In this document: positions 1 to 64,000 of the stretch, in pieces | Layout: each line of letters opens with the position of its first letter | How positions within the stretch are numbered: the stretch's first letter is position 1 | Assembly: GCF_004337505.1 (NCBI RefSeq) | Contig: NZ_SJZI01000001.1 | Span: 62,001 to 126,000 of the forward strand | Direction of reading: 5' to 3' | DNA from: Flaviaestuariibacter flavus | GTDB taxonomy: Bacteria > Bacteroidota > Bacteroidia > Chitinophagales > Chitinophagaceae | DNA: 64,000 nucleotides | The notes under the pieces: generated by a model | Seen by the model: the letters and a program-made list of their open reading frames with translations, nothing else | What the model was told of the DNA's origin: nothing | The model's database searches: none | Program-made: the position numbers and the translations under genes

Positions 1-638
1 GACACGATGAAGGTTTGGGTCTGGTAGAAGTTGGTGCGGGTACCAAGCTTGCTTTCGAGGGTCTTGATGCCATTGGTGAGCTTTTCCTCGACCAGCTGCA
101 CCTCGCGCGCCCAGTCGCCATGAAATTGCGTCAGCCAGTATTCGCCGGCGTTGAAATGCAATTGCGCCGAAGCGTATTGCGTCAGCAACACCGGCTTTTT
201 CTCGGTGTTGCGGATCTCCGTCCAGGCTTTGATCACGTCCTCATTTTCATATGCCGTATAATATAGCGTTACCTCGGTACCGTACACCGGATCGCGCAGC
301 AGGATGCTGGTGGTCTGGCTACCTGCGGCGCCGCTGCTTTTGTGCGACACATACCGCAGGTCGAGTGATGGGTTGCCGTCGGCGTGTACCATGCGGATGG
401 CCGGCTCGAACTGGTTTTCCATACCGGCGGTAAGGTAGGCTTCGCGGCCGCCGCTCATCGCGGCGAGCTCGGTTGCAGGCAGTTTTGTTCCGAGGTAGGA
501 TTGCAGAAGGCGCTTGTTACCGGAGACTGTAAGCTGAAGTACGCTGTTGCGCGTTTCCACGGTAATGGGGCCCACGGTCTGTGCGCGGAGCAGCAGCGGC
601 ACCAGGCCCGCCAGGAGCAGGCTAAGTAAGTTTTTCAT
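1..638 (-). CDS. Alpha-galactosidase, GH36 family, N-terminal part (cut by window edge)
   Basis: Open frame on the reverse strand from ATG at 636-638 that runs off the left edge, so only about 212 N-terminal residues are present. It begins with a signal peptide (MKNLLSLLLAGLVPLLLRAQ). Next comes the beta-sandwich seen at the front of bacterial GH36 alpha-galactosidases, recognisable from 'VTLYYTAYENEDVIKAWTEI' and the segment 'LHFNAGEYWLTQFHGDWARE'. The catalytic barrel would lie outside the window. Family enzymes release terminal alpha-galactose from oligosaccharides. Its closeness to the fucose operon and a GH3 enzyme suggests a shared role in plant or host glycan use; that is inference. 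Confidence 0.82.
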   Translation of the reverse strand, partial: MKNLLSLLLAGLVPLLLRAQTVGPITVETRNSVLQLTVSGNKRLLQSYLGTKLPATELAAMSGGREAYLTAGMENQFEPAIRMVHADGNPSLDLRYVSHKSSGAAGSQTTSILLRDPVYGTEVTLYYTAYENEDVIKAWTEIRNTEKKPVLLTQYASAQLHFNAGEYWLTQFHGDWAREVQLVEEKLTNGIKTLESKLGTRTNFYQTQTFIV

Positions 639-678
639 ACAGCAAAGAATTAGTGGCTGAGATTGGATGCAAAGCAAG

Positions 679-710
679 AAAGGGCCGGCATAGCGATGCC
701 TCCGGCCTTT
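679..710 (-). terminator. Rho-independent terminator after the AraC gene
   Basis: Imperfect GC-rich hairpin: AAAGGCC pairs with GGCCCTTT outside, and GGCAT/ATGCC forms a perfect inner stem around AGCG. Read on the reverse strand it is followed by a pyrimidine-rich tract (CTTGCTTTG). It lies about 35 bp past the stop of the AraC gene and before the GH36 gene, which fits termination between them. Confidence 0.55.
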
Positions 711-744
711 GCCCAATCATTCACTCATTTTGGCATTGCGCGCA

Positions 745-1617
745 TTACTGCTTCGAAACAAATTCTTTCTGATAGGCGAGGGGGCTTTTGCCGGTGATGG
801 CCTTGAAATATTTGTGGAAGCTCGTAAAGTTGTTGAAGCCGCTCTCATAGCAAAGCCGCTTGATGCATTCGTTATTCTCGATGAGCAGCTTGCAGGCATG
901 CCCCACGCGTAGCTCAATGAGGAACTGCGAATAGGTTTTGCGGGTGCGCGACTTGAAGTAGCGGCAGAAGGAGTTGGGGCTGATATTGGCCACTTCGGCG
1001 ATCTCTTCGAGCTGGATCTTGCGCTTGAAGTTTTTCACCGAGTATTCATAGATGGCGTTGATGCGATCGTTTTCCGCCTCCAGGTGATCGGGCTTGAAGC
1101 CGATAGAGGAAAGGGTCACGAGTTGCTTGCAGTTGGCGATCACCGAGAGGGCTTCCATGAGCAGGATGATACGCTGCGGGCCTTCTGCATGCAGTAATTG
1201 CTCAAGGAGCTCGGCCACGCGCTCACGGGTGCCGCCGGTCACCTGGATGCCGCGTTTTGCTTTTTCCAGCACGGTGCGGATGGCGGCATTCTCCGGGAGG
1301 TCAAGAAAGTCGGCTCCCCAGAATTGCTCCTCGAAATGAGATACGCGCACATCGGCCTGCGCCGGGGCGGGGTCGTCGAAATAAGCATCGTCGAAGCGCC
1401 AGTAATGCGGGAGGTTGGCTCCAACCAGCACCACGTCGCCTGCCTGGAAATGCTTGATGCTGTCGCCGATGAACTGCGTGCCTTCGCCTTGCTTGAAATG
1501 AATCAGTTCAATTTCGCGGTGATAATGCCAGCGGTTATTGACATGCGGAACCAGGTCGCGGCGTACACTAAAGGATCGGTCCGGGCCCTTGGATACCTTG
1601 AAAAGTTGAGGTCTCAT
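745..1617 (-). CDS. AraC-family transcriptional regulator with N-terminal cupin
   Basis: 290 residues. The N-terminal part (about 20-110) is a cupin-like ligand-binding domain ('HYHREIELIHFKQGEG', 'GDVVLVGANLPHYW'). The C-terminal 100 residues hold the two helix-turn-helix units of AraC/XylS proteins ('LEEIAEVANISPNSFCRYF' and the segment around 'CYESGFNNFTSFHKYFK'). The gene is transcribed away from the fucose operon across a 251-bp gap, the usual place for a local regulator. I infer it senses L-fucose or a pathway intermediate and activates the operon. The ligand cannot be read from the sequence. Confidence 0.9.
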   Translation of the reverse strand: MRPQLFKVSKGPDRSFSVRRDLVPHVNNRWHYHREIELIHFKQGEGTQFIGDSIKHFQAGDVVLVGANLPHYWRFDDAYFDDPAPAQADVRVSHFEEQFWGADFLDLPENAAIRTVLEKAKRGIQVTGGTRERVAELLEQLLHAEGPQRIILLMEALSVIANCKQLVTLSSIGFKPDHLEAENDRINAIYEYSVKNFKRKIQLEEIAEVANISPNSFCRYFKSRTRKTYSQFLIELRVGHACKLLIENNECIKRLCYESGFNNFTSFHKYFKAITGKSPLAYQKEFVSKQ

Positions 1618-1868
1618 TCAGCTTTTTTGACTAACAATCGTTGGAAAATACGGATATGATGCCAAATTAGCTTATTAATTTGTTCTATCAAAATAATTTC
1701 ACATGCGTTTCCGGGTGGTTTTTTGGCGCCGGTTTGGAGGCATGCTAAAATAGTTGAACGAATAGACAATCGCCTGTATCGTAAAAAAAGCCTTTCTTTC
1801 TTTTTTTGTAATCGCGGCATCTGCGAGCATCGATCCATGTCCCTACCTGCCGCTCCAATTCTTGCTGT
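1618..1868. promoter_or_regulatory. Divergent intergenic region between AraC gene and fucP
   Basis: 251-bp AT-rich spacer that must carry the start signals for both the regulator and the fucose operon. The TTAATTTG string near 1676 differs by one base from the Bacteroidota -7 consensus TAnnTTTG, but I find no well-spaced -33 TTG, so I do not assign a promoter. A T-rich block at about 1787-1808 precedes the fucP start. No RNA gene is visible. Confidence 0.4.
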
Positions 1869-3164
1869 ATGAAACAAAACCGGAGCTACACGATTCCAAT
1901 TATCCTGGTCACTTCCCTTTTCTTTCTCTGGGCCTTCCTGCATAATATCAACCCGATCCTGATCCCGCACCTGCGTAAAGCCTGCCAGCTTTCCGATACA
2001 CAGTCGGCTTTCATCGATACGGCCGTTTACCTGGCTTATTTTACCATCGCTCTTCCCGCGGGTTTTTTCATGCAACGCTTCGGCTATAAGAAAGGCATTC
2101 TTTTCGGCCTGCTTCTGTACGGTGTCGGCGCCCTCCTGTTTCTGCCGGCCGCATCGAGCCGCAACTACGCGCTGTTCCTGGGCGCGCTTTTCGTGATCGC
2201 CGCCGGTGCCACCTTCCTCGAAACGGTGGCCAACCCTTATATGACCAAGCTGGGGGATGAGCGCGATGGTGCCCGTCGCCTCAACTTCGCACAGTCCTTC
2301 AATGGCGTAGGAGCTTTCCTGGCACCCATCATCGGCGGCAAATTCATTCTTTCCGGCATCGAGCATACACCCGCCGAACTGCAGCAGATGGCGGCGGGTG
2401 GCCAGCTGAACACCTACCTGCAATCGGAAGCCGACACGGTGCGTACGCCCTACCTGGTGATCGCCGCCGGCGTGCTGCTGCTGCTGGCACTCTTCGCCGC
2501 ATCGCGCCTGCCCGAGACCGGCGCGCCCGCACGCGACAGCAAAGCGCCGCGTTTTTCACTGAAAGTGCTGCGCATGCCCCAGGTGGCCTGGGCGGTTGTT
2601 GCGCAATTCTTTTATGTAGGCGCACAGGTAGGCGTCGGCAGCTTTTTTATTCGCTTTGCCAAGCAGGCTATGGCGCTTCCGGAAAAGGACGCCGCTTACT
2701 GGTGGGGTTATATCGCCATGGTTGGCTTTATGGCGGGCCGTTTTGTCGGCACCTTCCTGATGAAATATATCCGTGCGGAGCGCCTGCTGGCACTCTATGC
2801 GTTCCTCAGCATCCTGTTGTTGATGGTAGCGGTATTCACGCAGGGCAAGCTTGCGGTGTATGCGCTCATGGCCGTTCCTTTCTTTATGTCCATCATGTTC
2901 CCTACCATATTCGCGCTCGGTGTAAAAGGCCTTGGCGAGGAAACCAAGATCGCCTCTTCCTTCATCATCATGTCGATCGTTGGTGGCGCGTTCTTCCCAT
3001 TGATCATGGGTGCTATTTCCGACGCCTCGGGTAGCATTCAGTTCGGCTACCTGGTGCCTGCCGCCTGCATTGCAGTAGTGCTTTTGTTTGCGCTCCGCCG
3101 CAATGAAAAGGTCCGCAATGGAAAGGCAGCCGCACCTGCCGATGTATTAGCTTATGCTCACTAG
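1869..3164 (+). CDS. fucP: L-fucose:H+ symporter (major facilitator superfamily, FucP type)
   Basis: 431 residues with about 12 hydrophobic segments. The opening (MKQNRSYTIPIILVTSLFFLW, then 'AFLHNINPILIPHLRK') and 'ETVANPYMTKLGDE' are typical of the FucP/fucose permease branch of MFS sugar transporters. It should bring L-fucose across the inner membrane with protons. It is the first gene of the operon and stands directly before a mutarotase and a complete set of fucose-oxidising enzymes, which supports the substrate. Related carriers of this branch take up galactose, glucose or N-acetylglucosamine, so substrate assignment leans on context. Confidence 0.88.
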   Translation: MKQNRSYTIPIILVTSLFFLWAFLHNINPILIPHLRKACQLSDTQSAFIDTAVYLAYFTIALPAGFFMQRFGYKKGILFGLLLYGVGALLFLPAASSRNYALFLGALFVIAAGATFLETVANPYMTKLGDERDGARRLNFAQSFNGVGAFLAPIIGGKFILSGIEHTPAELQQMAAGGQLNTYLQSEADTVRTPYLVIAAGVLLLLALFAASRLPETGAPARDSKAPRFSLKVLRMPQVAWAVVAQFFYVGAQVGVGSFFIRFAKQAMALPEKDAAYWWGYIAMVGFMAGRFVGTFLMKYIRAERLLALYAFLSILLLMVAVFTQGKLAVYALMAVPFFMSIMFPTIFALGVKGLGEETKIASSFIIMSIVGGAFFPLIMGAISDASGSIQFGYLVPAACIAVVLLFALRRNEKVRNGKAAAPADVLAYAH

Positions 3165-3168
3165 ACCT

Positions 3169-3513
3169 ATGAAACGCTACTGCCTGACGCTTGACCTGAA
3201 AGACGATCCGCAACTTATTGCCGAATACGAAGCGCATCACCGCGCCGTGTGGCCCGAAGTGCTGCGCTCCATCCACGAGTCCGGCATCACCGACATGCAG
3301 ATATACCGGCTCGGGGCGCGCATGGTGATGATTATGGAAACAACCGATGCTTTTGACTTTTCAAAAAAAGCCGCGGCCGACAGCAGCAACGGGCGGGTGC
3401 AGGAATGGGAGGCCCTCATGTGGCGCTACCAGCAGGCCCTTCCCGGGTCGGCGCCGGGAGAGAAGTGGAAACTGATGGAGAACATTTTTGAATTAAACGC
3501 ATTTGAGATATGA
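3169..3513 (+). CDS. Deoxyhexose mutarotase (RhaM/L-fucose mutarotase family)
   Basis: 114 residues from ATG at 3169. An in-frame ATG at 3154 lies inside fucP and is less likely because the family begins with a short 'MKRYCLTLDL' strand. The signature 'EYEAHHRAVWPEVL' carries the conserved Tyr/His and VWPE residues of the RhaM-like dimeric alpha/beta-barrel mutarotases. The enzyme interconverts alpha and beta anomers of the imported sugar so that the dehydrogenase can act quickly. The stop overlaps the start of the next gene (ATGA at 3510-3513), indicating translational coupling. The neighbours point to L-fucose rather than L-rhamnose. Confidence 0.88.
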   Translation: MKRYCLTLDLKDDPQLIAEYEAHHRAVWPEVLRSIHESGITDMQIYRLGARMVMIMETTDAFDFSKKAAADSSNGRVQEWEALMWRYQQALPGSAPGEKWKLMENIFELNAFEI

Positions 3514-5168
3514 CGGGTAAAGAGGAGAACGGTGTGCAGGCATTTGTCAGGATACACCCGAACGACAATGTGATGGTCGCCCTGCGCGATCTTCCTGCGG
3601 GAGCGAAATTTTCAATCAACCACGAGGAGCTCCAGCTTCGCGAGAACGTGGCAGCGAAGCATAAGTTCTTCGTTCACGACCTGGCGGCCGGCGATGATAT
3701 CATCATGTACGGAACGCTTGTTGGAAAGGCCCAGGATGCCATTCCCCGCGGGAGCCTCATGACGACCTCCAATACCAAACATGCAGCCGGCGATTATGCC
3801 TACCAGGGCTTCCGCGACGACTGGAAGCGGCCCGATATTTCTTCGTTCCGCAACCGCACCTTCCAGGGCTATCACCGCAACGACGGGCGTGTGGGCACGG
3901 CCAACTACTGGCTGTTCATTCCCACCGTGTTCTGCGAGAACCGCAACCTGGATGTTATTAAAGAGGCTTTGCACCGCGAGCTGGGCTATGCATCCACGGA
4001 CAAATACCAACAGTACACCCGGCGGGTGCTCGATGCCTTTGAGCAGGGTGCCGATATCAACGAGCTTGACCTGCTTCCTTCGCAACATCCGAAGGAGCGT
4101 TATTTTAAAAATATCGACGGCATCAAGTTCCTCAACCACTCCGGCGGATGTGGCGGAACCCGCCAGGACGCCGCTACGCTGAGCCAGTTGCTTGGCGCAT
4201 ATGCCGATCACCCGAATGTGGGCGGCGTAACGATCCTGAGCCTGGGCTGCCAGCACCTGCAAACGGAATATTTTATCGACGACCTGCGCAGGCGTAACCC
4301 CGGTTTCGACAAGCCGCTGCTCGTGTTCGAGCAGCAGAAGGCGCAAAGCGAAGAGCAGATGATCTGCGCGGCCATCCGGCAAACGATTCAGGGTATGGCG
4401 GAACTCAATAAACAGGAACGCGGTCCGGCACCACTCAGTGCGCTCACCATCGGTGTGAAATGCGGCGGATCCGACGGCTTCAGCGGCATTTCAGCTAACC
4501 CCGCCATCGGCCATACCTCCGACCTGTTGGTGGCCCTCGGCGGCAAGGTGCTGCTGGCGGAATTCCCCGAACTGTGCGGCGCCGAGCAGGACCTGGTGAG
4601 CCGTTGTGTGAACAAGGACATCGCCGGCAGGTTCATCCACCTGATGGAATCGTACAACGAGATGGCCCGCAGGGTAGGCTCGGGCTTCGATATGAATCCC
4701 TCTCCCGGCAATATCAAGGACGGACTCATTACCGATGCCATCAAGAGCGCCGGCGCGGCCCGCAAGGGTGGCACCTCGCCCGTGGTGGATGTGCTCGACT
4801 ATACGGAGCCGGCAACCAAGCCTGGCCTGAGCCTCGTGTGTACACCCGGCAACGACGTGGAAGCCACCACCGGCAAAGCCGCATCGGGCGCTACGCTCAT
4901 TCTCTTTACCACCGGCCTGGGCACGCCCACCGGCAACCCGGTAGCTCCGACGATAAAGATCGCCACCAACAGCTCGCTGGCAAGACGCATGAGCGACATC
5001 ATCGACATCGATACCGGGCCCATCATCAGCGGCGAGAAAAGCATCGAGGAAATGGGCGCCGAGATACTCGAGTATTGCATCCGCGCAGCAAGTGGCGAGG
5101 TAACGCCCAAAGCCGTGCTGCTGGGACAGGATGATTTCATTCCCTGGAAAAGAGGGGTTTCGCTATAA
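3510..5168 (+). CDS. UxaA/altronate-dehydratase-family enzyme, probable L-fuconate dehydratase
   Basis: 552 residues. Residues about 11-90 form a SAF domain and about 110-545 the UxaA catalytic domain, with 'DGRVGTANYW', 'HSGGCGGTRQD', 'KCGGSDGFSG' and 'AEFPELCGAEQD'. The family removes water from sugar acids using iron. In this operon the expected substrate is L-fuconate, giving 2-keto-3-deoxy-L-fuconate. In Xanthomonas this step is done by an unrelated enolase-superfamily enzyme. The Campylobacter jejuni fucose island carries UxaA-like genes next to fucP, SDR, amidohydrolase and mutarotase genes, which is the better precedent. Altronate itself is unlikely because no hexuronate genes are nearby. 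Confidence 0.85.
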   Translation: MTGKEENGVQAFVRIHPNDNVMVALRDLPAGAKFSINHEELQLRENVAAKHKFFVHDLAAGDDIIMYGTLVGKAQDAIPRGSLMTTSNTKHAAGDYAYQGFRDDWKRPDISSFRNRTFQGYHRNDGRVGTANYWLFIPTVFCENRNLDVIKEALHRELGYASTDKYQQYTRRVLDAFEQGADINELDLLPSQHPKERYFKNIDGIKFLNHSGGCGGTRQDAATLSQLLGAYADHPNVGGVTILSLGCQHLQTEYFIDDLRRRNPGFDKPLLVFEQQKAQSEEQMICAAIRQTIQGMAELNKQERGPAPLSALTIGVKCGGSDGFSGISANPAIGHTSDLLVALGGKVLLAEFPELCGAEQDLVSRCVNKDIAGRFIHLMESYNEMARRVGSGFDMNPSPGNIKDGLITDAIKSAGAARKGGTSPVVDVLDYTEPATKPGLSLVCTPGNDVEATTGKAASGATLILFTTGLGTPTGNPVAPTIKIATNSSLARRMSDIIDIDTGPIISGEKSIEEMGAEILEYCIRAASGEVTPKAVLLGQDDFIPWKRGVSL

Positions 5169-5178
5169 AAACAAACAG

Positions 5179-5943
5179 ATGTTTCGACTGGATGGAAAAA
5201 CAGCTGCAGTCACTGGTAGTGGCAGCGGCATTGGAAAGGCCGTAGCTACACTTTTTGCGCAGCAGGGCGCCACCGTGCAACTCGTCGACCGCAATGAAGA
5301 CGCTGCGCGCGCCGCGGCAGAAGAGATCGGAGCGGCAGGCGGCCGGGCCCTGCCGAAGGCTTGCGACGTCACGCGCCAGGAAGAAGTGGCCGACCTGTTT
5401 GCGAAAATCGGCCCGGTTGATATCCTGGTCAATAGCGCCGGAGTATCTCATATCGGCAACCTCGAATCTACCACCGAGGCCGACCTGGACCGCCTGTACC
5501 AGGTCAATGTAAAAGGCACCTATAACGCCATGCGGTCGGCTGTGGCCGGTATGCGCACGCAGAAAAGGGGCGTCATCCTGAACCTGGCTTCTATTGCAAA
5601 CAACGTGGGTCTTGCCGACCGCTTTGCCTATTCGATGAGCAAAGGCGCCGTGTACGCCATGACCCTTTCGGTGGCCCGCGACTACCTCGCTGAAGGCATC
5701 CGCTGCAACTGTATTTCCCCGGCGCGGGTACATACCCCGTTCGTAGACGGATTCATCGCGGCCAACTATCCCGGCCGCGAGCAGGAGATGTTCGAAAAGC
5801 TTTCCCGCTCACAACCGATCGGCCGTATGGCCAAACCGGCGGAGATCGCGGCACTGGTGCTCTACCTCTGCTCCGACGAGGCTTCGTTCATCACCGGTTG
5901 CGATTACCCGATCGACGGCGGTTTTATCAAGCTCAATAACTGA
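5179..5943 (+). CDS. SDR oxidoreductase, probable 2-keto-3-deoxy-L-fuconate dehydrogenase
   Basis: 254 residues from ATG at 5179 (MFRLDGKTAAVTGSGSGIG). The longer frame from 5131 starts inside the dehydratase gene and adds a non-family extension. It is a classical short-chain dehydrogenase: the TGSGSGIGKA NAD(P)-binding loop, NSAG, a catalytic serine in 'NLASIANNVG', and an intact YSMSK (YxxxK) motif. By position and pathway logic it oxidises 2-keto-3-deoxy-L-fuconate to the 2,4-diketo acid that the FAH-family hydrolase then cleaves. The fucose operon holds a second SDR, so the division of labour is inferred. This one has the complete catalytic set. Confidence 0.85.
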   Translation: MFRLDGKTAAVTGSGSGIGKAVATLFAQQGATVQLVDRNEDAARAAAEEIGAAGGRALPKACDVTRQEEVADLFAKIGPVDILVNSAGVSHIGNLESTTEADLDRLYQVNVKGTYNAMRSAVAGMRTQKRGVILNLASIANNVGLADRFAYSMSKGAVYAMTLSVARDYLAEGIRCNCISPARVHTPFVDGFIAANYPGREQEMFEKLSRSQPIGRMAKPAEIAALVLYLCSDEASFITGCDYPIDGGFIKLNN

Positions 5944-6671
5944 TGCGCGTCGGCCTGTTCATTCCCTGTTACATCAATCAGCTTTATCCCGATGTGGCAC
6001 GGGCAACCTTATCCCTGCTCGAAAAAGCCGGTTGCAACGTTGTATACCCGCTCGGGCAAACCTGCTGCGGGCAGCCAATGGCAAACGCCGGCTTTGCTTC
6101 GTATACAGGCGGCTGCAACCGTAATTTTATCGGGAATTTTTCCGGCTTCGATCACATTGTCGTGCCTTCGGGCAGTTGTGCGCTGCACATCCGCGAACAC
6201 CTGCACGACCAGGATGAAGCACTCGCCGCCGCCATACGCGGACGGGTTTTCGAGCTCACCGAATTTTTGACCGATGTTCTTCATTACGCGGTGCAGGCGC
6301 GTTTCCCGCACCGGGTAGGATTACATATCAGTTGTCATGGCCAGCGCATGCTGGGTCTCGCTTCGATGTCGGAGCGGATGGAGCCGTCCTTCTCCAAGGC
6401 AGAAGCATTGCTGCAGCAGGTAGAAGGGCTGCAGTTGCTGCTTCCGGAGCGCCGCGACGAATGCTGTGGCTTTGGCGGCACTTTTTGCGTGACCGAGGAA
6501 GCCGTGTCGGTAGCCATGGGCAGCGACCGGGAGGAACAGCACGAGCGCAACCAGGTTGATTTTATCACCGGCGGCGATGTCAGCTGCCTCATGCACCTGG
6601 AGGGAATCCTGAAGCGCAGAAACAGTCCGGTGCGTATTGTTCACATCGCTGAAATACTGGATGCGGAATGA
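5943..6671 (+). CDS. lutA: L-lactate utilisation protein LutA (LldE), CCG-domain subunit
   Basis: 242 residues. Two cysteine-rich CCG domains are visible: 'CCGQPMANAGF' at about residue 41 and 'CCGFGGTFCV' at about 174, the pattern shared with heterodisulfide reductase and glycolate oxidase subunits. LutA works with LutB and LutC to oxidise L-lactate to pyruvate. The start ATG shares its A with the previous stop (TGATG at 5941-5945), so translation is coupled. Embedding Lut genes inside a fucose operon makes sense because the diketo-acid hydrolase releases L-lactate. Confidence 0.93.
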   Translation: MRVGLFIPCYINQLYPDVARATLSLLEKAGCNVVYPLGQTCCGQPMANAGFASYTGGCNRNFIGNFSGFDHIVVPSGSCALHIREHLHDQDEALAAAIRGRVFELTEFLTDVLHYAVQARFPHRVGLHISCHGQRMLGLASMSERMEPSFSKAEALLQQVEGLQLLLPERRDECCGFGGTFCVTEEAVSVAMGSDREEQHERNQVDFITGGDVSCLMHLEGILKRRNSPVRIVHIAEILDAE

Positions 6672-8038
6672 ACAAGGCGCTTACCCATAGCGAAGCCGCA
6701 GCGGGCTTCCTGCGCGACCCGGAGCGCGCGCGCTGGCACGATGAGACACTCTGGTTTGTTCGCTCCAAGCGTGATGTAGCCGCGCGAACGGTTCCCGGCT
6801 GGGAAGCCCTGCGCGAGCAGGCATCGCGCATCAAAGAACATACGCTGGGCCGGCTGGATGAATACCTGGAGCAGTTCGAGCAGCAGGCAACGGCCAACGG
6901 CATCCGGGTACACTGGGCAGCCGATGGTGCCGAGCACAACCGGATCGTGCACGAACTCCTGCTCCGGCAAGGTGCAAAGCGCATTGTAAAAAGCAAGTCG
7001 ATGCTGACAGAGGAGTGTGGTCTGAACCCCTACCTGGAAGCGCGTGGACTTACGGTAACCGACACCGACCTGGGCGAGTATATCGTGCAGCTGCGCCGGG
7101 AGCATCCCAGTCATATTGTATTGCCCGCCATTCATCTTAAAAAAGAAGATGTCAGCGACACATTTAACCAACACATAGGAACGGAGCGCGGCAATGCCGA
7201 TCCCACCTACCTTACCCGGGCAGCCCGGGCCGTGCTGCGCGAGCGCTTCCTGGAAGCCGATGCGGCAATTACCGGTGTCAATTTTGCAGTTGCCGAAACA
7301 GGTGGTATCGTGATCTGCACCAATGAGGGCAACGCGGATTTCGGGGCACACGCGGCACCCCTGCATATTGCCTGTATGGGTCTTGAAAAGATTATCCCGA
7401 AGGCGGAGCACCTGGGCGTTTTCCTGCGCCTGCTGGCACGCAGCGCCACCGGCCAGTCGATTACCACCTATTCCAGTCATTTTCACCGGCCCCGGCCCGG
7501 CTCCGAGCTTCATATCATTATCGTCGACAATGGACGTACGCAGCAACTGGGCCGCGAGCAATTCCGGGGCTCGCTCAAATGCATCCGTTGCGCTGCCTGT
7601 TTCAATACCTGCCCCGTGTACCGCCGCAGCGGCGGTCACAGCTATCATACAGCGGTGGCTGGCCCCATCGGGTCGATACTGGCGCCGAATCTCGATAGGA
7701 AGGCCAATGCCGACCTGCCTTTCGCGTCAACGCTCTGCGGCTCCTGCACCAACGTGTGCCCGGTGAAGATCAATATTCACGAACAGCTGTGGCACTGGCG
7801 CCAGGAGCTGATGAAGGAAGGACACGGCGGTCTTGCCAAAAAAACCTCGATGAAAGTAATGGCGGCGGTATTGGGCAGCCCTGCCGGCTTCCGGATCAGC
7901 GGCAGCCTGGCGCGCGCTGCGCTTCGTCTGGCGCCCTGGTCGCTCGCCCATAAATGGAACCCCTGGTACCGGGGACGAGAGCTGCCCGATGCGCCCGCAG
8001 AGAGCTTTACGGAATGGTATAAAAAGAACAAGAGATGA
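6668..8038 (+). CDS. lutB: L-lactate utilisation iron-sulfur protein LutB (LldF)
   Basis: 456 residues: an N-terminal LUD domain (about 60-290) followed by two ferredoxin-type motifs, 'CIRCAACFNTCPVY' near 305 and 'CGSCTNVCPV' near 357, and a short C-terminal region. It is the electron-transfer subunit of the LutABC L-lactate oxidase system. Start and stop overlap its neighbours by 4 bp (ATGA) on both sides, so LutA, LutB and LutC are probably made in step. Length and domain order match the family. Confidence 0.94.
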   Translation: MNKALTHSEAAAGFLRDPERARWHDETLWFVRSKRDVAARTVPGWEALREQASRIKEHTLGRLDEYLEQFEQQATANGIRVHWAADGAEHNRIVHELLLRQGAKRIVKSKSMLTEECGLNPYLEARGLTVTDTDLGEYIVQLRREHPSHIVLPAIHLKKEDVSDTFNQHIGTERGNADPTYLTRAARAVLRERFLEADAAITGVNFAVAETGGIVICTNEGNADFGAHAAPLHIACMGLEKIIPKAEHLGVFLRLLARSATGQSITTYSSHFHRPRPGSELHIIIVDNGRTQQLGREQFRGSLKCIRCAACFNTCPVYRRSGGHSYHTAVAGPIGSILAPNLDRKANADLPFASTLCGSCTNVCPVKINIHEQLWHWRQELMKEGHGGLAKKTSMKVMAAVLGSPAGFRISGSLARAALRLAPWSLAHKWNPWYRGRELPDAPAESFTEWYKKNKR

Positions 8039-8631
8039 GCAGCCGCGAATCTATATTGAGCCGCATCCGCGCGAACCGGCCTCCCGGCACCGCGTTGCCC
8101 GAAAGCATCCAGGGGGGAGCGTCGGGCCCGGCACTGTTGAGTCCATTTTCGGCGGTGCTCACCGGTATCGGCGGCCAGGTGCTTACTGCGGGCAGCCTCA
8201 GCGCGGTGCAGGAGGATCTCGACGCCGCTTTCCGCCAGGGGCGGAAAGTAATAAACGGCATACGATCCCTGCAGGGTGCTAACGGAAATGCCTATGCGCA
8301 AATGAGCGGCAGTGACATGGAAGCTGTGGAGGTCCTGTACCTGGAGGGAGCGCTCGGCGTGGCAGAGAATGGTGCTGTCTGGCTTTCGGAAGGGGCGCTG
8401 GTGCACCGGCTGCTGCCTTTTGCGTGCCGGGAGCTTGTGCTGGCGCTGCGCGCAGAATCGATCGTAGCGGACATGCACGAAGCCTATCGCCGCATCCGCA
8501 TCGACGCGGAAGGCTATGGATTATTCATCGCGGGTCCATCCAAAACAGCCGATATTGAGCAGTCGCTCGTCATCGGCGCGCATGGGCCGCTGGCGCTCCG
8601 CGTTTGGGTAATTGACGAAACATTGAAATAA
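8035..8631 (+). CDS. lutC: L-lactate utilisation protein LutC (LldG), LUD-domain subunit
   Basis: 198 residues, a single LUD domain, recognised by 'EVLYLEGALGVAENGAVWL' and 'GYGLFIAGPSKTADIEQSL'. It completes the LutABC set with the two preceding genes and overlaps lutB by 4 bp. The sequence starts with the short helix 'SSRESILSRIRANR' typical of LutC. There is no separate lactate permease or LutR-type repressor nearby, which supports lactate arising inside the cell from fucose breakdown. Confidence 0.92.
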   Translation: MSSRESILSRIRANRPPGTALPESIQGGASGPALLSPFSAVLTGIGGQVLTAGSLSAVQEDLDAAFRQGRKVINGIRSLQGANGNAYAQMSGSDMEAVEVLYLEGALGVAENGAVWLSEGALVHRLLPFACRELVLALRAESIVADMHEAYRRIRIDAEGYGLFIAGPSKTADIEQSLVIGAHGPLALRVWVIDETLK

Positions 8632-8645
8632 TAATCACGCAAACT

Positions 8646-9500
8646 ATGAAGCTGATTCGCTTTTATACTGATGGGGGCATCCGCCCGGGCCTGCAATTAG
8701 GGGAGACGTACGTGGACGCGTCGTCCTTTGGAGAAGATTATGATGAGCGTTTTTTTGAGAGCAACGGCCTCGAGCGCCTGCGCCAATTTGTTGAAGCGCA
8801 AGGCGACCGGTTGCCCCGCCTCGATGCCTCCGTACGGCTGGCAGCACCGTTTGCGCGCCCGTCGAAGATCATTTGTATCGGGCTGAATTATGCCGATCAC
8901 GCCCGCGAAACCAAGGCGCAGATCCCTTCCGAGCCGATCGTCTTTTTCAAATCCACCACGGCGCTGGTTGGTCCGAATGACGACATCATGATCCCCCGCG
9001 GATCGGAAAAGACCGACTGGGAGGTGGAGCTTGCAGTAGTGATCGGAAAGAAGGCAAGCTACGTTGACGAAAATGCTGCTGACGACCATATTGCCGGCTA
9101 TTGCCTCCACAATGACCTCAGCGAGCGGGCCTTTCAGCTCGAACGCAATGGACAGTGGGTGAAAGGAAAGAGCTGCGACACCTTTGCGCCTATGGGCCCC
9201 TTTATGGCCACGCGCGATGAGATTACCAACATAGATACGCTGCGCTTGTGGCTCAAAGTGAACGGGGAAATGATGCAGGATGGCAATACTTCCAACCTGA
9301 TCTTCCGCATCCCTTTCCTTGTTTCTTATGTGAGCCAGTTTATGACCCTGCTTCCGGGCGACGTGATCTCCACCGGGACACCCGCCGGCGTTGGCCTCGG
9401 AATGAATCCCCAGCGCTACCTGAAGGCCGGAGACGTGGTGGAGCTCGGCATCGACGGCCTCGGCAGCGCCCGTCAAAACGTAGTGGCGTATGCGGATTGA
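8646..9500 (+). CDS. Fumarylacetoacetate hydrolase-family protein, probable 2,4-diketo-3-deoxy-L-fuconate hydrolase
   Basis: 284 residues. The FAH fold is clear from 'KIICIGLNYADHARET', 'PIVFFKSTTALVGP', the metal-binding 'DWEVELAVVIGKKA' near 122-135 and 'GDVISTGTPAGVGLG' near the end. Related enzymes cleave the carbon-carbon bond of 2,4-diketo-3-deoxy-L-fuconate or -rhamnonate, giving pyruvate and L-lactate. Placement between lutC and the lactonase gene fits exactly: its product lactate is what LutABC consumes. Sequence alone would also allow other acylpyruvate hydrolase substrates. Confidence 0.87.
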   Translation: MKLIRFYTDGGIRPGLQLGETYVDASSFGEDYDERFFESNGLERLRQFVEAQGDRLPRLDASVRLAAPFARPSKIICIGLNYADHARETKAQIPSEPIVFFKSTTALVGPNDDIMIPRGSEKTDWEVELAVVIGKKASYVDENAADDHIAGYCLHNDLSERAFQLERNGQWVKGKSCDTFAPMGPFMATRDEITNIDTLRLWLKVNGEMMQDGNTSNLIFRIPFLVSYVSQFMTLLPGDVISTGTPAGVGLGMNPQRYLKAGDVVELGIDGLGSARQNVVAYAD

Positions 9501-10344
9501 TGCGCACCAGCACTTCTGGAAGTTCGACCCGGTGCGCGACAGCTGGATCAACGATGACATGTCGGTGATCCGCCGCGACTTTCTGCCCGAAGATCTGGAA
9601 CCGCTGCTGCACGCATCCCGCATGGATGGCTGTGTGGCCGTTCAGGCCGACCAATCGGAGGCGGAGACCCGCTTTCTGCTGGAGCTCGCGGAGCAGCATC
9701 GGTTTATCAAAGGTGTTGTGGGCTGGATTGACCTGCAATCATCCGGCATTGAGGAACGACTGGACCACTACAGCAGCTTTCCCTTGCTGAAAGGCTTCCG
9801 CCATATCCTGCAGGGCGAAGCGCAGCGCGACCTGATGCTTTCGCCCGCCTTTACCAGCGGCATTGCGGCCCTGCAAGCGCGCGGCTATACCTACGACATC
9901 CTGATCTACCCCGACCAGCTTCGCTATGCCGGCACGTTGGCGGCGCAGTTTCCCGGCCAGGCCTTCGTGGTGGATCACCTTGCAAAGCCGAAAATAAAAT
10001 CAGGTGAGACGCGCGGATGGAAAGTAGACATCGAAGCGCTTGCAGCAATGCCGAACGTGTGCTGCAAGCTCTCGGGCTTTGTAACCGAAGCGGATTGGAA
10101 AGACTGGAAGGAAGAAGATTTTGAACCTTATTTTGATATTGTGCTGAACGCATTTGGCCCCGACCGTGTGCTGTTTGGAACCGACTGGCCGGTGTGCTTA
10201 TTGGCTGCCGGCTACGAGCGTGTGCTGCACGTGGTTGAGCGTTTTGTCGACCGGCTTTCTGAAACAGAGCGGGCAGCCATAATGGGTGGCAATGCCACCC
10301 GTTTTTATAAACTTGAAGACTATGGATCTGCAACTAACCGATAA
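9490..10344 (+). CDS. Amidohydrolase-2 family lactonase, probable L-fuconolactonase
   Basis: 284 residues. The metal-binding start 'RIDAHQHFW' (residues 2-10), 'FVVDHLAKP' and 'LFGTDWPVC' near 230 identify the amidohydrolase-2 group that contains L-fucono-1,5-lactone and L-rhamnono-lactone hydrolases. It should open the lactone made by the fucose dehydrogenase to L-fuconate. The gene overlaps the preceding FAH gene by 11 bp and the following SDR by 23 bp, so all three are co-translated. Confidence 0.87.
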   Translation: MRIDAHQHFWKFDPVRDSWINDDMSVIRRDFLPEDLEPLLHASRMDGCVAVQADQSEAETRFLLELAEQHRFIKGVVGWIDLQSSGIEERLDHYSSFPLLKGFRHILQGEAQRDLMLSPAFTSGIAALQARGYTYDILIYPDQLRYAGTLAAQFPGQAFVVDHLAKPKIKSGETRGWKVDIEALAAMPNVCCKLSGFVTEADWKDWKEEDFEPYFDIVLNAFGPDRVLFGTDWPVCLLAAGYERVLHVVERFVDRLSETERAAIMGGNATRFYKLEDYGSATNR

Positions 10345-11101
10345 GGTCATCATCGTAACGGGGGGCGCCAAGGGTATCGGCGCCGGCATTGTGCGTGCAC
10401 TCGCCCGCGAGGGCGCCCGTCCCGTGATAGTGGGTCGCAGCGAGGAAGATAACCGCGCGCTGGCCGATGAGCTCGGTGCCGGCGATGCCACGGTGCAACA
10501 GGTGGTAGCCGAACTGACGCAGCCTGAAGAATGCCGCCAAGCGATAGCGCAAATTGTCGCCACCTGCGGGCGTATCGATGGGCTCGTGAACAATGCAGGC
10601 GTCAACGACGGTATCGGGCTCGAAAAGGGAAGCTATGAGGGCTTCATGGAAAGCCTGCACCGCAACCTCGTTCATTATTACCTGATGGCGCACCACGCGC
10701 TGCCCGAATTGATCAGGAGCCGCGGGGCTATTGTCAACATTGGTTCCAAGACGGCCGAGACGGGCCAGGGCAATACATCTGCCTATGCCGCGGCCAACGG
10801 CGGCCGCAACGCCCTGACGCGCGAATGGGCCGTGGAGCTGCTCAAATATGGTATCCGTGTGAATGCCGTGATCGTCGCCGAATGCTACACGCCGCTCTAC
10901 GAAACCTGGATCCGTTCCCTGCCGAACCCGGAGGAAAAGCTGCGGCAGATCCAGGAAAAAATTCCATTGGGACAGCGCATGACCACCGCCGATGAGATCG
11001 CCGATGCCGTCCTGTTCCTGCTTTCGGAGCGCTCCTCGCACACTACCGGGCAACTGATCCATGTGGATGGAGGTTACGTGCACCTCGACCGGGCGCTTTG
11101 A
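10322..11101 (+). CDS. SDR oxidoreductase, probable L-fucose dehydrogenase, with altered YxxxK motif
   Basis: 259 residues from ATG at 10322 (MDLQLTDKVIIVTGGAKGIG). The upstream ATG at 10286 would prepend residues foreign to the family. Cofactor loop (TGGAKGIGAG) and NNAG are intact, Ser142 and Tyr155 have the normal 13-residue spacing, but the catalytic lysine four residues after Tyr is Asn159 ('SAYAAANGGRNAL'). By elimination this enzyme oxidises L-fucose to L-fuconolactone. Whether the Asn variant is still active, uses another residue, or marks a family-specific change cannot be settled here. It is the last gene of the core operon. Confidence 0.8.
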   Translation: MDLQLTDKVIIVTGGAKGIGAGIVRALAREGARPVIVGRSEEDNRALADELGAGDATVQQVVAELTQPEECRQAIAQIVATCGRIDGLVNNAGVNDGIGLEKGSYEGFMESLHRNLVHYYLMAHHALPELIRSRGAIVNIGSKTAETGQGNTSAYAAANGGRNALTREWAVELLKYGIRVNAVIVAECYTPLYETWIRSLPNPEEKLRQIQEKIPLGQRMTTADEIADAVLFLLSERSSHTTGQLIHVDGGYVHLDRAL

Positions 11102-11164
11102 CCAGCTGCTTTCTGCACGAAGCGCCTGTGGGATGATACAATAAAGAAAACGAACCGCTTGACT

Positions 11165-13438
<2,274 letters not shown>

Positions 13439-13523
13439 AAGAAATGATTTTGCGTTAGGGGCATTTGCATTTCCTGCTTTTTTAATTTCGACAGCATTGC
13501 GCTGCGGCAGTAAAACGTAAAGT

Positions 13524-14165
13524 ATGGCATCAAAACTACCTCCCGGGAATTCTGCAGAAAACAACCCGGCACATGAAGGGCGACGAAGCTTTATCAAAAA
13601 GGCATCCCTGCTGGCCGCGCTGGCGGCAGCACCGCCGGGCCTCGTTAAGGCCGCCGAATCAGATTGGGATGAGAAGGCCGCTGCTTTTTTTGAGCAGGTG
13701 CCGCTTTCGATCGAGGTAAACGGCATAGCCCACAGGCTGTCTGTGGAGCCGCGGGTTACCCTGCTGGACCTGCTCCGGGAGCAACTGGCGCTTACCGGCA
13801 CCAAAAAGGGCTGCGATCATGGGCAGTGCGGGGCCTGTACGGTGCATGTTGACGGCAGGCGCGTGCTTTCCTGCCTGTCGCTTGCGGTAATGCAGAACGG
13901 GAAAAAAATTACTACCATCGAGGGCCTTGCAACCGGCGACAACCTGCACCCGATGCAGGAGGCTTTTATCCGGCATGACGGGTTTCAATGCGGCTACTGC
14001 ACGCCCGGACAGATCATGTCCGGGATTGCCTGCATCCGCGAAGGACATGCGGCCTCCGAAGACCAGGTCCGGGAATATATGAGCGGAAATATCTGCCGCT
14101 GCGGCGCCTACCCGAATATCGTTAAAGCCATCACCGAAGTAGCGAAAGGAGGGCAAAAGGTATGA
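13524..14165 (+). CDS. paoA: Periplasmic aldehyde oxidoreductase, [2Fe-2S] subunit (PaoA type)
   Basis: 213 residues. A Tat signal is present (RRSFIKKASLLAAL, residues 20-33), so the enzyme is exported folded. Two [2Fe-2S] binding motifs follow: 'GCDHGQCGACTVHVDG' (plant-ferredoxin type) and 'CGYCTPGQIM' with 'GNICRCGAYPN' (four-helix type). It is the electron-transfer subunit of a PaoABC-like molybdenum enzyme that detoxifies aldehydes in the periplasm. It overlaps the next gene by 4 bp. The 85-bp gap before it contains TAATTTCG, one base from a Bacteroidota -7 element, but no confident promoter. Confidence 0.92.
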   Translation: MASKLPPGNSAENNPAHEGRRSFIKKASLLAALAAAPPGLVKAAESDWDEKAAAFFEQVPLSIEVNGIAHRLSVEPRVTLLDLLREQLALTGTKKGCDHGQCGACTVHVDGRRVLSCLSLAVMQNGKKITTIEGLATGDNLHPMQEAFIRHDGFQCGYCTPGQIMSGIACIREGHAASEDQVREYMSGNICRCGAYPNIVKAITEVAKGGQKV

Positions 14166-15145
14166 TCAACTTTGATTTTGTCCGCGTTTCTACGGTTAAG
14201 GGTGCTATCGACGCGCTTGACCGGGATGCGGCGGCCCAGTTTATTGCCGGAGGCAGCAACCTGGTGGACCTCATGAAAAAGGGCGTTCTGGCACCGGAGA
14301 AACTGATCGACATCACCAGCCTTCCGTTAAAGGAGATCAGGAAGGAAGACGGCCGGGTGCATATTGGCAGCCTGGCGCTCAATAGCGACGTTGCCGAAAA
14401 TGAGTGGGTGTTAAATGAGCATCCGCTGCTGTCCCTCGCACTGAATGCCGGCGCTTCGCAGCAGGTGCGCAATATGGCCACGGTGGGTGGCAACCTGCTG
14501 CAACGCACCCGGTGCCCGTATTTCTACAATACTGATATGCCTTGTAATAAGCGACAGCCGGGAGCCGGCTGCGGCGCGCTTAAGGGCTTTAACCGGATGC
14601 ATGCCATTTTCGGTGCGTCGGAGAATTGCATTGCCGTTCACCCCAGCGACATGTGCGTTGCCCTGGTGTCCCTGGGTGCTTCTGTGCAGGTGAGCGGACC
14701 CAAAGGCGACCGTCGTATTCCTTTTGAAGACTTTCACCGGCTACCCGGTAACACACCTGAAAAGGACAATAACCTCGAGCGGGGCGAGCTCATTACGGCC
14801 ATAGAAATACCGGATCACCCGTTCCGGCAAACCGTGCACTATTTGAAGGTGCGCGACCGCGCCTCCTACGCCTTTGCACTCGTCTCCGTCGCTGCGGCGC
14901 TACATCTGCAGGGAGACAGGATCCAGGATGTTCGCCTGGCGATGGGTGGCGTTGCGCATAAGCCCTGGCGTCTGGGCGAAGCGGAGCGGTTTCTGAAGGG
15001 GAAACCGGCTACCCCGGCCAACTTCCGCAAGGCGGCTGCCCTGGCTATGAAAGGAGCAAAAGGGTATGGACAAAATAATTTTAAGCTTAAGCTGGCACCC
15101 AACAGCATCGTGGAGGCATTGACGATCGCTGCTGGAAAAAAATAA
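14162..15145 (+). CDS. paoB: Periplasmic aldehyde oxidoreductase, FAD subunit (PaoB type)
   Basis: 327 residues of the CODH/xanthine dehydrogenase FAD-binding family: 'FIAGGSNLVDLMKKGV' and 'NMATVGGNLLQRTRC' contact FAD. The insert 'CPYFYNTDMPCNKRQPGAGC' supplies extra cysteines like those that bind a [4Fe-4S] cluster in E. coli PaoB, distinguishing it from ordinary XdhA FAD domains. It passes electrons from PaoC/PaoA to an acceptor. It sits between paoA and paoC with minimal spacing. Confidence 0.92.
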   Translation: MINFDFVRVSTVKGAIDALDRDAAAQFIAGGSNLVDLMKKGVLAPEKLIDITSLPLKEIRKEDGRVHIGSLALNSDVAENEWVLNEHPLLSLALNAGASQQVRNMATVGGNLLQRTRCPYFYNTDMPCNKRQPGAGCGALKGFNRMHAIFGASENCIAVHPSDMCVALVSLGASVQVSGPKGDRRIPFEDFHRLPGNTPEKDNNLERGELITAIEIPDHPFRQTVHYLKVRDRASYAFALVSVAAALHLQGDRIQDVRLAMGGVAHKPWRLGEAERFLKGKPATPANFRKAAALAMKGAKGYGQNNFKLKLAPNSIVEALTIAAGKK

Positions 15146-15154
15146 GAGATCGAT

Positions 15155-17398
15155 ATGGATAAGAATTTCTTCTTCGACTCGGACGCCATTGATCCGATTG
15201 ATCGCGTTGATGGAAAAGCGAAAGTGACGGGCGCCGCTACCTATGCGGCCGAATATAAAATGCAGGGTACTGCTTATGGTTTCCTGGTGGGAAGTACCAT
15301 TGCCAGGGGCCGGATCAGAAGTATCGATACCCGAAACGCCGAACGGGCTCCCGGTGTGCTGGCTGTGTTTACTTACCTGAATGCACCTAAGATACCCGGG
15401 TACCAGACAGGCAAAGACCCCGCGAAGCCGCCGACAGGAGGACAGCCATTGCGTATCTTTTTTGATAACGAGATCTTTTATTACGATCAGCCCATCGCCC
15501 TGGTCGTTGCCGATACCTTCGAACGGGTACTCCACGCAGCAAAGCTGGTGCAGGCTGAGTATGAAAAAGCCGAGCATCAGACCAACTTCAAGGCAGCTCT
15601 TGGCAAAGCAAAAATTCCGACCGGACCGCGGTTTGAGGATTACACCCGCGGTGAAGCGGATGCCTATAAGAACGCAGCCGTTAAGATCGAGCAGGAATAT
15701 TTCCACCCCGCTGACGTGCACAGCCCGATGGAGCCTGGCAATATCATTGCGCGTTGGGATGGCGAGGAAAAGGTCACCGTTTATACAAAGACGCAGGGTG
15801 TAGAGGCCACCAGGCGCTCGATCAGCGATGCATTTAAATTACCTAAAGAAGCAATAACCGTCAATGCCGAATACATTGGGGGCGCTTTTGGAATGGCCCT
15901 GCGCACCTGGCCCTACGAGATCGCGGCCGTTATGGCAGCGAAAAAGCTCGATCGCCCGGTCAAGCTGGTGCTGCATCGCGAGCAGATGTTTACCAACGTA
16001 GGGTACCGGCCGGCGACACTACAGAAAATAGGGTTGGGGGCAACAAGTGACGGCAAATTGACAGGGCTTACACACGAGGCAACGGGAGAGACGTCCTCGT
16101 ACCAGGAGTTCACAGAAGCCACGGTCAATATCTCCCGCTTCCTGTACGCGTGCCCCAATGTAACTACCCGCTACCGCCTTGTTCCCCTGGATGTCTGCAC
16201 GCCGATCTGGATGCGTGGCCCGGGTGAAGCGTCGGGGAGCTTTGCGCTCGAGTCGGCTATGGATGAACTGGCCTATGCGTTAAAGCTCGACCCGATCGAG
16301 TTTCGTATTCGCAACCATGCCGATACCGACCCGGAGCGGAACCGGCCCTGGTCGAGTAAGTTCCTGAAAGAGTGTTACGAGCTGGGAGCGGAAAAGATCG
16401 GCTGGAAAGAGCGGAGGCTGCAGCCGCGTTCCCTGCGCGACGGCGATTGGCTCATCGGCTATGGCATGGGCACCGGCTCTTTTGGTGCCGGCAGGGGGAC
16501 GGCCTCTGTAAAGGTTCGCTTATTTCCCGATGGAAAGCTGCTGCTGCAATGCTCCGTCAACGATATGGGGCCGGGTACGGCCACGATGATGACTGCCATC
16601 GCTTCCGAAACCATGGGAATACCGGTAGCGCGGATAACGGTACAAATGGGCAGTACGGAATTTCCGCCGGGCCCTACCCAGGGTGGATCATCGGTTACCT
16701 CCACAGTCGGGTCTGCGGTACACGAAACCTGCGCGGCCTTGAAAAATGAACTGGCCGCATTAGCCAGTAAGGAAAGTTCGCCGTTGCATACCGCCAACGT
16801 TCATGAAGTGAAAGCAGATGATCTTGTTTTCTCCGAAAGCGGTTTGTCGTTAAAGCAAAATGCTGCCCTGAAAGTTTCTTACAACGACCTGCTCCGCTCG
16901 AATGGCCTGCAGGTGCTGGAACTGACGAAAGAATCGAAGGGGCAGCAACAGCCTTACTCGATGTACTCCTTCTCCGTCCATTTTGTAAAGCTGCGGGTGC
17001 ACCCGCCAACCGGGCGGGTGAAGATCGATCATGTGGTATCCTGTGCCGACGCCGGGGCGATCGTAAGTCCCAAGACGGCCGCCAGCCAGATGATCGGCGG
17101 CGTTGTGGGCGGGATCGGCATGGCGCTGATGGAAGACCTTGTCTTCGACCACCGGTTCGGCCGGCCGATCAACAACAACCTGGCCGATTACCACGTGCCG
17201 GTAAATGCCGACATCCCCGATGTGGATATCCTGTTCGTCAACAAAAAAGACCCTTATTCGAATCCACTCGGATCAAAAGGAATCGGCGAGATCTCACTGA
17301 TCGGTGTTGCCCCGGCAGTTGCAAATGCCATTTTTAATGCTACGGGCAAGCGCCTCCGCGAACTACCCCTTACACCCGATAAACTCCTGGAAGGGTAA
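15155..17398 (+). CDS. paoC: Periplasmic aldehyde oxidoreductase, molybdenum subunit (PaoC type)
   Basis: 747 residues, the molybdopterin-binding catalytic subunit. The start 'DPIDRVDGKAKVTGAATYAA' is typical; 'GGAFGMALRTWPYE' and the base-catalyst motif 'GSKGIGEISLIG' with Glu712 are present. Family members oxidise aromatic and aliphatic aldehydes to acids using a molybdenum cytosine dinucleotide cofactor. No PaoD/XdhC-like maturation gene is next to it; the only xdhC in the window is in the purine operon at 45140-46126 and could serve both enzymes (inference). Physiological aldehyde unknown. Confidence 0.92.
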   Translation: MDKNFFFDSDAIDPIDRVDGKAKVTGAATYAAEYKMQGTAYGFLVGSTIARGRIRSIDTRNAERAPGVLAVFTYLNAPKIPGYQTGKDPAKPPTGGQPLRIFFDNEIFYYDQPIALVVADTFERVLHAAKLVQAEYEKAEHQTNFKAALGKAKIPTGPRFEDYTRGEADAYKNAAVKIEQEYFHPADVHSPMEPGNIIARWDGEEKVTVYTKTQGVEATRRSISDAFKLPKEAITVNAEYIGGAFGMALRTWPYEIAAVMAAKKLDRPVKLVLHREQMFTNVGYRPATLQKIGLGATSDGKLTGLTHEATGETSSYQEFTEATVNISRFLYACPNVTTRYRLVPLDVCTPIWMRGPGEASGSFALESAMDELAYALKLDPIEFRIRNHADTDPERNRPWSSKFLKECYELGAEKIGWKERRLQPRSLRDGDWLIGYGMGTGSFGAGRGTASVKVRLFPDGKLLLQCSVNDMGPGTATMMTAIASETMGIPVARITVQMGSTEFPPGPTQGGSSVTSTVGSAVHETCAALKNELAALASKESSPLHTANVHEVKADDLVFSESGLSLKQNAALKVSYNDLLRSNGLQVLELTKESKGQQQPYSMYSFSVHFVKLRVHPPTGRVKIDHVVSCADAGAIVSPKTAASQMIGGVVGGIGMALMEDLVFDHRFGRPINNNLADYHVPVNADIPDVDILFVNKKDPYSNPLGSKGIGEISLIGVAPAVANAIFNATGKRLRELPLTPDKLLEG

Positions 17399-17551
17399 GC
17401 GATGGTAGAGACGTGTCGCAACCTGCCGCATCCGCCGGGAAGATGCCGAAGCCGCGACTTTACAGGCAGACGGTTCTAACGAGGATGTATGGAGCCTGGT
17501 GTACGAATTGTTTCGTATAATTTTTGATTGCAAACACTAAAACAAGATTAT

Positions 17552-17935
17552 ATGAAACATGTTGTTTTCCTGATTGCGATAGCCTGCGCAGGAAGCGCTG
17601 CAAACGCTCAAAGCCGGGTCTGGCGCGAAACCACTTCGGGTGAGCATTACGAAATAGTGCGGGTTTCGGCCTTTGCAGGCGTCGAGGTGCAGGACCAAAA
17701 CGGTCGACCGACCGTTCAGAAACTTTTCAGCGAAGGGAAAGACGGAGGCTTTGTTATTGGCGATATCATCACCGCTGTTGAAAACATCGGGGTCAGTAAT
17801 GCCCGAGAGTGGGAAGCCGCTATAGAAAAATTCAAGCCGGAGCAAAAAGTGACGGTTCGGGTGTTGCGCCAGGGGCGACCGGTGGAATTACCGGTACGGC
17901 TCGGCAAGGTCAATGTATTTGGCAAAGTGGTGTAA
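17552..17935 (+). CDS. Small secreted single-PDZ-domain protein
   Basis: 127 residues from ATG at 17552; the TTG at 17528 is an unlikely start. A signal peptide ends at 'AANAQ'. The rest is essentially one PDZ domain ('GFVIGDIITAVENIGVSNAR', 'VTVRVLRQGRPVELPVRLG'), with no protease domain attached. Stand-alone PDZ proteins in the periplasm usually bind C-terminal or exposed peptides as adaptors. It is followed by a strong terminator, so it is probably transcribed alone or as the last gene after paoC, 153 bp upstream. Role unknown. Confidence 0.75.
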   Translation: MKHVVFLIAIACAGSAANAQSRVWRETTSGEHYEIVRVSAFAGVEVQDQNGRPTVQKLFSEGKDGGFVIGDIITAVENIGVSNAREWEAAIEKFKPEQKVTVRVLRQGRPVELPVRLGKVNVFGKVV

Positions 17936-17953
17936 TGTTGAGAGGATCTTTTG

Positions 17954-17981
17954 CAGCCGGCGCAATAGTGCCGGCTTTTTT
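17954..17981 (+). terminator. Rho-independent terminator after the PDZ gene
   Basis: Perfect 7-bp stem AGCCGGC/GCCGGCT around an 8-nt loop followed directly by a run of T. It starts about 18 bp after the PDZ gene stop. Confidence 0.85.
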
Positions 17982-18120
17982 GTTCCATTCGTGTTCCGGG
18001 CGTTGCCGTTGGGTGGGAGAAACTCAATTGCTTGCTGTCAGCTATTTATTCCTGATCTTTAAAAAAGACCCGGATTTGAAGACAAAGCTGATCGGGCTTG
18101 ATGGGTATGGCGACGATACC

Positions 18121-19542
18121 TCAGGGTAGCTTGGAATAATATTCCAGGAGTTTTATCCTGAATAAAAGGTCATGCTCGGCAAGTGACAAGTCAAGCTTCG
18201 CCTTTTGCAATGCATTTCGTGCCAGTAACAGGTCTTGAGTGGAAAGCAAATTCAGGTTGAATTTTTTTTCAGCTGCTTCTGACACGAAAGTCGCTTCCGA
18301 TAACAGTCTTTTAGACAGGCCTACCTTCTTATTGGCGGCCACTGCTTCTGAATAAGCAGTATAGACCGCGACTTTGACATCCTGCCTGAACTTGTCTTTC
18401 TGAAGCTCGATTTCTTGCCGGCTGATCTCGTCGCGCTTGAGGCTGATGACGGCAGTTTTTCCATTCAAGATCGGAACGCTCAGGCTGATGCCGATATTCT
18501 GGCCAAAGTTTTTTTGAAGTTGGCGGAAGAAAGGTGTAACCCCGTAGGTGCCCGCGCTGTAGGAAGGCGCGACGACATCATAGTTTGTCCCGTTTACCTG
18601 TACTTTGGCCCCCGTAGGCTGTTGCGGCACATATACAAAGCTTTGCGCAGACGAAATGTTTACGAAGTTGCTGCCTGCCGAGCCGAAAAGCGAGAAGGTC
18701 GGGTACAGTGTGCTTTTCGCGGCTCTTATGCGCTCCCTTGCTGCCTGAATCCGGAATTCAATAGCTCGTCCCTGTGGAAGTTTATTTACGGCCTCGGCAT
18801 ATACGGCGTCGGGGAGCACTTGCGCGAGGAAAATTGACGGGTCGGTTTCTGCTGTCGGTGGCACCGGCTCCAACGGAAACCGGACGTCGAGCGCGAGAAC
18901 TGCCTTCAATTGCAGCGTCGCCTTCTCAAATGTCTGTTGGGCGGCCAATAAAGAGAGGCTATCGCTTAGTAGCTGCTGGCGTACTTGTGCTACGTCCAAT
19001 TGGGATAATACGCCCATTCTGGCTTTTTGGGCGACTGCCTCGTTTTGCACCACGCGCTGCTGCAAGTCAGCCGACACAATGCTTATCGTTTCTTTGGCCA
19101 AAAAAACCTGCAGGTAGGATGCGCTAACGGCCAATGCTACATCGTTTTCCGCCCCCTGTGCAGCCATGTCATCGGCCCTGGCTGCTGCCTGGGCGCTATT
19201 CAGCTGGTGGCGTTTCGAAAACCAGTTGAACAGGGTGACGCTCGTTGAAAGCGAAAAGCCGGAATTGAAAAAGTTGCTGCTTTGCAGGATTCCCGTTGTC
19301 GGGTTTTCAGAAAGTCCGAAGCGGTAACCTGCGCTGCTTGCAAAATTCATTGCCGGCCACATCGAAGCCCTGCTTTGATCCACGGTCAGCTGGGAGAGCC
19401 GCTTCTGAAGATCTGCTTCTTTTACAGAAATGTTATGTCGGACCGCATAATCAATGCATTCCTGTAAGGACCATTTTGCCTGTGCTTTTGTCAAAAAAGG
19501 GAGGGAAAGGAACCCTGCAATCAGAGCCAGCCTGTTTTTCAT
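18121..19542 (-). CDS. TolC-family outer membrane efflux protein of the peptide locus
   Basis: 473 residues with a signal peptide (ending 'LTKAQA') and the repeated long coiled helices of outer-membrane efflux proteins ('LQECIDYAVRHNISVKEADL', 'RAAKSTLYPTFSLFGSAGS', 'ARNALQKAKLDLSLAEHDL'). It forms the outer-membrane channel of a type I secretion line together with the HlyD-like and C39-ABC proteins encoded immediately upstream on the same strand. Spacing to the HlyD gene is 25 bp. The set should carry the peptide(s) of this locus out across both membranes. Confidence 0.92.
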   Translation of the reverse strand: MKNRLALIAGFLSLPFLTKAQAKWSLQECIDYAVRHNISVKEADLQKRLSQLTVDQSRASMWPAMNFASSAGYRFGLSENPTTGILQSSNFFNSGFSLSTSVTLFNWFSKRHQLNSAQAAARADDMAAQGAENDVALAVSASYLQVFLAKETISIVSADLQQRVVQNEAVAQKARMGVLSQLDVAQVRQQLLSDSLSLLAAQQTFEKATLQLKAVLALDVRFPLEPVPPTAETDPSIFLAQVLPDAVYAEAVNKLPQGRAIEFRIQAARERIRAAKSTLYPTFSLFGSAGSNFVNISSAQSFVYVPQQPTGAKVQVNGTNYDVVAPSYSAGTYGVTPFFRQLQKNFGQNIGISLSVPILNGKTAVISLKRDEISRQEIELQKDKFRQDVKVAVYTAYSEAVAANKKVGLSKRLLSEATFVSEAAEKKFNLNLLSTQDLLLARNALQKAKLDLSLAEHDLLFRIKLLEYYSKLP

Positions 19543-19567
19543 AAAGCATTTGTTTCACTGGTGAAGG

Positions 19568-20872
19568 TTATTGGTTCCAAAGCGTTCTCAATGGGTCAAA
19601 AAACCGGTCGAAAAGCTTGCGGTTATCTGTAATGATCTCTGCGCTCGCCAACATGTTGTTACGGAAAAACAAATCTTTCCGGTAGGATGTTGTGAGCCCT
19701 TCCGGCAGCCTCACCTGCACCAGGAAGCTGTCGCGCCGGTTGGGAAAGCTGGAAATAGAAGTCACTATGCCTTTTAAATTGCCGTATTGTTCGCTGGGAT
19801 AGTTGTCCACCTTCAGCCTTACCCGTTGGCCTTCTTTTATCTTGCCCAGGCCCGCCTGGCCCGCCATCAACTGAGCGTAATAGGTGGTTACTGCGGGCTG
19901 TACGTAGAATAATTCTTCGCCATTGCTGACTTGCATGCCTGGCTGTATCGGCGACAACAAGAACACCGTCCCGGTCTCCGGCGCTGTCAGCACATACCGT
20001 TGATTCCATTTTTCAATTTCACTTTTCAGCAGCAGCAGGGCGGTCATGAATTTTTGGTGCTGGTCGGCTACTGCTTTTTGCATGTCAAGCAATTCTTTTT
20101 GCTTGTTATGTGCCGACATATCGCTGTTAATGATCTGGGCTTCGGTTTGAGCGAGGTTTTGATCCTTCTGAAGAAGGGCTGTCCGGTATTTATTCAATTC
20201 GATGGGTGCTACGAACCTTTCTTTCGCCAGGGAATCGTAGGCAATAAATTCTGTTTCCTGCAGGTGCTTTTCCTGCCGGCTTAGCTCTTCCTGCCTGCCG
20301 ATATTCTTTTTTATCTCGGCCGTGAACAACAGGTCGCGCTGCAGCGCGAATTTCTTTTTTTGATAGTAGCCGTTGCCAAAGAATTGCCGGAGTTCATTCC
20401 ACTCGTGGACAAAAGACTGGTAAGGGTCCTGCAGATCGCCCAAGTTGGCCAAATGTACCGGATTGATATTGGTAAGATGGTCAACGTTCCCCGCGTTCAC
20501 GGCGGCGACCTCCTTTTGAAGCCAGGCCTGCAATTGCACTACTTCTCTATAGTCTGCGGTGTTTTCCAGCAGGGCCAGGCGCTGGCCGGCACTGACCCTT
20601 TCTCCGCTTTTCACGAAAATGCCGGTGATCGTTCCCTGGGAACGGGCAACGGAAGTCTTTGGCGCATTCAAAGCGACAATTCTTGCCGAGCCTTTTACCT
20701 GGTCGGGATACTGGATAAAAACGGTCAGCAGCACTATCGACAGCAGCACCATGAAAAACACGAAGCTGCCGTGGCGTACCATCCAGTTCGGCCGGTAGCT
20801 GACAATTTCCCGCACTTCATCGCTGATGATATCTTCCCTGAGTTGTTGGAGCCGGATCGTTGTTTGTGGCAT
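19568..20872 (-). CDS. HlyD-family membrane-fusion protein for peptide export
   Basis: 434 residues: cytoplasmic N-terminus, one membrane helix near 33-53 ('FVFFMVLLSIVLLTVFI'), lipoyl/barrel-sandwich halves ('TSVARSQGTITGIFVKSGER', 'LTAPETGTVFLLSPIQPGMQ') separated by a long coiled coil (about 115-280). It bridges the inner-membrane C39-ABC exporter and the TolC-like channel. Gene order exporter, adaptor, channel on the reverse strand is the usual bacteriocin-export arrangement in Bacteroidota. Confidence 0.92.
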   Translation of the reverse strand: MPQTTIRLQQLREDIISDEVREIVSYRPNWMVRHGSFVFFMVLLSIVLLTVFIQYPDQVKGSARIVALNAPKTSVARSQGTITGIFVKSGERVSAGQRLALLENTADYREVVQLQAWLQKEVAAVNAGNVDHLTNINPVHLANLGDLQDPYQSFVHEWNELRQFFGNGYYQKKKFALQRDLLFTAEIKKNIGRQEELSRQEKHLQETEFIAYDSLAKERFVAPIELNKYRTALLQKDQNLAQTEAQIINSDMSAHNKQKELLDMQKAVADQHQKFMTALLLLKSEIEKWNQRYVLTAPETGTVFLLSPIQPGMQVSNGEELFYVQPAVTTYYAQLMAGQAGLGKIKEGQRVRLKVDNYPSEQYGNLKGIVTSISSFPNRRDSFLVQVRLPEGLTTSYRKDLFFRNNMLASAEIITDNRKLFDRFFDPLRTLWNQ

Positions 20873-20893
20873 AGTTCAACATATTTGATTGCC

Positions 20894-20907
20894 GCCGTTA
20901 TAACGGC
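20894..20907. repeat. 14-bp perfect palindrome between exporter and HlyD genes
   Basis: GCCGTTATAACGGC reads the same on both strands and lies in the 70-bp gap between the exporter stop and the HlyD start. It has no T-run, so it is not a classical terminator. It could be an operator or an mRNA-stabilising hairpin. Confidence 0.4.
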
Positions 20908-20942
20908 ATTTGTCGGACAGGTCAGTACTTGGTTCAGCTTCT

Positions 20943-23312
20943 TCAGGCACCCAGCTCCAGCTGGTTTTTTACGAGCGTGAAATAGTCGCCTTTCAGATTC
21001 ACCAATTCCTGGTGGGTGCCCCGCTCGGTAATGATCCCTTTATGCAAAACCACAATCTGGTCGGCCTGTTTTACAGTGCTCAGGCGATGCGCCACTACAA
21101 CTACCGTTCTTCCTTCGAAGAATTCATGAAGGTTTTGAATGATCGTGTTTTCGTTGTTTGCATCAAGGCTGTTTGTGGCTTCGTCGAAAAAGATGAATTC
21201 CGGATCCCGGTAAACGGCCCGCGCGATTAATATGCGTTGTTTCTGGCCCGCGCTGATGCCGGTGCCCTCCGCCCCGATTTTGGTATTAAAGCCAAGTGGT
21301 AAGGCTTCGATGAACTCCCGGAGATTGGCCACTTCCGTTGCGCGACGCAGCTTTTCCATGTCCACCCTTTCAGCTCCCACTGCAATATTTCGGGCGATGG
21401 TGTCGGAAAAAATAAAGCTTTCCTGCATTACCACGCCGCAATGGCTTCGCCAGAATTTGTGGCTGATATTCGCCAAAGAGGTGGCCGAAAGCCGGATGTC
21501 GCCTTTTTGCGCCTCGTAGAACTTAAGCAGCAATTTGAGCAGGGTTGTTTTTCCGCTGCCACTGACACCAACGATTGCCGTTGTTTTGCCAACCGGTATG
21601 GTAAGATTGATATTGCGCAGAACAGGTTCATTTCCCGCCCCTGGGTAGGTAAAGGATACATTGTTGAAAGTAACGGCGTCTGTCGGTAGCCTTTTCTCAG
21701 CGGCAGGATTATGAGTAAAAGCAGGCGTTTCGCTCAGCGTTACCGATCGTACAACATTACTGAAGTCACGGGGCGCGCCCGGATGATGTTCGTATTCTCT
21801 CTGTAAAAGGACACCAGGCTCCAGGTAGCCTCCGCCAACCAGTTGCCTGGTAAATGACGCCGGCAACTCGAATTGCAACTGGCTGCTCTCGCGCTCTTCA
21901 TCGTCCAGGGTATGAATCTCGTTCAGGCGACCCATGCTGATTCGCGCATTCTGCCAGCTTTGCAGAAAACCGAGCAGTTGCTCAATGGGGCTGTTTAATT
22001 GGCCGATGATATATTGCACGGCTAACATAGCACCCAGCGTCATTTGCCCGTCTATTACAGATTTAGCGGCAAGAAAGGTGATGAAAATATTCTTTCCCTC
22101 GTTTACAAAAAAGGCGCCGGCCTGTTGCCATTGGGTTAATGAAAGTCCCTTCATGCTCAGTCGGAACATTCTTGCCTGCAAGCCTTCCCATGCCCAGCGC
22201 ATCGGCTTTTCAACCCCATTCAGTTTTATTTCCGTCATCCCCTGGATCAGCTGGATGGTGGCGCTCTGTTCTCTTGAAGCAACTTCAAACCGTTTATAGT
22301 CCAGTGCTTTGGCCTTTTTCAGGAAAGCCACTACCCAGACCGCATAAAGCAGGCTGGCAATAGCAAAAACCGCAAAGATGTTGCTGTTGAACAAAGCTAG
22401 TACAACCGAGAAAACGACAAGGTTGACCAGCGAAAACAGGGTGTTGAGTGAGGAGCCCGTCAGAAAGTTTTCAATACGGCTGTGATCGTTCATCCGTTGA
22501 AGAATGTCACCGGTATGCTTGCTGTCGAAAAAAGATACCGGCAGTTTCATTAGTTTGATGAGGAAGTCGGTTAGTATCGAGAGATTGATACGGGTGCTGA
22601 TGTGCAACAATATCCAGCTGCGTACAAACTCAACTGCAAGCCTGCCTGCAAAGAGCGCCAGTTGTGCTGCCAGGACAATGTAAATGAATTGCAGGTTGCC
22701 CGTATTGATGCCCGTGTCGACGACGCTTTGTGTCAGGAAAGGGAGTACCAGTTGGATTAGGCTTGACACGCCAAGGCCAAGCAAAAGTTGAAAGGCAAGC
22801 TTCTTATAGGGAAGAATGTATCGAAAGATGTTTTTTATCTGAAGCCCTTCTGTTTCACTGTCGGAGGTTAATTCATTTTTATAAAATGCAGGCGAAGGTT
22901 CGAGCAGGAGGACGATACCCTCCGGCCCGCGTTCTCCCATGTCGCCCGACCAATACGACGAAAATTCTTTTCGGGTGTATTCTACGAGTCCCTTTGCCGG
23001 ATCAGCAATGAATACCGTGTTTTTTTTCGCCTTGTATAAAACAACAAAGTGATTCTGTTTCCAATGAAGGATAGCCGGAAGAGCTGCCTCTTTTAACAAG
23101 GTGTCCAGGTCGATTTTGAAGGCTTTTGTCCGAAATCCGATTGCTTCCGCGGCCTCACTCAGGCCGAGCAGGTTAACGCCCTCCTTGCCGATCTGCGTCT
23201 TGTCGCGCAGGATCTGCAAAGGGATGTAGCGCCTGTAGTGTTTTGCAATCATCCTAAGGCAGGTAGGACCACAGTCCATCGCGTCCGGTTGCTTATAAAA
23301 GGGAAAGGCCAT
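20943..23312 (-). CDS. Peptidase-containing ABC transporter (C39 + membrane + ATPase)
   Basis: 789 residues. An N-terminal C39 peptidase with complete catalytic residues (Cys14 in 'DCGPTC', His88 in 'NHFVVLY', Asp104 in 'ADPAKG') is followed by six membrane helices (about 160-430) and an ATPase with 'GVSGSGKTT', 'ISAGQKQRI' and 'FIFFDEAT'. It cuts double-glycine leaders while exporting the peptide. The precursor at 23445-23678, encoded just upstream, ends its leader in 'VRGG', a matching substrate. About 70 extra residues lie between the membrane and ATPase domains (roughly 465-535), longer than usual. Their role is unknown. Confidence 0.95.
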   Translation of the reverse strand: MAFPFYKQPDAMDCGPTCLRMIAKHYRRYIPLQILRDKTQIGKEGVNLLGLSEAAEAIGFRTKAFKIDLDTLLKEAALPAILHWKQNHFVVLYKAKKNTVFIADPAKGLVEYTRKEFSSYWSGDMGERGPEGIVLLLEPSPAFYKNELTSDSETEGLQIKNIFRYILPYKKLAFQLLLGLGVSSLIQLVLPFLTQSVVDTGINTGNLQFIYIVLAAQLALFAGRLAVEFVRSWILLHISTRINLSILTDFLIKLMKLPVSFFDSKHTGDILQRMNDHSRIENFLTGSSLNTLFSLVNLVVFSVVLALFNSNIFAVFAIASLLYAVWVVAFLKKAKALDYKRFEVASREQSATIQLIQGMTEIKLNGVEKPMRWAWEGLQARMFRLSMKGLSLTQWQQAGAFFVNEGKNIFITFLAAKSVIDGQMTLGAMLAVQYIIGQLNSPIEQLLGFLQSWQNARISMGRLNEIHTLDDEERESSQLQFELPASFTRQLVGGGYLEPGVLLQREYEHHPGAPRDFSNVVRSVTLSETPAFTHNPAAEKRLPTDAVTFNNVSFTYPGAGNEPVLRNINLTIPVGKTTAIVGVSGSGKTTLLKLLLKFYEAQKGDIRLSATSLANISHKFWRSHCGVVMQESFIFSDTIARNIAVGAERVDMEKLRRATEVANLREFIEALPLGFNTKIGAEGTGISAGQKQRILIARAVYRDPEFIFFDEATNSLDANNENTIIQNLHEFFEGRTVVVVAHRLSTVKQADQIVVLHKGIITERGTHQELVNLKGDYFTLVKNQLELGA

Positions 23313-23398
23313 CAGAAAGAAAGATTTTAGGGAAATACTTTTGGCAGCGTCGATAGCTGGGTATTCTTATCGGCACGTTGCTGTTATGCAGTGGTAGG

Positions 23399-23434
23399 AA
23401 TAAGTCACACAGTGCGGGCACCATGTGACTTATT
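23399..23434 (-). other. Long hairpin between precursor gene and exporter gene
   Basis: AATAAGTCAC (23399-23408) is perfectly repeated in reverse complement at 23425-23434, with a second small stem GTGC/GCAC in the loop. It lies 10 bp after the stop of the double-glycine precursor and 86 bp before the exporter start. No strong T-run follows, so it is more likely a partial terminator or a 3' mRNA-protecting hairpin. Such structures commonly let a precursor be made in excess over its exporter. It could also be an operator palindrome. Confidence 0.55.
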
Positions 23435-23444
23435 TGCTGTCAGC

Positions 23445-23678
23445 TCAACACGGTGATGCCGGGCTGACCATCGCTACCGGGACCGGTCCGCAAAAGGAGG
23501 AACAAAAGCCACTGGCTGTGCCCGGGTCAGGATTGTCGGATGCTGACCGCAGTTCAGCGCTCCGGCCATCCTGGCAGAAGCAGCTGGTACTGGAGCAGCC
23601 TTCCGCGGCAAATCCACCCCGGACCATTTTTTGTTCCGTTTTGTTCAGGCTCCTGCCGAAATCTTGAATTTTTTTCAT
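23445..23678 (-). CDS. Double-glycine-leader, cysteine-rich bacteriocin/RiPP precursor (peptide i)
   Basis: 77 residues from ATG at 23676-23678. The frame is open further upstream, but that part contains the conserved non-coding element at 23706. Leader residues 1-22 (MKKIQDFGRSLNKTEQKMVR then GG) match the 'SLsKtEQKxIxGG' leaders frequent in Chitinophagaceae. The core of 55 residues has six Cys (GCSSTSCFC, GFCSSFC, final SPC) and many Ser/Thr. The C39 exporter next door should cleave after GG. Thioredoxin-like partners in the locus suggest disulfides; the LanB could instead dehydrate Ser/Thr. Mature form unknown. Confidence 0.82.
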   Translation of the reverse strand: MKKIQDFGRSLNKTEQKMVRGGFAAEGCSSTSCFCQDGRSAELRSASDNPDPGTASGFCSSFCGPVPVAMVSPASPC

Positions 23679-23705
23679 GATCTGAAACTGTTTGTTTGAA
23701 ATGGT

Positions 23706-23736
23706 GGCCTGGGTTGAGGTACCGGGCTCTTTTACC
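23706..23736 (-). promoter_or_regulatory. Conserved 31-bp element, copy 1 (upstream of peptide i)
   Basis: Matches 26978-27008 at 27 of 31 positions and lies 27 bp before the ATG of peptide i; copy 2 lies 29 bp before the ATG of peptide ii. The shared core on the + strand is AGGTACCGG followed by CTTTTACC. The two copies fall in different reading frames relative to their genes, so protein conservation does not explain it. Probably a promoter, operator or 5'-UTR regulatory element. Confidence 0.65.
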
Positions 23737-23781
23737 ATCCGCTGTTGCTGCGGAATTATGTCGCTTTCTATAGCAGTTGGT

Positions 23782-25392
23782 TTAATTCAGTGGTTTTACT
23801 GCTTTGAGGAGAACCAGCTTTTCCAAAAGCTTGTGTAGCAGGTTATAAAAAGCATCACGGTGACTGAGCAGGATTTCCTGGTCTACCATGCTTTCGAGTT
23901 GCTGGAACAGTTCCCGGATTTCTACCGGCTGCCCGAGTTGCTGCAACATTGCAAACTGGATCTCGTCCAGGTCTTCCAGCGAGATGTTCCCTTCTGAAAC
24001 TTCCGCGATGAGCAGATTGTAGAAAGTTCCTTTTCTGAAGGCCCATTCTTCGTAATACTGCACCCCGCAGCGTGTGCGGCTGTTGTAAAGTCCGGCCCAG
24101 TCGAATTCGGTGACGATAACGCTACATTCATCGGTTTTCGACACTTTTTTAGCCAGGACATCGCCCCCGTTAAAAATTGAGTCGTACCAATCGTCTGCTG
24201 ACAGGTCGCGGCCATACAAATATGGCTGGCTGAATGAAGAGCTGGCTGTCCATTCAGCGGTCCGGGTCCGGAAGGCCTCGTAGTCGGCCTGTAGGTTAAA
24301 GTATTCCGGCGGCGGCCCTGCCTGGATGATATCTTTTACAAATATGTCCATAAGGCCGAAGGGTAACGTTGATTTCGCCACATCGGCAGTGACGGACGAC
24401 TCCCGCGCGAAAACCGGTTTTTCGAGGTAAGCCGTTTTAGCCAGCTCCGGCAATGCTTTGAGCTCTTTCTCCGTACGCCTGCCGTAAAAGCGGCTCATAA
24501 AGTGCTGCGGTACCTTTCGGTTGCACAGGGACATGATCTTATAGTAATATTCGGGGTACAGCGACCGGAATTTCGATGCCATCTGCCGGCAGGTCACCTC
24601 GTCTTTTTTGAAATGTCCGAGTAGGTGCAGGTAGGTCCTTTTCACCGGGGCTTCATGAAAGTTTCCCAGGTACATGTAGCCCCGGTCGTAAAACGGCTCG
24701 GGAAAGAGATAGGTGATGTCGAGGCCGCTTTCACGAGCCATGCAATAATACAAGTGCTGCTCGAAGAAAACGTTGAAGCGGTCGACGTTGATCCGGGACA
24801 GGGAGGGAATGTTTCTATCGACATATTCCATCGCCGACGCGGCATAGGCGTTGAGGAAGGCGGTGTTCGTGCCTCCGAGTATACCGGCATTTACAGCCAT
24901 GATGGGAACATCTTTCGCAAAATCGTCTTTTACAGAAGGCGGGAAATACGAAAAATGGCTCGTAAGCATTTTTTGCGTCGACGTGTAGTATTCAGTGGCC
25001 ACTTCCGGATTCTGGGCAACCAGCCCTGCGCCGTGGAGTGTATTGCTGAACTTCTCAAACAGGAATACATCGCCGTCTACGTGCAAGAAGGGCTCGTTCT
25101 GCAATGAGTAAGTCCAGATCTTCGGGAGGGCCCAGAGATTCGGGTGCGGAAGCCCGAAAGAGTCGTGGGTGTCGTGTACCTGTGCATAGGGGAGTTCCAG
25201 GTCTTCTACCAACAGGCTGATGGCGGCACTGTTGCCATACAATTCTACTTCTCCGTACAGGGATCGTAGCTGGAGCGCGCTGAACGCCCAGCTGATCAGG
25301 TGGTACTCCGGCCGGGCCCAGCCGCAACTTTGCTCGTATGGGTTTTGGTTACCAATCAGGTAACAGGTTTGAACAAGTTTTGTCTTTGCCAT
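23782..25392 (-). CDS. Glycosyltransferase-like protein of the peptide locus (DUF6734-like)
   Basis: 536 residues, no signal peptide or membrane helix. The N-terminal 300 residues have a glycosyltransferase-A look: a conserved opening 'SCGWARPEYHLISWAFSAL', a DxD-type 'FLHVDGDVFLF' and 'VNAGILGGT'. From memory this resembles the DUF6734 group found beside Bacteroidota peptide clusters; I could not confirm the name. The last 110 residues ('EEWAFRKGTFYNLLIAEVS' onward) look helical and slightly like a winged-helix leader-binding domain, which is speculative. It sits between the TlpA-like gene and peptide i on the same strand, so peptide modification is the natural guess. Confidence 0.55.
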   Translation of the reverse strand: MAKTKLVQTCYLIGNQNPYEQSCGWARPEYHLISWAFSALQLRSLYGEVELYGNSAAISLLVEDLELPYAQVHDTHDSFGLPHPNLWALPKIWTYSLQNEPFLHVDGDVFLFEKFSNTLHGAGLVAQNPEVATEYYTSTQKMLTSHFSYFPPSVKDDFAKDVPIMAVNAGILGGTNTAFLNAYAASAMEYVDRNIPSLSRINVDRFNVFFEQHLYYCMARESGLDITYLFPEPFYDRGYMYLGNFHEAPVKRTYLHLLGHFKKDEVTCRQMASKFRSLYPEYYYKIMSLCNRKVPQHFMSRFYGRRTEKELKALPELAKTAYLEKPVFARESSVTADVAKSTLPFGLMDIFVKDIIQAGPPPEYFNLQADYEAFRTRTAEWTASSSFSQPYLYGRDLSADDWYDSIFNGGDVLAKKVSKTDECSVIVTEFDWAGLYNSRTRCGVQYYEEWAFRKGTFYNLLIAEVSEGNISLEDLDEIQFAMLQQLGQPVEIRELFQQLESMVDQEILLSHRDAFYNLLHKLLEKLVLLKAVKPLN

Positions 25393-25437
25393 CGTCGGAT
25401 GAATTTTTATGAAAATGATTGCTCGTCGATTGCCATG

Positions 25438-26529
25438 TTATTGGTCGAGATTCTTTTCTAAGAAGACTGTCAGCTCTTCAGGTGAGAGGTCCTTTGCTAC
25501 GATAATGCCATCCCTGTCAAGTAAAAAGCTGCTCGGGAAGCTGTTGATGTAAAGCCTCCGGGCCTCTTCGCCATTCGTATCGAGGTATTGTGGCCATTCA
25601 ATCCTGAACCTCCGGATGATCTTTTTCCAGTCTGCCTCATCTTCCTGCCGGTCGACGGATACACCTATGATCCCCAATCCTTTCTTTCTGTAAGCCGTGT
25701 GAATATTTTTCAGCTTCGGTATCTGGTCGATGCAAGGCGGGCAATGCGAGAACCAAAACTCGATCAGTGTATACTTGTTTTCTTTTGCCACTCCTGCCAG
25801 CGAAAGGTGCGGGTTCAGTTGTAGCTCCGGGAATTTTTGGCCGGTTGTCAGCGCGAGCTCTTTGTTTAATGCATCGATCAGGGCCTGACAGGTCCTGGTT
25901 TCTTTTACCGCCGGTGACAGGAGTTGCGCGGTAGCCAAAATGCTCTTTTTGACACGCTCGTCGCGGGCGTGCGCGAGATCGAACAAAAGGTCCCACATTG
26001 CGACGTAAGAATCCGGGTGCGCGGCCACATAGGATCGCATCAGGCTTTGCTTCGCGGGCATATCAATGATCTCCCCCGTGATGGTGTCAACCGCTACACT
26101 GTAAAGCTTCTTTAGCTGCGCATACTCATCGTTCGGCCGGGTATGAATGCGCGGCCCAAGGGTTTTTTCCGTCGCCAGGTCGCCGACGTTTATTTGAACA
26201 GGGCCCCCGTCGATGAAATAGAAACGGGAAGTATATCCCCGGTTTGCTTTCGGATCGTAGTAAGACACAGAAAGTGGGTGGGGATAGCTGATGGTGCCAT
26301 GGAGCTCAAACCGGCCGTTTTCGACCCGTGTCCTGGGGTTGTAGCCGGAGTCAATGTCTTTGGACGAGAGTGTGCAGCCGTTGAAGGAGGGTGGGTAGGT
26401 GCCTACCACTACAATCAGCTCCTGGTTTTCATACTGCCGGGAAGTCCCGATTATTTTAAACGGTTTGCCTTGCTGTGCCTGAAGCAGCAGCGGTAAAAGG
26501 AATAATATGACCAGACTCCTTCGGAACAT
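25438..26529 (-). CDS. TlpA-type secreted thioredoxin with N-terminal DUF4369-like domain
   Basis: 363 residues from ATG at 26527-26529 (MFRRSLVILFLLPLLLQAQQ, a signal peptide). Longer upstream frames run through the terminator of peptide ii and are rejected. Residues 25-200 form the beta-rich domain often found before TlpA in Bacteroidota. The C-terminal thioredoxin fold carries the redox pair CPPC in 'WFSHCPPCIDQIPKL' and the cis-Pro loop 'NSFPSSFLLDRDG'. It acts in the periplasm as thiol oxidoreductase, here plausibly on the cysteine-rich peptides of the locus. Confidence 0.85.
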   Translation of the reverse strand: MFRRSLVILFLLPLLLQAQQGKPFKIIGTSRQYENQELIVVVGTYPPSFNGCTLSSKDIDSGYNPRTRVENGRFELHGTISYPHPLSVSYYDPKANRGYTSRFYFIDGGPVQINVGDLATEKTLGPRIHTRPNDEYAQLKKLYSVAVDTITGEIIDMPAKQSLMRSYVAAHPDSYVAMWDLLFDLAHARDERVKKSILATAQLLSPAVKETRTCQALIDALNKELALTTGQKFPELQLNPHLSLAGVAKENKYTLIEFWFSHCPPCIDQIPKLKNIHTAYRKKGLGIIGVSVDRQEDEADWKKIIRRFRIEWPQYLDTNGEEARRLYINSFPSSFLLDRDGIIVAKDLSPEELTVFLEKNLDQ

Positions 26530-26715
26530 CGTGTTGATAGGAACAAATTGAAACCGGTTATGGGCGTTGCCAGGATAGGGAATCGGCCGCGGCGATAAAC
26601 CATTTTCTTGTGCTGGAGAATTTAGTAATTGGTGGTTCCGTCCTGGCAGGGTGCCGGAGGCGCGGAAAGGGTGACAGAAACCTTCTGAATAGGGCATATG
26701 TGCGAAAAAGGAAGA

Positions 26716-26743
26716 AAACCCGGTTATGGAAATAACCGGGTTT
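26716..26743 (-). terminator. Rho-independent terminator after peptide ii
   Basis: Perfect 12-bp stem (AAACCCGGTTAT / ATAACCGGGTTT) with a 4-nt loop, 11 bp after the stop of peptide ii. On the reverse strand a T-rich tract (TTTTCTTCCTTTTTC) follows. It should separate the peptide ii transcript from the TlpA-like gene. Confidence 0.85.
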
Positions 26744-26753
26744 AAGATTATCA

Positions 26754-26948
26754 TCAGATGCAGCATCTCCAGTCGTAAACACCGGGGCCGGTGCTTTCTG
26801 CACGGTAGCCGTTCCAGGCACAGGCGCCGACCTGTACGATCGTGCCGGTACATGCTTTGATCGTGCTGTCGCCGCTGCCGGCAACGATGGACTTCATTTC
26901 TTCGCGGGAGAGTTTGTTCTCAATTTGAGCGATGGTCAATTTTTTCAT
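26754..26948 (-). CDS. Small precursor-like peptide with four cysteines (peptide ii)
   Basis: 64 residues from ATG at 26946-26948. The leader-like start (MKKLTIAQIENKLSREEMKS then IVAGS) resembles Bacteroidota natural-product precursors, with a G-S/A-G cleavage-type end rather than a strict GG. The core has two 'ACTG/ACAW' cysteines, an STIK start and a 'WRCCI' tail. It lies between the VKOR/DsbA fusion and the TlpA-like gene, has its own terminator, and is preceded by copy 2 of the conserved 31-bp element. Likely disulfide-bonded or lanthionine-type; not determinable here. Confidence 0.75.
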   Translation of the reverse strand: MKKLTIAQIENKLSREEMKSIVAGSGDSTIKACTGTIVQVGACAWNGYRAESTGPGVYDWRCCI

Positions 26949-26977
26949 CGTTAAGACTTTTGTCGATTGATTGATTT

Positions 26978-27008
26978 GGCCCGGGTTAAGGTACCGGACG
27001 CTTTTACC
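26978..27008 (-). promoter_or_regulatory. Conserved 31-bp element, copy 2 (upstream of peptide ii)
   Basis: Counterpart of 23706-23736 (27 of 31 identical), 29 bp before the start of peptide ii. Just upstream on the coding strand is a TTTG..CAAA dyad around TGTGCACA (about 27010-27027), which copy 1 lacks. The spacing to the ATG is nearly the same in both copies. Confidence 0.65.
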
Positions 27009-27046
27009 TTTGTTGTGCACACAAAACGTTGGAAGCCGGGAAGGCT

Positions 27047-28651
27047 TTATAGTAAATGATTTAGATCTTCGATCCGGTATGCCGCCGGCAATTGGTAGCC
27101 GTTAACAAAAAATGTCGGTGTGAACATTATTGCATTCTGGTCGCACCAGTTTTTCATGTCATTCAGCTTTTCGCCAAGGGGAAAAGGGAACTCTTGTAAG
27201 GGGCGCGCTTTCGCGAAAGCCGGGTATTCTTTTCTCGGCGATCCGTACCAGTGGTCAAGCGCCTGTACCAGGGCTGCTTCATTGTCCAGCTCCTGAACTG
27301 TAAGGAAATGTTTAATCACCCTGGAAATATCATTTTCGGCGTCTGCAGCGGTAAAGATGATCCGGACATTCACCCGGCCGGTAGCCAGCAGCGCATCTAT
27401 ATGCTTATGAGCATTTGCACAGGGGCCGCAAAACGGGTTACAAACCTTCACTAGTGTGTGCTCGGCGTCCGGGTTGCCTAAGCTCAGGCCCAGCCCTTCT
27501 GTTGAACCGGCGATCTTCTTTTGGCGGTGCAATAATGCCGCGAAGACTTCTTTGTTGTATTTGAACTTATTCAGTTCTTTCTTAAAATGTTTGCCTGCCT
27601 GTGCGTCGAAATAGGCTTTTTTTGATGCCACCCAAAACAATGCGGGAAGGAGAAAGGAGGTTAAGATGGTGAACTGCGCCTGGTACGATGGCAAATGGAA
27701 GCTTTTCCCGTTGTTCCAATACCCGAAATAGCAAGTAATGGCTTCGGTTACGAGAAGGGCCTGTATTGCCAGGCAAAGTGGGCACCACTGTTTCGCAACC
27801 CGCCATTGGTAATAAACAGAATAAACTGTGTAAGGCAGGGCCAGGAGATTGATCCACGATAAAAGCGCCAGGGCACTGGTAGACGCAAGGGCCAAGGCCA
27901 GGAATGAACCTGTGAAATAACAGAAACCGATCTCGCTCCAGCTAAGCCAGTTGAAAACTTTGGCACCCCTCGATCCTAAAACTGCGGTGCAACTCGTTTT
28001 GTTGGTCCCGGAGCAGATCTGTTGCAGTAGGGGGTTCGTTTTGTCGACTTCGAACCAGAGCAGCAGCACGGTGGCGGAGCAACCGAGAAGTTTCGTAAAC
28101 AAAAGTGCGGTCATAGCGTGGCCGGCTGCATTTGCATTAGCCAGGATTGCGAAGAGTACGAACAACAGCAATCCCGCTCCGCAAATCAACGGTGCACGCA
28201 ATCCCGAAAGCAGTTCCTTCCTTTTCCTGGATGCATATTTTTCTTCACCGGAAAGCTCGTTTTTTTCAGCAAGCAGGGCCGTATTTGTCCAGTTTTTCAA
28301 GAACTCCTCTCGGCTCAGATGCTCTTTGCGGCCTCTTTCGTTGAAAAAATCGACTGTGCCATTTACGTTGTTGACCATCACGAAGCTGCCGCCTCCCCGG
28401 TTTACATGGGCGATAAATGGCGTCGGAAGCTGATCGAGCGTTTGCGGATCCACTTCAATGGCAGCGTTCGCTACCTTCCAGGTATTGAGGCTGTCGCTGA
28501 TACTGTACAAGCTTGGAAAGTCAGGATGTCCTTCAACCTTTTCAATGGCGGAGGAGGCTGTGACAGGAATCTTCAGTTTTTTCAGTAGTTGAAGCGTCGC
28601 CTCAGAGACATTGGAGCTGCTTTTTTTCTCAAGCAATCGGGCCAATCGCAT
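27047..28651 (-). CDS. C39-like / VKOR / DsbA-type disulfide-forming membrane fusion protein
   Basis: 534 residues in three parts. Residues 1-130 resemble a C39 peptidase domain ('VEGHPDFPSLYSISDSLNTW', 'PFIAHVNRGGGSFVMVN') but have no catalytic cysteine, so it is probably a peptide-binding relic. Residues 145-350 form a vitamin K epoxide reductase (VKOR) domain with several membrane helices, paired cysteines ('CSGTNKTSC') and the active 'WCPLC'. Residues 380-534 are a thioredoxin/DsbA-like domain with 'CNPFCGPCANAH'. Together they could form disulfides and recycle oxidant via quinone. Position between peptides iii and ii suggests these peptides are the substrates. Confidence 0.85.
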   Translation of the reverse strand: MRLARLLEKKSSSNVSEATLQLLKKLKIPVTASSAIEKVEGHPDFPSLYSISDSLNTWKVANAAIEVDPQTLDQLPTPFIAHVNRGGGSFVMVNNVNGTVDFFNERGRKEHLSREEFLKNWTNTALLAEKNELSGEEKYASRKRKELLSGLRAPLICGAGLLLFVLFAILANANAAGHAMTALLFTKLLGCSATVLLLWFEVDKTNPLLQQICSGTNKTSCTAVLGSRGAKVFNWLSWSEIGFCYFTGSFLALALASTSALALLSWINLLALPYTVYSVYYQWRVAKQWCPLCLAIQALLVTEAITCYFGYWNNGKSFHLPSYQAQFTILTSFLLPALFWVASKKAYFDAQAGKHFKKELNKFKYNKEVFAALLHRQKKIAGSTEGLGLSLGNPDAEHTLVKVCNPFCGPCANAHKHIDALLATGRVNVRIIFTAADAENDISRVIKHFLTVQELDNEAALVQALDHWYGSPRKEYPAFAKARPLQEFPFPLGEKLNDMKNWCDQNAIMFTPTFFVNGYQLPAAYRIEDLNHLL

Positions 28652-28755
28652 AACGGACGTTTTCGGGTATGGTAGTCCGGGCGGCGCTTCTGAAAGTTCT
28701 CAGGAGCCGCCGGGTTTCGGTATAGCATCTGTACTGACGGTGTTCAGCCCACCCC

Positions 28756-28926
28756 TTACTTAGGGAGCTTCTGCTGGAAAAGCACGGGAGGCAGCCCGGT
28801 GCCGGTGATCGTGATCGTTGTGGTAGTGGGATCGGTGGGCAGGCTAAAATTGTTGTTGTGCTTGTTTGAGTATACAACCAGGGTTCTCGGTCTGATTTTC
28901 AGGGAAAGGTTCTTTGTATTTCTCAT
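28756..28926 (-). CDS. Threonine-rich, cysteine-free LanB-type precursor candidate (peptide iii)
   Basis: 56 residues from ATG at 28924-28926; an in-frame GTG 18 bases earlier is less likely. The leader-like start MRNTKNLSLKIRPRTLVVYS resembles class I lanthipeptide leaders of Bacteroidota ('LSL..rTL'). The remainder contains 'PTDPTTTTITITGTGLPP' and ends in 'QQKLPK'. There is no cysteine, so no thioether could form. The Thr run is an obvious target for the LanB dehydratase of the locus (dehydrobutyrines). It is divergent from the LytS-type kinase gene, and a 7-bp inverted repeat touches its start codon. Confidence 0.6.
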   Translation of the reverse strand: MRNTKNLSLKIRPRTLVVYSNKHNNNFSLPTDPTTTTITITGTGLPPVLFQQKLPK

Positions 28927-28927
28927 C

Positions 28928-28948
28928 GTTAGTGTTTGTTTCACTAAC
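28928..28948. promoter_or_regulatory. Inverted repeat abutting the start of peptide iii
   Basis: GTTAGTG (28928-28934) and CACTAAC (28942-28948) are perfect 7-bp arms around a 7-nt T-rich spacer, ending one base before the ATG of peptide iii. It may be an operator in this divergent region or an mRNA hairpin that hides the start codon. The rest of the 110-bp divergent gap to the kinase GTG (29037) shows nothing else certain. Confidence 0.55.
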
Positions 28949-29036
28949 CTACTTATTCAGCTCTTTTGCGGAATGAATATTACACGTCCCGCGATATTCT
29001 GTAGATGATTTTCATTTTTCCGTATATTTAGTGTAA

Positions 29037-30149
29037 GTGAAAACGCGCTGGTTTTTGGATCGATATCGTACTCTTCTCTATCATTTGGCCGGATGGCTGA
29101 TTTTTATTGCGTATGAGGTTTCATTCGTAAGTCTGATCCGTATTTCGGGCAGGGATTTTTCCGTGTTGCATCTGTTTGTCATTCCCTACCTGGTGAACAT
29201 ATCGCTGTTCTATTTCCATTCCCTGTTCACATTCCCTGTTGCTATGTCGGGGCGAAGGAAAAATGGGTTCATTTTCCTGGCGCTCATTGCATCGGAGCTG
29301 TTTGTGTACCTGCTTATAATGGGCCTGAAGGACGTGGGACGCGGTCCGGACAAGGGCGTTTTTTTCTTAAACCTTTACCGGGATCGGATTGCATTTATAC
29401 AACAGTTATGGCGGGGGATTTATTTCCTGATTTTCAGTTCCGCCTTCTGGTTCATTCAGCGAACGTTTCGAAACGAGCGATTGTTGAAGGAGGCTGAGAA
29501 GAAAGACCTGCTGCGCATCCAGGAAAAAAAGGACCTTGAATTGCTGCTCGTTTCCACACAGAATGCATATTTAAAGTCGCAGGTGAACCCGCACCTTTTG
29601 TTTAACACACTCAACCTGATTCACAGCGAGATTCAACAGCTGTCGCCGGTGGCATCCGATGCCATCATCGGGCTTTCGGACATGATGCGCTATTCCCTGG
29701 CACCCTCGGAAATGGATGGCAAAGTCTTTCTTGAAGAGGAAATAGCACAGATCGAGAATCTTATCGGTATTAACCAGCTTCGGTTCAGAACAAAACTGAA
29801 TATTGAAGTTCAGATGGAAGGGCACTTCGGGCATCTGCGCATCGTGCCGCTATTGTTAATCCCTTTTGTTGAAAATCTGTTTAAGTATGCTGATCTCATG
29901 GATGAAGCAGATCCCGCTGTCATCAAGATCCATGCACGCGGTTCGACGCTTTGTTTTAAAGCCGGCAACCGGAAGAAGACTGGTCGTGTACTGCCGTCGC
30001 ACGGAATCGGCATAACAAACGTCCGGACACGACTGAACGCCCGCTATCCCGCGATGCATCGCCTTAAGATCGAAGAAACCCGTACTCATTTCAGGGTTGA
30101 GCTGAACCTAAACCTACACTGCAGTTATGCTGAGTTGCTACATCATTGA
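29037..30149 (+). CDS. LytS/YehU-type sensor histidine kinase
   Basis: 370 residues, starting with GTG at 29037. Four membrane helices in the first 145 residues are followed by the HisKA-7TM-type phosphoacceptor block 'VNPHLLFNTLN' (His186) and a short ATPase domain ('VPLLLIPFVENLFKYA', 'HGIGITNVRTRL'). It pairs with the LytTR regulator that overlaps its 3' end by 23 bp. In peptide loci such pairs usually sense the product or envelope stress and control production or immunity. Signal unknown. Confidence 0.92.
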   Translation: MKTRWFLDRYRTLLYHLAGWLIFIAYEVSFVSLIRISGRDFSVLHLFVIPYLVNISLFYFHSLFTFPVAMSGRRKNGFIFLALIASELFVYLLIMGLKDVGRGPDKGVFFLNLYRDRIAFIQQLWRGIYFLIFSSAFWFIQRTFRNERLLKEAEKKDLLRIQEKKDLELLLVSTQNAYLKSQVNPHLLFNTLNLIHSEIQQLSPVASDAIIGLSDMMRYSLAPSEMDGKVFLEEEIAQIENLIGINQLRFRTKLNIEVQMEGHFGHLRIVPLLLIPFVENLFKYADLMDEADPAVIKIHARGSTLCFKAGNRKKTGRVLPSHGIGITNVRTRLNARYPAMHRLKIEETRTHFRVELNLNLHCSYAELLHH

Positions 30150-30858
30150 TGATGAATTTCATTCAATCAAGAGTCTTTCGAAGTATATTGATGATACACC
30201 GTTTATCGAGTTGGTCGGTTATAACGAGAACCCGGTAGCGGCGCTGGCCCAATTCCAGCAAATGAGCCGATACCCGGATATCATTTTCCTGGACATTGAA
30301 ATGCCCCAGCTTTCAGGACTGGAAATGTCTTCACTGCTCAAGGACAAGACGGCGATTGTTTTTACCACGGCGCACCCGGGATTTGCGTTGGAGGCTTTTG
30401 AGTTGGAGATTCGTGATTATTTGTTGAAACCCGTATCGTACCAGAGGTTCCTCAAATGCGTTACGAAACTTCAGGAACAGCTCTCCCCGAAACTGAACCC
30501 AGTTCCGGAGAAGACCGATGCATTCTTTTATATTCAGAGCGAGGGCAAGGGGAAGCTGCTGAAGGTGTTTACGAATGAAATCGTGTTTATCGAAAGCAAA
30601 AAAAATTATGTATCGATAAGTACGGTGCAAGGCAATAGCCTGACCTACCTTACGTTAACCGAAATCGAAGAAAAACTTCCCCCGTTCTTTTTGAGAATCA
30701 GCAAATCGCACATCATCAATTCGCATAAGATTACTTCCGTTCAGGGTAACGAGGTCAGGATGCAAAACAACGCGCAGGGTTTCCTGGTGGGACCGAGTTA
30801 TAAAGCGGCGTTCCAGGCTTATATGGACACACATCTGATCAGATCGAAACGCCTGTGA
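30127..30858 (+). CDS. LytTR-family response regulator
   Basis: 243 residues: receiver domain with phosphoacceptor Asp56 in 'PDIIFLDIEMPQLSGLEM' and 'LKPVSYQRF', then a LytTR DNA-binding domain (about 135-240, 'IVFIESKKNYVSISTV', 'FLRISKSHIINSHKI'). It is co-translated with the kinase. It probably binds direct or inverted repeats in the divergent region at 28928-29036 or near the 31-bp elements, which is a guess. The 3' end overlaps the convergent LanB gene by 20 bp. Confidence 0.93.
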   Translation: MLSCYIIDDEFHSIKSLSKYIDDTPFIELVGYNENPVAALAQFQQMSRYPDIIFLDIEMPQLSGLEMSSLLKDKTAIVFTTAHPGFALEAFELEIRDYLLKPVSYQRFLKCVTKLQEQLSPKLNPVPEKTDAFFYIQSEGKGKLLKVFTNEIVFIESKKNYVSISTVQGNSLTYLTLTEIEEKLPPFFLRISKSHIINSHKITSVQGNEVRMQNNAQGFLVGPSYKAAFQAYMDTHLIRSKRL

Positions 30859-33800
30859 TTTCTTGCTGGTTTTTGTGAAAGGTCATGGCCAGTTGACGGT
30901 AGGTAAAGTAGTATGTGACCATTTCCCAATAACGTTGGTTGTAGGTAAAGAGCCGATTCAGATGCATGTGAATGATGTCCGCAGCCAGCTTTTCGGGATA
31001 CACGCCCGAAGCCTGGATATTCGAGGCGGTTCGTACCAGATCCGTGATATTCCGGGCGAGCCGTTTGTATGTCTTGCTGTTGCTTCTATAGTTTTCGGCG
31101 AGGGTTTGCGTAAGCAGTTTTTTGTATCCCCTTTCAATATCTGTTTTCACGTCCTTAGGATTGTCAAATTCGGACAGAAACCGGTCGAACTGGCGCCGGC
31201 AAAAGGCGATTTGCTCCTGCTGGTCAAATCCAAAAGATGGCAGCATTTCGAATACAGATCTGACACCTGTAGAGATTTTTGTTTCATCTGTTTGATTCTG
31301 CCCTTTGTTCTTTTTTAAAAAGGCCCCGATGATCTCGCTGCTTTCCTGGAAGATTCCTTCGACCGGGACTATCAGTTCAGGTGAGTACCGTTCTGTTTCC
31401 CGTTTATAGCGGTCGGTCTCACAGCTGCGCACCAGCTTCATTCCAATGAGTTTGTTCAGGCGGCTTGTCAGTGCGCCAATAATGTCTGCTCTGTTTTCTG
31501 GCAGCGTTCTTATGCGCAGGCGCAGGTGATAGTCGGGGTCGTTATAACGTATCCAAAACCATTCAATCGTGGCTTCTTTTTTCCAGTGGGTTATGAGGGG
31601 CAATATGTGTTTCTGCAAAATAAGGTCGGAGGATAGCGGGTGGCAGTAGATTTTGACATAGTACCAGTCGCTGGTGTCGGCGATTGAAGGCCGGCATGAT
31701 TTAGTGCCCTGTGGATCTGCTACCCGGTAAACTTTTTCCTCCCGGTATATCGGTGCTATAAACTGCCCGGTCAACGGCTCCCGCTTCGTATTGAACACCC
31801 CGTTTGCCCGGATAAATGGAAATTCACGCAGTACGATATTTTTCTTCCCGCTTATTTCCTGCAGCAGCAAGTTTATTTCACTTTCAACGGTCGTGTCGAT
31901 CACGAGAAAGTTATCGTGCACTACATAGGCCAGGTATCTGGGAAGGCTCCTTTTCGTTACCAGGCTCTTGAAGTTTTTCACCGCTTCTGTTTCGGTCGGC
32001 GCATCGAGCAGGTCTTTGGCCGGAAAATGCCATTCTGCAAGGTGCAGAACGCAGGATTTGTACGTTACTCTCGGGTAAAACTGCAGCCCGGGAGCCAGCG
32101 TGGACAAGGAAAGAGTAAGATTCGTTTTGAGCTCCTGCTTTTGCAGTTCGCATAGGAAGCGGAATACCGGGTAGGCGTTCCGGGTGTAGTTATATGCCGA
32201 GGATAGCTGCGGAATAACAAACTTCCGGAGACGTTTGGAATAAAGGCGGATCTGGTTCTCTTTTACGGAAACGTAGAGATCGGCTAGCTGTATTTGTTTG
32301 TCCTGCGCCAGTTTTGACGTTGTAAGCACCGGGATTTCGTATTGCACTAATGATGGTCGCCGGTTGATGTTTGCCGCGTGCAAATCGCAGACATGGGCCA
32401 CTTCAGCGAAAACCACGTCCTCGTTGCAGGTCTGCTCCTTTTCTGCTATTTCTTTTGCCAGTGGGTAGATGGCGTCTGATCCCGCAAAGCGCCCCAGTAG
32501 CGATAGCGCCGTGTTGCCTCCCGCTTGTTCGATATATACCTGTTCGCCCATAGGCCGAAATATTACCGAAAGGCTCGGCGCCAGGTTGCTGTCCCGGTTA
32601 CCGGCTGAAAGTGCCGCTAAATGATCGTCGGTTATTACCAGCTCATCTATCCCCGCACCGGCGTTTTTTGCGATCCACTCCCGGAGCAAAACTGAAGTCT
32701 CGTCCTGGAAAGAGGTGCTGCTGCCGGCCGGCTCTGGCGTTTTCGTAACGGGGATCGTAAACAGGGTGCTGTCGAGTATCTTGTCCAGATTCCCATAGCC
32801 GATTCCAAATTGCGGGTCAAGCGCCTCGAGGAGCGGAACTTCCCCGGTCTCATATTTTTCTGCGAATCGTTTTTTGAAGTTCTCCAGGTCCGGGTGCGCT
32901 GATATTGATGAAAGCCGGTCAAGGCATGACAAGCCATCCAGCAATTGTTTCTGATAGCGGATCGGAAGTTGACCGCTTTCAACTTTTCGCTCGCTGGTAG
33001 CATAAAATGGATTTGCCGATCTGGATTCTGAAAGCGATTCAAGGGTAGCCAGCCCGTCTGCGATTTCTGCAAGCGCTTTCCCGTATTCTGCCCCGGTATC
33101 GATTTTCGTAGCGACCGCTGTTGCGTTGAGTGAAAGATGCCTCGAAAGGTGCTGAAGTACAATCGACGTATAATCTGCGCCTGTAATATTGGGGGCCGTA
33201 GGGGGGAGGAGAATTTGTTCTTCAGCTAATTCCCCAAGAAACCGCCTGGCTGGTTCGGGTTCTGCATTCGTTTCTTTGATAATGAAAGTAATTATCTCGT
33301 CGAAGGTTCGCCCATTGTTGCAATAAAGCAGGAGCTTTTTGAGAAACGCATTCCGGTCGATAGAGACCATGGAAAAGCAGGCTTCCTGGCCTTCGCCGAA
33401 TTCTCTCTTGGTGTAGCGCAGGTCGATCTTGCTGTGAAAAAGCGAGTGGTTAACAACGTAAACTCCCTCCGGCTTTTCGTGTTTCAGAAACGTTTGCCAT
33501 AGATTGAAAAGTAAGGCATAGTCGGGTTTCACGTCCACCACGGGCGATCCAACAGTGAGATCATTTTCCGTATTGTCTCCCCATCTAACGGCTGAAAACG
33601 AGGCAAAAAGGCCAAACGGCGTAGACCGGTACGATGCGCGGTTCAGGTATTTCCTCACGCTCATTTTCTGTTTGTCGCTCAGCGCGTCATAGGAGAAGTC
33701 TTTTCGCAGCAATTCTTCATAAAAGTTGCGGCTGGCCAGGAAAATGGCCAGTTGAAAATCCGGCGTTTTTAAGATGGTATTCTCATTTATGCCGCGGTAT

Positions 33801-33862
33801 TGTTGAAAACTGTAAAGAGGTGTCCGGAGCATCAGTGTCTCGGAAAACTGAAATTTGATCAT
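30839..33862 (-). CDS. Full-length LanB-type lantibiotic dehydratase with SpaB C-terminal domain
   Basis: 1007 residues. The glutamylation domain spans about 1-700 and contains the conserved 'ASYRSTPFGLFASF' (residues 77-90). The elimination domain (SpaB_C / thiopeptide-type) spans about 730-1000, beginning 'WYYVKIYCHPLSSDL' and including 'EWFWIRYNDPDYHLRLRI'. Such enzymes use glutamyl-tRNA to dehydrate Ser/Thr in precursor peptides. Unlike the split dehydratases of pinensin-type Chitinophaga clusters, both halves are in one chain. No LanC-like cyclase is encoded in the locus. It is read convergently to the LytTR regulator and separately from the rest of the cluster. Confidence 0.93.
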   Translation of the reverse strand: MIKFQFSETLMLRTPLYSFQQYRGINENTILKTPDFQLAIFLASRNFYEELLRKDFSYDALSDKQKMSVRKYLNRASYRSTPFGLFASFSAVRWGDNTENDLTVGSPVVDVKPDYALLFNLWQTFLKHEKPEGVYVVNHSLFHSKIDLRYTKREFGEGQEACFSMVSIDRNAFLKKLLLYCNNGRTFDEIITFIIKETNAEPEPARRFLGELAEEQILLPPTAPNITGADYTSIVLQHLSRHLSLNATAVATKIDTGAEYGKALAEIADGLATLESLSESRSANPFYATSERKVESGQLPIRYQKQLLDGLSCLDRLSSISAHPDLENFKKRFAEKYETGEVPLLEALDPQFGIGYGNLDKILDSTLFTIPVTKTPEPAGSSTSFQDETSVLLREWIAKNAGAGIDELVITDDHLAALSAGNRDSNLAPSLSVIFRPMGEQVYIEQAGGNTALSLLGRFAGSDAIYPLAKEIAEKEQTCNEDVVFAEVAHVCDLHAANINRRPSLVQYEIPVLTTSKLAQDKQIQLADLYVSVKENQIRLYSKRLRKFVIPQLSSAYNYTRNAYPVFRFLCELQKQELKTNLTLSLSTLAPGLQFYPRVTYKSCVLHLAEWHFPAKDLLDAPTETEAVKNFKSLVTKRSLPRYLAYVVHDNFLVIDTTVESEINLLLQEISGKKNIVLREFPFIRANGVFNTKREPLTGQFIAPIYREEKVYRVADPQGTKSCRPSIADTSDWYYVKIYCHPLSSDLILQKHILPLITHWKKEATIEWFWIRYNDPDYHLRLRIRTLPENRADIIGALTSRLNKLIGMKLVRSCETDRYKRETERYSPELIVPVEGIFQESSEIIGAFLKKNKGQNQTDETKISTGVRSVFEMLPSFGFDQQEQIAFCRRQFDRFLSEFDNPKDVKTDIERGYKKLLTQTLAENYRSNSKTYKRLARNITDLVRTASNIQASGVYPEKLAADIIHMHLNRLFTYNQRYWEMVTYYFTYRQLAMTFHKNQQEITGVSI

Positions 33863-34123
33863 ACGTTAGCAGCCGGTTCAAAGGCAATTGTGAAATCAAA
33901 ATACAAATTTTATTCATAGACACCAGCGGTTGTATCCTGCCTTATTTATGCTTGTCAAATCCGGTTGTTGAAAAGAAAAGAGAGGGGTTGTGTGCTGGTT
34001 GCCTCCTGGTGTAAAAAGTACCTGGTGTCAGGCCGGTAATTGAATCGCCCGCTGCATGAAGCGTCGTTCTTTATCCGGGTACGGCAATTGGTGCTGTTTG
34101 TATTGGTTAAATGAATTCAAATC
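33863..34123. other. AT-rich gap upstream of lanB
   Basis: About 260 bp between the LanB start and the terminator of the ferritin-like gene. It must hold the LanB promoter (reverse strand). CAAAATAC near 33898 comes within one base of the Bacteroidota -7 element read on that strand, but spacing to a -33 element is unclear. I see no precursor-like short frame here in either orientation. Confidence 0.35.
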
Positions 34124-34162
34124 AAAAGAAAAAGCCACCGGTTGAGGTGGCATTTTCTTTTG
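34124..34162 (-). terminator. Terminator after the ferritin-like gene
   Basis: GCCACC/GGTGGC stem with a 6-nt loop, flanked by AAAAGAAAA on one side and TTTTCTTTT on the other. It can therefore work in both directions. It lies 11 bp after the stop of the reverse-strand ferritin-like gene. Confidence 0.85.
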
Positions 34163-34173
34163 AACCATCAGAA

Positions 34174-35334
34174 CTATTGGAACATCTTGTCTACGATCTC
34201 GAATGTCGGCGCGGCGTTTCGTCCGTCGTCCACCGGTACGTTCATCAGGGCAATGGCCTTGTAACGCAGCTCGTACATCAGCGCGATCGACTGCTGCATT
34301 TTCTCCGGCTTTCCGTTCACCGCAAGATTAATATTGGCGATCAGGTCGGTGTAAGCCTGGTTGAACGATTGTGCCAGCGCGAACACCTCCGGGCGGCGCT
34401 CGTATTGCTTCATCGTAGGGTTGTGCAGCAGTGGATACACTGCGTTCCAGTCTACGCGCAGCGGGCCTCCCGTCGGCTTTGCCGGGTGGTCGTGCTCACG
34501 GTAATAGCTTTCTTCGTCTATTTCCTTAAAGCGGAAGTAATGTGCATACTCGATGCCTTCGCCGAAGCGGATGTGGTCGCCGTCGAGTATGGTGCCGTCG
34601 ATGCCTTCACCCTGGCCTTCGATTTCGTCGATAACGAGACGTGCTCCCGCCAGGTCGTATACGGGCACGATCTGGCCGCCGCTCCCATAGTATTCACCCG
34701 CCTGCACCTGCAGCTTCGGGTCGCCCGTGAAAATGGTGTCCTCGGGATTCCCGGCTTTCGCTTCGTGCTCGAGTCGCTCGATGGCCTCGCGGAGCGCTTC
34801 ATAAAAGGCGCCGATGGTGGGGTAGAGGCGTTTGACGCGGGCTTTCAAAAGTCCTTCAGGCATTTCTTTCGGTGGTTGCGGCAGCTCGATCCGCATAAAC
34901 GTTTTGATCGCTTCGCGGGAGAAGGGCAGCAGTCCTACCTCGAAGTCGGGAACGATGCGCGGCAGTGCCGTCGGGTAGGAGAGGGTGGCGGCGGCTTTAT
35001 TGACATCGGGCTTGCCGCCAACGGCGTTGATCAGGTTGGCCACCATGATCAGGTGCAGCATCTCCTCCACCACCACGCTGCGGATGATGCGTACCGCCTC
35101 GGAGTTGGCGCCTTCGCGGATTGAATAGAGGGCGGTCAGGTAGGGGGGTATCGTGGAAAGCTCCAGCTGCATGGCATCCTGCAGCTCCTCGCGCAGGTCT
35201 TCGATCGTTTCGATGCGATCGCCGGCAGGCTCGGCCATTAATACCGCCTTCCCTTCGGCACGGGCTTCCTGCCGTACGGCGGATGGCGTCAGCTTATGCC
35301 GTTGCGGGTTGTTGTTTTGGAACAGTGGTGACAT
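34174..35334 (-). CDS. Ferritin-like diiron protein of the VioB/iminophenyl-pyruvate dimer synthase type
   Basis: 386 residues from ATG at 35332-35334 (MSPLFQNNNPQRH). The longer frame from 35547 reads antisense to the upstream gene's family sequence. The ferritin-like four-helix bundle is visible in 'LREELQDAMQLELSTIPPYL' and 'VVEEMLHLIMVANLINAVGG', whose Glu/His residues bind metal. This family (PF12902, from memory) includes the VioB/StaD/RebD helper domain of bisindole pathways but is mostly uncharacterised. The start overlaps the GMC oxidoreductase by 41 bp, so they are co-translated; it may act on the oxidoreductase product. Confidence 0.82.
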   Translation of the reverse strand: MSPLFQNNNPQRHKLTPSAVRQEARAEGKAVLMAEPAGDRIETIEDLREELQDAMQLELSTIPPYLTALYSIREGANSEAVRIIRSVVVEEMLHLIMVANLINAVGGKPDVNKAAATLSYPTALPRIVPDFEVGLLPFSREAIKTFMRIELPQPPKEMPEGLLKARVKRLYPTIGAFYEALREAIERLEHEAKAGNPEDTIFTGDPKLQVQAGEYYGSGGQIVPVYDLAGARLVIDEIEGQGEGIDGTILDGDHIRFGEGIEYAHYFRFKEIDEESYYREHDHPAKPTGGPLRVDWNAVYPLLHNPTMKQYERRPEVFALAQSFNQAYTDLIANINLAVNGKPEKMQQSIALMYELRYKAIALMNVPVDDGRNAAPTFEIVDKMFQ

Positions 35335-37255
35335 GCTTGTTTTTTTCAAGTTCTTGAAGAATGTTTTCGGCGGTCTTGAAGGTGAGCGCGGCCATCGTAA
35401 GCGTCGGGTTAGACGTGCCCAGCGTCGGCATATTGCCGCAGCCAACCAGGTACAGGTTCGAGTGATCCCAGGTGCGGCCGTTGTGATCAACCACAGAGTC
35501 CGACCTGCGGCTGCCCATACGGTGCGTTCCCACAATATGACCGGCACCCCAGAAGTTGTACAGGCGTCCCTTCCAGGTCACGAGCTCGTTGCGGAACGCA
35601 CTGGTGTTGTAATCGGTCTGGTCATCCACACCCATTTTGTTGAACAGCTGGCGCGATACTTCCCAGGCGGCTTCGAAGGCTTTTTGCTCGTACCCGGTAA
35701 CACTGTACTGGATCACGGGCTTGTAGTTGCCTAGCTGGTCGCGGTACTGCGGGTCGATCGTAACGCGGTTCTCCGGGTGCGGTGCCTGCTCGATCTCGAA
35801 ATGCACCAGCAATTGCCGGCTGATGTTTTCGCTAACGGCCTCGCGGAGCGCTTTGCCATAGAGTCCCTGTTCGAGCTTTTGCTGCAGTATTGCGTCGGTG
35901 CCGATGCCGGGATACGACCAGCCCCAGTTGTCAATGGGCGAGATCCAGGCGGCGTGTTCCTTGCGGAAGGTGCCGTCGCGGAAGGTGGGAATATTGGTGG
36001 TGGAACCCGGGCCGCGGTACGGGTATACCGGCTGCGGAAACAGGCCCCAGGTCAGCATCACGAGGTGGTCCATCAGGTTGCGTCCCACCTGGTCGCTTGA
36101 GTTGGCGGCACCGGAAGCCAGGAGCAGCTTTGCGTTTTCAATGGCGCTGCAGCCCAGCACATAATACTTCCCTTTTGCAACCGCAGTCTCATACACGATC
36201 GCATTGTCGTAGGAGTAGGTCTTGTACTCAATACCCGTGACCTCGGTTCCATCCTCCGAAAGCAGCACCCGTGACGCGACCGCCTGTGTGCGTATCTCCA
36301 GCAGCTTCGCATCGGCCTGCTGCAGGGTCTTCAGCGCATTGTATTTTGCCTGCACGGGGCAGATCGGAACGCAGCTCGAATTGCCTTCGCAGCGCTGGCC
36401 CGTGTAGGGATCCCACAAGGAGCCGATCGGGGCATAATGATGCGGGTGCCTGCCTTTACCGGCAGGCACCAGACGCAGGCGGCCCGGTTCCTTTCCCTCC
36501 CCGGCCTCCCAGCGCACGCCGGTAAAGGCATATTCCGGGTTGGCGGCAGCATTGCGCCCCTGTGGGGTGGGGACGAACTCCAGCGGGTAGTGCCGGTCGC
36601 CGACACGCACGACCAGCCCGGTGGCCGCAGCCATCACCTGCTTGTCGAGGTAGCTTTGCGGGATCGGTTCCATCGGGAATACATAGCCGGAGCCGTAGTT
36701 GGCGCGGCTCACGCCGGGACCGCGTTGCGCATCCACATCGCCCGCCACGCCGATCTCGTTTTCCGCCAGCTCGTAGTAATGCTTCAGGTCGTCGTAGCTG
36801 ATGGGCCAGTCGACGCCGGCGCCGTAGAGCGACTGCATTCGGAAGTCGTTCGGGAGCATCCGCGGTGTGGAGCCAAGCCAGTGCATTGTTGTGCCGCCTG
36901 GCCCGCGCATATTATCGCTGGCGAAGGGCACGGGGCCTTTCTGCACCAGGTAGCCCGCGGTGGAAGGCTCGGCGGGGTTGGTGATCTTGCGGATATCGAG
37001 CACATCGGAGGATGGCGCTACCGGCAGGTTGGGGTAGGGCGAATTGGGCACCTTAGCTGCCTTCATATAGAAGGTGTTGAGGTATTCCTGGTAGGTGCGG
37101 TAGCTGCCGGCCTTTGTAAGCGCGATGCCTGCTTTTAAGCCCGCTTCGAGCAGCAGCACCCGCCTGCCGGCGCGGGTGAGGGTCTTGGCCATGATGGCGC
37201 CGGAAATACCGGAGCCGACGATCACGACGTCGTATTCGGGTAAGTGCTCACTCAT
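35294..37255 (-). CDS. GMC-family FAD oxidoreductase
   Basis: 653 residues from ATG at 37253-37255 (MSEHLPEYDVVIVGSGISG). FAD-binding 'GSGISGAIMAKTL' and 'VLLLEAG' lie at the front. The GMC C-terminal domain has 'GTHRMGSRRSDSVVD' and 'LGTSNPTLTMAAL' with the catalytic His/Asn region. Such enzymes oxidise alcohols or sugars; members with a small subunit pass electrons to a cytochrome or quinone. No signal peptide is visible, so this one may be cytoplasmic unless exported with its small subunit. It overlaps genes on both sides (4 bp and 41 bp). Confidence 0.9.
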   Translation of the reverse strand: MSEHLPEYDVVIVGSGISGAIMAKTLTRAGRRVLLLEAGLKAGIALTKAGSYRTYQEYLNTFYMKAAKVPNSPYPNLPVAPSSDVLDIRKITNPAEPSTAGYLVQKGPVPFASDNMRGPGGTTMHWLGSTPRMLPNDFRMQSLYGAGVDWPISYDDLKHYYELAENEIGVAGDVDAQRGPGVSRANYGSGYVFPMEPIPQSYLDKQVMAAATGLVVRVGDRHYPLEFVPTPQGRNAAANPEYAFTGVRWEAGEGKEPGRLRLVPAGKGRHPHHYAPIGSLWDPYTGQRCEGNSSCVPICPVQAKYNALKTLQQADAKLLEIRTQAVASRVLLSEDGTEVTGIEYKTYSYDNAIVYETAVAKGKYYVLGCSAIENAKLLLASGAANSSDQVGRNLMDHLVMLTWGLFPQPVYPYRGPGSTTNIPTFRDGTFRKEHAAWISPIDNWGWSYPGIGTDAILQQKLEQGLYGKALREAVSENISRQLLVHFEIEQAPHPENRVTIDPQYRDQLGNYKPVIQYSVTGYEQKAFEAAWEVSRQLFNKMGVDDQTDYNTSAFRNELVTWKGRLYNFWGAGHIVGTHRMGSRRSDSVVDHNGRTWDHSNLYLVGCGNMPTLGTSNPTLTMAALTFKTAENILQELEKNKHVTTVPKQQPATA

Positions 37256-37692
37256 GGCTTTGCGGTTTGAAGTGAAAGAAAGGGTGCCGGTGGCAAGCCC
37301 CAGGAGCCATAGCCGGGCTGCTTCGCGCCGGGGGGGTGCGTGCCGGCGGCCGGCCAGATCAGTCCCTGCACATAGGCCTGCGGCGACACCGGGCTGCCGT
37401 TCCAGTTGCCGAGATACCAAAGGTTGATGATGGCTACAGCCAGCCCGTTGTAGCAGGCTCCGGGCAGCAGGTTCTTGCGCACGGCAATGGCCTGGTCGCT
37501 CCCCTCGAAGTGCAGCACTTCCGCTGCTTCCTCATAAAATGCCGCAAGCACATCCGGCGCCAGGCGGAATTGCTCCTGCACGAACTTGAAATAGAATTCC
37601 GCCATCCCCGTGCCCTCAAGCTCGGCGCGGTTGAAGCCGGTGAGGAGCACGGAAATGTCGAGAAAGCTTTCGATAGATGGCTTCATGGTCAT
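37252..37692 (-). CDS. FAD-SLDH-type sugar dehydrogenase small subunit
   Basis: 146 residues. 'FLDISVLLTGFNRAELEGTG' near the start and the C-terminal 'YVQGLIWPAAGTHPPGAKQP' are characteristic of the small subunit of membrane-bound FAD sorbitol/sugar dehydrogenases (PF12318, from memory). In that family the subunit carries the export signal and helps the GMC subunit mature. Here no Tat signal is present. The start overlaps the preceding stop (ATGA at 37689-37692) and the end overlaps the GMC start, so the pair should form a complex. Confidence 0.75.
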   Translation of the reverse strand: MTMKPSIESFLDISVLLTGFNRAELEGTGMAEFYFKFVQEQFRLAPDVLAAFYEEAAEVLHFEGSDQAIAVRKNLLPGACYNGLAVAIINLWYLGNWNGSPVSPQAYVQGLIWPAAGTHPPGAKQPGYGSWGLPPAPFLSLQTAKP

Positions 37693-38609
37693 TCGTTTAC
37701 TTTAATAAGCGTGTTAACGGTGACGTGCGGCCAGTTGATCGGTGCCTTAGACCCTGTTGCAGGGAATACCAGGTTGATCGTTTGCGTGTATTGCAACTGC
37801 AGTCCGGCCCCGGCGATATCGGAAACGGCGTCCAGGTTTTCAATCCAGAAGATCGAGTCCATCTGCGTGGCATCAATGTTCTGCTGGATGAAGGGAATAT
37901 TGAGGATGCCGCCATTGCTGTGCGTGGTGGAGAACTGCAGTGTGGTCATGGCGTTGATCTTACGGTCGCCGAGGCGGCTGCGCAGGATGGTGTTCGGGTC
38001 CACCTGGTTGAAGCCGGGGAATTGCGGACGATCGTAGATGTCGGAGTAGCCAAGCGGTAAACGGCCGCCGCCTACCAGTGTCGGCTTCGTGCTGGCTACC
38101 GCAAAGAAGTCGTTGTTGGGCGGAACTGCCTCGCTCGACTGGCCGAGCGCCAGCAGCGCATTGCCGTGGGGGATGGTGGCCAGGCGCACTACGTCGAAGC
38201 CGTCGTTGAAATTCTTTACGTTGAGAAAAAGACCGCGTTCGCCATGGATCATCGTTCCTTTTGCAAAGCCGCGCTGCTGGCAGAAATCCGTATCGCAGTC
38301 GCTGATGATGATCTGCTCGTACATCAGCCCGGTGATCGATTGCACGGCGCCGGTGGAGTCGGTCTTGCCGGCGAAAGGCCCGCGGTTGAGCGCCACCACT
38401 ACGGGCTTGAAGGAAAGCGTTTCCACGTAAGGAATCACCTCGAGCACAAAACCGCTCTGCCCCGGCACTGCGATAACGTTCCAGCCGTCGCCTGGCTTGC
38501 TTTTCCAGGTGCCTTCAAGCGCGGTGAGGGGCCCGAGGTCTACCTTGTCTTCTTCGGTTTCGCTGATGAACTTAATGCCCATGCCGAATTGTTGCAGCGT
38601 TTGTTCCAT
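37689..38609 (-). CDS. Nitrobindin/FABP-like heme-binding-type protein
   Basis: 306 residues, no signal peptide. 'LGPLTALEGTWKSKPGDGWN' near residue 25 is the opening of lipocalin-like nitrobindin barrels, and the protein is about twice the length of a single barrel. It is the first gene of a four-gene overlapping operon with the FAD-SLDH-like, GMC and ferritin-like genes. I infer binding of heme or a small hydrophobic compound that is then handled by these oxidoreductases. The specific ligand and function are unknown. Confidence 0.55.
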   Translation of the reverse strand: MEQTLQQFGMGIKFISETEEDKVDLGPLTALEGTWKSKPGDGWNVIAVPGQSGFVLEVIPYVETLSFKPVVVALNRGPFAGKTDSTGAVQSITGLMYEQIIISDCDTDFCQQRGFAKGTMIHGERGLFLNVKNFNDGFDVVRLATIPHGNALLALGQSSEAVPPNNDFFAVASTKPTLVGGGRLPLGYSDIYDRPQFPGFNQVDPNTILRSRLGDRKINAMTTLQFSTTHSNGGILNIPFIQQNIDATQMDSIFWIENLDAVSDIAGAGLQLQYTQTINLVFPATGSKAPINWPHVTVNTLIKVNE

Positions 38610-39058
38610 ATGTTTTGGTTTTTGATGAACGGACTTGCAGCCCTTAGCGGGCGGAGCGGTGTTCTTCGGCAGGCGTTCGTTTCAGGGGGTAGAGAGACAG
38701 TTGGCTACAGGATCATTTTCGCAACTACAAGGTCTGAAAACATTTTGGTATGCCGGCTCGGTATTTATACGGAATTTTTGCATCGTAAAAACCACATGCT
38801 GACAAACCGTGCTCAGCCCTTAATGAGGTCCGGTCTTCGGAACCGAATTCCGGCGCCTTTACCCCGCAAGACGCCCGCATCGGCGTTTCCGCCAGCATGG
38901 CGGTATTATCAGCCCCAAAGCGGCCCGCAGTGTTACCGGCAACTACACTCAACCGCCTCGTGCAACACCCGGAGGTGCCCGCGCCCGACGTGGCCCATGA
39001 GCTGCACTACTTTGTGCCTAACCCCTGACCCTTTGTGAAAGGACAGTAACTTGCTCCA
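38610..39058. other. 449-bp intergenic region upstream of the pullulanase
   Basis: Divergent spacer with no well-supported gene. A + strand frame from about 38787 to 39028 stays open and ends '..ALNEVRSSEP..', then '..HELHYFVPNP', but has no good early start. A 75-residue reverse frame (38725-38952) has no family features. Both are treated as chance or relics. Start signals for the divergent operon and for pulA must lie here. Confidence 0.4.
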
Positions 39059-41044
39059 ATGAAAGCCGCATCTGTCTTTTTCCTTTTTCTTGCCCTGTCT
39101 TTTACTGCCCGCAGCCAGCCGGCGCCCTACCGGCCCGAGGAGTGGCCCGTTTACAACGGCACCGACCTTGGTGTGCGCTATGCACCCCGCGAAACGCGGT
39201 TCCGCGTGTGGGCACCGAGGGCATCTTCCGTCACCCTGCGGCTGTACAAGGCGGGCGAAGGCGGCGATGTGCTGCAGACCGTCAGCCTTTCAAGGGGGGA
39301 GGGGGGCACCTGGTATGCCCTTGTTGACGGCGACCAGAAAAACCGCTACTATACCTTCCAGATGGTACACGACGGCAAGACTTCGCTCGAAGTACCCGAT
39401 GCCTATGCGATCGCCGTTGGCGTCAATGGCCGCCGCGGCATGATCGTAAACCCAAAGAAACTAACGCCGGATGGCTGGGCGAAAGACAAACGCCCCGCAC
39501 TGAAAAACGCAACCGATATCGTACTGTACGAATTGCATGTGCGCGACCTTTCCATGAACGCGAATTCCGGTATCCGCAACAAGGGAAAATACCTCGGTCT
39601 TATTGAATCGGGAACGCATAGCCCGCAGGGCGCCGTAACCGGCGTCGATCACATCCGCGCACTCGGCGTTACCCATGTACACCTGCTGCCTTCTTTCGAT
39701 CACAACTCGATTGATGAAAGCAAGGCGCTGGCTCCATTCAACTGGGGCTACGACCCGCTTAATTACAATGTGCCCGAGGGCAGCTATGCCACCAACGCCG
39801 CTGATGGCCGCGTTCGGGTGAAGGAGTTTCGGCGCATGGTGCAGGGCCTCCACCAGAAAGGATTGCGCGTTGTGATGGACGTTGTATACAACCACACAAG
39901 TGATATTGAACATTCGGTATTCCACCAGTTTGCGCCCGGCTATTTTCACCGACAGTGGCCCGACGGCAAATGGGGCAACGGCTCGGCCTGCGGCAACGAA
40001 ACAGCTTCCGAACGCGCCATGATGCGGAAGTTCATGATCGAGTCGGTGCTTTACTGGGCGAAGGAATACCATATCGACGGCTTCCGCTTCGACCTCATGG
40101 GGCTGCACGATATAGAAACGATGAATGCCATCAGCGACGCACTGCATCGCCTTGACCCGACGATCTTTATTTATGGCGAAGGCTGGACGGCGGGCGACTC
40201 GCCGCTTCCGGAAGCGCAACGGGCCATTAAGAAAAATACGCCGCAGCTGCGCGGCATTGCCGCCTTCAGCGACGATATCCGCGATGCGCTCCGCGGACCG
40301 TTCAGCGATGATAAGGTGAGCGGATTTGTGAGTGGAAAAGCAGGCACCAAAGAAAGCCTCAAATTCGGCATCGTCGGATCCGTACAACATCCGCAGATCG
40401 ACTACAAAAAGGTATCCTATTCAAAAGCGCCCTGTGCAAAGGAGCCGGCGCAGACGATCAACTATGTTTCCTGCCACGACGATCCCACGCTCTTCGACCG
40501 CATCCGGCTTTCCAATCCCGGCATCAGCGAAGATGACCAGATCCGGATGGACAAGCTTGCGCAAACCGCGGTACTTACAGCGCAGGGGGTGAGCTTCCTG
40601 CATGCCGGTGAAGAAATGCTCCGTACCAAAGGGCTCCGGCACAACACGTATAACGCTCCCGATTCGGTGAATGCACTCGACTGGTCGCGCAAGACGAAGT
40701 ACGCGCCGGTTTTTGCCTATTACCAGGGGCTTATTGCGCTTCGCAGGCAGCACCCGGCCTTTCGGCTTCCGACCGCTGTCCTGGTCCGTGAGCACCTTCG
40801 GTTTATCGATACCAACGATGACCTGCTGCTTGCCTACCGCCTACAAAATGCACCGGGCGACAGCTGGCGCGATATCGTGGTACTGTTGAACGGTGATGAA
40901 AACGCGAAGTCGTTCCGCCTGCCCGAAGGCAGCGGCTGGAAGCTGGCCGCCGACGGCAACTCGGTGCAGCTTGCCGGGGCGCAGCGCACCGTGACAGGAA
41001 CCGTTCGCGTACCGGCAAATACCGGCTGGGTACTTTTCCGGTAA
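39059..41044 (+). CDS. pulA: Type I pullulanase (GH13), secreted
   Basis: 661 residues with a signal peptide ending 'ARSQ'. A CBM48-like domain (about 45-130, 'TRFRVWAPRASSVTLRLY') precedes the GH13 barrel. 'FNWGYDPLNYNVPEGSY' is the near-perfect type I pullulanase signature. Catalytic residues are in 'IDGFRFDLMG' (Asp nucleophile), 'FIYGEGWTAG' (Glu) and 'YVSCHDDPTL' (Asp). It hydrolyses alpha-1,6 branches in pullulan, glycogen or starch. No susCD-like genes flank it in this window. Confidence 0.93.
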   Translation: MKAASVFFLFLALSFTARSQPAPYRPEEWPVYNGTDLGVRYAPRETRFRVWAPRASSVTLRLYKAGEGGDVLQTVSLSRGEGGTWYALVDGDQKNRYYTFQMVHDGKTSLEVPDAYAIAVGVNGRRGMIVNPKKLTPDGWAKDKRPALKNATDIVLYELHVRDLSMNANSGIRNKGKYLGLIESGTHSPQGAVTGVDHIRALGVTHVHLLPSFDHNSIDESKALAPFNWGYDPLNYNVPEGSYATNAADGRVRVKEFRRMVQGLHQKGLRVVMDVVYNHTSDIEHSVFHQFAPGYFHRQWPDGKWGNGSACGNETASERAMMRKFMIESVLYWAKEYHIDGFRFDLMGLHDIETMNAISDALHRLDPTIFIYGEGWTAGDSPLPEAQRAIKKNTPQLRGIAAFSDDIRDALRGPFSDDKVSGFVSGKAGTKESLKFGIVGSVQHPQIDYKKVSYSKAPCAKEPAQTINYVSCHDDPTLFDRIRLSNPGISEDDQIRMDKLAQTAVLTAQGVSFLHAGEEMLRTKGLRHNTYNAPDSVNALDWSRKTKYAPVFAYYQGLIALRRQHPAFRLPTAVLVREHLRFIDTNDDLLLAYRLQNAPGDSWRDIVVLLNGDENAKSFRLPEGSGWKLAADGNSVQLAGAQRTVTGTVRVPANTGWVLFR

Positions 41045-41172
41045 AGTCTACATTTTGGTGAACTAAGTGTCCGCGGCTATTTTGGATCAGCCCCATTCAT
41101 GAATAGCGCTTTTCCAACCACGATGAGCAGCGCCCGGTAACCGCCGCCGTGCGCCGCCTCGTACGTGCGTAA

Positions 41173-41506
41173 ATGGCGGTGACGCTGGTACTCCTCTTCC
41201 TGGTGCTTTTCTTCTCACCGCAACTGTCGGTGGGCCGGCGGCAGCCCTGGCCGTTTTTCTGCTGTTGAGCCTGTTTGAACCCGGGGCCATCCCCGAGCAG
41301 CGCCGCTGGGTGTTTTACCTCGATTTCACACGCCTGCTGCCTGCCGGCTTCGCTGTCTTTTCTTTTACCCAAACCCCGCCGTGCGGGCATTTACGCTCGG
41401 GCTCGCCACCATGCTGCTGTTTTACCGAACCCTGCGGCAGCATATTGCCAGCTCTTGTACGGGGCATAAAACGGCATTATTCTTTCGGCTTTTTCGGAAA
41501 GAGTAG
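41173..41506 (+). pseudogene. Degenerate membrane-protein gene with frameshifts
   Basis: No single frame is open, but three consecutive hydrophobic stretches can be joined across two frameshifts. These are MAVTLVLLFLVLFFSPQLSV from 41173, then 'LAVFLLLSLFEPGAIPEQRR' and 'LDFTRLLPAGFAVFSFTQ', then 'AFTLGLATMLLFYRTLRQH' ending at TAG 41504-41506. This looks like a decayed two- or three-helix membrane protein, or a region with sequencing errors. It ends 2 bp before pcm. Family not recognised. The stretch 41045-41172 shows nothing certain. Confidence 0.45.
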
Positions 41507-41508
41507 TT

Positions 41509-42162
41509 ATGGAAGCAAACCCGTCCGGTGGGTTCGGCGCGCAGCGTGCCGCCCTGGTAAACGCATTGCGGGAAAAGGGCATCCGCGATGAGCAGGTGTT
41601 ATTGGCAATCGGCGCGGTACCGCGCGAGCGTTTTGTTTTGCCGGAAAACAGTGATGTTGCCTATGAGGACATCGCGCTCCCCTTTGTTGAAGGGCAAACC
41701 GTTTCGCAACCCTTTACCGTTGCCTATCAAACCGAGTTGCTCGAGCTGCAACCAGGGATGCGGGTGCTCGAGATCGGCACCGGCAGCGGCTACCAGGCCG
41801 CCGTGCTTGCACAGCTTTCGGTGTCGGTGTACAGCATTGAGCGGATCCGCGCGCTCTTCGACCGTCTTGCGGGCGCCGGCCTCGGTGAATTTTTTCCCAA
41901 CGTCACCTTTCTGTACGGCGATGGCAATGAAGGCTACCCGCCCGCCGCACCTTTTGACCGGATATTACTGACCGCGGCTGCTACGGCCGTGCCGGAAACC
42001 CTGCTGCGGCAACTGGCGCCCGACGGCATGTTGCTGGCACCGATTGGCGCGCACGGCGCCTCGCAGGAAATGACCCGCTTTGAAAAAGACAGCCGGGGAA
42101 ACATTACCGAGCGAGAGTTTGGGTCCTTCCGTTTTGTTCCATTGATCCGGGGTGCGAACTGA
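41509..42162 (+). CDS. pcm: Protein-L-isoaspartate O-methyltransferase
   Basis: 217 residues. The PCMT signature is clear: 'IGAVPRERFVLPENSDVAY', 'PFVEGQTVSQPFTVAYQTEL', the SAM-binding 'RVLEIGTGSGYQAAVLAQL' and 'DRILLTAAATAVPETLLRQL'. The enzyme methylates isoaspartyl residues in damaged proteins so they can revert to aspartate. Stand-alone gene; length typical of the family. Confidence 0.95.
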   Translation: MEANPSGGFGAQRAALVNALREKGIRDEQVLLAIGAVPRERFVLPENSDVAYEDIALPFVEGQTVSQPFTVAYQTELLELQPGMRVLEIGTGSGYQAAVLAQLSVSVYSIERIRALFDRLAGAGLGEFFPNVTFLYGDGNEGYPPAAPFDRILLTAAATAVPETLLRQLAPDGMLLAPIGAHGASQEMTRFEKDSRGNITEREFGSFRFVPLIRGAN

Positions 42163-42379
42163 GATTTTTGAAACAGGCGATTGTTCCCCGGTCAATGCTA
42201 TTCCGGTGGTACGGTAGCTATTGATAGACGTCCGGCGGCGGCTGCCGGATGGAAGTGGTATTGCCGGCATAAAAAAATCCCGCTAAGACTAGCGGGACGT
42301 AACGATTGCTTGCTATATAAAAGTTTGTCAGTTCGGATACAAATGTAGCACCCCCGGAAGCCGCGCCGCTGACGCTTTA
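42163..42379. other. Short intergenic stretch after pcm
   Basis: Contains a GC-rich inverted repeat TCCGGC/GCCGGA at 42231-42249 without a T-run and, further on, the strong terminator listed separately. No gene seen. Confidence 0.4.
42271..42298 (-). terminator. Strong rho-independent terminator
   Basis: TCCCGCTA/TAGCGGGA perfect 8-bp stem with loop AGAC, and a run of seven A's just before it on the + strand. The T-run therefore follows the hairpin on the reverse strand. No reverse gene ends immediately upstream; the nearest is the WalJ/YycJ-like gene ending at 42742, so it may terminate that transcript about 440 bp downstream, or stop antisense transcription into pcm. Confidence 0.7.
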
Positions 42380-42745
42380 ATGGAACGCTTACGACGCCTA
42401 AAGGGTTCGTCGGATTTTGGAAGCCTTGACTGGCGTGCATTTGGGGCGATTTTCCGGCTGATGTCCAAGAAATGTTGCGGGGCCATAATAGGACACGGAA
42501 ACGCCAACGAGAGCCACTACCTCCACCGTAAAAGCATTCCATTTGTATACCTTACCAACTCGGAGCTCGAGGAAGACGCAGTGCGCGCCTATGACCTGAT
42601 GGTGCAGGGCTTTTTTGTAAAGCCCCATTCGCCGAAAGAATTGCAAGAGGTCCTGTCTCAGATTTTGTCGTATTGGACGCGGTCGCTGCAGCCCGATAAC
42701 TACCTCCGTTTTCAAGCCCGGGCAAGCCTCGAGCGGCGTAGCTAG
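42380..42745 (+). CDS. Truncated response-regulator-receiver-like protein
   Basis: 121 residues. The C-terminal half matches the end of a receiver domain ('IPFVYLTNSELEEDAVRAYD', 'GFFVKPHSPKELQEVL', 'ILSYW'). The N-terminal acidic pocket and phosphoacceptor Asp are missing; in their place is a short unrelated segment (MERLRRLKGSSDFGSLDWRA). So it is either a decayed receiver or an unusual phosphorylation-independent one. It has no partner kinase next to it and overlaps the convergent hydrolase gene by 4 bp. Confidence 0.5.
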   Translation: MERLRRLKGSSDFGSLDWRAFGAIFRLMSKKCCGAIIGHGNANESHYLHRKSIPFVYLTNSELEEDAVRAYDLMVQGFFVKPHSPKELQEVLSQILSYWTRSLQPDNYLRFQARASLERRS

Positions 42746-43587
42746 GCTGTTTCACCTCCGTCAAACAACTGCAGCTGGGCAGGGGCGGGCGCTGTATGGT
42801 GCGCCGGGCCGAAGACGCCGTCGGCGGAAACCTCGAAGAGCGCGCTTTCTTCATAGCGGGATGCCACAGTCAGCTGCACGCCATTCATATGCGGCTCAAA
42901 AAGCGCTGATACCAATTCGGGGTGGTTGTTGTTTTGCGACAGGTGGCCCAGCACCAGGTGGCGCAGGTGGGCCGGGCGGTGCGCGCGGAAAACCTCGAGG
43001 GCCTCGCGGTTGGAGATATGACCCTGCCCGCCCCGGATGCGGCGCTTCAGGTGCCAGGGATAATTTCCCTTTTCCAGCATTTCTTCATCATAATTCGCTT
43101 CGAGGATCGCCGCATGGCACTGGCTGAAATGGCTGACCAGGTTGGGACAGGCACGACCCAGGTCGGTAAAAACGCCGACCGTAGCGGCACCGCAAGACAC
43201 GGTAAAGCTGTAGGGGTCGGCGGCGTCGTGGATCTTTGAAAAGGGCCGTACCCGCAGGCTGCCGATCCGTACTTCTTCAAGCCCGCTGAAGTCGCGCAGC
43301 AGGTCTTCATAGAGGTACATCCCACTTCCGCGCAACGTAGCCGCGGTGATATAAAGCGGGATGCGGAATTTCTTGAGCAGGGTGGGAAGGCCGCGGATAT
43401 GATCGGAGTGTTCGTGCGAAATGAAAATGGCGCGTACCGACTGCAAGGACAGCCCGAGGCGCTGCATCCGCCGCTCGATCTCGCGGCAGGAGATGCCGGC
43501 ATCTACGAGGATGGCGTCCTGGTCGTTGCCAACATAATAGCAGTTGCCGTTGGAGCCGGAATTGATGGAGGCGAAGCGGAGCGACAT
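42742..43587 (-). CDS. WalJ/YycJ-type metallo-beta-lactamase-fold hydrolase
   Basis: 281 residues from ATG at 43585-43587 (MSLRFASINSGSNGNCYYVG), the usual opening of this family; an ATG 9 bases earlier is possible. Metal ligands are in 'ISHEHSDHIRG' (His58, His60, Asp62, His63), and later 'VFTDLG' and 'LGHLSQNNN'. YycJ-like enzymes are DNA 5'-3' exonucleases linked to repair. It starts 60 bp after the NTPase gene at the end of the purine operon and may be read from the same transcript without a functional link. Confidence 0.88.
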   Translation of the reverse strand: MSLRFASINSGSNGNCYYVGNDQDAILVDAGISCREIERRMQRLGLSLQSVRAIFISHEHSDHIRGLPTLLKKFRIPLYITAATLRGSGMYLYEDLLRDFSGLEEVRIGSLRVRPFSKIHDAADPYSFTVSCGAATVGVFTDLGRACPNLVSHFSQCHAAILEANYDEEMLEKGNYPWHLKRRIRGGQGHISNREALEVFRAHRPAHLRHLVLGHLSQNNNHPELVSALFEPHMNGVQLTVASRYEESALFEVSADGVFGPAHHTAPAPAQLQLFDGGETA

Positions 43588-43647
43588 GGGCTGCAAAAAT
43601 ACGGCTCCGTGCCTGCGCCAACCTCTTAATAATTCGGTAAAGCGGGA

Positions 43648-44106
43648 CTAAAGCGCGCCCAGTTCGTGGAGCACGCGGGCATCGCCCAGGCCGAAGCGAC
43701 TGCATACTTTTTCCAGCAGTGTGTCGCGCACCACAAGCAGCAGCTTAAAGTCGGTTCCCGCACCGTCGGCGATGACCCGTTCCAGCGCGTTGGCAAAACC
43801 TTTCCCTTCCAGTTCAAGTTTGCCGATCTCGTCGACGATAAGCCAGCCTCCTTCTGGAAGTTCGAGGCGGCGCGCTGCTTTCGCAAAGGCTTCTTTCGAA
43901 AAACGAAAGGGACCTGCCGGCAGTAAATCGGTCTCTGTACCAGCAGTGGCAGACCACCGTTCACCGGTAGCAAGGTCTTCGAAATGCCGTTCTCCGTTGT
44001 AATCGGGCATCGCGATGCCGCGTACGTCGGCCCCTCCGCGGCTCCAGGCCAGCAAGTCGGTCGTTTTACCGCTGCGGATCGGGCGCGAAAAGATAAAAAC
44101 GGTCAT
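43648..44106 (-). CDS. THEP1-like P-loop nucleoside-triphosphatase
   Basis: 152 residues. Walker A is 'SRPIRSGKTT' (7-16), Walker B 'WLIVDEIGKLEL' and a later 'LLVVRD' fit the NTPase_1 (THEP1) family of small NTPases of unclear physiological role. It overlaps the membrane-protein gene by 4 bp and closes the purine catabolic operon. In Bacteroidota similar proteins accompany molybdenum-enzyme genes, so a role in molybdenum cofactor handling for XdhAB is possible but not shown. Confidence 0.75.
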   Translation of the reverse strand: MTVFIFSRPIRSGKTTDLLAWSRGGADVRGIAMPDYNGERHFEDLATGERWSATAGTETDLLPAGPFRFSKEAFAKAARRLELPEGGWLIVDEIGKLELEGKGFANALERVIADGAGTDFKLLLVVRDTLLEKVCSRFGLGDARVLHELGAL

Positions 44107-45143
44107 GCGGAGGCGCGTTCGTTTTCGCCCGGATCATACACCAGCGTCCAGTGCACCAGCAGGCGCACGAAATAGGGAATGCGGGCGGGGCCGGTACGGT
44201 TGCGGCTTTGCTGCCAGGCGGCCAGCGAGAGGCGGCGCATCCCGGGTAGCAGGCGCAGCAGCTCCTGCACCTGGCCGCTGTGGGCGCTTTGGCGCTTACG
44301 CAGGTAACGGCGGATGGCGTGCAGGGCAAGCGGTGCGATGAGTCCATACCAAAGCAGCAGGGCGCAGCCCGTCCAGAGCAGGGTGCGCAGGAGGGCCAGG
44401 CTGCCGCTCTTCTGATCGGCCGCCCCGAAGTAAACCAGGATGCAAATGAGCACGAAAAGCACCGTCATCACCAGGTAGCCTTTGCGCCGCCGTGCAGCCG
44501 CCGTTTCCGACACGGGCCGTCGTGCCGGCACATAGTCGGGAAGGCGGCCCCCCGTTCCCGAAAGGTCGCGCAGGAGCCGGTTGGTCATCCAGCCGCAGGC
44601 GACGCCGCCCAACAGGTATAGGCCAACGTATACGACCACCAGCACCATACTTCCCGGGGGGAGGCCGATACGCAGCTCGCGGCCGATAAAAGCCACGAGC
44701 TCGTCGGCCGCAGCCCAGAAGGATTTGCCGAAGAACAGCGTCATGTTGAGCAGCTTTTGCAGGGCGGACTCCAGCAGCGCGATCACGGCCAGTGTATATA
44801 TACTGCCGGCACGGATGCCTGCGGTTTTATAGAGTGCATAACCGGCCAGGCCCTGGAAGGCAACGGCAACATAGGCAGTGGGTGGAGCATGGGGACTCAC
44901 CACCGCCTTGATGATCAGCACCAGCAGGAGGCTGTCGAGGATGCGGCGGTAGTGGCGCTCCGAACACCAGGCGATGAGCGTGATGCAGATTACAGAGAAG
45001 GAACCTACGATCAGGCCGGTAAACGGGAGCTTGAGCGCATGGAGCACGCCGCCAAGCCCGGACTCGCAAAAAGCCCAGAGCGCCGTAAGCCGTTGCAGGG
45101 CCAGCCAGCGCCGCGCGGGAGTCATCAGTTCGGTTGCGCTCAT
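44103..45143 (-). CDS. Multi-helix membrane protein of the purine operon, function unknown
   Basis: 346 residues with about seven hydrophobic segments ('LIVGSFSVICITLIAWC', 'MVLVVVYVGLYLLGGVACGW', 'YLVMTVLFVLICILVYFG') and basic, soluble-looking ends. I do not recognise the family. It overlaps xdhC (4 bp) and the NTPase gene (4 bp), so the three are co-translated. A paired membrane protein and NTPase next to xdhC suggests transport of, or assembly around, a purine or molybdate; that is inference only. No known permease signature. Confidence 0.7.
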   Translation of the reverse strand: MSATELMTPARRWLALQRLTALWAFCESGLGGVLHALKLPFTGLIVGSFSVICITLIAWCSERHYRRILDSLLLVLIIKAVVSPHAPPTAYVAVAFQGLAGYALYKTAGIRAGSIYTLAVIALLESALQKLLNMTLFFGKSFWAAADELVAFIGRELRIGLPPGSMVLVVVYVGLYLLGGVACGWMTNRLLRDLSGTGGRLPDYVPARRPVSETAAARRRKGYLVMTVLFVLICILVYFGAADQKSGSLALLRTLLWTGCALLLWYGLIAPLALHAIRRYLRKRQSAHSGQVQELLRLLPGMRRLSLAAWQQSRNRTGPARIPYFVRLLVHWTLVYDPGENERASA

Positions 45144-46126
45144 AGCTCCAAAGTTACGCCGCTCCGGCCGGTAGGCAGGTCGCGGTTCTTTTCACGGATG
45201 ATCTCGGCAGCAATGCTTACCGCGATCTCCGGCGCCGTTTTACTGTAAATAGGAAGACCGATGGGCACATGGCAATGCTGCCAGGCTTCGGGCGGGATGC
45301 CTTCCTGCTCCAGCTCGCGCATCAGTGTCACGATCTTCGACTCACTACCCATCATGCCGAGGTAGAAAAATTTGCGGTGCAGCAGGCGGCGGAAAACGAT
45401 CTTGTCGTCGCGGTAGCCAAAGGTCATGATCACCACGTAGTCGGCCGGGGCGTCGCCGATGCTTTCATCGATCCGCTCGTAGTCCACCACGATCTTTTCA
45501 TGGGCAAAGGCGTTGTCGACAAACGTGTTGAGGTCGGGCCGGTTTTCATACAGCTTGACGTAAAATCCGAGCATAGCCATCTGCTGGCTCAGTGCCAGCC
45601 CCACGTGTCCGCTGCCGATGATATGCACCACGGGCCGCTGGTCGATCGTTTCTGTGTAATCCCAGTCCTCCTCGCTGCGCAGCAGCAGTCCTTCCGTTGC
45701 TTCCCTGTCGGTGTCTTTCAGCGCCAGGCCCTGCGGCGTCAGGTGCACGCGGGCGCGGCGGCTTTCGGAAAAAGCATGGAGCAGCTTGTCAACAAGCGGC
45801 ACGTCGGCAGGCTGCAGGGGCAGGAAGGCCACCACCTGGCTCCCCGAGCAGATCATGCCCGACTGGTCGCGGCTGTGTTGCTTGTCGTGGTACTGTTCCT
45901 GTAGAAATACGGACGACTGCCCGGCGCGGATCAGGGAGCGGGCCTTTTCCACCAGCTTGTGCTCCATGATGCCGCCGCCGATCGTGCCGCTGGTGTTGCC
46001 GTCGGCGGCAACAGCCATTTTAAACCCCCTGCGACCCGGCGAGCTTCCTTCGCTTTGAAGTACCCAGAGCAACAGCACGGGGACCGACTCGTTCAGTTTG
46101 TCGCGGATGAAAAGCCAGGTGTTCAT
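45140..46126 (-). CDS. xdhC: XdhC-type molybdenum cofactor insertion protein
   Basis: 328 residues. 'WVLQSEGSSPGRRGFKMAV' and 'GTIGGGIMEHKLVEKA' mark the XdhC/CoxI N-domain, and 'VVHIIGSGHVGLALSQQMAM' a Rossmann domain; 'GMMGSESKIVTLMREL' and 'CHVPIGLPIYSKTAPEIAVS' close it. XdhC protects, modifies and inserts the molybdenum cofactor into xanthine dehydrogenase. It is downstream of the catabolic genes and overlaps its neighbours. It may also serve PaoABC, which lacks its own chaperone gene nearby. Confidence 0.93.
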   Translation of the reverse strand: MNTWLFIRDKLNESVPVLLLWVLQSEGSSPGRRGFKMAVAADGNTSGTIGGGIMEHKLVEKARSLIRAGQSSVFLQEQYHDKQHSRDQSGMICSGSQVVAFLPLQPADVPLVDKLLHAFSESRRARVHLTPQGLALKDTDREATEGLLLRSEEDWDYTETIDQRPVVHIIGSGHVGLALSQQMAMLGFYVKLYENRPDLNTFVDNAFAHEKIVVDYERIDESIGDAPADYVVIMTFGYRDDKIVFRRLLHRKFFYLGMMGSESKIVTLMRELEQEGIPPEAWQHCHVPIGLPIYSKTAPEIAVSIAAEIIREKNRDLPTGRSGVTLEL

Positions 46127-47457
46127 TTGCGCGCGCGGTTTTCCAGGATCTTTTTGAAGGAGCGTCCGCGGATCTCGTCGAGGGTGAGGCCGGTGCGCAG
46201 CACTTCTTCTTCGGTAATGGCGCCGCTGTTGAGTGCTTTAAGGAAGAAGTTGAGCAATCCCTGGCCGGTGGCCGCGTCGTCGAATACATCCCCGATGAGC
46301 GTGGCACGCGCGGCTTTTTCCACAAAGGTTTTAAGACGGTCTACGGCATCATCGTAGCTCTCCAGGAAGAAAGCAAAAACAGCAGCGTAGCGCATCGGCA
46401 ACTGTGCCGGGTTCAGGTCCCAGCCCTGGTAGTAGCCGTTCCAGAGCGAGTGGCGGATATGGTCATAGCCTTTTTTCCAGGCGCGGTGCACCACGGCCCG
46501 GTTCTCTTCTTTTTGTGTGTCGGTAAGGTCGCCGCGGTGCGGACCGATGGGCATCGTATTGGTGGCGCCATCGGAAAGCCAGATGCCGGTATGGGCGAGC
46601 GCCACCTTGGTCATGTGGTGGGCAAAGTCGCACACGGGGTGATCCATTTCCTGGTAGCGCGCGGTGATGCCGGCGGAGGCGGTATAGTCGTACGTGCCGA
46701 AGTGCATGGCGATGCAGCGGCCCTTGCTGGCCTGGATAAAGCGGTACAGCGGGTTGGTGCCGTGCAGGTCCATGATCGACTGGGTGGTCTCCACCATCAT
46801 CTCCATCCTGAGGCTGCCGACAGCCAGGCCATTCTGCTGCTCAAGGATGTCGAAAAAGGCCGCCAGCGTGGCGGGTTGCTCGGGAATGGTCACCTTGGGC
46901 AGCATCACCACGAAGTTGTCGGGCAGGCGGCCGCCGCTTTCTTTGGCCAGCGTGCTGATGAAGATGTCGAGGGTGCGGAGCCCGCGCTCTTTCATCTCTT
47001 CGGTAAAAGGCTTGATGCGGATGCCGATGAAGGGCGGGAGGGTGCCGGCTTCCATGCCTTTGGCCACTTCGCGCGCTGCGTTCGCAGCGGTTTCGTCTTC
47101 TTCTTCATTGGCCCGGTTGCCGTAGCCGTCTTCGAAATCGATGCGAAAGTCTTCCACGGCCTGCGTTTGCAGCTTGCGGAGCACTTTCTGGTACACGTCG
47201 GAGGCCAGTCGTCCATTGCCCAGGCCGAATACATTGCCGAAGGTCTGAACGTCAGGCGCATAGGTCTGAAACGTTTCTACGGCACGCTCGCCGAGCGCGC
47301 GGGCAAGGTCGGAGCGGAACAGGTTGGCGCCGCCGTAAACGGTGTGTACCGGCTGGCGCTCGCTGCGGTCGCCGGGATATACTTTCTGAAAAGCGAGGTT
47401 GGCGCCGCGGAGGGCACCGAATAATTGCTCTTTCTGTTCGTTAGGGATGGAGGTCAT
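46123..47457 (-). CDS. HpcH/HpaI-like aldolase of purine operons (DUF6986-like)
   Basis: 444 residues from ATG at 47455-47457 (MTSIPNEQKEQLFGALRGAN). The TIM-barrel pattern of citrate-lyase-beta/HpcH-like enzymes is visible: 'DFRIDFEDGYGNRANEEEDE' (metal-site acids), 'VMLPKVTIPEQPA', 'LRMEMMVETTQSIMDLHG', 'AMHFGTYDYTASAGI'. Databases call relatives phosphoenolpyruvate kinase or DUF6986 (from memory), which says little. Located next to ureide genes, it could condense glyoxylate with another metabolite, acting as a glyoxylate sink. That reaction is my inference. Confidence 0.65.
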   Translation of the reverse strand: MTSIPNEQKEQLFGALRGANLAFQKVYPGDRSERQPVHTVYGGANLFRSDLARALGERAVETFQTYAPDVQTFGNVFGLGNGRLASDVYQKVLRKLQTQAVEDFRIDFEDGYGNRANEEEDETAANAAREVAKGMEAGTLPPFIGIRIKPFTEEMKERGLRTLDIFISTLAKESGGRLPDNFVVMLPKVTIPEQPATLAAFFDILEQQNGLAVGSLRMEMMVETTQSIMDLHGTNPLYRFIQASKGRCIAMHFGTYDYTASAGITARYQEMDHPVCDFAHHMTKVALAHTGIWLSDGATNTMPIGPHRGDLTDTQKEENRAVVHRAWKKGYDHIRHSLWNGYYQGWDLNPAQLPMRYAAVFAFFLESYDDAVDRLKTFVEKAARATLIGDVFDDAATGQGLLNFFLKALNSGAITEEEVLRTGLTLDEIRGRSFKKILENRARK

Positions 47458-47488
47458 ATTGCTGAAGAATTCGTTTTGAAAATGGATT

Positions 47489-48358
47489 TTAGCTGCCGCG
47501 GTAAGTAGAATAACCAAATGGGTTAACCAGCAGCGGCACGTGGTAATGTGTGTCGTCGAAGACGGTGAACTGTATTTCTACGGCCGGGTAGAAGCCGTTG
47601 GTAGCGCTTGCACGGTAGTAAGCGCCGGTGTCGAATGCCATCCGGTAATTGCCTGCCGGAAGGACGCGACCGGGCGGCAGCAGGTCGGGTATGCGGCCGT
47701 CGGCATTGGTAACTCCCTGCGCGATGGTTTGCCATCGGCCTTCCTGCACCGGTGCCTGCAGGCGGATGCAGATATCTTTCCCGGGTTTGCCAATGGAAGT
47801 GTCGAGTACATGGGTGGTGAGCTGGCTGACTTTCAAAAAGGACCAATCGGCGCCATCAAGCAATTTGCGGAGCCGGATAACGGTGATCTTATGCTGCTCG
47901 CCCATAGCCACGCGCTGCTCTTCGTCGGGACGGTTTTCGAGCCGGTCCTGCAGCAGTCGCAGCATTTCTGCCGCGCTCTTGCCGGTGGCGCATACGATAA
48001 AGATGAATCCAAACTTCTGTTCATATGCGGCATTGCCGGCCGCCAGGTCGGCGATCGTTTTTTCGTCGGCGCTGTTCACACCCGATTGCTCGGCGCCCGC
48101 AAGGTGGGCGGTGGATGCAAACTTCTTACGAAGGCCTTCCACGTCGCCGATCTTCGGATGGTGGGTAAAGGCTTCGCGCCAGTCGGCCTCACTGCAGGTG
48201 TTGTACCAGGCAGTAGTGGCGCGTTCAATCAAATCTGCCTCGGTAGCAAAAGGAAATCCTTTCATGGTTTCCGCCACCCAGCGCCCGGCGCCACAGCAAC
48301 TGCCTAGTGCCGCGGCAGCCTCGTCTTTCGTTTGTCTATTAAATTCCGCTAATGTCAT
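47489..48358 (-). CDS. Bifunctional OHCU decarboxylase / 5-hydroxyisourate hydrolase
   Basis: 289 residues, a fusion. Residues 1-165 are OHCU decarboxylase (UraD) with the catalytic 'FTHHPKIGD' (His66/67) and 'FGFIFIVCATGKSA'. Residues 175-289 are HIU hydrolase (UraH, transthyretin-like) with 'LTTHVLDTSIGKPG' and the C-terminal signature 'YHVPLLVNPFGYSTYRGS'. Together they convert 5-hydroxyisourate to S-allantoin in two steps, the same layout as plant allantoin synthase. It lies between puuD and the aldolase gene, matching the step after urate hydroxylation. Confidence 0.94.
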   Translation of the reverse strand: MTLAEFNRQTKDEAAAALGSCCGAGRWVAETMKGFPFATEADLIERATTAWYNTCSEADWREAFTHHPKIGDVEGLRKKFASTAHLAGAEQSGVNSADEKTIADLAAGNAAYEQKFGFIFIVCATGKSAAEMLRLLQDRLENRPDEEQRVAMGEQHKITVIRLRKLLDGADWSFLKVSQLTTHVLDTSIGKPGKDICIRLQAPVQEGRWQTIAQGVTNADGRIPDLLPPGRVLPAGNYRMAFDTGAYYRASATNGFYPAVEIQFTVFDDTHYHVPLLVNPFGYSTYRGS

Positions 48359-48421
48359 TTTCGATCAGATTTTCGGTAGCGCCCTGGTTTTACCCCATCA
48401 GCACATTTCCCCGTTAGCTCA

Positions 48422-49822
48422 TTATTCTCCCCCGCCCTGCTCCACCCAGCACCGGATCACTGCCCGCTCTTCCTCGGTCATGCCGGTCTTGTTTCCCTGC
48501 GGCATGTTTTTCGTCACCACTACGCGCTGGTAGATTTTGTCTTTGAGCCTGATGATATCCTGGGGCGTTTCATATTTCACCCCGTTGGGGGGAGCGGTGA
48601 AAACATCGTCGGTAGGCTGTGCGGAATGGCATTGCACGCAGCGCTGCTGCACGATGGCATGTACCTGCGCCATGGTGGCGGTTCCCTTGCATTCGCCCGG
48701 GTTTTTGGGCGGAGCCGTCATGAAGGCGGCGCCGAGCAGGATGAGTGCCGATACGGGCAGCACCCATACATTCAGTTGTCCCTTTTCGCGGAGGTTGAGC
48801 CAGTGTTTTACACCGGCAGTGCCTCCGGTGAGGATCATCAGCACGAGCCAGGGCTGCGCATGCCCGAAAGAACTCGGGAAATGATTGGAGATCATTACGA
48901 ACAGCACCGGCAGTGTGAAGTAGTTGTTGTGCAGGGAGCGCAGGCCGGCAAATTTTCCCTTGGCCGGGTCGGGCGCCAGGCCGCGCTTTGCCGCCTGAAC
49001 CATCGCTTTCTGCGCCGGGATGATGATAAAGAAAACGTTTCCCGCCATCAGGGTGCCCAGCATGGCACCGAAGTGAATAAAGGCGGCACGTCCGCTGAAT
49101 ACATGGGCGTAGAACCAGGCAAAGCCGGTAGCCACCAGCAGGCCCAGGAGCCCGAAAAGCGGCCCCTTTTTTACCAGCGGCGTTTTGCAGAGCAGGTGGT
49201 AGATGCCCCATGCCACAACGAAGGATCCGATGCCGATCGAAACAGCCGCCAGGGGCGACAGGTCCATCACGTTCTTATCAATCAGGAAGGCCCGCGCATT
49301 GAAATAATAGACCACGAAGAGCAGGCTGAAACCCGAAAGCCAGGTGAAGTAAGCTTCGTATTTGAACCAATGCAGGTCCCTGGGAATTTCTTTCGGCGCG
49401 ATCTTGTATTTCTCCAGGTAATAGAAGCCGCCGCCGTGCACGGCCCAGAGGTTGCCCGCCAGCTCGTCGCGCAGCCCCCTGGTACGGTTCAGCGCATTCT
49501 CCAGGAAAACGAAGTAGAAAGAGGCGCCGATCCACGCGATGCCGAAGGTGATGTGCATGAGCCGCACCACTAGGTTAAGCCATTCCATCAGGTGACCTTC
49601 CCAGGGCGTGTCGCGCACCAGCCACCAGGTGAAATAAACGGCTGACAGTCCCACGATTACCATGGCGGTGTAGAGCATTCCCTGGTAGAGGCCAAGCTGG
49701 GTATGCCCGTCTTCATCGTCGGCCTCGTGGCGCGCCTGGGCCAGGGCAGGAAGCTTGTAGGAAAGGTTCACCAGCATGAAGAAGATGACCCCGAGGATCA
49801 TGTAAACGGCAAAGTGCAGCAT
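48422..49822 (-). CDS. puuD: Membrane-bound urate hydroxylase with C-terminal cytochrome c domain
   Basis: 466 residues with about nine membrane helices matching PuuD ('LMHITFGIAWIGASFYFVFL', 'VHGGGFYYLEKYKIAP', 'HFGAMLGTLMAGNVFFIIIP'), followed by a class I cytochrome c domain with the heme site 'RCVQCHSAQP' near residue 393 and 'NMPQGNKTGMTEEE'. It oxidises urate to 5-hydroxyisourate and sends the electrons to the respiratory chain rather than to oxygen with peroxide release. It overlaps the allantoicase gene by one base and is followed by the UraD-UraH fusion. Confidence 0.93.
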   Translation of the reverse strand: MLHFAVYMILGVIFFMLVNLSYKLPALAQARHEADDEDGHTQLGLYQGMLYTAMVIVGLSAVYFTWWLVRDTPWEGHLMEWLNLVVRLMHITFGIAWIGASFYFVFLENALNRTRGLRDELAGNLWAVHGGGFYYLEKYKIAPKEIPRDLHWFKYEAYFTWLSGFSLLFVVYYFNARAFLIDKNVMDLSPLAAVSIGIGSFVVAWGIYHLLCKTPLVKKGPLFGLLGLLVATGFAWFYAHVFSGRAAFIHFGAMLGTLMAGNVFFIIIPAQKAMVQAAKRGLAPDPAKGKFAGLRSLHNNYFTLPVLFVMISNHFPSSFGHAQPWLVLMILTGGTAGVKHWLNLREKGQLNVWVLPVSALILLGAAFMTAPPKNPGECKGTATMAQVHAIVQQRCVQCHSAQPTDDVFTAPPNGVKYETPQDIIRLKDKIYQRVVVTKNMPQGNKTGMTEEERAVIRCWVEQGGGE

Positions 49823-50850
49823 CAGTCTTTTGTTGGTGTTCCGAAGAGGCGGAGGCGGCTGATGCCGCCGTCGGGGAAGATATTCAGGCGGACGTGCGTC
49901 GCCGGGCCCACGGCCGCGATCTCGTTCATGAAGTCATGGATATTGTCGGCGCCCAGCTTTTGCTCGGGCATCAACGGTTGCCACGCGGCGTCGGACCGTA
50001 ATGCGTCTTCGTCGGAAGCGGCATTGATCGCATCCAGGGAGCAGCGGTCGGGGTAATTGCCTTTGAAATGTGCGGTATCCACCACCACGCGGCTGATGAT
50101 GCCGGGGTGGGCGAGGCGCAGCACCACCCAGTCGCGGTTATTGGGCGTCCGGTTGCGTTTCGTTTCCCAGCCGTCGCCCATATTGATGCCGCGGCCGGGC
50201 ATCAGCAGGTTGCCCATGGCAGAAAAGAACATGTCGTTGCAGGCGATGGCCTGACCGCCGTTGATGGCCGCGGCAAGGTCTACCTGCGTGCCCCCGGGGA
50301 CGGCGTTCCAGTCTTTTTCAACATGACCGTAGACTTTCAGGCGCGCTACGCCGCCATCGGGATAGATATGCAGGCGCAGGTGGCTCCAGGCCTCCGTAGA
50401 ACTACAGGCGTAAAAGTTCTGGCTGCCGGGGTCGAGCGGCGATTTGGAAAGGATCTCGGTCCAGGCAACCGTTTCCCAGTCGGTTACGGCATCGGGGTTG
50501 TCGATGCGGGCCGCTTCGATTGATGCATGCGGTGGATGGTTGCCGAGAAAGAAGTTGGTATCGATGTCGAAGCCGGCGATGCGGCCCGGAGCCGCCAGCT
50601 GCACTACGCACCAGTCGTGGCCGGGCGTGCGCTTGCGGCGCGACTCCCAGCCATCCATCCACTTTCCGCGGTCGGTATACTTGTCGGTAATGAAAATGCC
50701 GCGTCCGGGCATGATGAGGTTCTCCTTTTCCGCGAAAAAATCGTCGGTGGCGTAGAGCACCTTCCCGCCGAGGCGGGCGGCCGCCAGGTCGGTGAGCTGC
50801 GCGAAGGCCGGTGCTTCTTTAATGATCTCGGTTACTTTCTGAAAAGCCAT
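49822..50850 (-). CDS. alc: Allantoicase
   Basis: 342 residues made of two similar jelly-roll repeats: 'RGKWMDGWESRRKRTPGHDW' is echoed by 'MGDGWETKRNRTPNNRDW', each followed by a 'GFDIDTNFFLGNHP' / 'VVVDTAHFKGNYPD' block. This is the allantoicase pattern. The enzyme hydrolyses allantoate to ureidoglycolate and urea. It overlaps allB by 19 bp. No ureidoglycolate lyase or urease gene follows within the window. Confidence 0.94.
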   Translation of the reverse strand: MAFQKVTEIIKEAPAFAQLTDLAAARLGGKVLYATDDFFAEKENLIMPGRGIFITDKYTDRGKWMDGWESRRKRTPGHDWCVVQLAAPGRIAGFDIDTNFFLGNHPPHASIEAARIDNPDAVTDWETVAWTEILSKSPLDPGSQNFYACSSTEAWSHLRLHIYPDGGVARLKVYGHVEKDWNAVPGGTQVDLAAAINGGQAIACNDMFFSAMGNLLMPGRGINMGDGWETKRNRTPNNRDWVVLRLAHPGIISRVVVDTAHFKGNYPDRCSLDAINAASDEDALRSDAAWQPLMPEQKLGADNIHDFMNEIAAVGPATHVRLNIFPDGGISRLRLFGTPTKD

Positions 50851-52175
50851 GTTGCTTTAGGTTGTTTTGGTTGCTGCGTATCGGTGCTGTCATAACCGGC
50901 TCCGATAATGGTATGTTGAACTTTCCCGTACAGCTGACGGTCAAGATAAGGACTTATTTTATGGCGATGCTTCAGGCCGGCGACACTGGTAACAAATTGC
51001 TCCTCCGGGTTCCAGATCACAAGGTCGCCATCGTAGCCGGCGCGGAGGTAGCCTTTACGGTGGCCGGCGCGCAGGAAGTTGGCGGGTGCTTCCGTGAGCA
51101 AGGGGATGAATTCTTCCAAAGTAAGCACGTTGCGCAGAGCCGTCCAGCTGGCGGGTAGCAGGAACTGGAGGCCCGCGATGCCGCCCCAGGCTTTCAGCAG
51201 GTTGCCCGTTTGCAGCTCCTTGATATCGGGTGGCGCCGGTGAATGGTCGGAGGCAACGAGGTCGAGCGTGCCGTCGCCAAGGGCGGCTTTCAGCTTTTCG
51301 TTGTTGGCCCGCTCGCGGATGGGCGGCGCGCATTTGTAGATCGTCTGGCCGTCGGGTATCGATTCTGCATCAAACAGCAGGTAATGCGGACAGGTCTCGG
51401 CGGTGAGCGGCAGGCCTTCCGCCTTTGCGGCAGCGATAAGGGGCAGCGCTTCTGCCGAAGATACATGCACGATGTGCACCGGGCAGCGGTGCCGGCGGCA
51501 GAGGTCGATCACCATTTCTACGGCGCGGTTTTCCCAGACCTTGGGCCGGCTGGCAAGGTAGGCGGCGTAGGAGCGTGGATCCAGTTCGAGGGCGGCTTTG
51601 GTGCCGGCCTCATCGAGCTCGCAGTGCGCCAGCAGCGGCACATTGCGCCGTGCCAGCAGGGGCGCGACCGCCTCCAGGTCTGCAGCCGTTACGTTGGGAA
51701 ACTCGTCGATGCCCGAATGCGTCAGGAAGGCTTTTACGCCAAGCACGCCGGCGTTGATCAGGGATTCTATCTCACCCCCATTTCCGGGCACGAGCCCCGC
51801 ATAGAAGCCCACGTTGGCAAAGAGCTTATCGCGGGAGGCGGCGAGCTTTTCCTCGAAGGCGGCCAGCGTGGTGGTTACGGGGGAAGCATTGAGCGGCATG
51901 TCTACGATCGTGGTGATGCCGCCCGCCAGCGCCGCGCGGGTTGCGGTTGCAAATCCTTCCCATTCGGTACGCCCCGGCTCGTTCACATGTACGTGCACGT
52001 CGATAACGCCGGGCATCAGCACCGAGTTACCTGCATCCAGAAAGGGGATGTCTTCCGCTACTTCGCAGCGGCCCGGCTCAACCCGTGTAATCAACTGGTC
52101 CTGTATAAATACGGTAGCAGGCTGCAGCCGGCCGTCGAGCCAGCAGCGGTCGCTATAGATTGCTTGTTCGGTCAT
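50832..52175 (-). CDS. allB: Allantoinase
   Basis: 447 residues of the cyclic amidohydrolase family. Metal ligands are in 'GVIDVHVHVNEPGRTEWEGF', the carbamylated-lysine region 'GVLGVKAFLTHSGIDEFP', 'LLAHCELDE', 'CPVHIVHVSS' and 'LVASDHSPAPPDIK'. It opens the hydantoin ring of allantoin to allantoate. It sits directly before alc and after xdhB, and overlaps both. Dihydropyrimidinase is excluded by the neighbours and the 'NEPGRTEWEGF' signature. Confidence 0.95.
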   Translation of the reverse strand: MTEQAIYSDRCWLDGRLQPATVFIQDQLITRVEPGRCEVAEDIPFLDAGNSVLMPGVIDVHVHVNEPGRTEWEGFATATRAALAGGITTIVDMPLNASPVTTTLAAFEEKLAASRDKLFANVGFYAGLVPGNGGEIESLINAGVLGVKAFLTHSGIDEFPNVTAADLEAVAPLLARRNVPLLAHCELDEAGTKAALELDPRSYAAYLASRPKVWENRAVEMVIDLCRRHRCPVHIVHVSSAEALPLIAAAKAEGLPLTAETCPHYLLFDAESIPDGQTIYKCAPPIRERANNEKLKAALGDGTLDLVASDHSPAPPDIKELQTGNLLKAWGGIAGLQFLLPASWTALRNVLTLEEFIPLLTEAPANFLRAGHRKGYLRAGYDGDLVIWNPEEQFVTSVAGLKHRHKISPYLDRQLYGKVQHTIIGAGYDSTDTQQPKQPKATWLFRK

Positions 52176-54469
52176 TGTTTCTGGTAAAGTCCCATCAATA
52201 CTTTTTCAGGTGTCATCGGGGCGCTGTAGGGCAGCACGGCCTTCGGGTTGAAGGCAAGCGCAGCGTCGCGTAGTGCGAAATAGGCGCCGATACCGTACAT
52301 CAGCGGCGGCTCGCCCACGGCCTTGGAGCCCTGGATCGCCAGCGGATCGGGCTCGGGCGCAAGGAAGCGTACATCGAGTGTGCGCGGCACCGAGTAGATA
52401 TCGGGGATCTTGTAGGTGGAAAGCGCGTTGGAAAGCAGGCGGCCCTGCTCGTTGTACACCACTTCTTCCATCGTCATCCACCCGATGCCCTGCACGATGC
52501 CGCCTTCGCACTGGCCCAGGTCGATCAGCGGGTTGATGCTGCTGCCAAAGTCGTGCACAACCTGCACACCGTCCACCACGTAGGTGCCCCGGAGGCAGTC
52601 GACCGTTACTTCCGTTATGGCGGTGCCATATACATGGTAGGCGAAGGGATGACCTTTTTCCTTTGTCTTGTCGAAATGGATTTCGGGTGTGGCATAATGG
52701 CCTTTCGCACTCAGGTTGACGCGCTTCATAAAAGCGTCCCTTACCAGCGCTTCCCAAAGGAGGTCGGTAGCGATGCCATTGGCGTAGACCCGCTCTTCGC
52801 GGATGCTGATCTCGCTGTCGTCGCCCTCTCCAAGCAGGATGCGGGCAACGCCGCGAAGGCGGGCCATCAGCTGGCGGCAGGCTTCTTCCACGGCCCGCCC
52901 GTTGAGATCGGCAGTGGCGCTGGCGGCGGAAGGTGACGTATTGGCAACGCGGGTTGTGTTGGTGCTTTCGAGGCGGATGCGGTTGCGCGCGATTCCAAGC
53001 GCGCCGGCAGCGGCCTGCAGCATCTTGGTATTCACACCCTGGCCCATCTCTACCGCGCCCGTGCTCACGCTCACGCTGCCGTCCCAGTAGATATGGATCA
53101 GGGCTCGGGCCTGGTTCATCATCGTGTTGGTGAACGAAATGCCGAAGCAAATGGGCATCAGCGCGAGGCCTTTCTTTTGCCACGTGTTTGCCTCGTTGAA
53201 TGATGCCACCCGCTCCCGGGTCGTCTCAAGCCGGAATGTTTCAGCCGCTTCTTCCCAGCAGCGCTCCGCGCGGCAGCGTTGCACTACCTGGCCATAGGAA
53301 AATTCATAGCCGTCGGTCATGAGGTTGCGCCGCTGGAGGTCGCATACAGGCATGCCCAGCGCGCGGGCGGCGTGGTCGATGGCGGCTTCGATCATGAACA
53401 TGCCCTGCGGCCCGCCGAAGCCCCGGAAGGCGGTATTGGGCGGCAGGTTGGTGCGGCAGGAGTGCGTGGTGAGGCTCACATGTTCGATGCCATACGTATT
53501 GGTACCGTGAAAGAGCGTGCGCTCCTGGATGGCGGGCGACAGGTCGGCGGCGGCGCCACCGTTCTGGTAGTAGGTCGCTTCAAAGGCGACTATCCTATCG
53601 TCGGCATCGAGGCCGATGCGGTAGTCGCAGTGATAGGGGTTGCGCTTGCCGCTCATGCGCATATCCTCCATGCGGTGCGGCACGCATTTAACGGGCCGGT
53701 GCAGGTGGTACACGGCCAGCGCGGCCATGGCGGCCCACATCGCGGCCTGGTCTTCCTTGCCGCCAAAGCCGCCACCAAGGCGCGTTACATCTACTTCCAC
53801 GCTGTGCATGCCGCGGCCGAGCAGGTGGGCTACGGTTTCCTGCACATGGCGCAGGCCCTGCGTGGATGACCACACACGGATCCGGTCGCCTTCCAGCGGC
53901 TGCGCATAAGCGCCGTGCGTTTCGAGGTAGAGGTGCTCCTGGCCGCCGGTCTCGGCCCTGCCTTCAAATACATGCGCACAGGTAGCAAATGCCGATGCCA
54001 CAGAACCTTTTTCGAAGTGGCGCGAGCCGCAAAGCAGCAGCCCCTGCGCATAGGCTTCGCGCGGGTTGGTGATCACCGGCAGCGGGTCGATCTCGGTTAC
54101 GATCAGCTTCAATGCTGCCTCTGCGGCGTCCTCGTTTTCGGCTACCACCAGTAGCAGGGGCTGGCCGGCAAAGATGACGGTGTCTTCGGCCAGCAGCGGT
54201 TCGTCGGGAATGATGCCGCCGATATTGTTATGGCCGGGAATGTCTTTACAGGAAAAGATGCGCACGACGCCCGGGACCCTGGCGGCAGCGCTCCAGTCGA
54301 GACGCCGGACGGTGCCGTGGGCCACGGGGCTGTCGTATATTTTTGCAAACAGCGTTCCTTCGAGCAGGGGCAGGTCATCGAGGTAAAGTGAGCGGCCGGT
54401 AACGTGGCCCGCCGCATCAATGTTGACCACGGGCTGCACTTTTTCTCCGGGATGAATTTCGGTGATCAT
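52172..54469 (-). CDS. xdhB: Xanthine dehydrogenase, molybdopterin subunit
   Basis: 765 residues. 'GRSLYLDDLPLLEGTLFAKI' opens the family; 'LGGGFGGKEDQAAMWAAMAA' and 'NTAFRGFGGPQGMF' line the cofactor pocket, and the catalytic base is in 'GSKAVGEPPLMYG' near 730. Together with XdhA it oxidises hypoxanthine and xanthine to urate with NAD+ as usual acceptor. It overlaps xdhA and allB by 4 bp each. Confidence 0.95.
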   Translation of the reverse strand: MITEIHPGEKVQPVVNIDAAGHVTGRSLYLDDLPLLEGTLFAKIYDSPVAHGTVRRLDWSAAARVPGVVRIFSCKDIPGHNNIGGIIPDEPLLAEDTVIFAGQPLLLVVAENEDAAEAALKLIVTEIDPLPVITNPREAYAQGLLLCGSRHFEKGSVASAFATCAHVFEGRAETGGQEHLYLETHGAYAQPLEGDRIRVWSSTQGLRHVQETVAHLLGRGMHSVEVDVTRLGGGFGGKEDQAAMWAAMAALAVYHLHRPVKCVPHRMEDMRMSGKRNPYHCDYRIGLDADDRIVAFEATYYQNGGAAADLSPAIQERTLFHGTNTYGIEHVSLTTHSCRTNLPPNTAFRGFGGPQGMFMIEAAIDHAARALGMPVCDLQRRNLMTDGYEFSYGQVVQRCRAERCWEEAAETFRLETTRERVASFNEANTWQKKGLALMPICFGISFTNTMMNQARALIHIYWDGSVSVSTGAVEMGQGVNTKMLQAAAGALGIARNRIRLESTNTTRVANTSPSAASATADLNGRAVEEACRQLMARLRGVARILLGEGDDSEISIREERVYANGIATDLLWEALVRDAFMKRVNLSAKGHYATPEIHFDKTKEKGHPFAYHVYGTAITEVTVDCLRGTYVVDGVQVVHDFGSSINPLIDLGQCEGGIVQGIGWMTMEEVVYNEQGRLLSNALSTYKIPDIYSVPRTLDVRFLAPEPDPLAIQGSKAVGEPPLMYGIGAYFALRDAALAFNPKAVLPYSAPMTPEKVLMGLYQKQ

Positions 54470-55881
54470 GCGGGCAAGAGGTTTTGAAGGATGAGGGGAG
54501 CAAGGCCGGCGCGCTGCAGGTGGGCGGCCAGCAGCTGGCGAAGCAGCAGGCGCTTGTATTCAGCCGTGCCGCGGGCGTCTGAGATGGGACTGATCTCCTC
54601 GTTAACGACACGCAACGCCTCATCGAATACTTCCGGTTCCCAGCGTTTGCCGGTGAGATAGGCAACCGTGGCAGCGAGGTATTTCGGCGTGGGGCCGACG
54701 CCCCCGGCGGAGAGGTGGATGCTCGTGATGGTTCCATCCGGATCGAGCCGCATCTGGCAGGCCGAGTTCACCGAAGCGATGTCGAGCCAGGTCCGTTTGG
54801 ACACTTTTTCAAAATTGTAGTAGTCGTTTTCCGCAGGTACCTTGAAGCTGACGGACCGGACCAGTTCGCCCGGCGCTTTGTCGAGCTGCTTGTATCCTTT
54901 ATAGAAGTTCCGGAGTAGCACGGTGCGTTCGCCGGAAGGCCCGCTCAGCGTCAGTTCGGCGTCGAGCGCCAGCAGGAAGATTGTAAGGTCGCCGATGGGG
55001 GAGGCGTTGACCAGGTTGCCGCCAACCGTAGCCATATTGCGGATGGGCGTGGAGGAAACGAGTTTTATGTATTCCGGAAGATGGGGGAATGCTTTCCGGA
55101 CGATGGGCGATTCGAGCAACTGGGATACGGTAACGGCGCCCCCCAGGTGCAGCCTTCCGTCGCGGAGCACAATGCCGCGGAGTTCCGCCTGGTCCGAAAC
55201 AAGACGAAGCGCGCTCACCTTGACGGCATGCGGACGCTGCACCACAAGATCGGTGCCCCCGCCAATGGTAAGGGTGTCGGTGGACATGGCAGTATCGGGA
55301 TCTGCCGGCTTCAACGCCTGGAGCCGTTCGTCAATGGTGGAGAAATAGTGCGGCAGAAAGCCGTTCGACACGAGCCAGTCCGTGGTGCCGGTGGCGGGTT
55401 TTTCCTGCACTGCGTCGGTGATGATCTGTGCCGCCCGTTCAATCGATTTATAGCCGGTGCAGCGGCAGATATTGCCGTCCACCGATGCGATGGCTTCTTC
55501 GTAAGCCCTTGCCTGCGGGTGCAGCACAAAGCCGGTGAAGGAAAGCACGAAGCCGAGGGTGCAGAAACCGCACTGGGTGCCGTTGGCATTCACCATCGCC
55601 TGCTGCACGGGCGAAAGAGCGTTCATGTTGAGTCCTTCTACCGTTACAATATGCTTGCCCGACGCGTTGCCGAGCGGCATCAGGCAGGATGTGGCGGAGC
55701 GATAGGTAAGGCGGCCGTCTTCGAAATCGCCCACCAGCACGGTGCAGGCGCCGCAGTCGCCTTCGCGGCAGCCGATCTTGGTACCGGTAAGCCGCTTGTG
55801 GTAACGCACGAAGTCGAGCAGCGTGCTGCCGGCGGCAAGGTCGGTCTGCACTTCGGAATCATTCAGGAGGAAGCGGATCAT
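54466..55881 (-). CDS. xdhA: Xanthine dehydrogenase, iron-sulfur/FAD subunit
   Basis: 471 residues from ATG at 55879-55881 (MIRFLLNDSEVQTDLAAG). Two [2Fe-2S] motifs, 'GCREGDCGACTVLVGDFEDG' and 'CGFCTLGFVLSF' with 'GNICRCTGYKS', are followed by the FAD domain ('IGGGTDLVVQRPH', 'NMATVGGNLVNASPIGDL'). XdhA carries electrons from the molybdenum centre in XdhB to NAD+. Its start shares a base with the guaD stop (TGATG), marking coupling to the preceding purine gene. Confidence 0.95.
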   Translation of the reverse strand: MIRFLLNDSEVQTDLAAGSTLLDFVRYHKRLTGTKIGCREGDCGACTVLVGDFEDGRLTYRSATSCLMPLGNASGKHIVTVEGLNMNALSPVQQAMVNANGTQCGFCTLGFVLSFTGFVLHPQARAYEEAIASVDGNICRCTGYKSIERAAQIITDAVQEKPATGTTDWLVSNGFLPHYFSTIDERLQALKPADPDTAMSTDTLTIGGGTDLVVQRPHAVKVSALRLVSDQAELRGIVLRDGRLHLGGAVTVSQLLESPIVRKAFPHLPEYIKLVSSTPIRNMATVGGNLVNASPIGDLTIFLLALDAELTLSGPSGERTVLLRNFYKGYKQLDKAPGELVRSVSFKVPAENDYYNFEKVSKRTWLDIASVNSACQMRLDPDGTITSIHLSAGGVGPTPKYLAATVAYLTGKRWEPEVFDEALRVVNEEISPISDARGTAEYKRLLLRQLLAAHLQRAGLAPLILQNLLPA

Positions 55882-56354
55882 CAGTATTCGGTTTTTAGTT
55901 CGCTCTGCGCCCATTTACGAAAAGCGCCAATGGCTTCGTCGCGCAGCAACTGGCTGGTGAAAAGCTTGCGCTCGCTTACCGGGCGCGCGATCTCCTCGTA
56001 GATAAACTGGTCGTCGAACTGTACGGCGGCGGCATCTTCCTTGGTGTTGGCATAAAAGAGCCGCGACGGGCGCGCCCAATAGATGGCACCCAGGCACATC
56101 GGGCAGGGTTCGCAACTGGTGTAGATGTCGCAGCCGTCGAGCTGAAAGGTGCCCAGGGCCTGGCAGGCGGCGCGGATGGCCACTACTTCGGCATGTGCGG
56201 TGGGGTCGTTGGTGGCGGTGACCGAGTTGGCACCGCGGGCGATGATCCTGCCGTCTTTGACCACTACGGCGCCAAAGGGGCCGCCGCGGCCGGTGTCGAC
56301 GTTCTCTTCGGAAAGGCGGATCGCCTCCCGCATAAAAGCAAGCTCCTCATTCAT
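55881..56354 (-). CDS. guaD: Guanine deaminase (cytidine deaminase-fold type)
   Basis: 157 residues from ATG at 56352-56354 (MNEELAFMREAIRLSEENVD). The CDA-fold zinc ligands are in 'HAEVVAI' and 'CEPCPMCLGAIYWAR'; 'GGPFGAVVVKDG' is typical. It matches the small B. subtilis-type GuaD that converts guanine to xanthine. The tail 'FRKWAQSELKTEY' and operon position before xanthine dehydrogenase favour guanine over tRNA adenosine. It is the first gene of the purine operon. Confidence 0.92.
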   Translation of the reverse strand: MNEELAFMREAIRLSEENVDTGRGGPFGAVVVKDGRIIARGANSVTATNDPTAHAEVVAIRAACQALGTFQLDGCDIYTSCEPCPMCLGAIYWARPSRLFYANTKEDAAAVQFDDQFIYEEIARPVSERKLFTSQLLRDEAIGAFRKWAQSELKTEY

Positions 56355-56511
56355 ACGCAAGCAGAGTTTTGAAAAGAGTAAGGCGATAAATATAAGAAAA
56401 CCGGCAGAAGATCCGCGAATCGTCATGGCGACATTTTCCCGCCTATACCAACCTGGTAACCGCTACGGTTGTAATTCGCTTGCGTGAAAACGCGTCGTAC
56501 TATCTTGTCGG

Positions 56512-57240
56512 ATGTTCTCTTATGTGATTATCCTGGCAGCGGCGCTGCTCGCGGTCTTGCTCCGGAAGCTGACGCCGGCGGCCGGCGCCGCGGGTGCCGC
56601 GGTGGCGGTATTTATGTATCTCGGTCTGGGATATTGCGGCCTGGCCCTGTTGGGCGCTTTTTTTCTGCTGGGCACAGCCGCCACTTCCTATAAAGGTGCG
56701 TGGAAACAGGAGCTTGGCCTGCGGGAAGCCGCCGGAGGGCGCCGCGTGGCGCAGGTGCTGGCCAATGGCGGTGCGGCCGCTACCGCCGCCCTTGGTGCCG
56801 CAGTTGCGGGTCGGTACCACCGGCCCGGATGGGTAATCGATCCTTCGCGGGTGCACCTATTGCAGGTGATGGCAGCGTCGGCGCTCAGCGCAGCCACGGC
56901 CGATACGCTTGCCTCCGAGCTGGGCAATGTGTTTGGCCGCAATTACTTCGACCTGCGCTCGCTTCGTCGCGGCACCCGGGGCGCCGACGGTGTGGTCAGT
57001 CTCGAAGGAACGGTGGCGGGCTTTACCGGGAGCTGTGTAATCGCTGCAATCTATTACTGCGGGCTGCACCAAAGCATCCGGGCAGCGCTGGTCATTGTCG
57101 CCGCGGGCACCTTCGGCAACCTGCTCGATTCCTGGCTGGGCGCCACGCTGCAGCGCTCGGGCCGCCTGTCAAATGACGGCGTCAATTTTTTCAATACGCT
57201 GGCGGCGGCGCTGTTCGCGGCGCTGCTATTGCTTTTATAA
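56512..57240 (+). CDS. DUF92-family integral membrane protein
   Basis: 242 residues with about six membrane helices. 'TADTLASELGNVFG', 'GADGVVSLEGTVAGFTGS' and 'GTFGNLLDSWLGATLQ' are the conserved stretches of the DUF92/TMEM19-like family, which includes plant phytyl-phosphate kinase VTE6. Biochemical activity in bacteria is mostly untested. It is transcribed away from the purine operon; no linked gene. Confidence 0.85.
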   Translation: MFSYVIILAAALLAVLLRKLTPAAGAAGAAVAVFMYLGLGYCGLALLGAFFLLGTAATSYKGAWKQELGLREAAGGRRVAQVLANGGAAATAALGAAVAGRYHRPGWVIDPSRVHLLQVMAASALSAATADTLASELGNVFGRNYFDLRSLRRGTRGADGVVSLEGTVAGFTGSCVIAAIYYCGLHQSIRAALVIVAAGTFGNLLDSWLGATLQRSGRLSNDGVNFFNTLAAALFAALLLLL

Positions 57241-57276
57241 TCTGCAAACAGCAACGCCGCGATACGGTCGCTTCTC

Positions 57277-57444
57277 TTAGCTGCCGCGGTTAGCGCCGGT
57301 GGAGCGCACTTTCTTGGGTGCGCCGGCGGGCTTCGACATATTGCCGCCGCCACCGGTCATAAACTGCGAGCCCTTGCCTTGCGGCTTCTGTGTTTTACCA
57401 GAGCCCTTCCCGTTCTTCTTGTTATTGTTGTTCAGAATCGACAT
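57277..57444 (-). CDS. Small basic Gly/Lys-rich protein (55 residues)
   Basis: Short frame from ATG at 57442-57444 to TAA at 57277-57279. It begins MSILNNNNKKNGKGSGKTQK and ends 'PKKVRSTGANRGS', strongly basic and glycine-rich with no hydrophobic segment. The composition resembles small DNA- or RNA-associated proteins common in Bacteroidota genomes. Stand-alone, between the DUF92 and small membrane-protein genes. Function unknown. Confidence 0.55.
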   Translation of the reverse strand: MSILNNNNKKNGKGSGKTQKPQGKGSQFMTGGGGNMSKPAGAPKKVRSTGANRGS

Positions 57445-57510
57445 GGCAGATGTTTGTTGCCAAATCTAGGCAATTGCGGGTTAACACGCAACGCATAAGC
57501 CTGGTGGTCA

Positions 57511-57708
57511 TCACTTTGCGGATTGCTGGCGGGCGAGTTTGCGCACCTGCGCGCGAAACAGCAGGACGGCGATCATCAGGGCCGATACGAGCCCGAGCGA
57601 TACAGCATCCGTTGTGCTCAACCTGAAGCCCGCCACCGGCGGCGTGGAAGCGAATGCGGCGGTGCTGCTGACAAGTGCGAGGAGAGCGAGGGTCATCTTC
57701 ATTTTCAT
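57511..57708 (-). CDS. Small exported or membrane protein (65 residues)
   Basis: Signal-peptide-like start (MKMKMTLALLALVSSTAAFA), short linker, then one hydrophobic helix ('LGLVSALMIAVLLF') and a basic tail 'RAQVRKLARQQSAK'. Probably a small inner-membrane protein with the tail in the cytoplasm. No family recognised; start chosen at the first ATG of the signal sequence. Confidence 0.55.
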   Translation of the reverse strand: MKMKMTLALLALVSSTAAFASTPPVAGFRLSTTDAVSLGLVSALMIAVLLFRAQVRKLARQQSAK

Positions 57709-57807
57709 GATCGGAAATTTGAGGTTGATCGATACTGCAAGATTCGGCTCAAATTTTCCCGGCGCGGCTTACCTGCTTCAGCTTCAAAACTGATTTTTGT
57801 CAGGATG

Positions 57808-57833
57808 AAAAAAGCCGGCGGTTGCCGGCTTTG
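57808..57833 (-). terminator. Terminator after the lipoprotein gene
   Basis: AAAGCCGGC/GCCGGCTTT stem with a 4-nt loop and six T's following on the reverse strand, 3 bp after the lipoprotein stop. Confidence 0.88.
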
Positions 57834-57835
57834 GA

Positions 57836-58231
57836 TTATTGTACCTGGAAGGGCACGCTTTTCTTCAGCAGGTGCCCGTCGTGATCAAGATAGAGCGTGA
57901 AGTTGGCTTCCATACTCTGTGGTGCCGTGCGGTCGTTTATCCAATATGCATTGATCCGGAGCGTATCGTTGTGATCGTGGATGTGCTCAAACCAGATATT
58001 GGCGGTGTCGTTCGCCTTGCGCACAAATACATCGTAGCCGTGTATGTTTTCGGTAGAAATGGCGGTTGCTACAAAACGTACGGTGTCGCCGTTGCGGTAG
58101 GTACCGCCTGCGGTGGGCTGCGCAATGTCGAGCGTGGCGACCGGGATAATATCATCTGTTGGTTCCACGTCGCCGGAGTGCTTGGAGCATGCCATTAACG
58201 GGAGTGTAAGCAGGAGTATGTTTCTGAACAT
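57836..58231 (-). CDS. Predicted lipoprotein with beta-sandwich domain
   Basis: 131 residues. The start MFRNILLLTLPLMACSKHSG carries a lipobox (LMAC), so the protein should be lipidated at Cys15. The rest looks like a single immunoglobulin-like domain ('GGTYRNGDTVRFVATAI', 'GYDVFVRKANDTANIWF') with several His ('EHIHDHND'). It is 29 bp downstream of the beta-barrel gene on the same strand, followed by a terminator, and may work with it. The His-rich stretch hints at metal binding, unproven. Confidence 0.72.
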   Translation of the reverse strand: MFRNILLLTLPLMACSKHSGDVEPTDDIIPVATLDIAQPTAGGTYRNGDTVRFVATAISTENIHGYDVFVRKANDTANIWFEHIHDHNDTLRINAYWINDRTAPQSMEANFTLYLDHDGHLLKKSVPFQVQ

Positions 58232-58260
58232 GATGTTTTTTCTCTGAGTGAATACGTTTC

Positions 58261-59148
58261 TTAAAAGGAAAAGGAGGCGTGCGCCGAAAATTTAGGCTCC
58301 GCGCTGATCTGGCCGTCGGCAAGGTGCTGGCCGGCCGCAAACTGGTAGTTTAGGCCCAAAGTAATTGCCCGGGTGCTCAGGTCGATGCCTCCACCGGCGT
58401 AAGCTACGGTACCGCCCGAGTGCCGCTGAAGCACATTGTGGTCGGCATCGCGGCTGAGCGCTTCGTGGCTGAGCTGCAGGTAGGGCAGGAGCGACCAGTT
58501 GGCCCATTCGTAGCGCCAGGCCGCCAGCAGGCTCAGGTTCAGCACATCGCCATACCGGAAGCCATCGGCATTCGACGTATTGTACTTATACGATCCGCCG
58601 GCACCGAAGAGCCATTTACCGGTGCTGATGCGGTAGGAGCCGTTGACGATATAGTCGGTGCTCCCGGTGCCGAGCTGGAAATTCTGGTCGGCGGCCTTAT
58701 TGGTGCCGGCAGGAGTAAACCGGCCCGTTGCCAGCTTCAGGCCCGCGCCCGCAAGCACCGTATGGCGGACTTTTTCCGTGGAATGATCCCATACCTTGTA
58801 TTGGGCCAGCAGGGTGATGTCACCAAGGCCGCTCAGGGTCCGGTTGCCCGACTCCGAACGGAGCATATTCTGCTGCCACGGGAGCAGCGCCAGCAATTGC
58901 AGCTTTTTGCCAACCCGGTACTGCCCGCTGAGCAGGATACTGCGGTAGGTTTCCCTGCTTGGCGCGTCGTCGATGGGGAAGGTGCGGTAACTCCGGGAGA
59001 TATATGAAAGCCCGATATAGCTTTTGGAAAGGTGCGGAAAGAGATAGGGGTTATAGTTGCTGACGCCACAGCCGCAGATATCGCAGGCCCGTGCAGGCGC
59101 AGCAAGCAGCAGGCTGCAGGGCAGCACAGCGTAAACGAGTTTTTTCAT
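58261..59148 (-). CDS. Outer-membrane beta-barrel protein with N-terminal CDICGCG motif
   Basis: 295 residues with a signal peptide (ending 'APARA') immediately followed by 'CDICGCGVSNYNPYLFPHLS'. Alternating beta strands end in the terminal aromatic 'HASFSF' of outer-membrane proteins. Bacteroidota relatives are annotated only as transporter-like. The mature N-terminus with three Cys suggests metal binding. It heads a small operon with the His-containing lipoprotein. Confidence 0.75.
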   Translation of the reverse strand: MKKLVYAVLPCSLLLAAPARACDICGCGVSNYNPYLFPHLSKSYIGLSYISRSYRTFPIDDAPSRETYRSILLSGQYRVGKKLQLLALLPWQQNMLRSESGNRTLSGLGDITLLAQYKVWDHSTEKVRHTVLAGAGLKLATGRFTPAGTNKAADQNFQLGTGSTDYIVNGSYRISTGKWLFGAGGSYKYNTSNADGFRYGDVLNLSLLAAWRYEWANWSLLPYLQLSHEALSRDADHNVLQRHSGGTVAYAGGGIDLSTRAITLGLNYQFAAGQHLADGQISAEPKFSAHASFSF

Positions 59149-59190
59149 GTCGCCGTTTTGAAATGAAGAATTGCGTGTCCTTGATGCGGA

Positions 59191-59553
59191 TCAGGCAAGC
59201 GGCGGACGAAACACAGCGCTCCCGTGCGGCTGTGGGAATAAAGAACGGGGGTGATCGATGTGGTTGATACGGGATGCAAGTGGTTGCGCCAGGGCCACTT
59301 CATAGCGGTGTTGCGGCCAGGCAACTTCCAGGAATTTGGCTTTGCCGGCCGTGCCTGCCGACTTCTGCTCTTCAGCCATCCGTTTCATCAGCTGGCATTT
59401 GCCGCGGCATTTGAGCTGGGGACGGTTCCGGTTTTCGCAAAGCTTCGCCGCGATCCAGGCCTGATTGGCACGGAACTCCGCCAGGATGATCCATTTCCCG
59501 AAGGATTGGACCAGCACGAGCAGGAGCAATATGGGAACCAGCAGGAATTTCAT
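59191..59553 (-). CDS. Small exported or anchored protein with CxGKCxLxK motif
   Basis: 120 residues from ATG at 59551-59553 (MKFLLVPILLLLVLVQSFGK). After the hydrophobic start, the segment 'LCENRNRPQLKCRGKCQLMK' is a conserved pattern of small Bacteroidota proteins, often next to metal or TonB-dependent transport genes. The C-terminal half is low in recognisable features. It is upstream of and in line with the beta-barrel/lipoprotein pair. Role unknown; metal-linked is a guess. Confidence 0.72.
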   Translation of the reverse strand: MKFLLVPILLLLVLVQSFGKWIILAEFRANQAWIAAKLCENRNRPQLKCRGKCQLMKRMAEEQKSAGTAGKAKFLEVAWPQHRYEVALAQPLASRINHIDHPRSLFPQPHGSAVFRPPLA

Positions 59554-59681
59554 GAGCGCGTGCAAATATCTGCCATTAGTACTTCGCGAAGGCGTGATTT
59601 TCCTCATGATCCTGATAAAAATCAGGCCGGCCATTGACAAGGGAGACCATAAGCGCCGAGCCGCCCTTCGAGTTTTGCGCG

Positions 59682-60971
59682 ATGAATCCTGCCCTCGATG
59701 CCATGGCCGGGCGGCGCTGGCGCCGGCTGCTGCGCTGGTCGTTCGCTAACCTCCTGGTGGTGGCCTTGTTTGGCCTGTTGCTCCGGGCGATGCCCTTCCT
59801 GCCGCCGCTTCCTTTCAGCTACCGCAACCTCCTGCACGGCCACTCGCATTTTGCCTTCGGGGGATGGGTGCAGCCTGCATTGTTCGGCTTGCTGCTTCGC
59901 TACTTTCCCCTGCTTGCCGAAAACGGGAGGGGGCGACACTGGACCATCGTATCGGTGCTGGTGATCGCATCGGCATGGGGCATGCTGCTTTCGTTTCCCG
60001 TTCAGGGCTATGGTAGCGTCAGCATTGCCTTTTCCACGCTTTCACTCGCGGCCGGTATCTATGCCGCAGTGCTGGCATGGCGCGCGCTCGCGGAAGCGCC
60101 AGCGTCAGCGGCGCATTCATTTATAAAGTGGGGCTTTATCTGGATGACCCTTTCTGCGATCGGGCCTTTTGCCACCGGCCCTATTGCCATAATGAAGGGT
60201 GTTGACTCGCCCCTCTTTCGCGACGCGGTTTATTTCTACCTCCACTTTCAATATAATGGTGCGTTCTCGTTTTTCGTGCTTGCCCTGATGCTCCGGGCCG
60301 GGATCGTGCGCACAAGCGGGCAAAGCTCGCGAACGGTATTTCTACTGTTCAATGCGTCGGTGGTGCCCACTTTTGCTTTGTCGGTTTTGTGGCATAACCC
60401 GGGCCCGGCCTGGAATTTCGCAGGCGCGGCCGGCGCCGGGTTGCAGCTTGCCGGGTATGTTGTGCTGCTGGGCGGGTTCAGGCGGGGGCAACATCTGATG
60501 GCCACGGTCAGCCTGTCGGCGCTTGGCCTGAAACTCTTGCTGCAGTTCCTCAGCGCGCTTCCGGCGGTTGCCGCGCTCGCGGCCGCTCAGCGGGGTTTCG
60601 TGATTGCCTACCTGCACCTCGTGCTGCTGGGTTTTATCAGTTGCTTTGTGTTTTCCCAGGTAAGCGGAAGCCCCCGCTGCCGGCGCGGGGGCTTCCTGTT
60701 TCTTGCGGGCTTCGCCGCTACCGAGTTACTGCTGGCGATGAACGCATCCGGCCTTTATTTCCCGCAAAACGGAGCGGTGTTGCTGGCGGCAAGCGGACTG
60801 CTCCCCACCGGCATTGCCTTTATGATTGCGGGTATGCGGCTGCCTTCGGAAAAAGCAGGTTATTTTCCAGGTGCACGTGCCGGTGCAGGTCTTGCGCAAA
60901 GTCCCCCAGGGCCGCGATCGCCATCCGGTGCGTGGTGCAGGCGCCTTCAGGCGCCGTATAATCCTTGGTGA
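59682..60971 (+). CDS. Polytopic membrane protein of the nitrosative-stress group
   Basis: 429 residues from ATG at 59682; an alternative TTG at 59634 is weaker. It has about 12 hydrophobic segments and an early histidine motif 'LLHGHSHFAFGGWVQPALFG', reminiscent of heme-copper oxidase subunit I/NorB-like or NnrS-like proteins, but key oxidase His ligands are not all apparent. The last 50 residues (after 'MIAGMRLPSEKAG') are read antisense to the ric gene and look unstructured. It neighbours two Ric proteins and an Rrf2 regulator, suggesting NO or respiratory stress. Confidence 0.65.
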   Translation: MNPALDAMAGRRWRRLLRWSFANLLVVALFGLLLRAMPFLPPLPFSYRNLLHGHSHFAFGGWVQPALFGLLLRYFPLLAENGRGRHWTIVSVLVIASAWGMLLSFPVQGYGSVSIAFSTLSLAAGIYAAVLAWRALAEAPASAAHSFIKWGFIWMTLSAIGPFATGPIAIMKGVDSPLFRDAVYFYLHFQYNGAFSFFVLALMLRAGIVRTSGQSSRTVFLLFNASVVPTFALSVLWHNPGPAWNFAGAAGAGLQLAGYVVLLGGFRRGQHLMATVSLSALGLKLLLQFLSALPAVAALAAAQRGFVIAYLHLVLLGFISCFVFSQVSGSPRCRRGGFLFLAGFAATELLLAMNASGLYFPQNGAVLLAASGLLPTGIAFMIAGMRLPSEKAGYFPGARAGAGLAQSPPGPRSPSGAWCRRLQAPYNPW

Positions 60972-61509
60972 GTTGCCGGATCTTTGCGGTAAGCGTGCCG
61001 GCACGGTCATGCTCGGATTCCATCACTGCTACCGGCCCACTGATAGCGCTTCCGGCAAGCGAGCCGGCTTCAACGAGGCGGATCCGCGGGAACAGAACCT
61101 GTTCTTCTTTTTGCATGTGTTCTGTCAGGCCTTCCAACAGTTCCGCAAACAGATGGTAGACCTCAATGATATACGGAAGGCGGTCGCCATGCTTCGATGC
61201 GACGCGTGCCAGGTAATGCGCCACCTGCGGACCGTTTACTTTCACGTAGGTGTGGTGTACGCGCTGGATGTAGCCGGCGAGCTCCGACAGGCCAAAGCTG
61301 TCAAAATTCGGTGCGGCGTCCGGTGCCGCGGTTGCGTTTTCCAGTTCGGCGATAAGTGTACCCGGGTCGATGCCTTTTTCCGAGCAGGCATCGGCAAGTG
61401 GGCGTTTGCCCTTGCAGCAAAAGTCGAGACCATGCCGCTCAAATACGCGGGCGGCGCGAAAGTCGTTGCTGACGATTTGCGAAAGGGTAAGGCCGGTTTC
61501 AATTTGCAT
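60820..61509 (-). CDS. ric: Iron-sulfur cluster repair diiron protein Ric/ScdA (copy 1)
   Basis: 229 residues. The N-terminal ScdA_N part has 'LDFCCKGKRPLADAC' (Cys31/32), followed by a hemerythrin-like domain with diiron ligands in 'RVHHTYVK', 'EHMQKEEQVLFPR', 'ESEHDRAG' and 'HRHVHLENNLLFPKA'. Ric proteins repair Fe-S clusters damaged by NO or peroxide. The 3' end overlaps the convergent membrane-protein gene by 152 bp. Confidence 0.93.
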   Translation of the reverse strand: MQIETGLTLSQIVSNDFRAARVFERHGLDFCCKGKRPLADACSEKGIDPGTLIAELENATAAPDAAPNFDSFGLSELAGYIQRVHHTYVKVNGPQVAHYLARVASKHGDRLPYIIEVYHLFAELLEGLTEHMQKEEQVLFPRIRLVEAGSLAGSAISGPVAVMESEHDRAGTLTAKIRQLTKDYTAPEGACTTHRMAIAALGDFAQDLHRHVHLENNLLFPKAAAYPQS

Positions 61510-61636
61510 GCTGTATCAATTTTCAGTGAAAGATGATTTTTAGCGCGCGGCATCGTTCGGGTGTGTCCTGCAAAAGCGATCGGGTCAAAGCTAGCCGGGG
61601 GCGGCAGGCGGGTGGGTGAGGCTTGTCAAACGCCCG

Positions 61637-61652
61637 GTTGATAGGTGTCAAC
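61637..61652. promoter_or_regulatory. Inverted repeat in the ric/rrf2 divergent region
   Basis: GTTGA-N6-TCAAC, an 5-bp dyad in the 229-bp region between the divergent ric and rrf2 starts. A possible operator for a Crp/Fnr- or Rrf2-type protein. Short arms, so chance cannot be excluded. Confidence 0.35.
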
Positions 61653-61685
61653 AGCTGAGAAAGCTGCTTTTTTTCAGTTCAACGT

Positions 61686-61699
61686 ATGACACAGGTCAT
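61686..61699. promoter_or_regulatory. ATGAC-N4-GTCAT dyad upstream of the Rrf2 gene
   Basis: Perfect 5-bp arms with a 4-bp spacer, 39 bp before the Rrf2 start. The geometry (5-4-5) is that of Crp/Fnr/Dnr-family operators (TTGAT-N4-ATCAA type), although the bases differ. Confidence 0.45.
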
Positions 61700-61738
61700 G
61701 TTTCGCGCCGGAAGGGCCGGGTAGCTTTGTTGCTTCAT

Positions 61739-62209
61739 ATGCTGTTTTCAAAATCATTCGGATATGCCCTGCGGGGCATCCTTTATATCGCCGCCTCCCA
61801 ACAGGAGGGCCGCCCGGTGCAGGTAGAAGACATTGCCCGGGAGCTGGAAGTGCCCAAATTCTTCCTGGCCAAGATCCTGAAGGGACTGGTTAAGGAGGGC
61901 TTCCTGGCTTCTCTCAAAGGCCCCCGTGGCGGCTTCCGGGTGCCTGCTTCCTCGCTGAATCGTCCGCTCATCGACCTGCTGGCTGCCACCGACGGCCTTG
62001 AGAACTTTCATGCCTGCGTATTGCAGCAGAAGGCCTGTAACCCCGCCAATCCCTGCCCGCTGCACCCGCACGTGCGCGAGATGCAGAACTGTCTCCGCGA
62101 TATGCTCACCAAAACACTTATGAGCAGCTTTCTCAACGACGGTCCGGAAGTATTGCTCCGCAGCCTGGGCACCGACCGGACCGGGATAGCGCTCCTTACC
62201 AGCAACTAG
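61739..62209 (+). CDS. Rrf2-family regulator with cysteine cluster (NsrR/IscR-like)
   Basis: 156 residues from ATG at 61739 (MLFSKSFGYALRGILYIAAS). Winged-helix 'VEDIARELEVPKFFLAKILK' and 'KGPRGGFRV' are typical; three cysteines, Cys93, Cys100 and Cys106 in 'CVLQQKACNPANPC', can hold an Fe-S cluster. It lies between two ric genes, so NO-sensitive control of Fe-S repair (NsrR-like role) is a natural inference. It is 6 bp before the second ric gene and shares its transcript. Confidence 0.9.
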   Translation: MLFSKSFGYALRGILYIAASQQEGRPVQVEDIARELEVPKFFLAKILKGLVKEGFLASLKGPRGGFRVPASSLNRPLIDLLAATDGLENFHACVLQQKACNPANPCPLHPHVREMQNCLRDMLTKTLMSSFLNDGPEVLLRSLGTDRTGIALLTSN

Positions 62210-62215
62210 TTCTGT

Positions 62216-62938
62216 ATGCCGACAAAATCCGTCTCCGAGCTGGTGCGCGACGATTACCGCGCCGCCGACGTTTTTAAGAAGTGGGGGATCAATTACTGCT
62301 GTGGCGGTCATGCGCCGCTCGCGGAGGTATGCCGGATCCCCGGCTTCGACCAGGAACTCATCGAAGCCGAGCTGCGCGACGCCCGCCGCGGGCGCAGCCT
62401 CCCGGCTTCCATCGACTCTATCAACTGGCCCCTTCCGTTCCTGGTTGATTATATCCAGCATGTGCACCACAGTTTTGCCCGAAATGCCGGCCTCCGGCTG
62501 CAACAGCAGCTCGAAAGCTTCGTGCCGGGTCATCTTAAAAAATATCCCTACCTCGCCGAAGTCCAGGATGCATTCAACCTCCTGATGGTTCAGCTGCTGG
62601 AGCACATGCGTGACGAAGAAGAGCGCGTTTTTCCTTACCTGCGGCAGCTTTTCAGTGCTTATGAGAGTAAGGAATCGTACGGCAAACTGTTCGTGCGCAC
62701 CCTGGGCCGCTCGCTCGACACCGTGCCGGAAGAGCACCGGCGGATCGAAGCAGCCTTACTGAATCTTCGGTCGCTCACCGGCCACTATACCTTTGCCGAA
62801 GCCGCTTGCACCAACCACCAGGTGATCTATCACTGCCTTCGCGAGTTTGATGAAGACCTGGTGCAACACATGCATCTCGAGAATAATGTGCTGTTTCACC
62901 GGGTGGCGGAAATGGAAAAAGAACTGCGTGCGCTTTGA
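62216..62938 (+). CDS. Ric/ScdA-family diiron protein (copy 2)
   Basis: 240 residues. 'INYCCGGHAPLAEVC' (Cys28/29) is the ScdA_N motif and the hemerythrin-like domain carries 'HVHHSFARN', 'EHMRDEEERVFPYLRQL', 'PEEHRRIEAALLN' and 'QHMHLENNVLFHR'. The full ligand set is present, so it should be active. It is clearly divergent from copy 1 at 60820, not a recent duplicate. Co-transcribed with the Rrf2 regulator. Confidence 0.92.
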   Translation: MPTKSVSELVRDDYRAADVFKKWGINYCCGGHAPLAEVCRIPGFDQELIEAELRDARRGRSLPASIDSINWPLPFLVDYIQHVHHSFARNAGLRLQQQLESFVPGHLKKYPYLAEVQDAFNLLMVQLLEHMRDEEERVFPYLRQLFSAYESKESYGKLFVRTLGRSLDTVPEEHRRIEAALLNLRSLTGHYTFAEAACTNHQVIYHCLREFDEDLVQHMHLENNVLFHRVAEMEKELRAL

Positions 62939-62978
62939 GGAAGGGCTTTAAGTTTGTGCAAAACCCCGCTCCGTGAAA

Positions 62979-64000
62979 ATGCCGCAGCTTTCCCACCGGC
63001 AGGCTTCCTGGCTTGCCGCGATCGCTTTCTTCCTCACCATCGCCCTCAACTGGTGGATGCCGGGCTATTCCATCAGTCTCAGCGGTTTGCTGGTGGTGAT
63101 CTTCCTGTCGGTTTTTGTAAGCACGCGCAGCTCCACCATTATTGCCGGCGTGGTAAGCGTCATTGTTGTGCTGGGCTTCATGTTCTATTCCATCAGCAAG
63201 CAGCAGGGCGACAGTTGGACGCAGTACGGCTTTACCGCACTTATGATCGTGTTCACCACGCTCATCGTACTATATATCAAGAGCCTCATCTCCGCCATGC
63301 AATTCGACAAGTCGCACATGACCTCCCTGTTCGAAAATGCCACTGAGGGTATCATCCTTACCAATAGCCATGCGGAGATCATATTGATAAACCCGGCGGC
63401 TACGCGCATGTTCGGGTATGATGAAGAAGAGCTGATCGGCAAGCCTGTAGAAACCCTGCTGCCCAAGAAATACCGCGCCGGCCACGTGCAGCTGCGCGAC
63501 CATTTTTACCACAACCCCAGCAACCGCCGCATGGGGTCCGGCCGCGACCTCAACGGGCAGCGCCGCGACGGTTCCAACTTCCCGGTGGAGGTGAGTCTTT
63601 CTTCGTACAAGCAGCAGGACAACCAATACGTGATCGCCTTTATCGTGGATATTACCCACCGCAAGGAGATCGAGCAAAGCATGCTGGATCAGCAGCAGCA
63701 GCTCGAGAAGGTCACCAGCGACGTGCGCAAGCTCAATTCAGAACTGGAAGCCAAAGTGGAGGAGCGGACCCTTATCCTGAAGGAAGCCCTGCAACGGCTC
63801 GAGCAATCGCAGGCCGAGCTGAGCGAGGCGCTTGACAAGGAGCGGCAGCTCAACGAGATCAAGAGCCGCTTTGTGTCGATGGCGTCGCACGAGTTCCGGA
63901 CGCCGCTCAGCGCCGTGCTTTCTTCGGCATCGCTGCTTGCCAAGTATACCACATCGGAGCAGCAGCCCAACCGCGACAAGCACATCAACCGCATCCGCGA
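62979..64000 (+). CDS. Membrane PAS-domain histidine kinase, N-terminal part (cut by window edge)
   Basis: Open frame from ATG at 62979 (GTG at 62973 is also possible) to the right edge, about 340 residues. Three to four membrane helices (residues 8-100), a PAS domain (about 115-235, 'NATEGIILTNSHAEIILINP', 'RDGSNFPVEVSLSS'), a coiled coil (about 240-290) and the HisKA box 'VSMASHEFRTPLSAVLSSAS' with His304. The ATPase domain and any receiver lie beyond the window. It starts 40 bp after ric copy 2, so may belong to the same redox/NO stress group. Confidence 0.88.
   Translation, partial: MPQLSHRQASWLAAIAFFLTIALNWWMPGYSISLSGLLVVIFLSVFVSTRSSTIIAGVVSVIVVLGFMFYSISKQQGDSWTQYGFTALMIVFTTLIVLYIKSLISAMQFDKSHMTSLFENATEGIILTNSHAEIILINPAATRMFGYDEEELIGKPVETLLPKKYRAGHVQLRDHFYHNPSNRRMGSGRDLNGQRRDGSNFPVEVSLSSYKQQDNQYVIAFIVDITHRKEIEQSMLDQQQQLEKVTSDVRKLNSELEAKVEERTLILKEALQRLEQSQAELSEALDKERQLNEIKSRFVSMASHEFRTPLSAVLSSASLLAKYTTSEQQPNRDKHINRIR

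Follow-up and report, generated by a model that had tools for sequence, protein, structure and literature searches.

Genes of the locus

Positions 18121-33862 of the window (the whole stretch of Flaviaestuariibacter flavus DNA that was analysed, 64,000 nucleotides) hold the genes listed in Table 1 and are best read as two joined modules, A (18121-28651) and B (28756-33862). All parts named in a first-pass annotation of this DNA were recovered by profile searches and ORF reading of 18121-33862. The protein that it called "glycosyltransferase-like" is the DUF6734 protein of module A.

Table 1. Genes of modules A and B in window coordinates; the small ORFs at 23445-23678, 26754-26948 and 28756-28926 are given with chosen Met-based starts.
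Feature	Position	Strand	Evidence	Module
OEP/TolC-type outer-membrane channel	18121-19542	minus	PF02321, 150.5 bits	A
HlyD-type periplasmic adaptor	19568-20872	minus	PF13437	A
Peptidase-C39 ABC exporter	20943-23312	minus	PF03412, PF00664, PF00005	A
Cys-rich peptide with GG leader (...SLNKTEQKMVRGG)	23445-23678	minus		A
DUF6734 protein	23782-25392	minus	PF20508, 312.5 bits	A
TlpA/AhpC-TSA-type thioredoxin	ORF 25438-26853, likely start 26529	minus	PF00578, 54.8 bits	A
Cys-containing peptide with bacteriocin-like leader (...NKLSREEMKSIVAGS)	26754-26948	minus		A
C39-like/VKOR/thioredoxin fusion	27047-28651	minus	PF03412, PF07884, PF13462	A
LanB precursor peptide, 56 aa	28756-28926	minus	Member of the precursor family	B
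LytS-type sensor histidine kinase	29037-30149	plus	PF06580, 68.3 bits	B
LytTR response regulator	30127-30858	plus	PF04397, 63.3 bits; PF00072, 55.8 bits	B
Single-chain LanB dehydratase	30839-33862	minus	PF04738, 327 bits; PF14028, 181.8 bits	B

Module A has the make-up of a C39-exported bacteriocin-like system, with GG-type-leader peptides beside a C39-ABC exporter and an HlyD adaptor; the peptide at 26754-26948 gave weak matches to the leader models NF047798 and TIGR04149, below their cut-offs. In module B, the precursor has a leader (...LSLKIRPRTLVVY...) and a core (...PTDPTTTTITITGTG...) with 8 Thr in that core stretch and no Cys, the residue that a class I lanthipeptide core would need for (methyl)lanthionine. 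The precursor and LytS genes diverge, with 93 bp between the ORF starts, while LytTR and LanB overlap tail to tail by 20 bp. Hydropathy gives LytS a membrane-embedded N-terminal part with three hydrophobic segments. The first-pass annotation had counted three precursor genes; all three small ORFs are plausible, but by homology only the one at 28756-28926 goes with LanB, and it is without a GG site whereas the other two have GG/GS-type leaders.

A precursor family linked to LanB

Run over 16,986 small ORFs, a precursor HMM (E <= 0.01) found 79 homologous ORFs, of which one is a fragment and another (L127) contains an unread base; they fall in 44 distinct loci after the duplicates L036, L037 and L042 (the same places as L067, L072 and L113) were dropped. 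Module B, or at least LanB with the peptide, thus occurs in Chitinophaga, Niastella, Pontibacter, Pedobacter, Mucilaginibacter, Daejeonella and others. The precursor profile matched 4 of the 298 genomes of the order, each time with a LanB match at a distance of about 3 kb; one of the four (G350) had been held out of the profile and shows the full module plan. In the own genome the match at 28756-28926 had an E-value of 4e-15, its own row being part of the profile. The precursors are covered by no Pfam or NCBIfam model, and literature searches found no paper on them.

The precursors often stand in tandem, with up to 8 ORFs per locus, and they are under purifying selection, with pN/pS near 0.2 in either half of the peptide (23 related pairs). 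Of the 76 distinct precursors, 6 contain cysteine: three of them at the C-terminus (two from L041, one from L122), one both internally and C-terminally (L074), and two solely in the part before the probable start Met, so that 4 of the 76 carry it outside an N-terminal extension. A DPT-rich peptide at L038 (5856-6122), with one Cys in its leader part, was missed by the HMM.

Beside the precursor homologues, LanB is kept at 44 of 44 loci and LytS and LytTR at 43 each, while the next family with more than one lineage label, among families present in at least four loci, reaches 6 of 44. The layout is kept as well: precursor and LytS diverge in 40 of 43 loci and LanB converges on the regulators in 39 of 43. 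For L067, this survey measured the distance between LanB and the regulators to a further pair lying upstream; the LytTR gene nearer to LanB in that locus overlaps it. Across lineages, the surroundings of the four parts at the 44 loci hold no recurring exporter, leader peptidase or immunity gene. In Pedobacter only, a TolC-like family is found some 10 kb from LanB at 15 of 29 loci and a family that reads as RND-pump-like at 10 of 29; conserved gene order on the chromosome may be all that lies behind this.

The LanB enzyme

The LanB of module B carries both domains of a class I dehydratase, for glutamylation (PF04738) and for elimination (PF14028), and its AlphaFold model (pLDDT 81) matches MadB, MibB and NisB. 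PEARLs are LanB-like peptide aminoacyl-tRNA ligases without a glutamate-elimination domain, and this identity was rejected given the PF14028 match at 181.8 bits and the retention of E822, R825 and H965. R13, R75 and R79 are kept in 25 of 25 aligned LanBs, and R783, E822, R825 and H965 in 26 of 26 from several genera, with substitutions at the position of NisB T89 in 3 of 25 rows. According to PMC4341554, the H961A exchange in NisB abolished dehydration and R14A, R83A and R87A impaired it; by alignment, the key dehydration residues of NisB are retained in these LanBs.

In a quick LG+G4 tree without outgroup, which omitted LanBs shorter than 2.4 kb (the split ones and L071) and 16 of the 29 Pedobacter precursor loci, a branch with 100% SH-aLRT support separates 28 precursor-linked from 24 LanC-linked LanBs. 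When unlabelled LanBs are counted, the precursor label takes 6 changes on the tree. A profile-detected precursor is missing for 9 of the 38 LanBs on the precursor side, and for L063.

Absence of a LanC cyclase

The first-pass annotation had described a full-length LanB without a LanC, and this description holds: both LanB domains are matched, and no LanC is linked to LanB at the locus, as one would be in a class I lanthipeptide cluster. A LanC profile search of the whole genome, which it had proposed as a check, found no free-standing LanC in the assembled sequence (3.96 Mb, 52 contigs, 85.8% complete). The single PF05147 match, on contig C8, lies in an 843-aa ORF with DUF4135 and LANC_like domains, i.e. 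a class II LanM.

The same holds widely among relatives. No LanC match occurs in the fetched flanks of any of the 44 loci with precursor homologues, and a LanC-like domain is absent from 20 of 25 host genomes, a chosen selection of the hosts of such LanBs; among those 20 are three listed as at least 99% complete (G350, G039 and G084). The other 5 of the 25, and also the hosts G006 and G101, have LanC-like genes elsewhere. The incompleteness of the own assembly weighs less because so many other hosts are without the domain, and a hidden LanC is disfavoured accordingly.

Possible regulation of the precursor gene

Several observations bear on the role of the LytS-LytTR pair. The pair also occurs at some LanC-linked LanB loci and is therefore not peculiar to the LanC-less type. 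Over 34 loci (three others were lost for want of an H-box pattern and L099 for want of LytS), precursor distances track those of LanB (r 0.69) slightly more than those of the LytS sensor part (r 0.66). Within LytS, the partial correlation with precursor divergence is 0.40 for the sensor part and 0.13 for the kinase part, from related sequences, and faster evolution of the sensor alone may account for this.

Upstream of the precursors, LytTR-like 9-mer repeats (at most one mismatch) are spaced 21 bp apart in 13 of 41 regions and 22 bp in 11 of 41, where shuffles lead one to expect about 1 for each spacing; spacings of 20 and 23 bp occur in one region each. The corresponding counts at 21 and 22 bp are 16 and 7 of 310 upstream of control genes from the same loci, and 4 and 0 of 43 upstream of LanB. 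Clear examples come mostly from Pedobacter loci that are related to one another, the best pair in the window agreeing at only 8 of 10 positions, and for this reason the repeats are not taken as proof of LytTR sites. A sigma-70 scan of 28500-29100 found no promoter, and a terminator scan of the same interval gave a single terminator-like site, on the plus strand, a yield close to that of shuffled sequence, and no minus-strand terminator between the precursor and the VKOR gene. As the precursor stops only about 105 bp before that gene on the same strand, co-transcription with the neighbouring module is possible.

A proposed role for module B

It is probable that the LanB of module B makes a linear dehydrobutyrine peptide that is controlled, and perhaps sensed, by LytS-LytTR. 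The stretch 28756-33862 would form a self-contained module of four parts, precursor, LanB, LytS and LytTR. LanB would glutamylate the Thr (and Ser) residues of the core using glutamyl-tRNA and then eliminate glutamate. The product would be linear and contain several dehydrobutyrines, and the lack of both Cys and LanC means that no thioether ring would form. The dehydration without thioether rings suggested by the first-pass annotation is in this way supported as a prediction, and as a property of the whole LanB group. The leader would presumably be removed and the peptide exported. LytTR would control the divergent precursor gene, and LytS, the membrane kinase, probably detects either the peptide itself or a cue connected with it; the peptide may act as an autoinducer, as an antimicrobial under signal control, or as both. 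More tentatively, this LanB lineage might have turned from lantibiotics to a circuit of the quorum-sensing type, with a linear poly-dehydrobutyrine peptide as its pheromone.

The product could quite conceivably be a linear antimicrobial dehydropeptide of linaridin-like chemistry, LytS and LytTR being mere regulators that answer stress or envelope cues; this is a functional variant of the preferred explanation and compatible with the same chemistry. According to PMC9927463, linaridins are linear peptides with dehydrated Thr residues, and one of them, corynaridin, has bactericidal activity. Nisin induces its own synthesis (PMC4341554), so that signal and toxin roles can coexist. The lack of a recurring immunity or export gene beside the four parts speaks against this variant, as does the closer tracking of the LytS sensor part than of the kinase part by precursor divergence.

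An unlikely alternative is one hybrid locus in which LanB acts on at least one peptide and its product is then completed by the disulfide and DUF6734 enzymes and exported by the C39 line, the combination with disulfides or glycosylation that the first-pass annotation had considered. It would suit the contiguity of the parts and the position of the precursor just ahead of the VKOR gene, with no recognised terminator between them. A DUF6734 match also lies about 4 kb (L095) and about 10 kb (G071, L141) from a LanB that has a LanC, which weakens a strict separation of A and B, and C39-ABC or VKOR genes are found 5-9 kb from split LanBs at some Flavobacteriia loci. Against it, C39-ABC, HlyD, VKOR and DUF6734 genes stand together with two GG-leader Cys peptides in L140 of genome G060 with no LanB match in 16 kb, the LanB of that genome being on another contig. 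Moreover, the other 43 loci with LanB-type precursors show no VKOR or DUF6734 match and only one (L092) a C39-ABC match above 500 bits, and the leader types of the three peptides differ as described above. The combination thus finds little favour, and the neighbouring C39, VKOR and DUF6734 genes most likely make up a peptide system of their own.

That module B is an ordinary class I lanthipeptide cluster with its LanC at another place in the genome or in sequence missing from the assembly is very improbable: the gaps in the assembly and the LanC domain of the LanM leave some room for it, but the Cys-free precursor and the other hosts, three of them nearly complete, argue against it. A decayed remnant, with LanB retained by chance and no working product, is scarcely credible; L063 might be read in this way, since in the tree it sits on the precursor side and yet has no recognised precursor or regulators of its own, but the key residues are invariant over 26 LanBs and the precursors are selected and multiplied.

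If the proposal is right, LanB can act as a stand-alone peptide-modifying enzyme, and a compact set of four genes becomes available in which to study dehydration without cyclisation; should the peptide also prove to be a signal, Bacteroidota have a modified-peptide signalling circuit. The peptide family spans at least six named genera of this phylum. The mining described in PMC7268733 started from LanC-like domains, and as searches anchored on LanC pass over such loci, the family may have stayed out of view.

Comparison with known systems

With class I lanthipeptides (NisB/NisC, the pinensins and the Pedobacter lusitanus peptides), module B shares a full-length LanB with both catalytic halves and the key residues of NisB, but it has no LanC, a Cys-free core, no GG site and no C39 exporter. 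The contrast that the first-pass annotation drew with split-LanB clusters of the pinensin type is correct within its limits, LanB being a single chain here. The start of the module B leader resembles the leaders of Bacteroidota class I peptides, for which PMC7268733 gives the motif LxLxKx5L. In a comparison of the leader profile with the class I leader, the score was 13.6, where none of 100 column shuffles exceeded 12.2, but the hhalign probability was only 12%.

TbtB (thiopeptide) and GodF (goadsporin) are LanB-type dehydratases from systems without lanthionine rings, in which they share the modification of other cores with azole-forming and cyclising enzymes. The module B LanB shares the fold of such enzymes (6ec7 and 9jhq, both matched by its model), and no azole-forming or cyclising family was noticed among the recurring neighbours of module B, as judged by sequence. 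The linaridins cypemycin and corynaridin are of the same predicted product type, a linear peptide with Thr converted to dehydrobutyrine; the likeness is one of product type, as dehydration is ascribed to homologues of crdG/E/L rather than to LanB in PMC9927463.

The Agr system (AgrB/D/C/A) shares only its plan with module B, known here from genes: a peptide, a modifying enzyme, a membrane histidine kinase and a LytTR-type regulator. AgrA has a LytTR domain; the modifying enzyme of Agr is AgrB, whereas that of module B is LanB.

Two modules in one locus

The first-pass annotation had noted a full LanB without LanC and had read 18121-33862 as one joint peptide locus; its list of parts is recovered entire (table) and the observation stands, while the joint interpretation is half right. 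A LanC partner for this LanB is lacking: the single LANC_like match in the entire genome (GCF_004337505.1; 3.96 Mb, 85.8% complete) belongs to a LanM-type protein on another contig. The LanB half is a coherent kind of peptide-modification module that is widespread and, as far as searched, undescribed.

Features of the locus and of the loci compared with it
Feature	Location	Strand	Remark
TolC, HlyD, C39-ABC, DUF6734, TlpA-type thioredoxin, C39-like/VKOR/thioredoxin fusion	window, within 18121-33862
Three small peptide ORFs, LytS, LytTR, LanB	window, within 18121-33862
Precursor peptide	window, 28756-28926	-	reads ...LSLKIRPRTLVVYSNKHNNNFSLPTDPTTTTITITGTGLPPVLFQQKLPK
Single-chain LanB	window, 30839-33862	-	1007 aa; glutamylation part PF04738 and elimination part PF14028 both present
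Class II LanM	own genome, L001:4-2535, contig C8		DUF4135 + LANC_like
LanB of G350	L145, 6448-9210	+
LytTR and LytS of G350	L145	-	end against LanB
LanB beside a separate LanC-LanB-C39 set	L063:9998-18537		Pontibacter litorisediminis

The other half, 18121-28651, is a system of a kind found in genome G060 (locus L140), where DUF6734, present in 6 of 147 family genomes, stands beside C39-ABC, HlyD, a VKOR fusion and two Cys-rich peptides with GG leaders; no LanB match lies within the 16 kb of L140. DUF6734 is also found about 10 kb (G071) and 4 kb (L095) from a LanB with LanC. The window precursor stops some 105 bp short of VKOR with no recognised minus-strand terminator, and in this genome the neighbouring modules may be co-transcribed.

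LanB without LanC and its precursor family

LanB occurs in 21 of the 147 same-family genomes and LanC-like domains in 24. When coordinates were paired by hand, LanC lay within some 4 kb at 18 of 29 LanB places, and the 11 places with no LanC near were that of the window and ten others (L032-L041, with L037 beginning at a contig end). Common to five of these ten (L035, L036, L037, L038, L041) are a LanB tail to tail with a LytTR-LytS pair and a short Thr-rich peptide adjoining LytS; C39-ABC had no match in the 12-20 kb fetched for each. The LANC_like domain is absent from 20 of 25 hand-chosen whole genomes hosting such LanBs, including G350, G039 and G084, each listed at 99-100% completeness (the G084 LanB has no recognised precursor). 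LanC-like genes elsewhere in the genome occur in five of the 25 hosts and also in G006 and G101.

Relatives were sought by scanning a one-genome-per-species collection with a six-LanB alignment, and the best 80 of 332 were taken, each with at most 10 kb of flank. A precursor HMM built from 22 Thr-rich peptides, most chosen near LytS, was run on 16,986 small ORFs from all loci and the window, and matched at E <= 0.01 in 44 distinct loci after removal of two duplicates, a count that is partly by construction because the seeds were picked near LytS. LanC had no match in the fetched stretch of any of the 44, and the best HMM match inside a LanC locus had E 0.23. A whole-genome test is free of this construction: the profile of alignment A2 (39 members), searched in 298 genomes of the order, matched once each in the own genome, G039 and G006, which are rows in the profile, and in G350, which was held out of profile building. 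All four matches have a LanB match about 3 kb off, LanB being present in 27 of the 298 genomes, and the G350 peptide is divergent from LytS.

The family comprises 79 ORFs (76 distinct once trimmed), with one copy in 29 loci and two to eight in 15. Members of A2 share a leader plan around K-K-T-[LV]-F-x-[YF]-K and a core plan around T-D-P-T followed by spaced Thr. Six of the 76 contain Cys. In two it lies solely upstream of the probable start; the remaining four, of which L041 has two and L074 and L122 have one apiece, have a C-terminal Cys. By a simple count over 23 related pairs, pN/pS is 0.22 in the first and 0.21 in the second half, consistent with peptides that are translated and under constraint. 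Scans of 39 members against Pfam and against NCBIfam found no model for the precursors; individual members hit unrelated models, at E no better than 0.003.

Gene plan of the module

The 44 loci span 12 lineage labels, among them six genera and three MAGs. ORFs of >= 70 aa were clustered (blastp 1e-8, 60% of the longer; families in at least four loci), and the genes kept were LanB (44 loci), LytS (43) and LytTR (43). Other families in more than two labels, with names read off the sequences, were SusC-like (6 loci, 5 labels), SusD-like (6 loci, 4 labels) and TlpA-like (4 loci). LytS and the precursor are divergently oriented in 40/43 loci, LanB and the regulators convergently in 39/43. C39-ABC matches above 500 bits occur in 2/44 precursor loci (window, L092) versus 6/24 LanC-linked tree loci, with differing flank lengths. 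Further families recur in Pedobacter alone (up to 22 loci), among them TolC-like (15 loci) and RND-pump-like (10) genes about 10 kb from LanB; these may reflect synteny, and a putative export role is conceivable.

Sequence reading also places TlpA-, SusD- or DoxX/MauE-like genes, not all in each, near the module in L037, L038, L041 and L145. In Chitinophaga tropicalis (L067, the place of L036), a NusG-like gene and NRPS-looking genes follow the module.

Completeness of LanB

There is no sign that either catalytic half of LanB has been lost. A profile of 26 family LanBs matches MadB (PDB 9g04), NisB (4wd9, 6m7y), MibB (5ehk) and TbtB (6ec7). NisB R14, R83, R87, R786, E823, R826 and H961 correspond to R13, R75, R79, R783, E822, R825 and H965 here, as read from the profile alignment, with R14 and H961 placed by motif because they lie outside its printed part. 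All seven are kept in 25/25 or 26/26 rows (one row lacks the N-terminus), and the counterpart of NisB T89 is Thr in 22/25. According to PMC4341554, dehydration by NisB is abolished by H961A and Y80F, impaired by R14A, R83A, R87A and W616A, and slightly impaired by T89A; in the family LanBs, Y72 and W611 vary little or not at all. The AlphaFold model (pLDDT 81.1, pTM 0.70) matches MadB (E 2e-48, TM 0.6) and also MibB, NisB, TbtB and GodF.

Ancestry of LanB

A branch with full (100%) SH-aLRT support divides the tree of 70 single-chain LanBs into 38 rows (28 with a family precursor nearby, nine with neither label, and L063) and 32 rows (24 with LanC nearby, eight with neither). One change between the precursor and LanC labels suffices, or six changes of the precursor label if unlabelled rows count as lacking it. 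Judged from this tree, the LanC-less state with this peptide therefore seems to characterise a lineage rather than to result from scattered losses. Five of the nine unlabelled rows (L038, L069, L070, L082, L085) have divergent Thr-rich peptides beside LytS.

The L063 LanB, on the precursor side, has neither regulators nor precursor recognised and directly adjoins a separate LanC-LanB-C39 set that has a Cys-rich GG peptide of its own. The eight LanC-side LanBs with no LanC match in the fetched stretch are L032, L033, L034, L096, L111, L128, L076 and L077; C39-ABC and HlyD matches adjoin LanB in the first three.

Bacteroidota class I leaders carry the motif LxLxKx5L (PMC7268733). Aligned with 13 such leaders, the family leaders score 13.6 (best of 100 column shuffles, 12.2) over 15 columns. 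The hhalign probability is as low as 12%, so that descent from class I leaders, with the GG half lost, is hinted at weakly.

A second type of LanC-less LanB is possible in 15 split-LanB loci of Chryseobacterium, Flavobacterium and Aquimarina with no LanC match in the fetched flanks (L075, L078, L079, L080, L083, L086, L087, L090, L091, L093, L094, L097, L102, L104, L109). GG-type leader peptides (KKLSLKKLQLTK-like) occur in 14 of the 15 loci, and 9 of the 17 peptides of this kind have no Cys after the GG.

Proposed mechanism: signal or weapon

LanB would recognise the leader and dehydrate several core Thr, of which the window core stretch PTDPTTTTITITGTG holds eight, and the product would be a linear dehydropeptide. 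The LytS-LytTR pair would control the divergent precursor gene. LytTR dimers are expected to bind repeats spaced 21-22 bp, and direct repeats 21-22 bp apart precede the precursor in related Pedobacter loci. Across 34 related loci, precursor distances correlate with those of LytS at a partial r of 0.40 for the sensor part and 0.13 for the kinase part (permutation p 0.001), and they track LanB at least as well (0.69 versus 0.66 for the sensor part). This is compatible with a peptide-sensor pair without demonstrating it. That neither exporter nor immunity genes accompany the module favours a signal over a classical bacteriocin, and the same absence is the main gap of the model.

Comparison with known systems

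Among the matches listed (titles and abstract starts), no paper concerned LanC-less LanBs with Cys-free precursors; the Pedobacter lusitanus studies (Caetano 2020, Bothwell 2021) could mention them. The survey of PMC7268733 took LanC-like domains as its starting point, assigned class I if LanB lay within seven genes, and set Cys-less peptides aside as non-precursors of lanthipeptides; because it began from LanC-like domains, it would not list LanC-less loci. PMC10352776 reports that Bacteroidales have no LanB, and PMC3091789 describes Bacteroidota genomes with several LanBs, only one of them near LanC.
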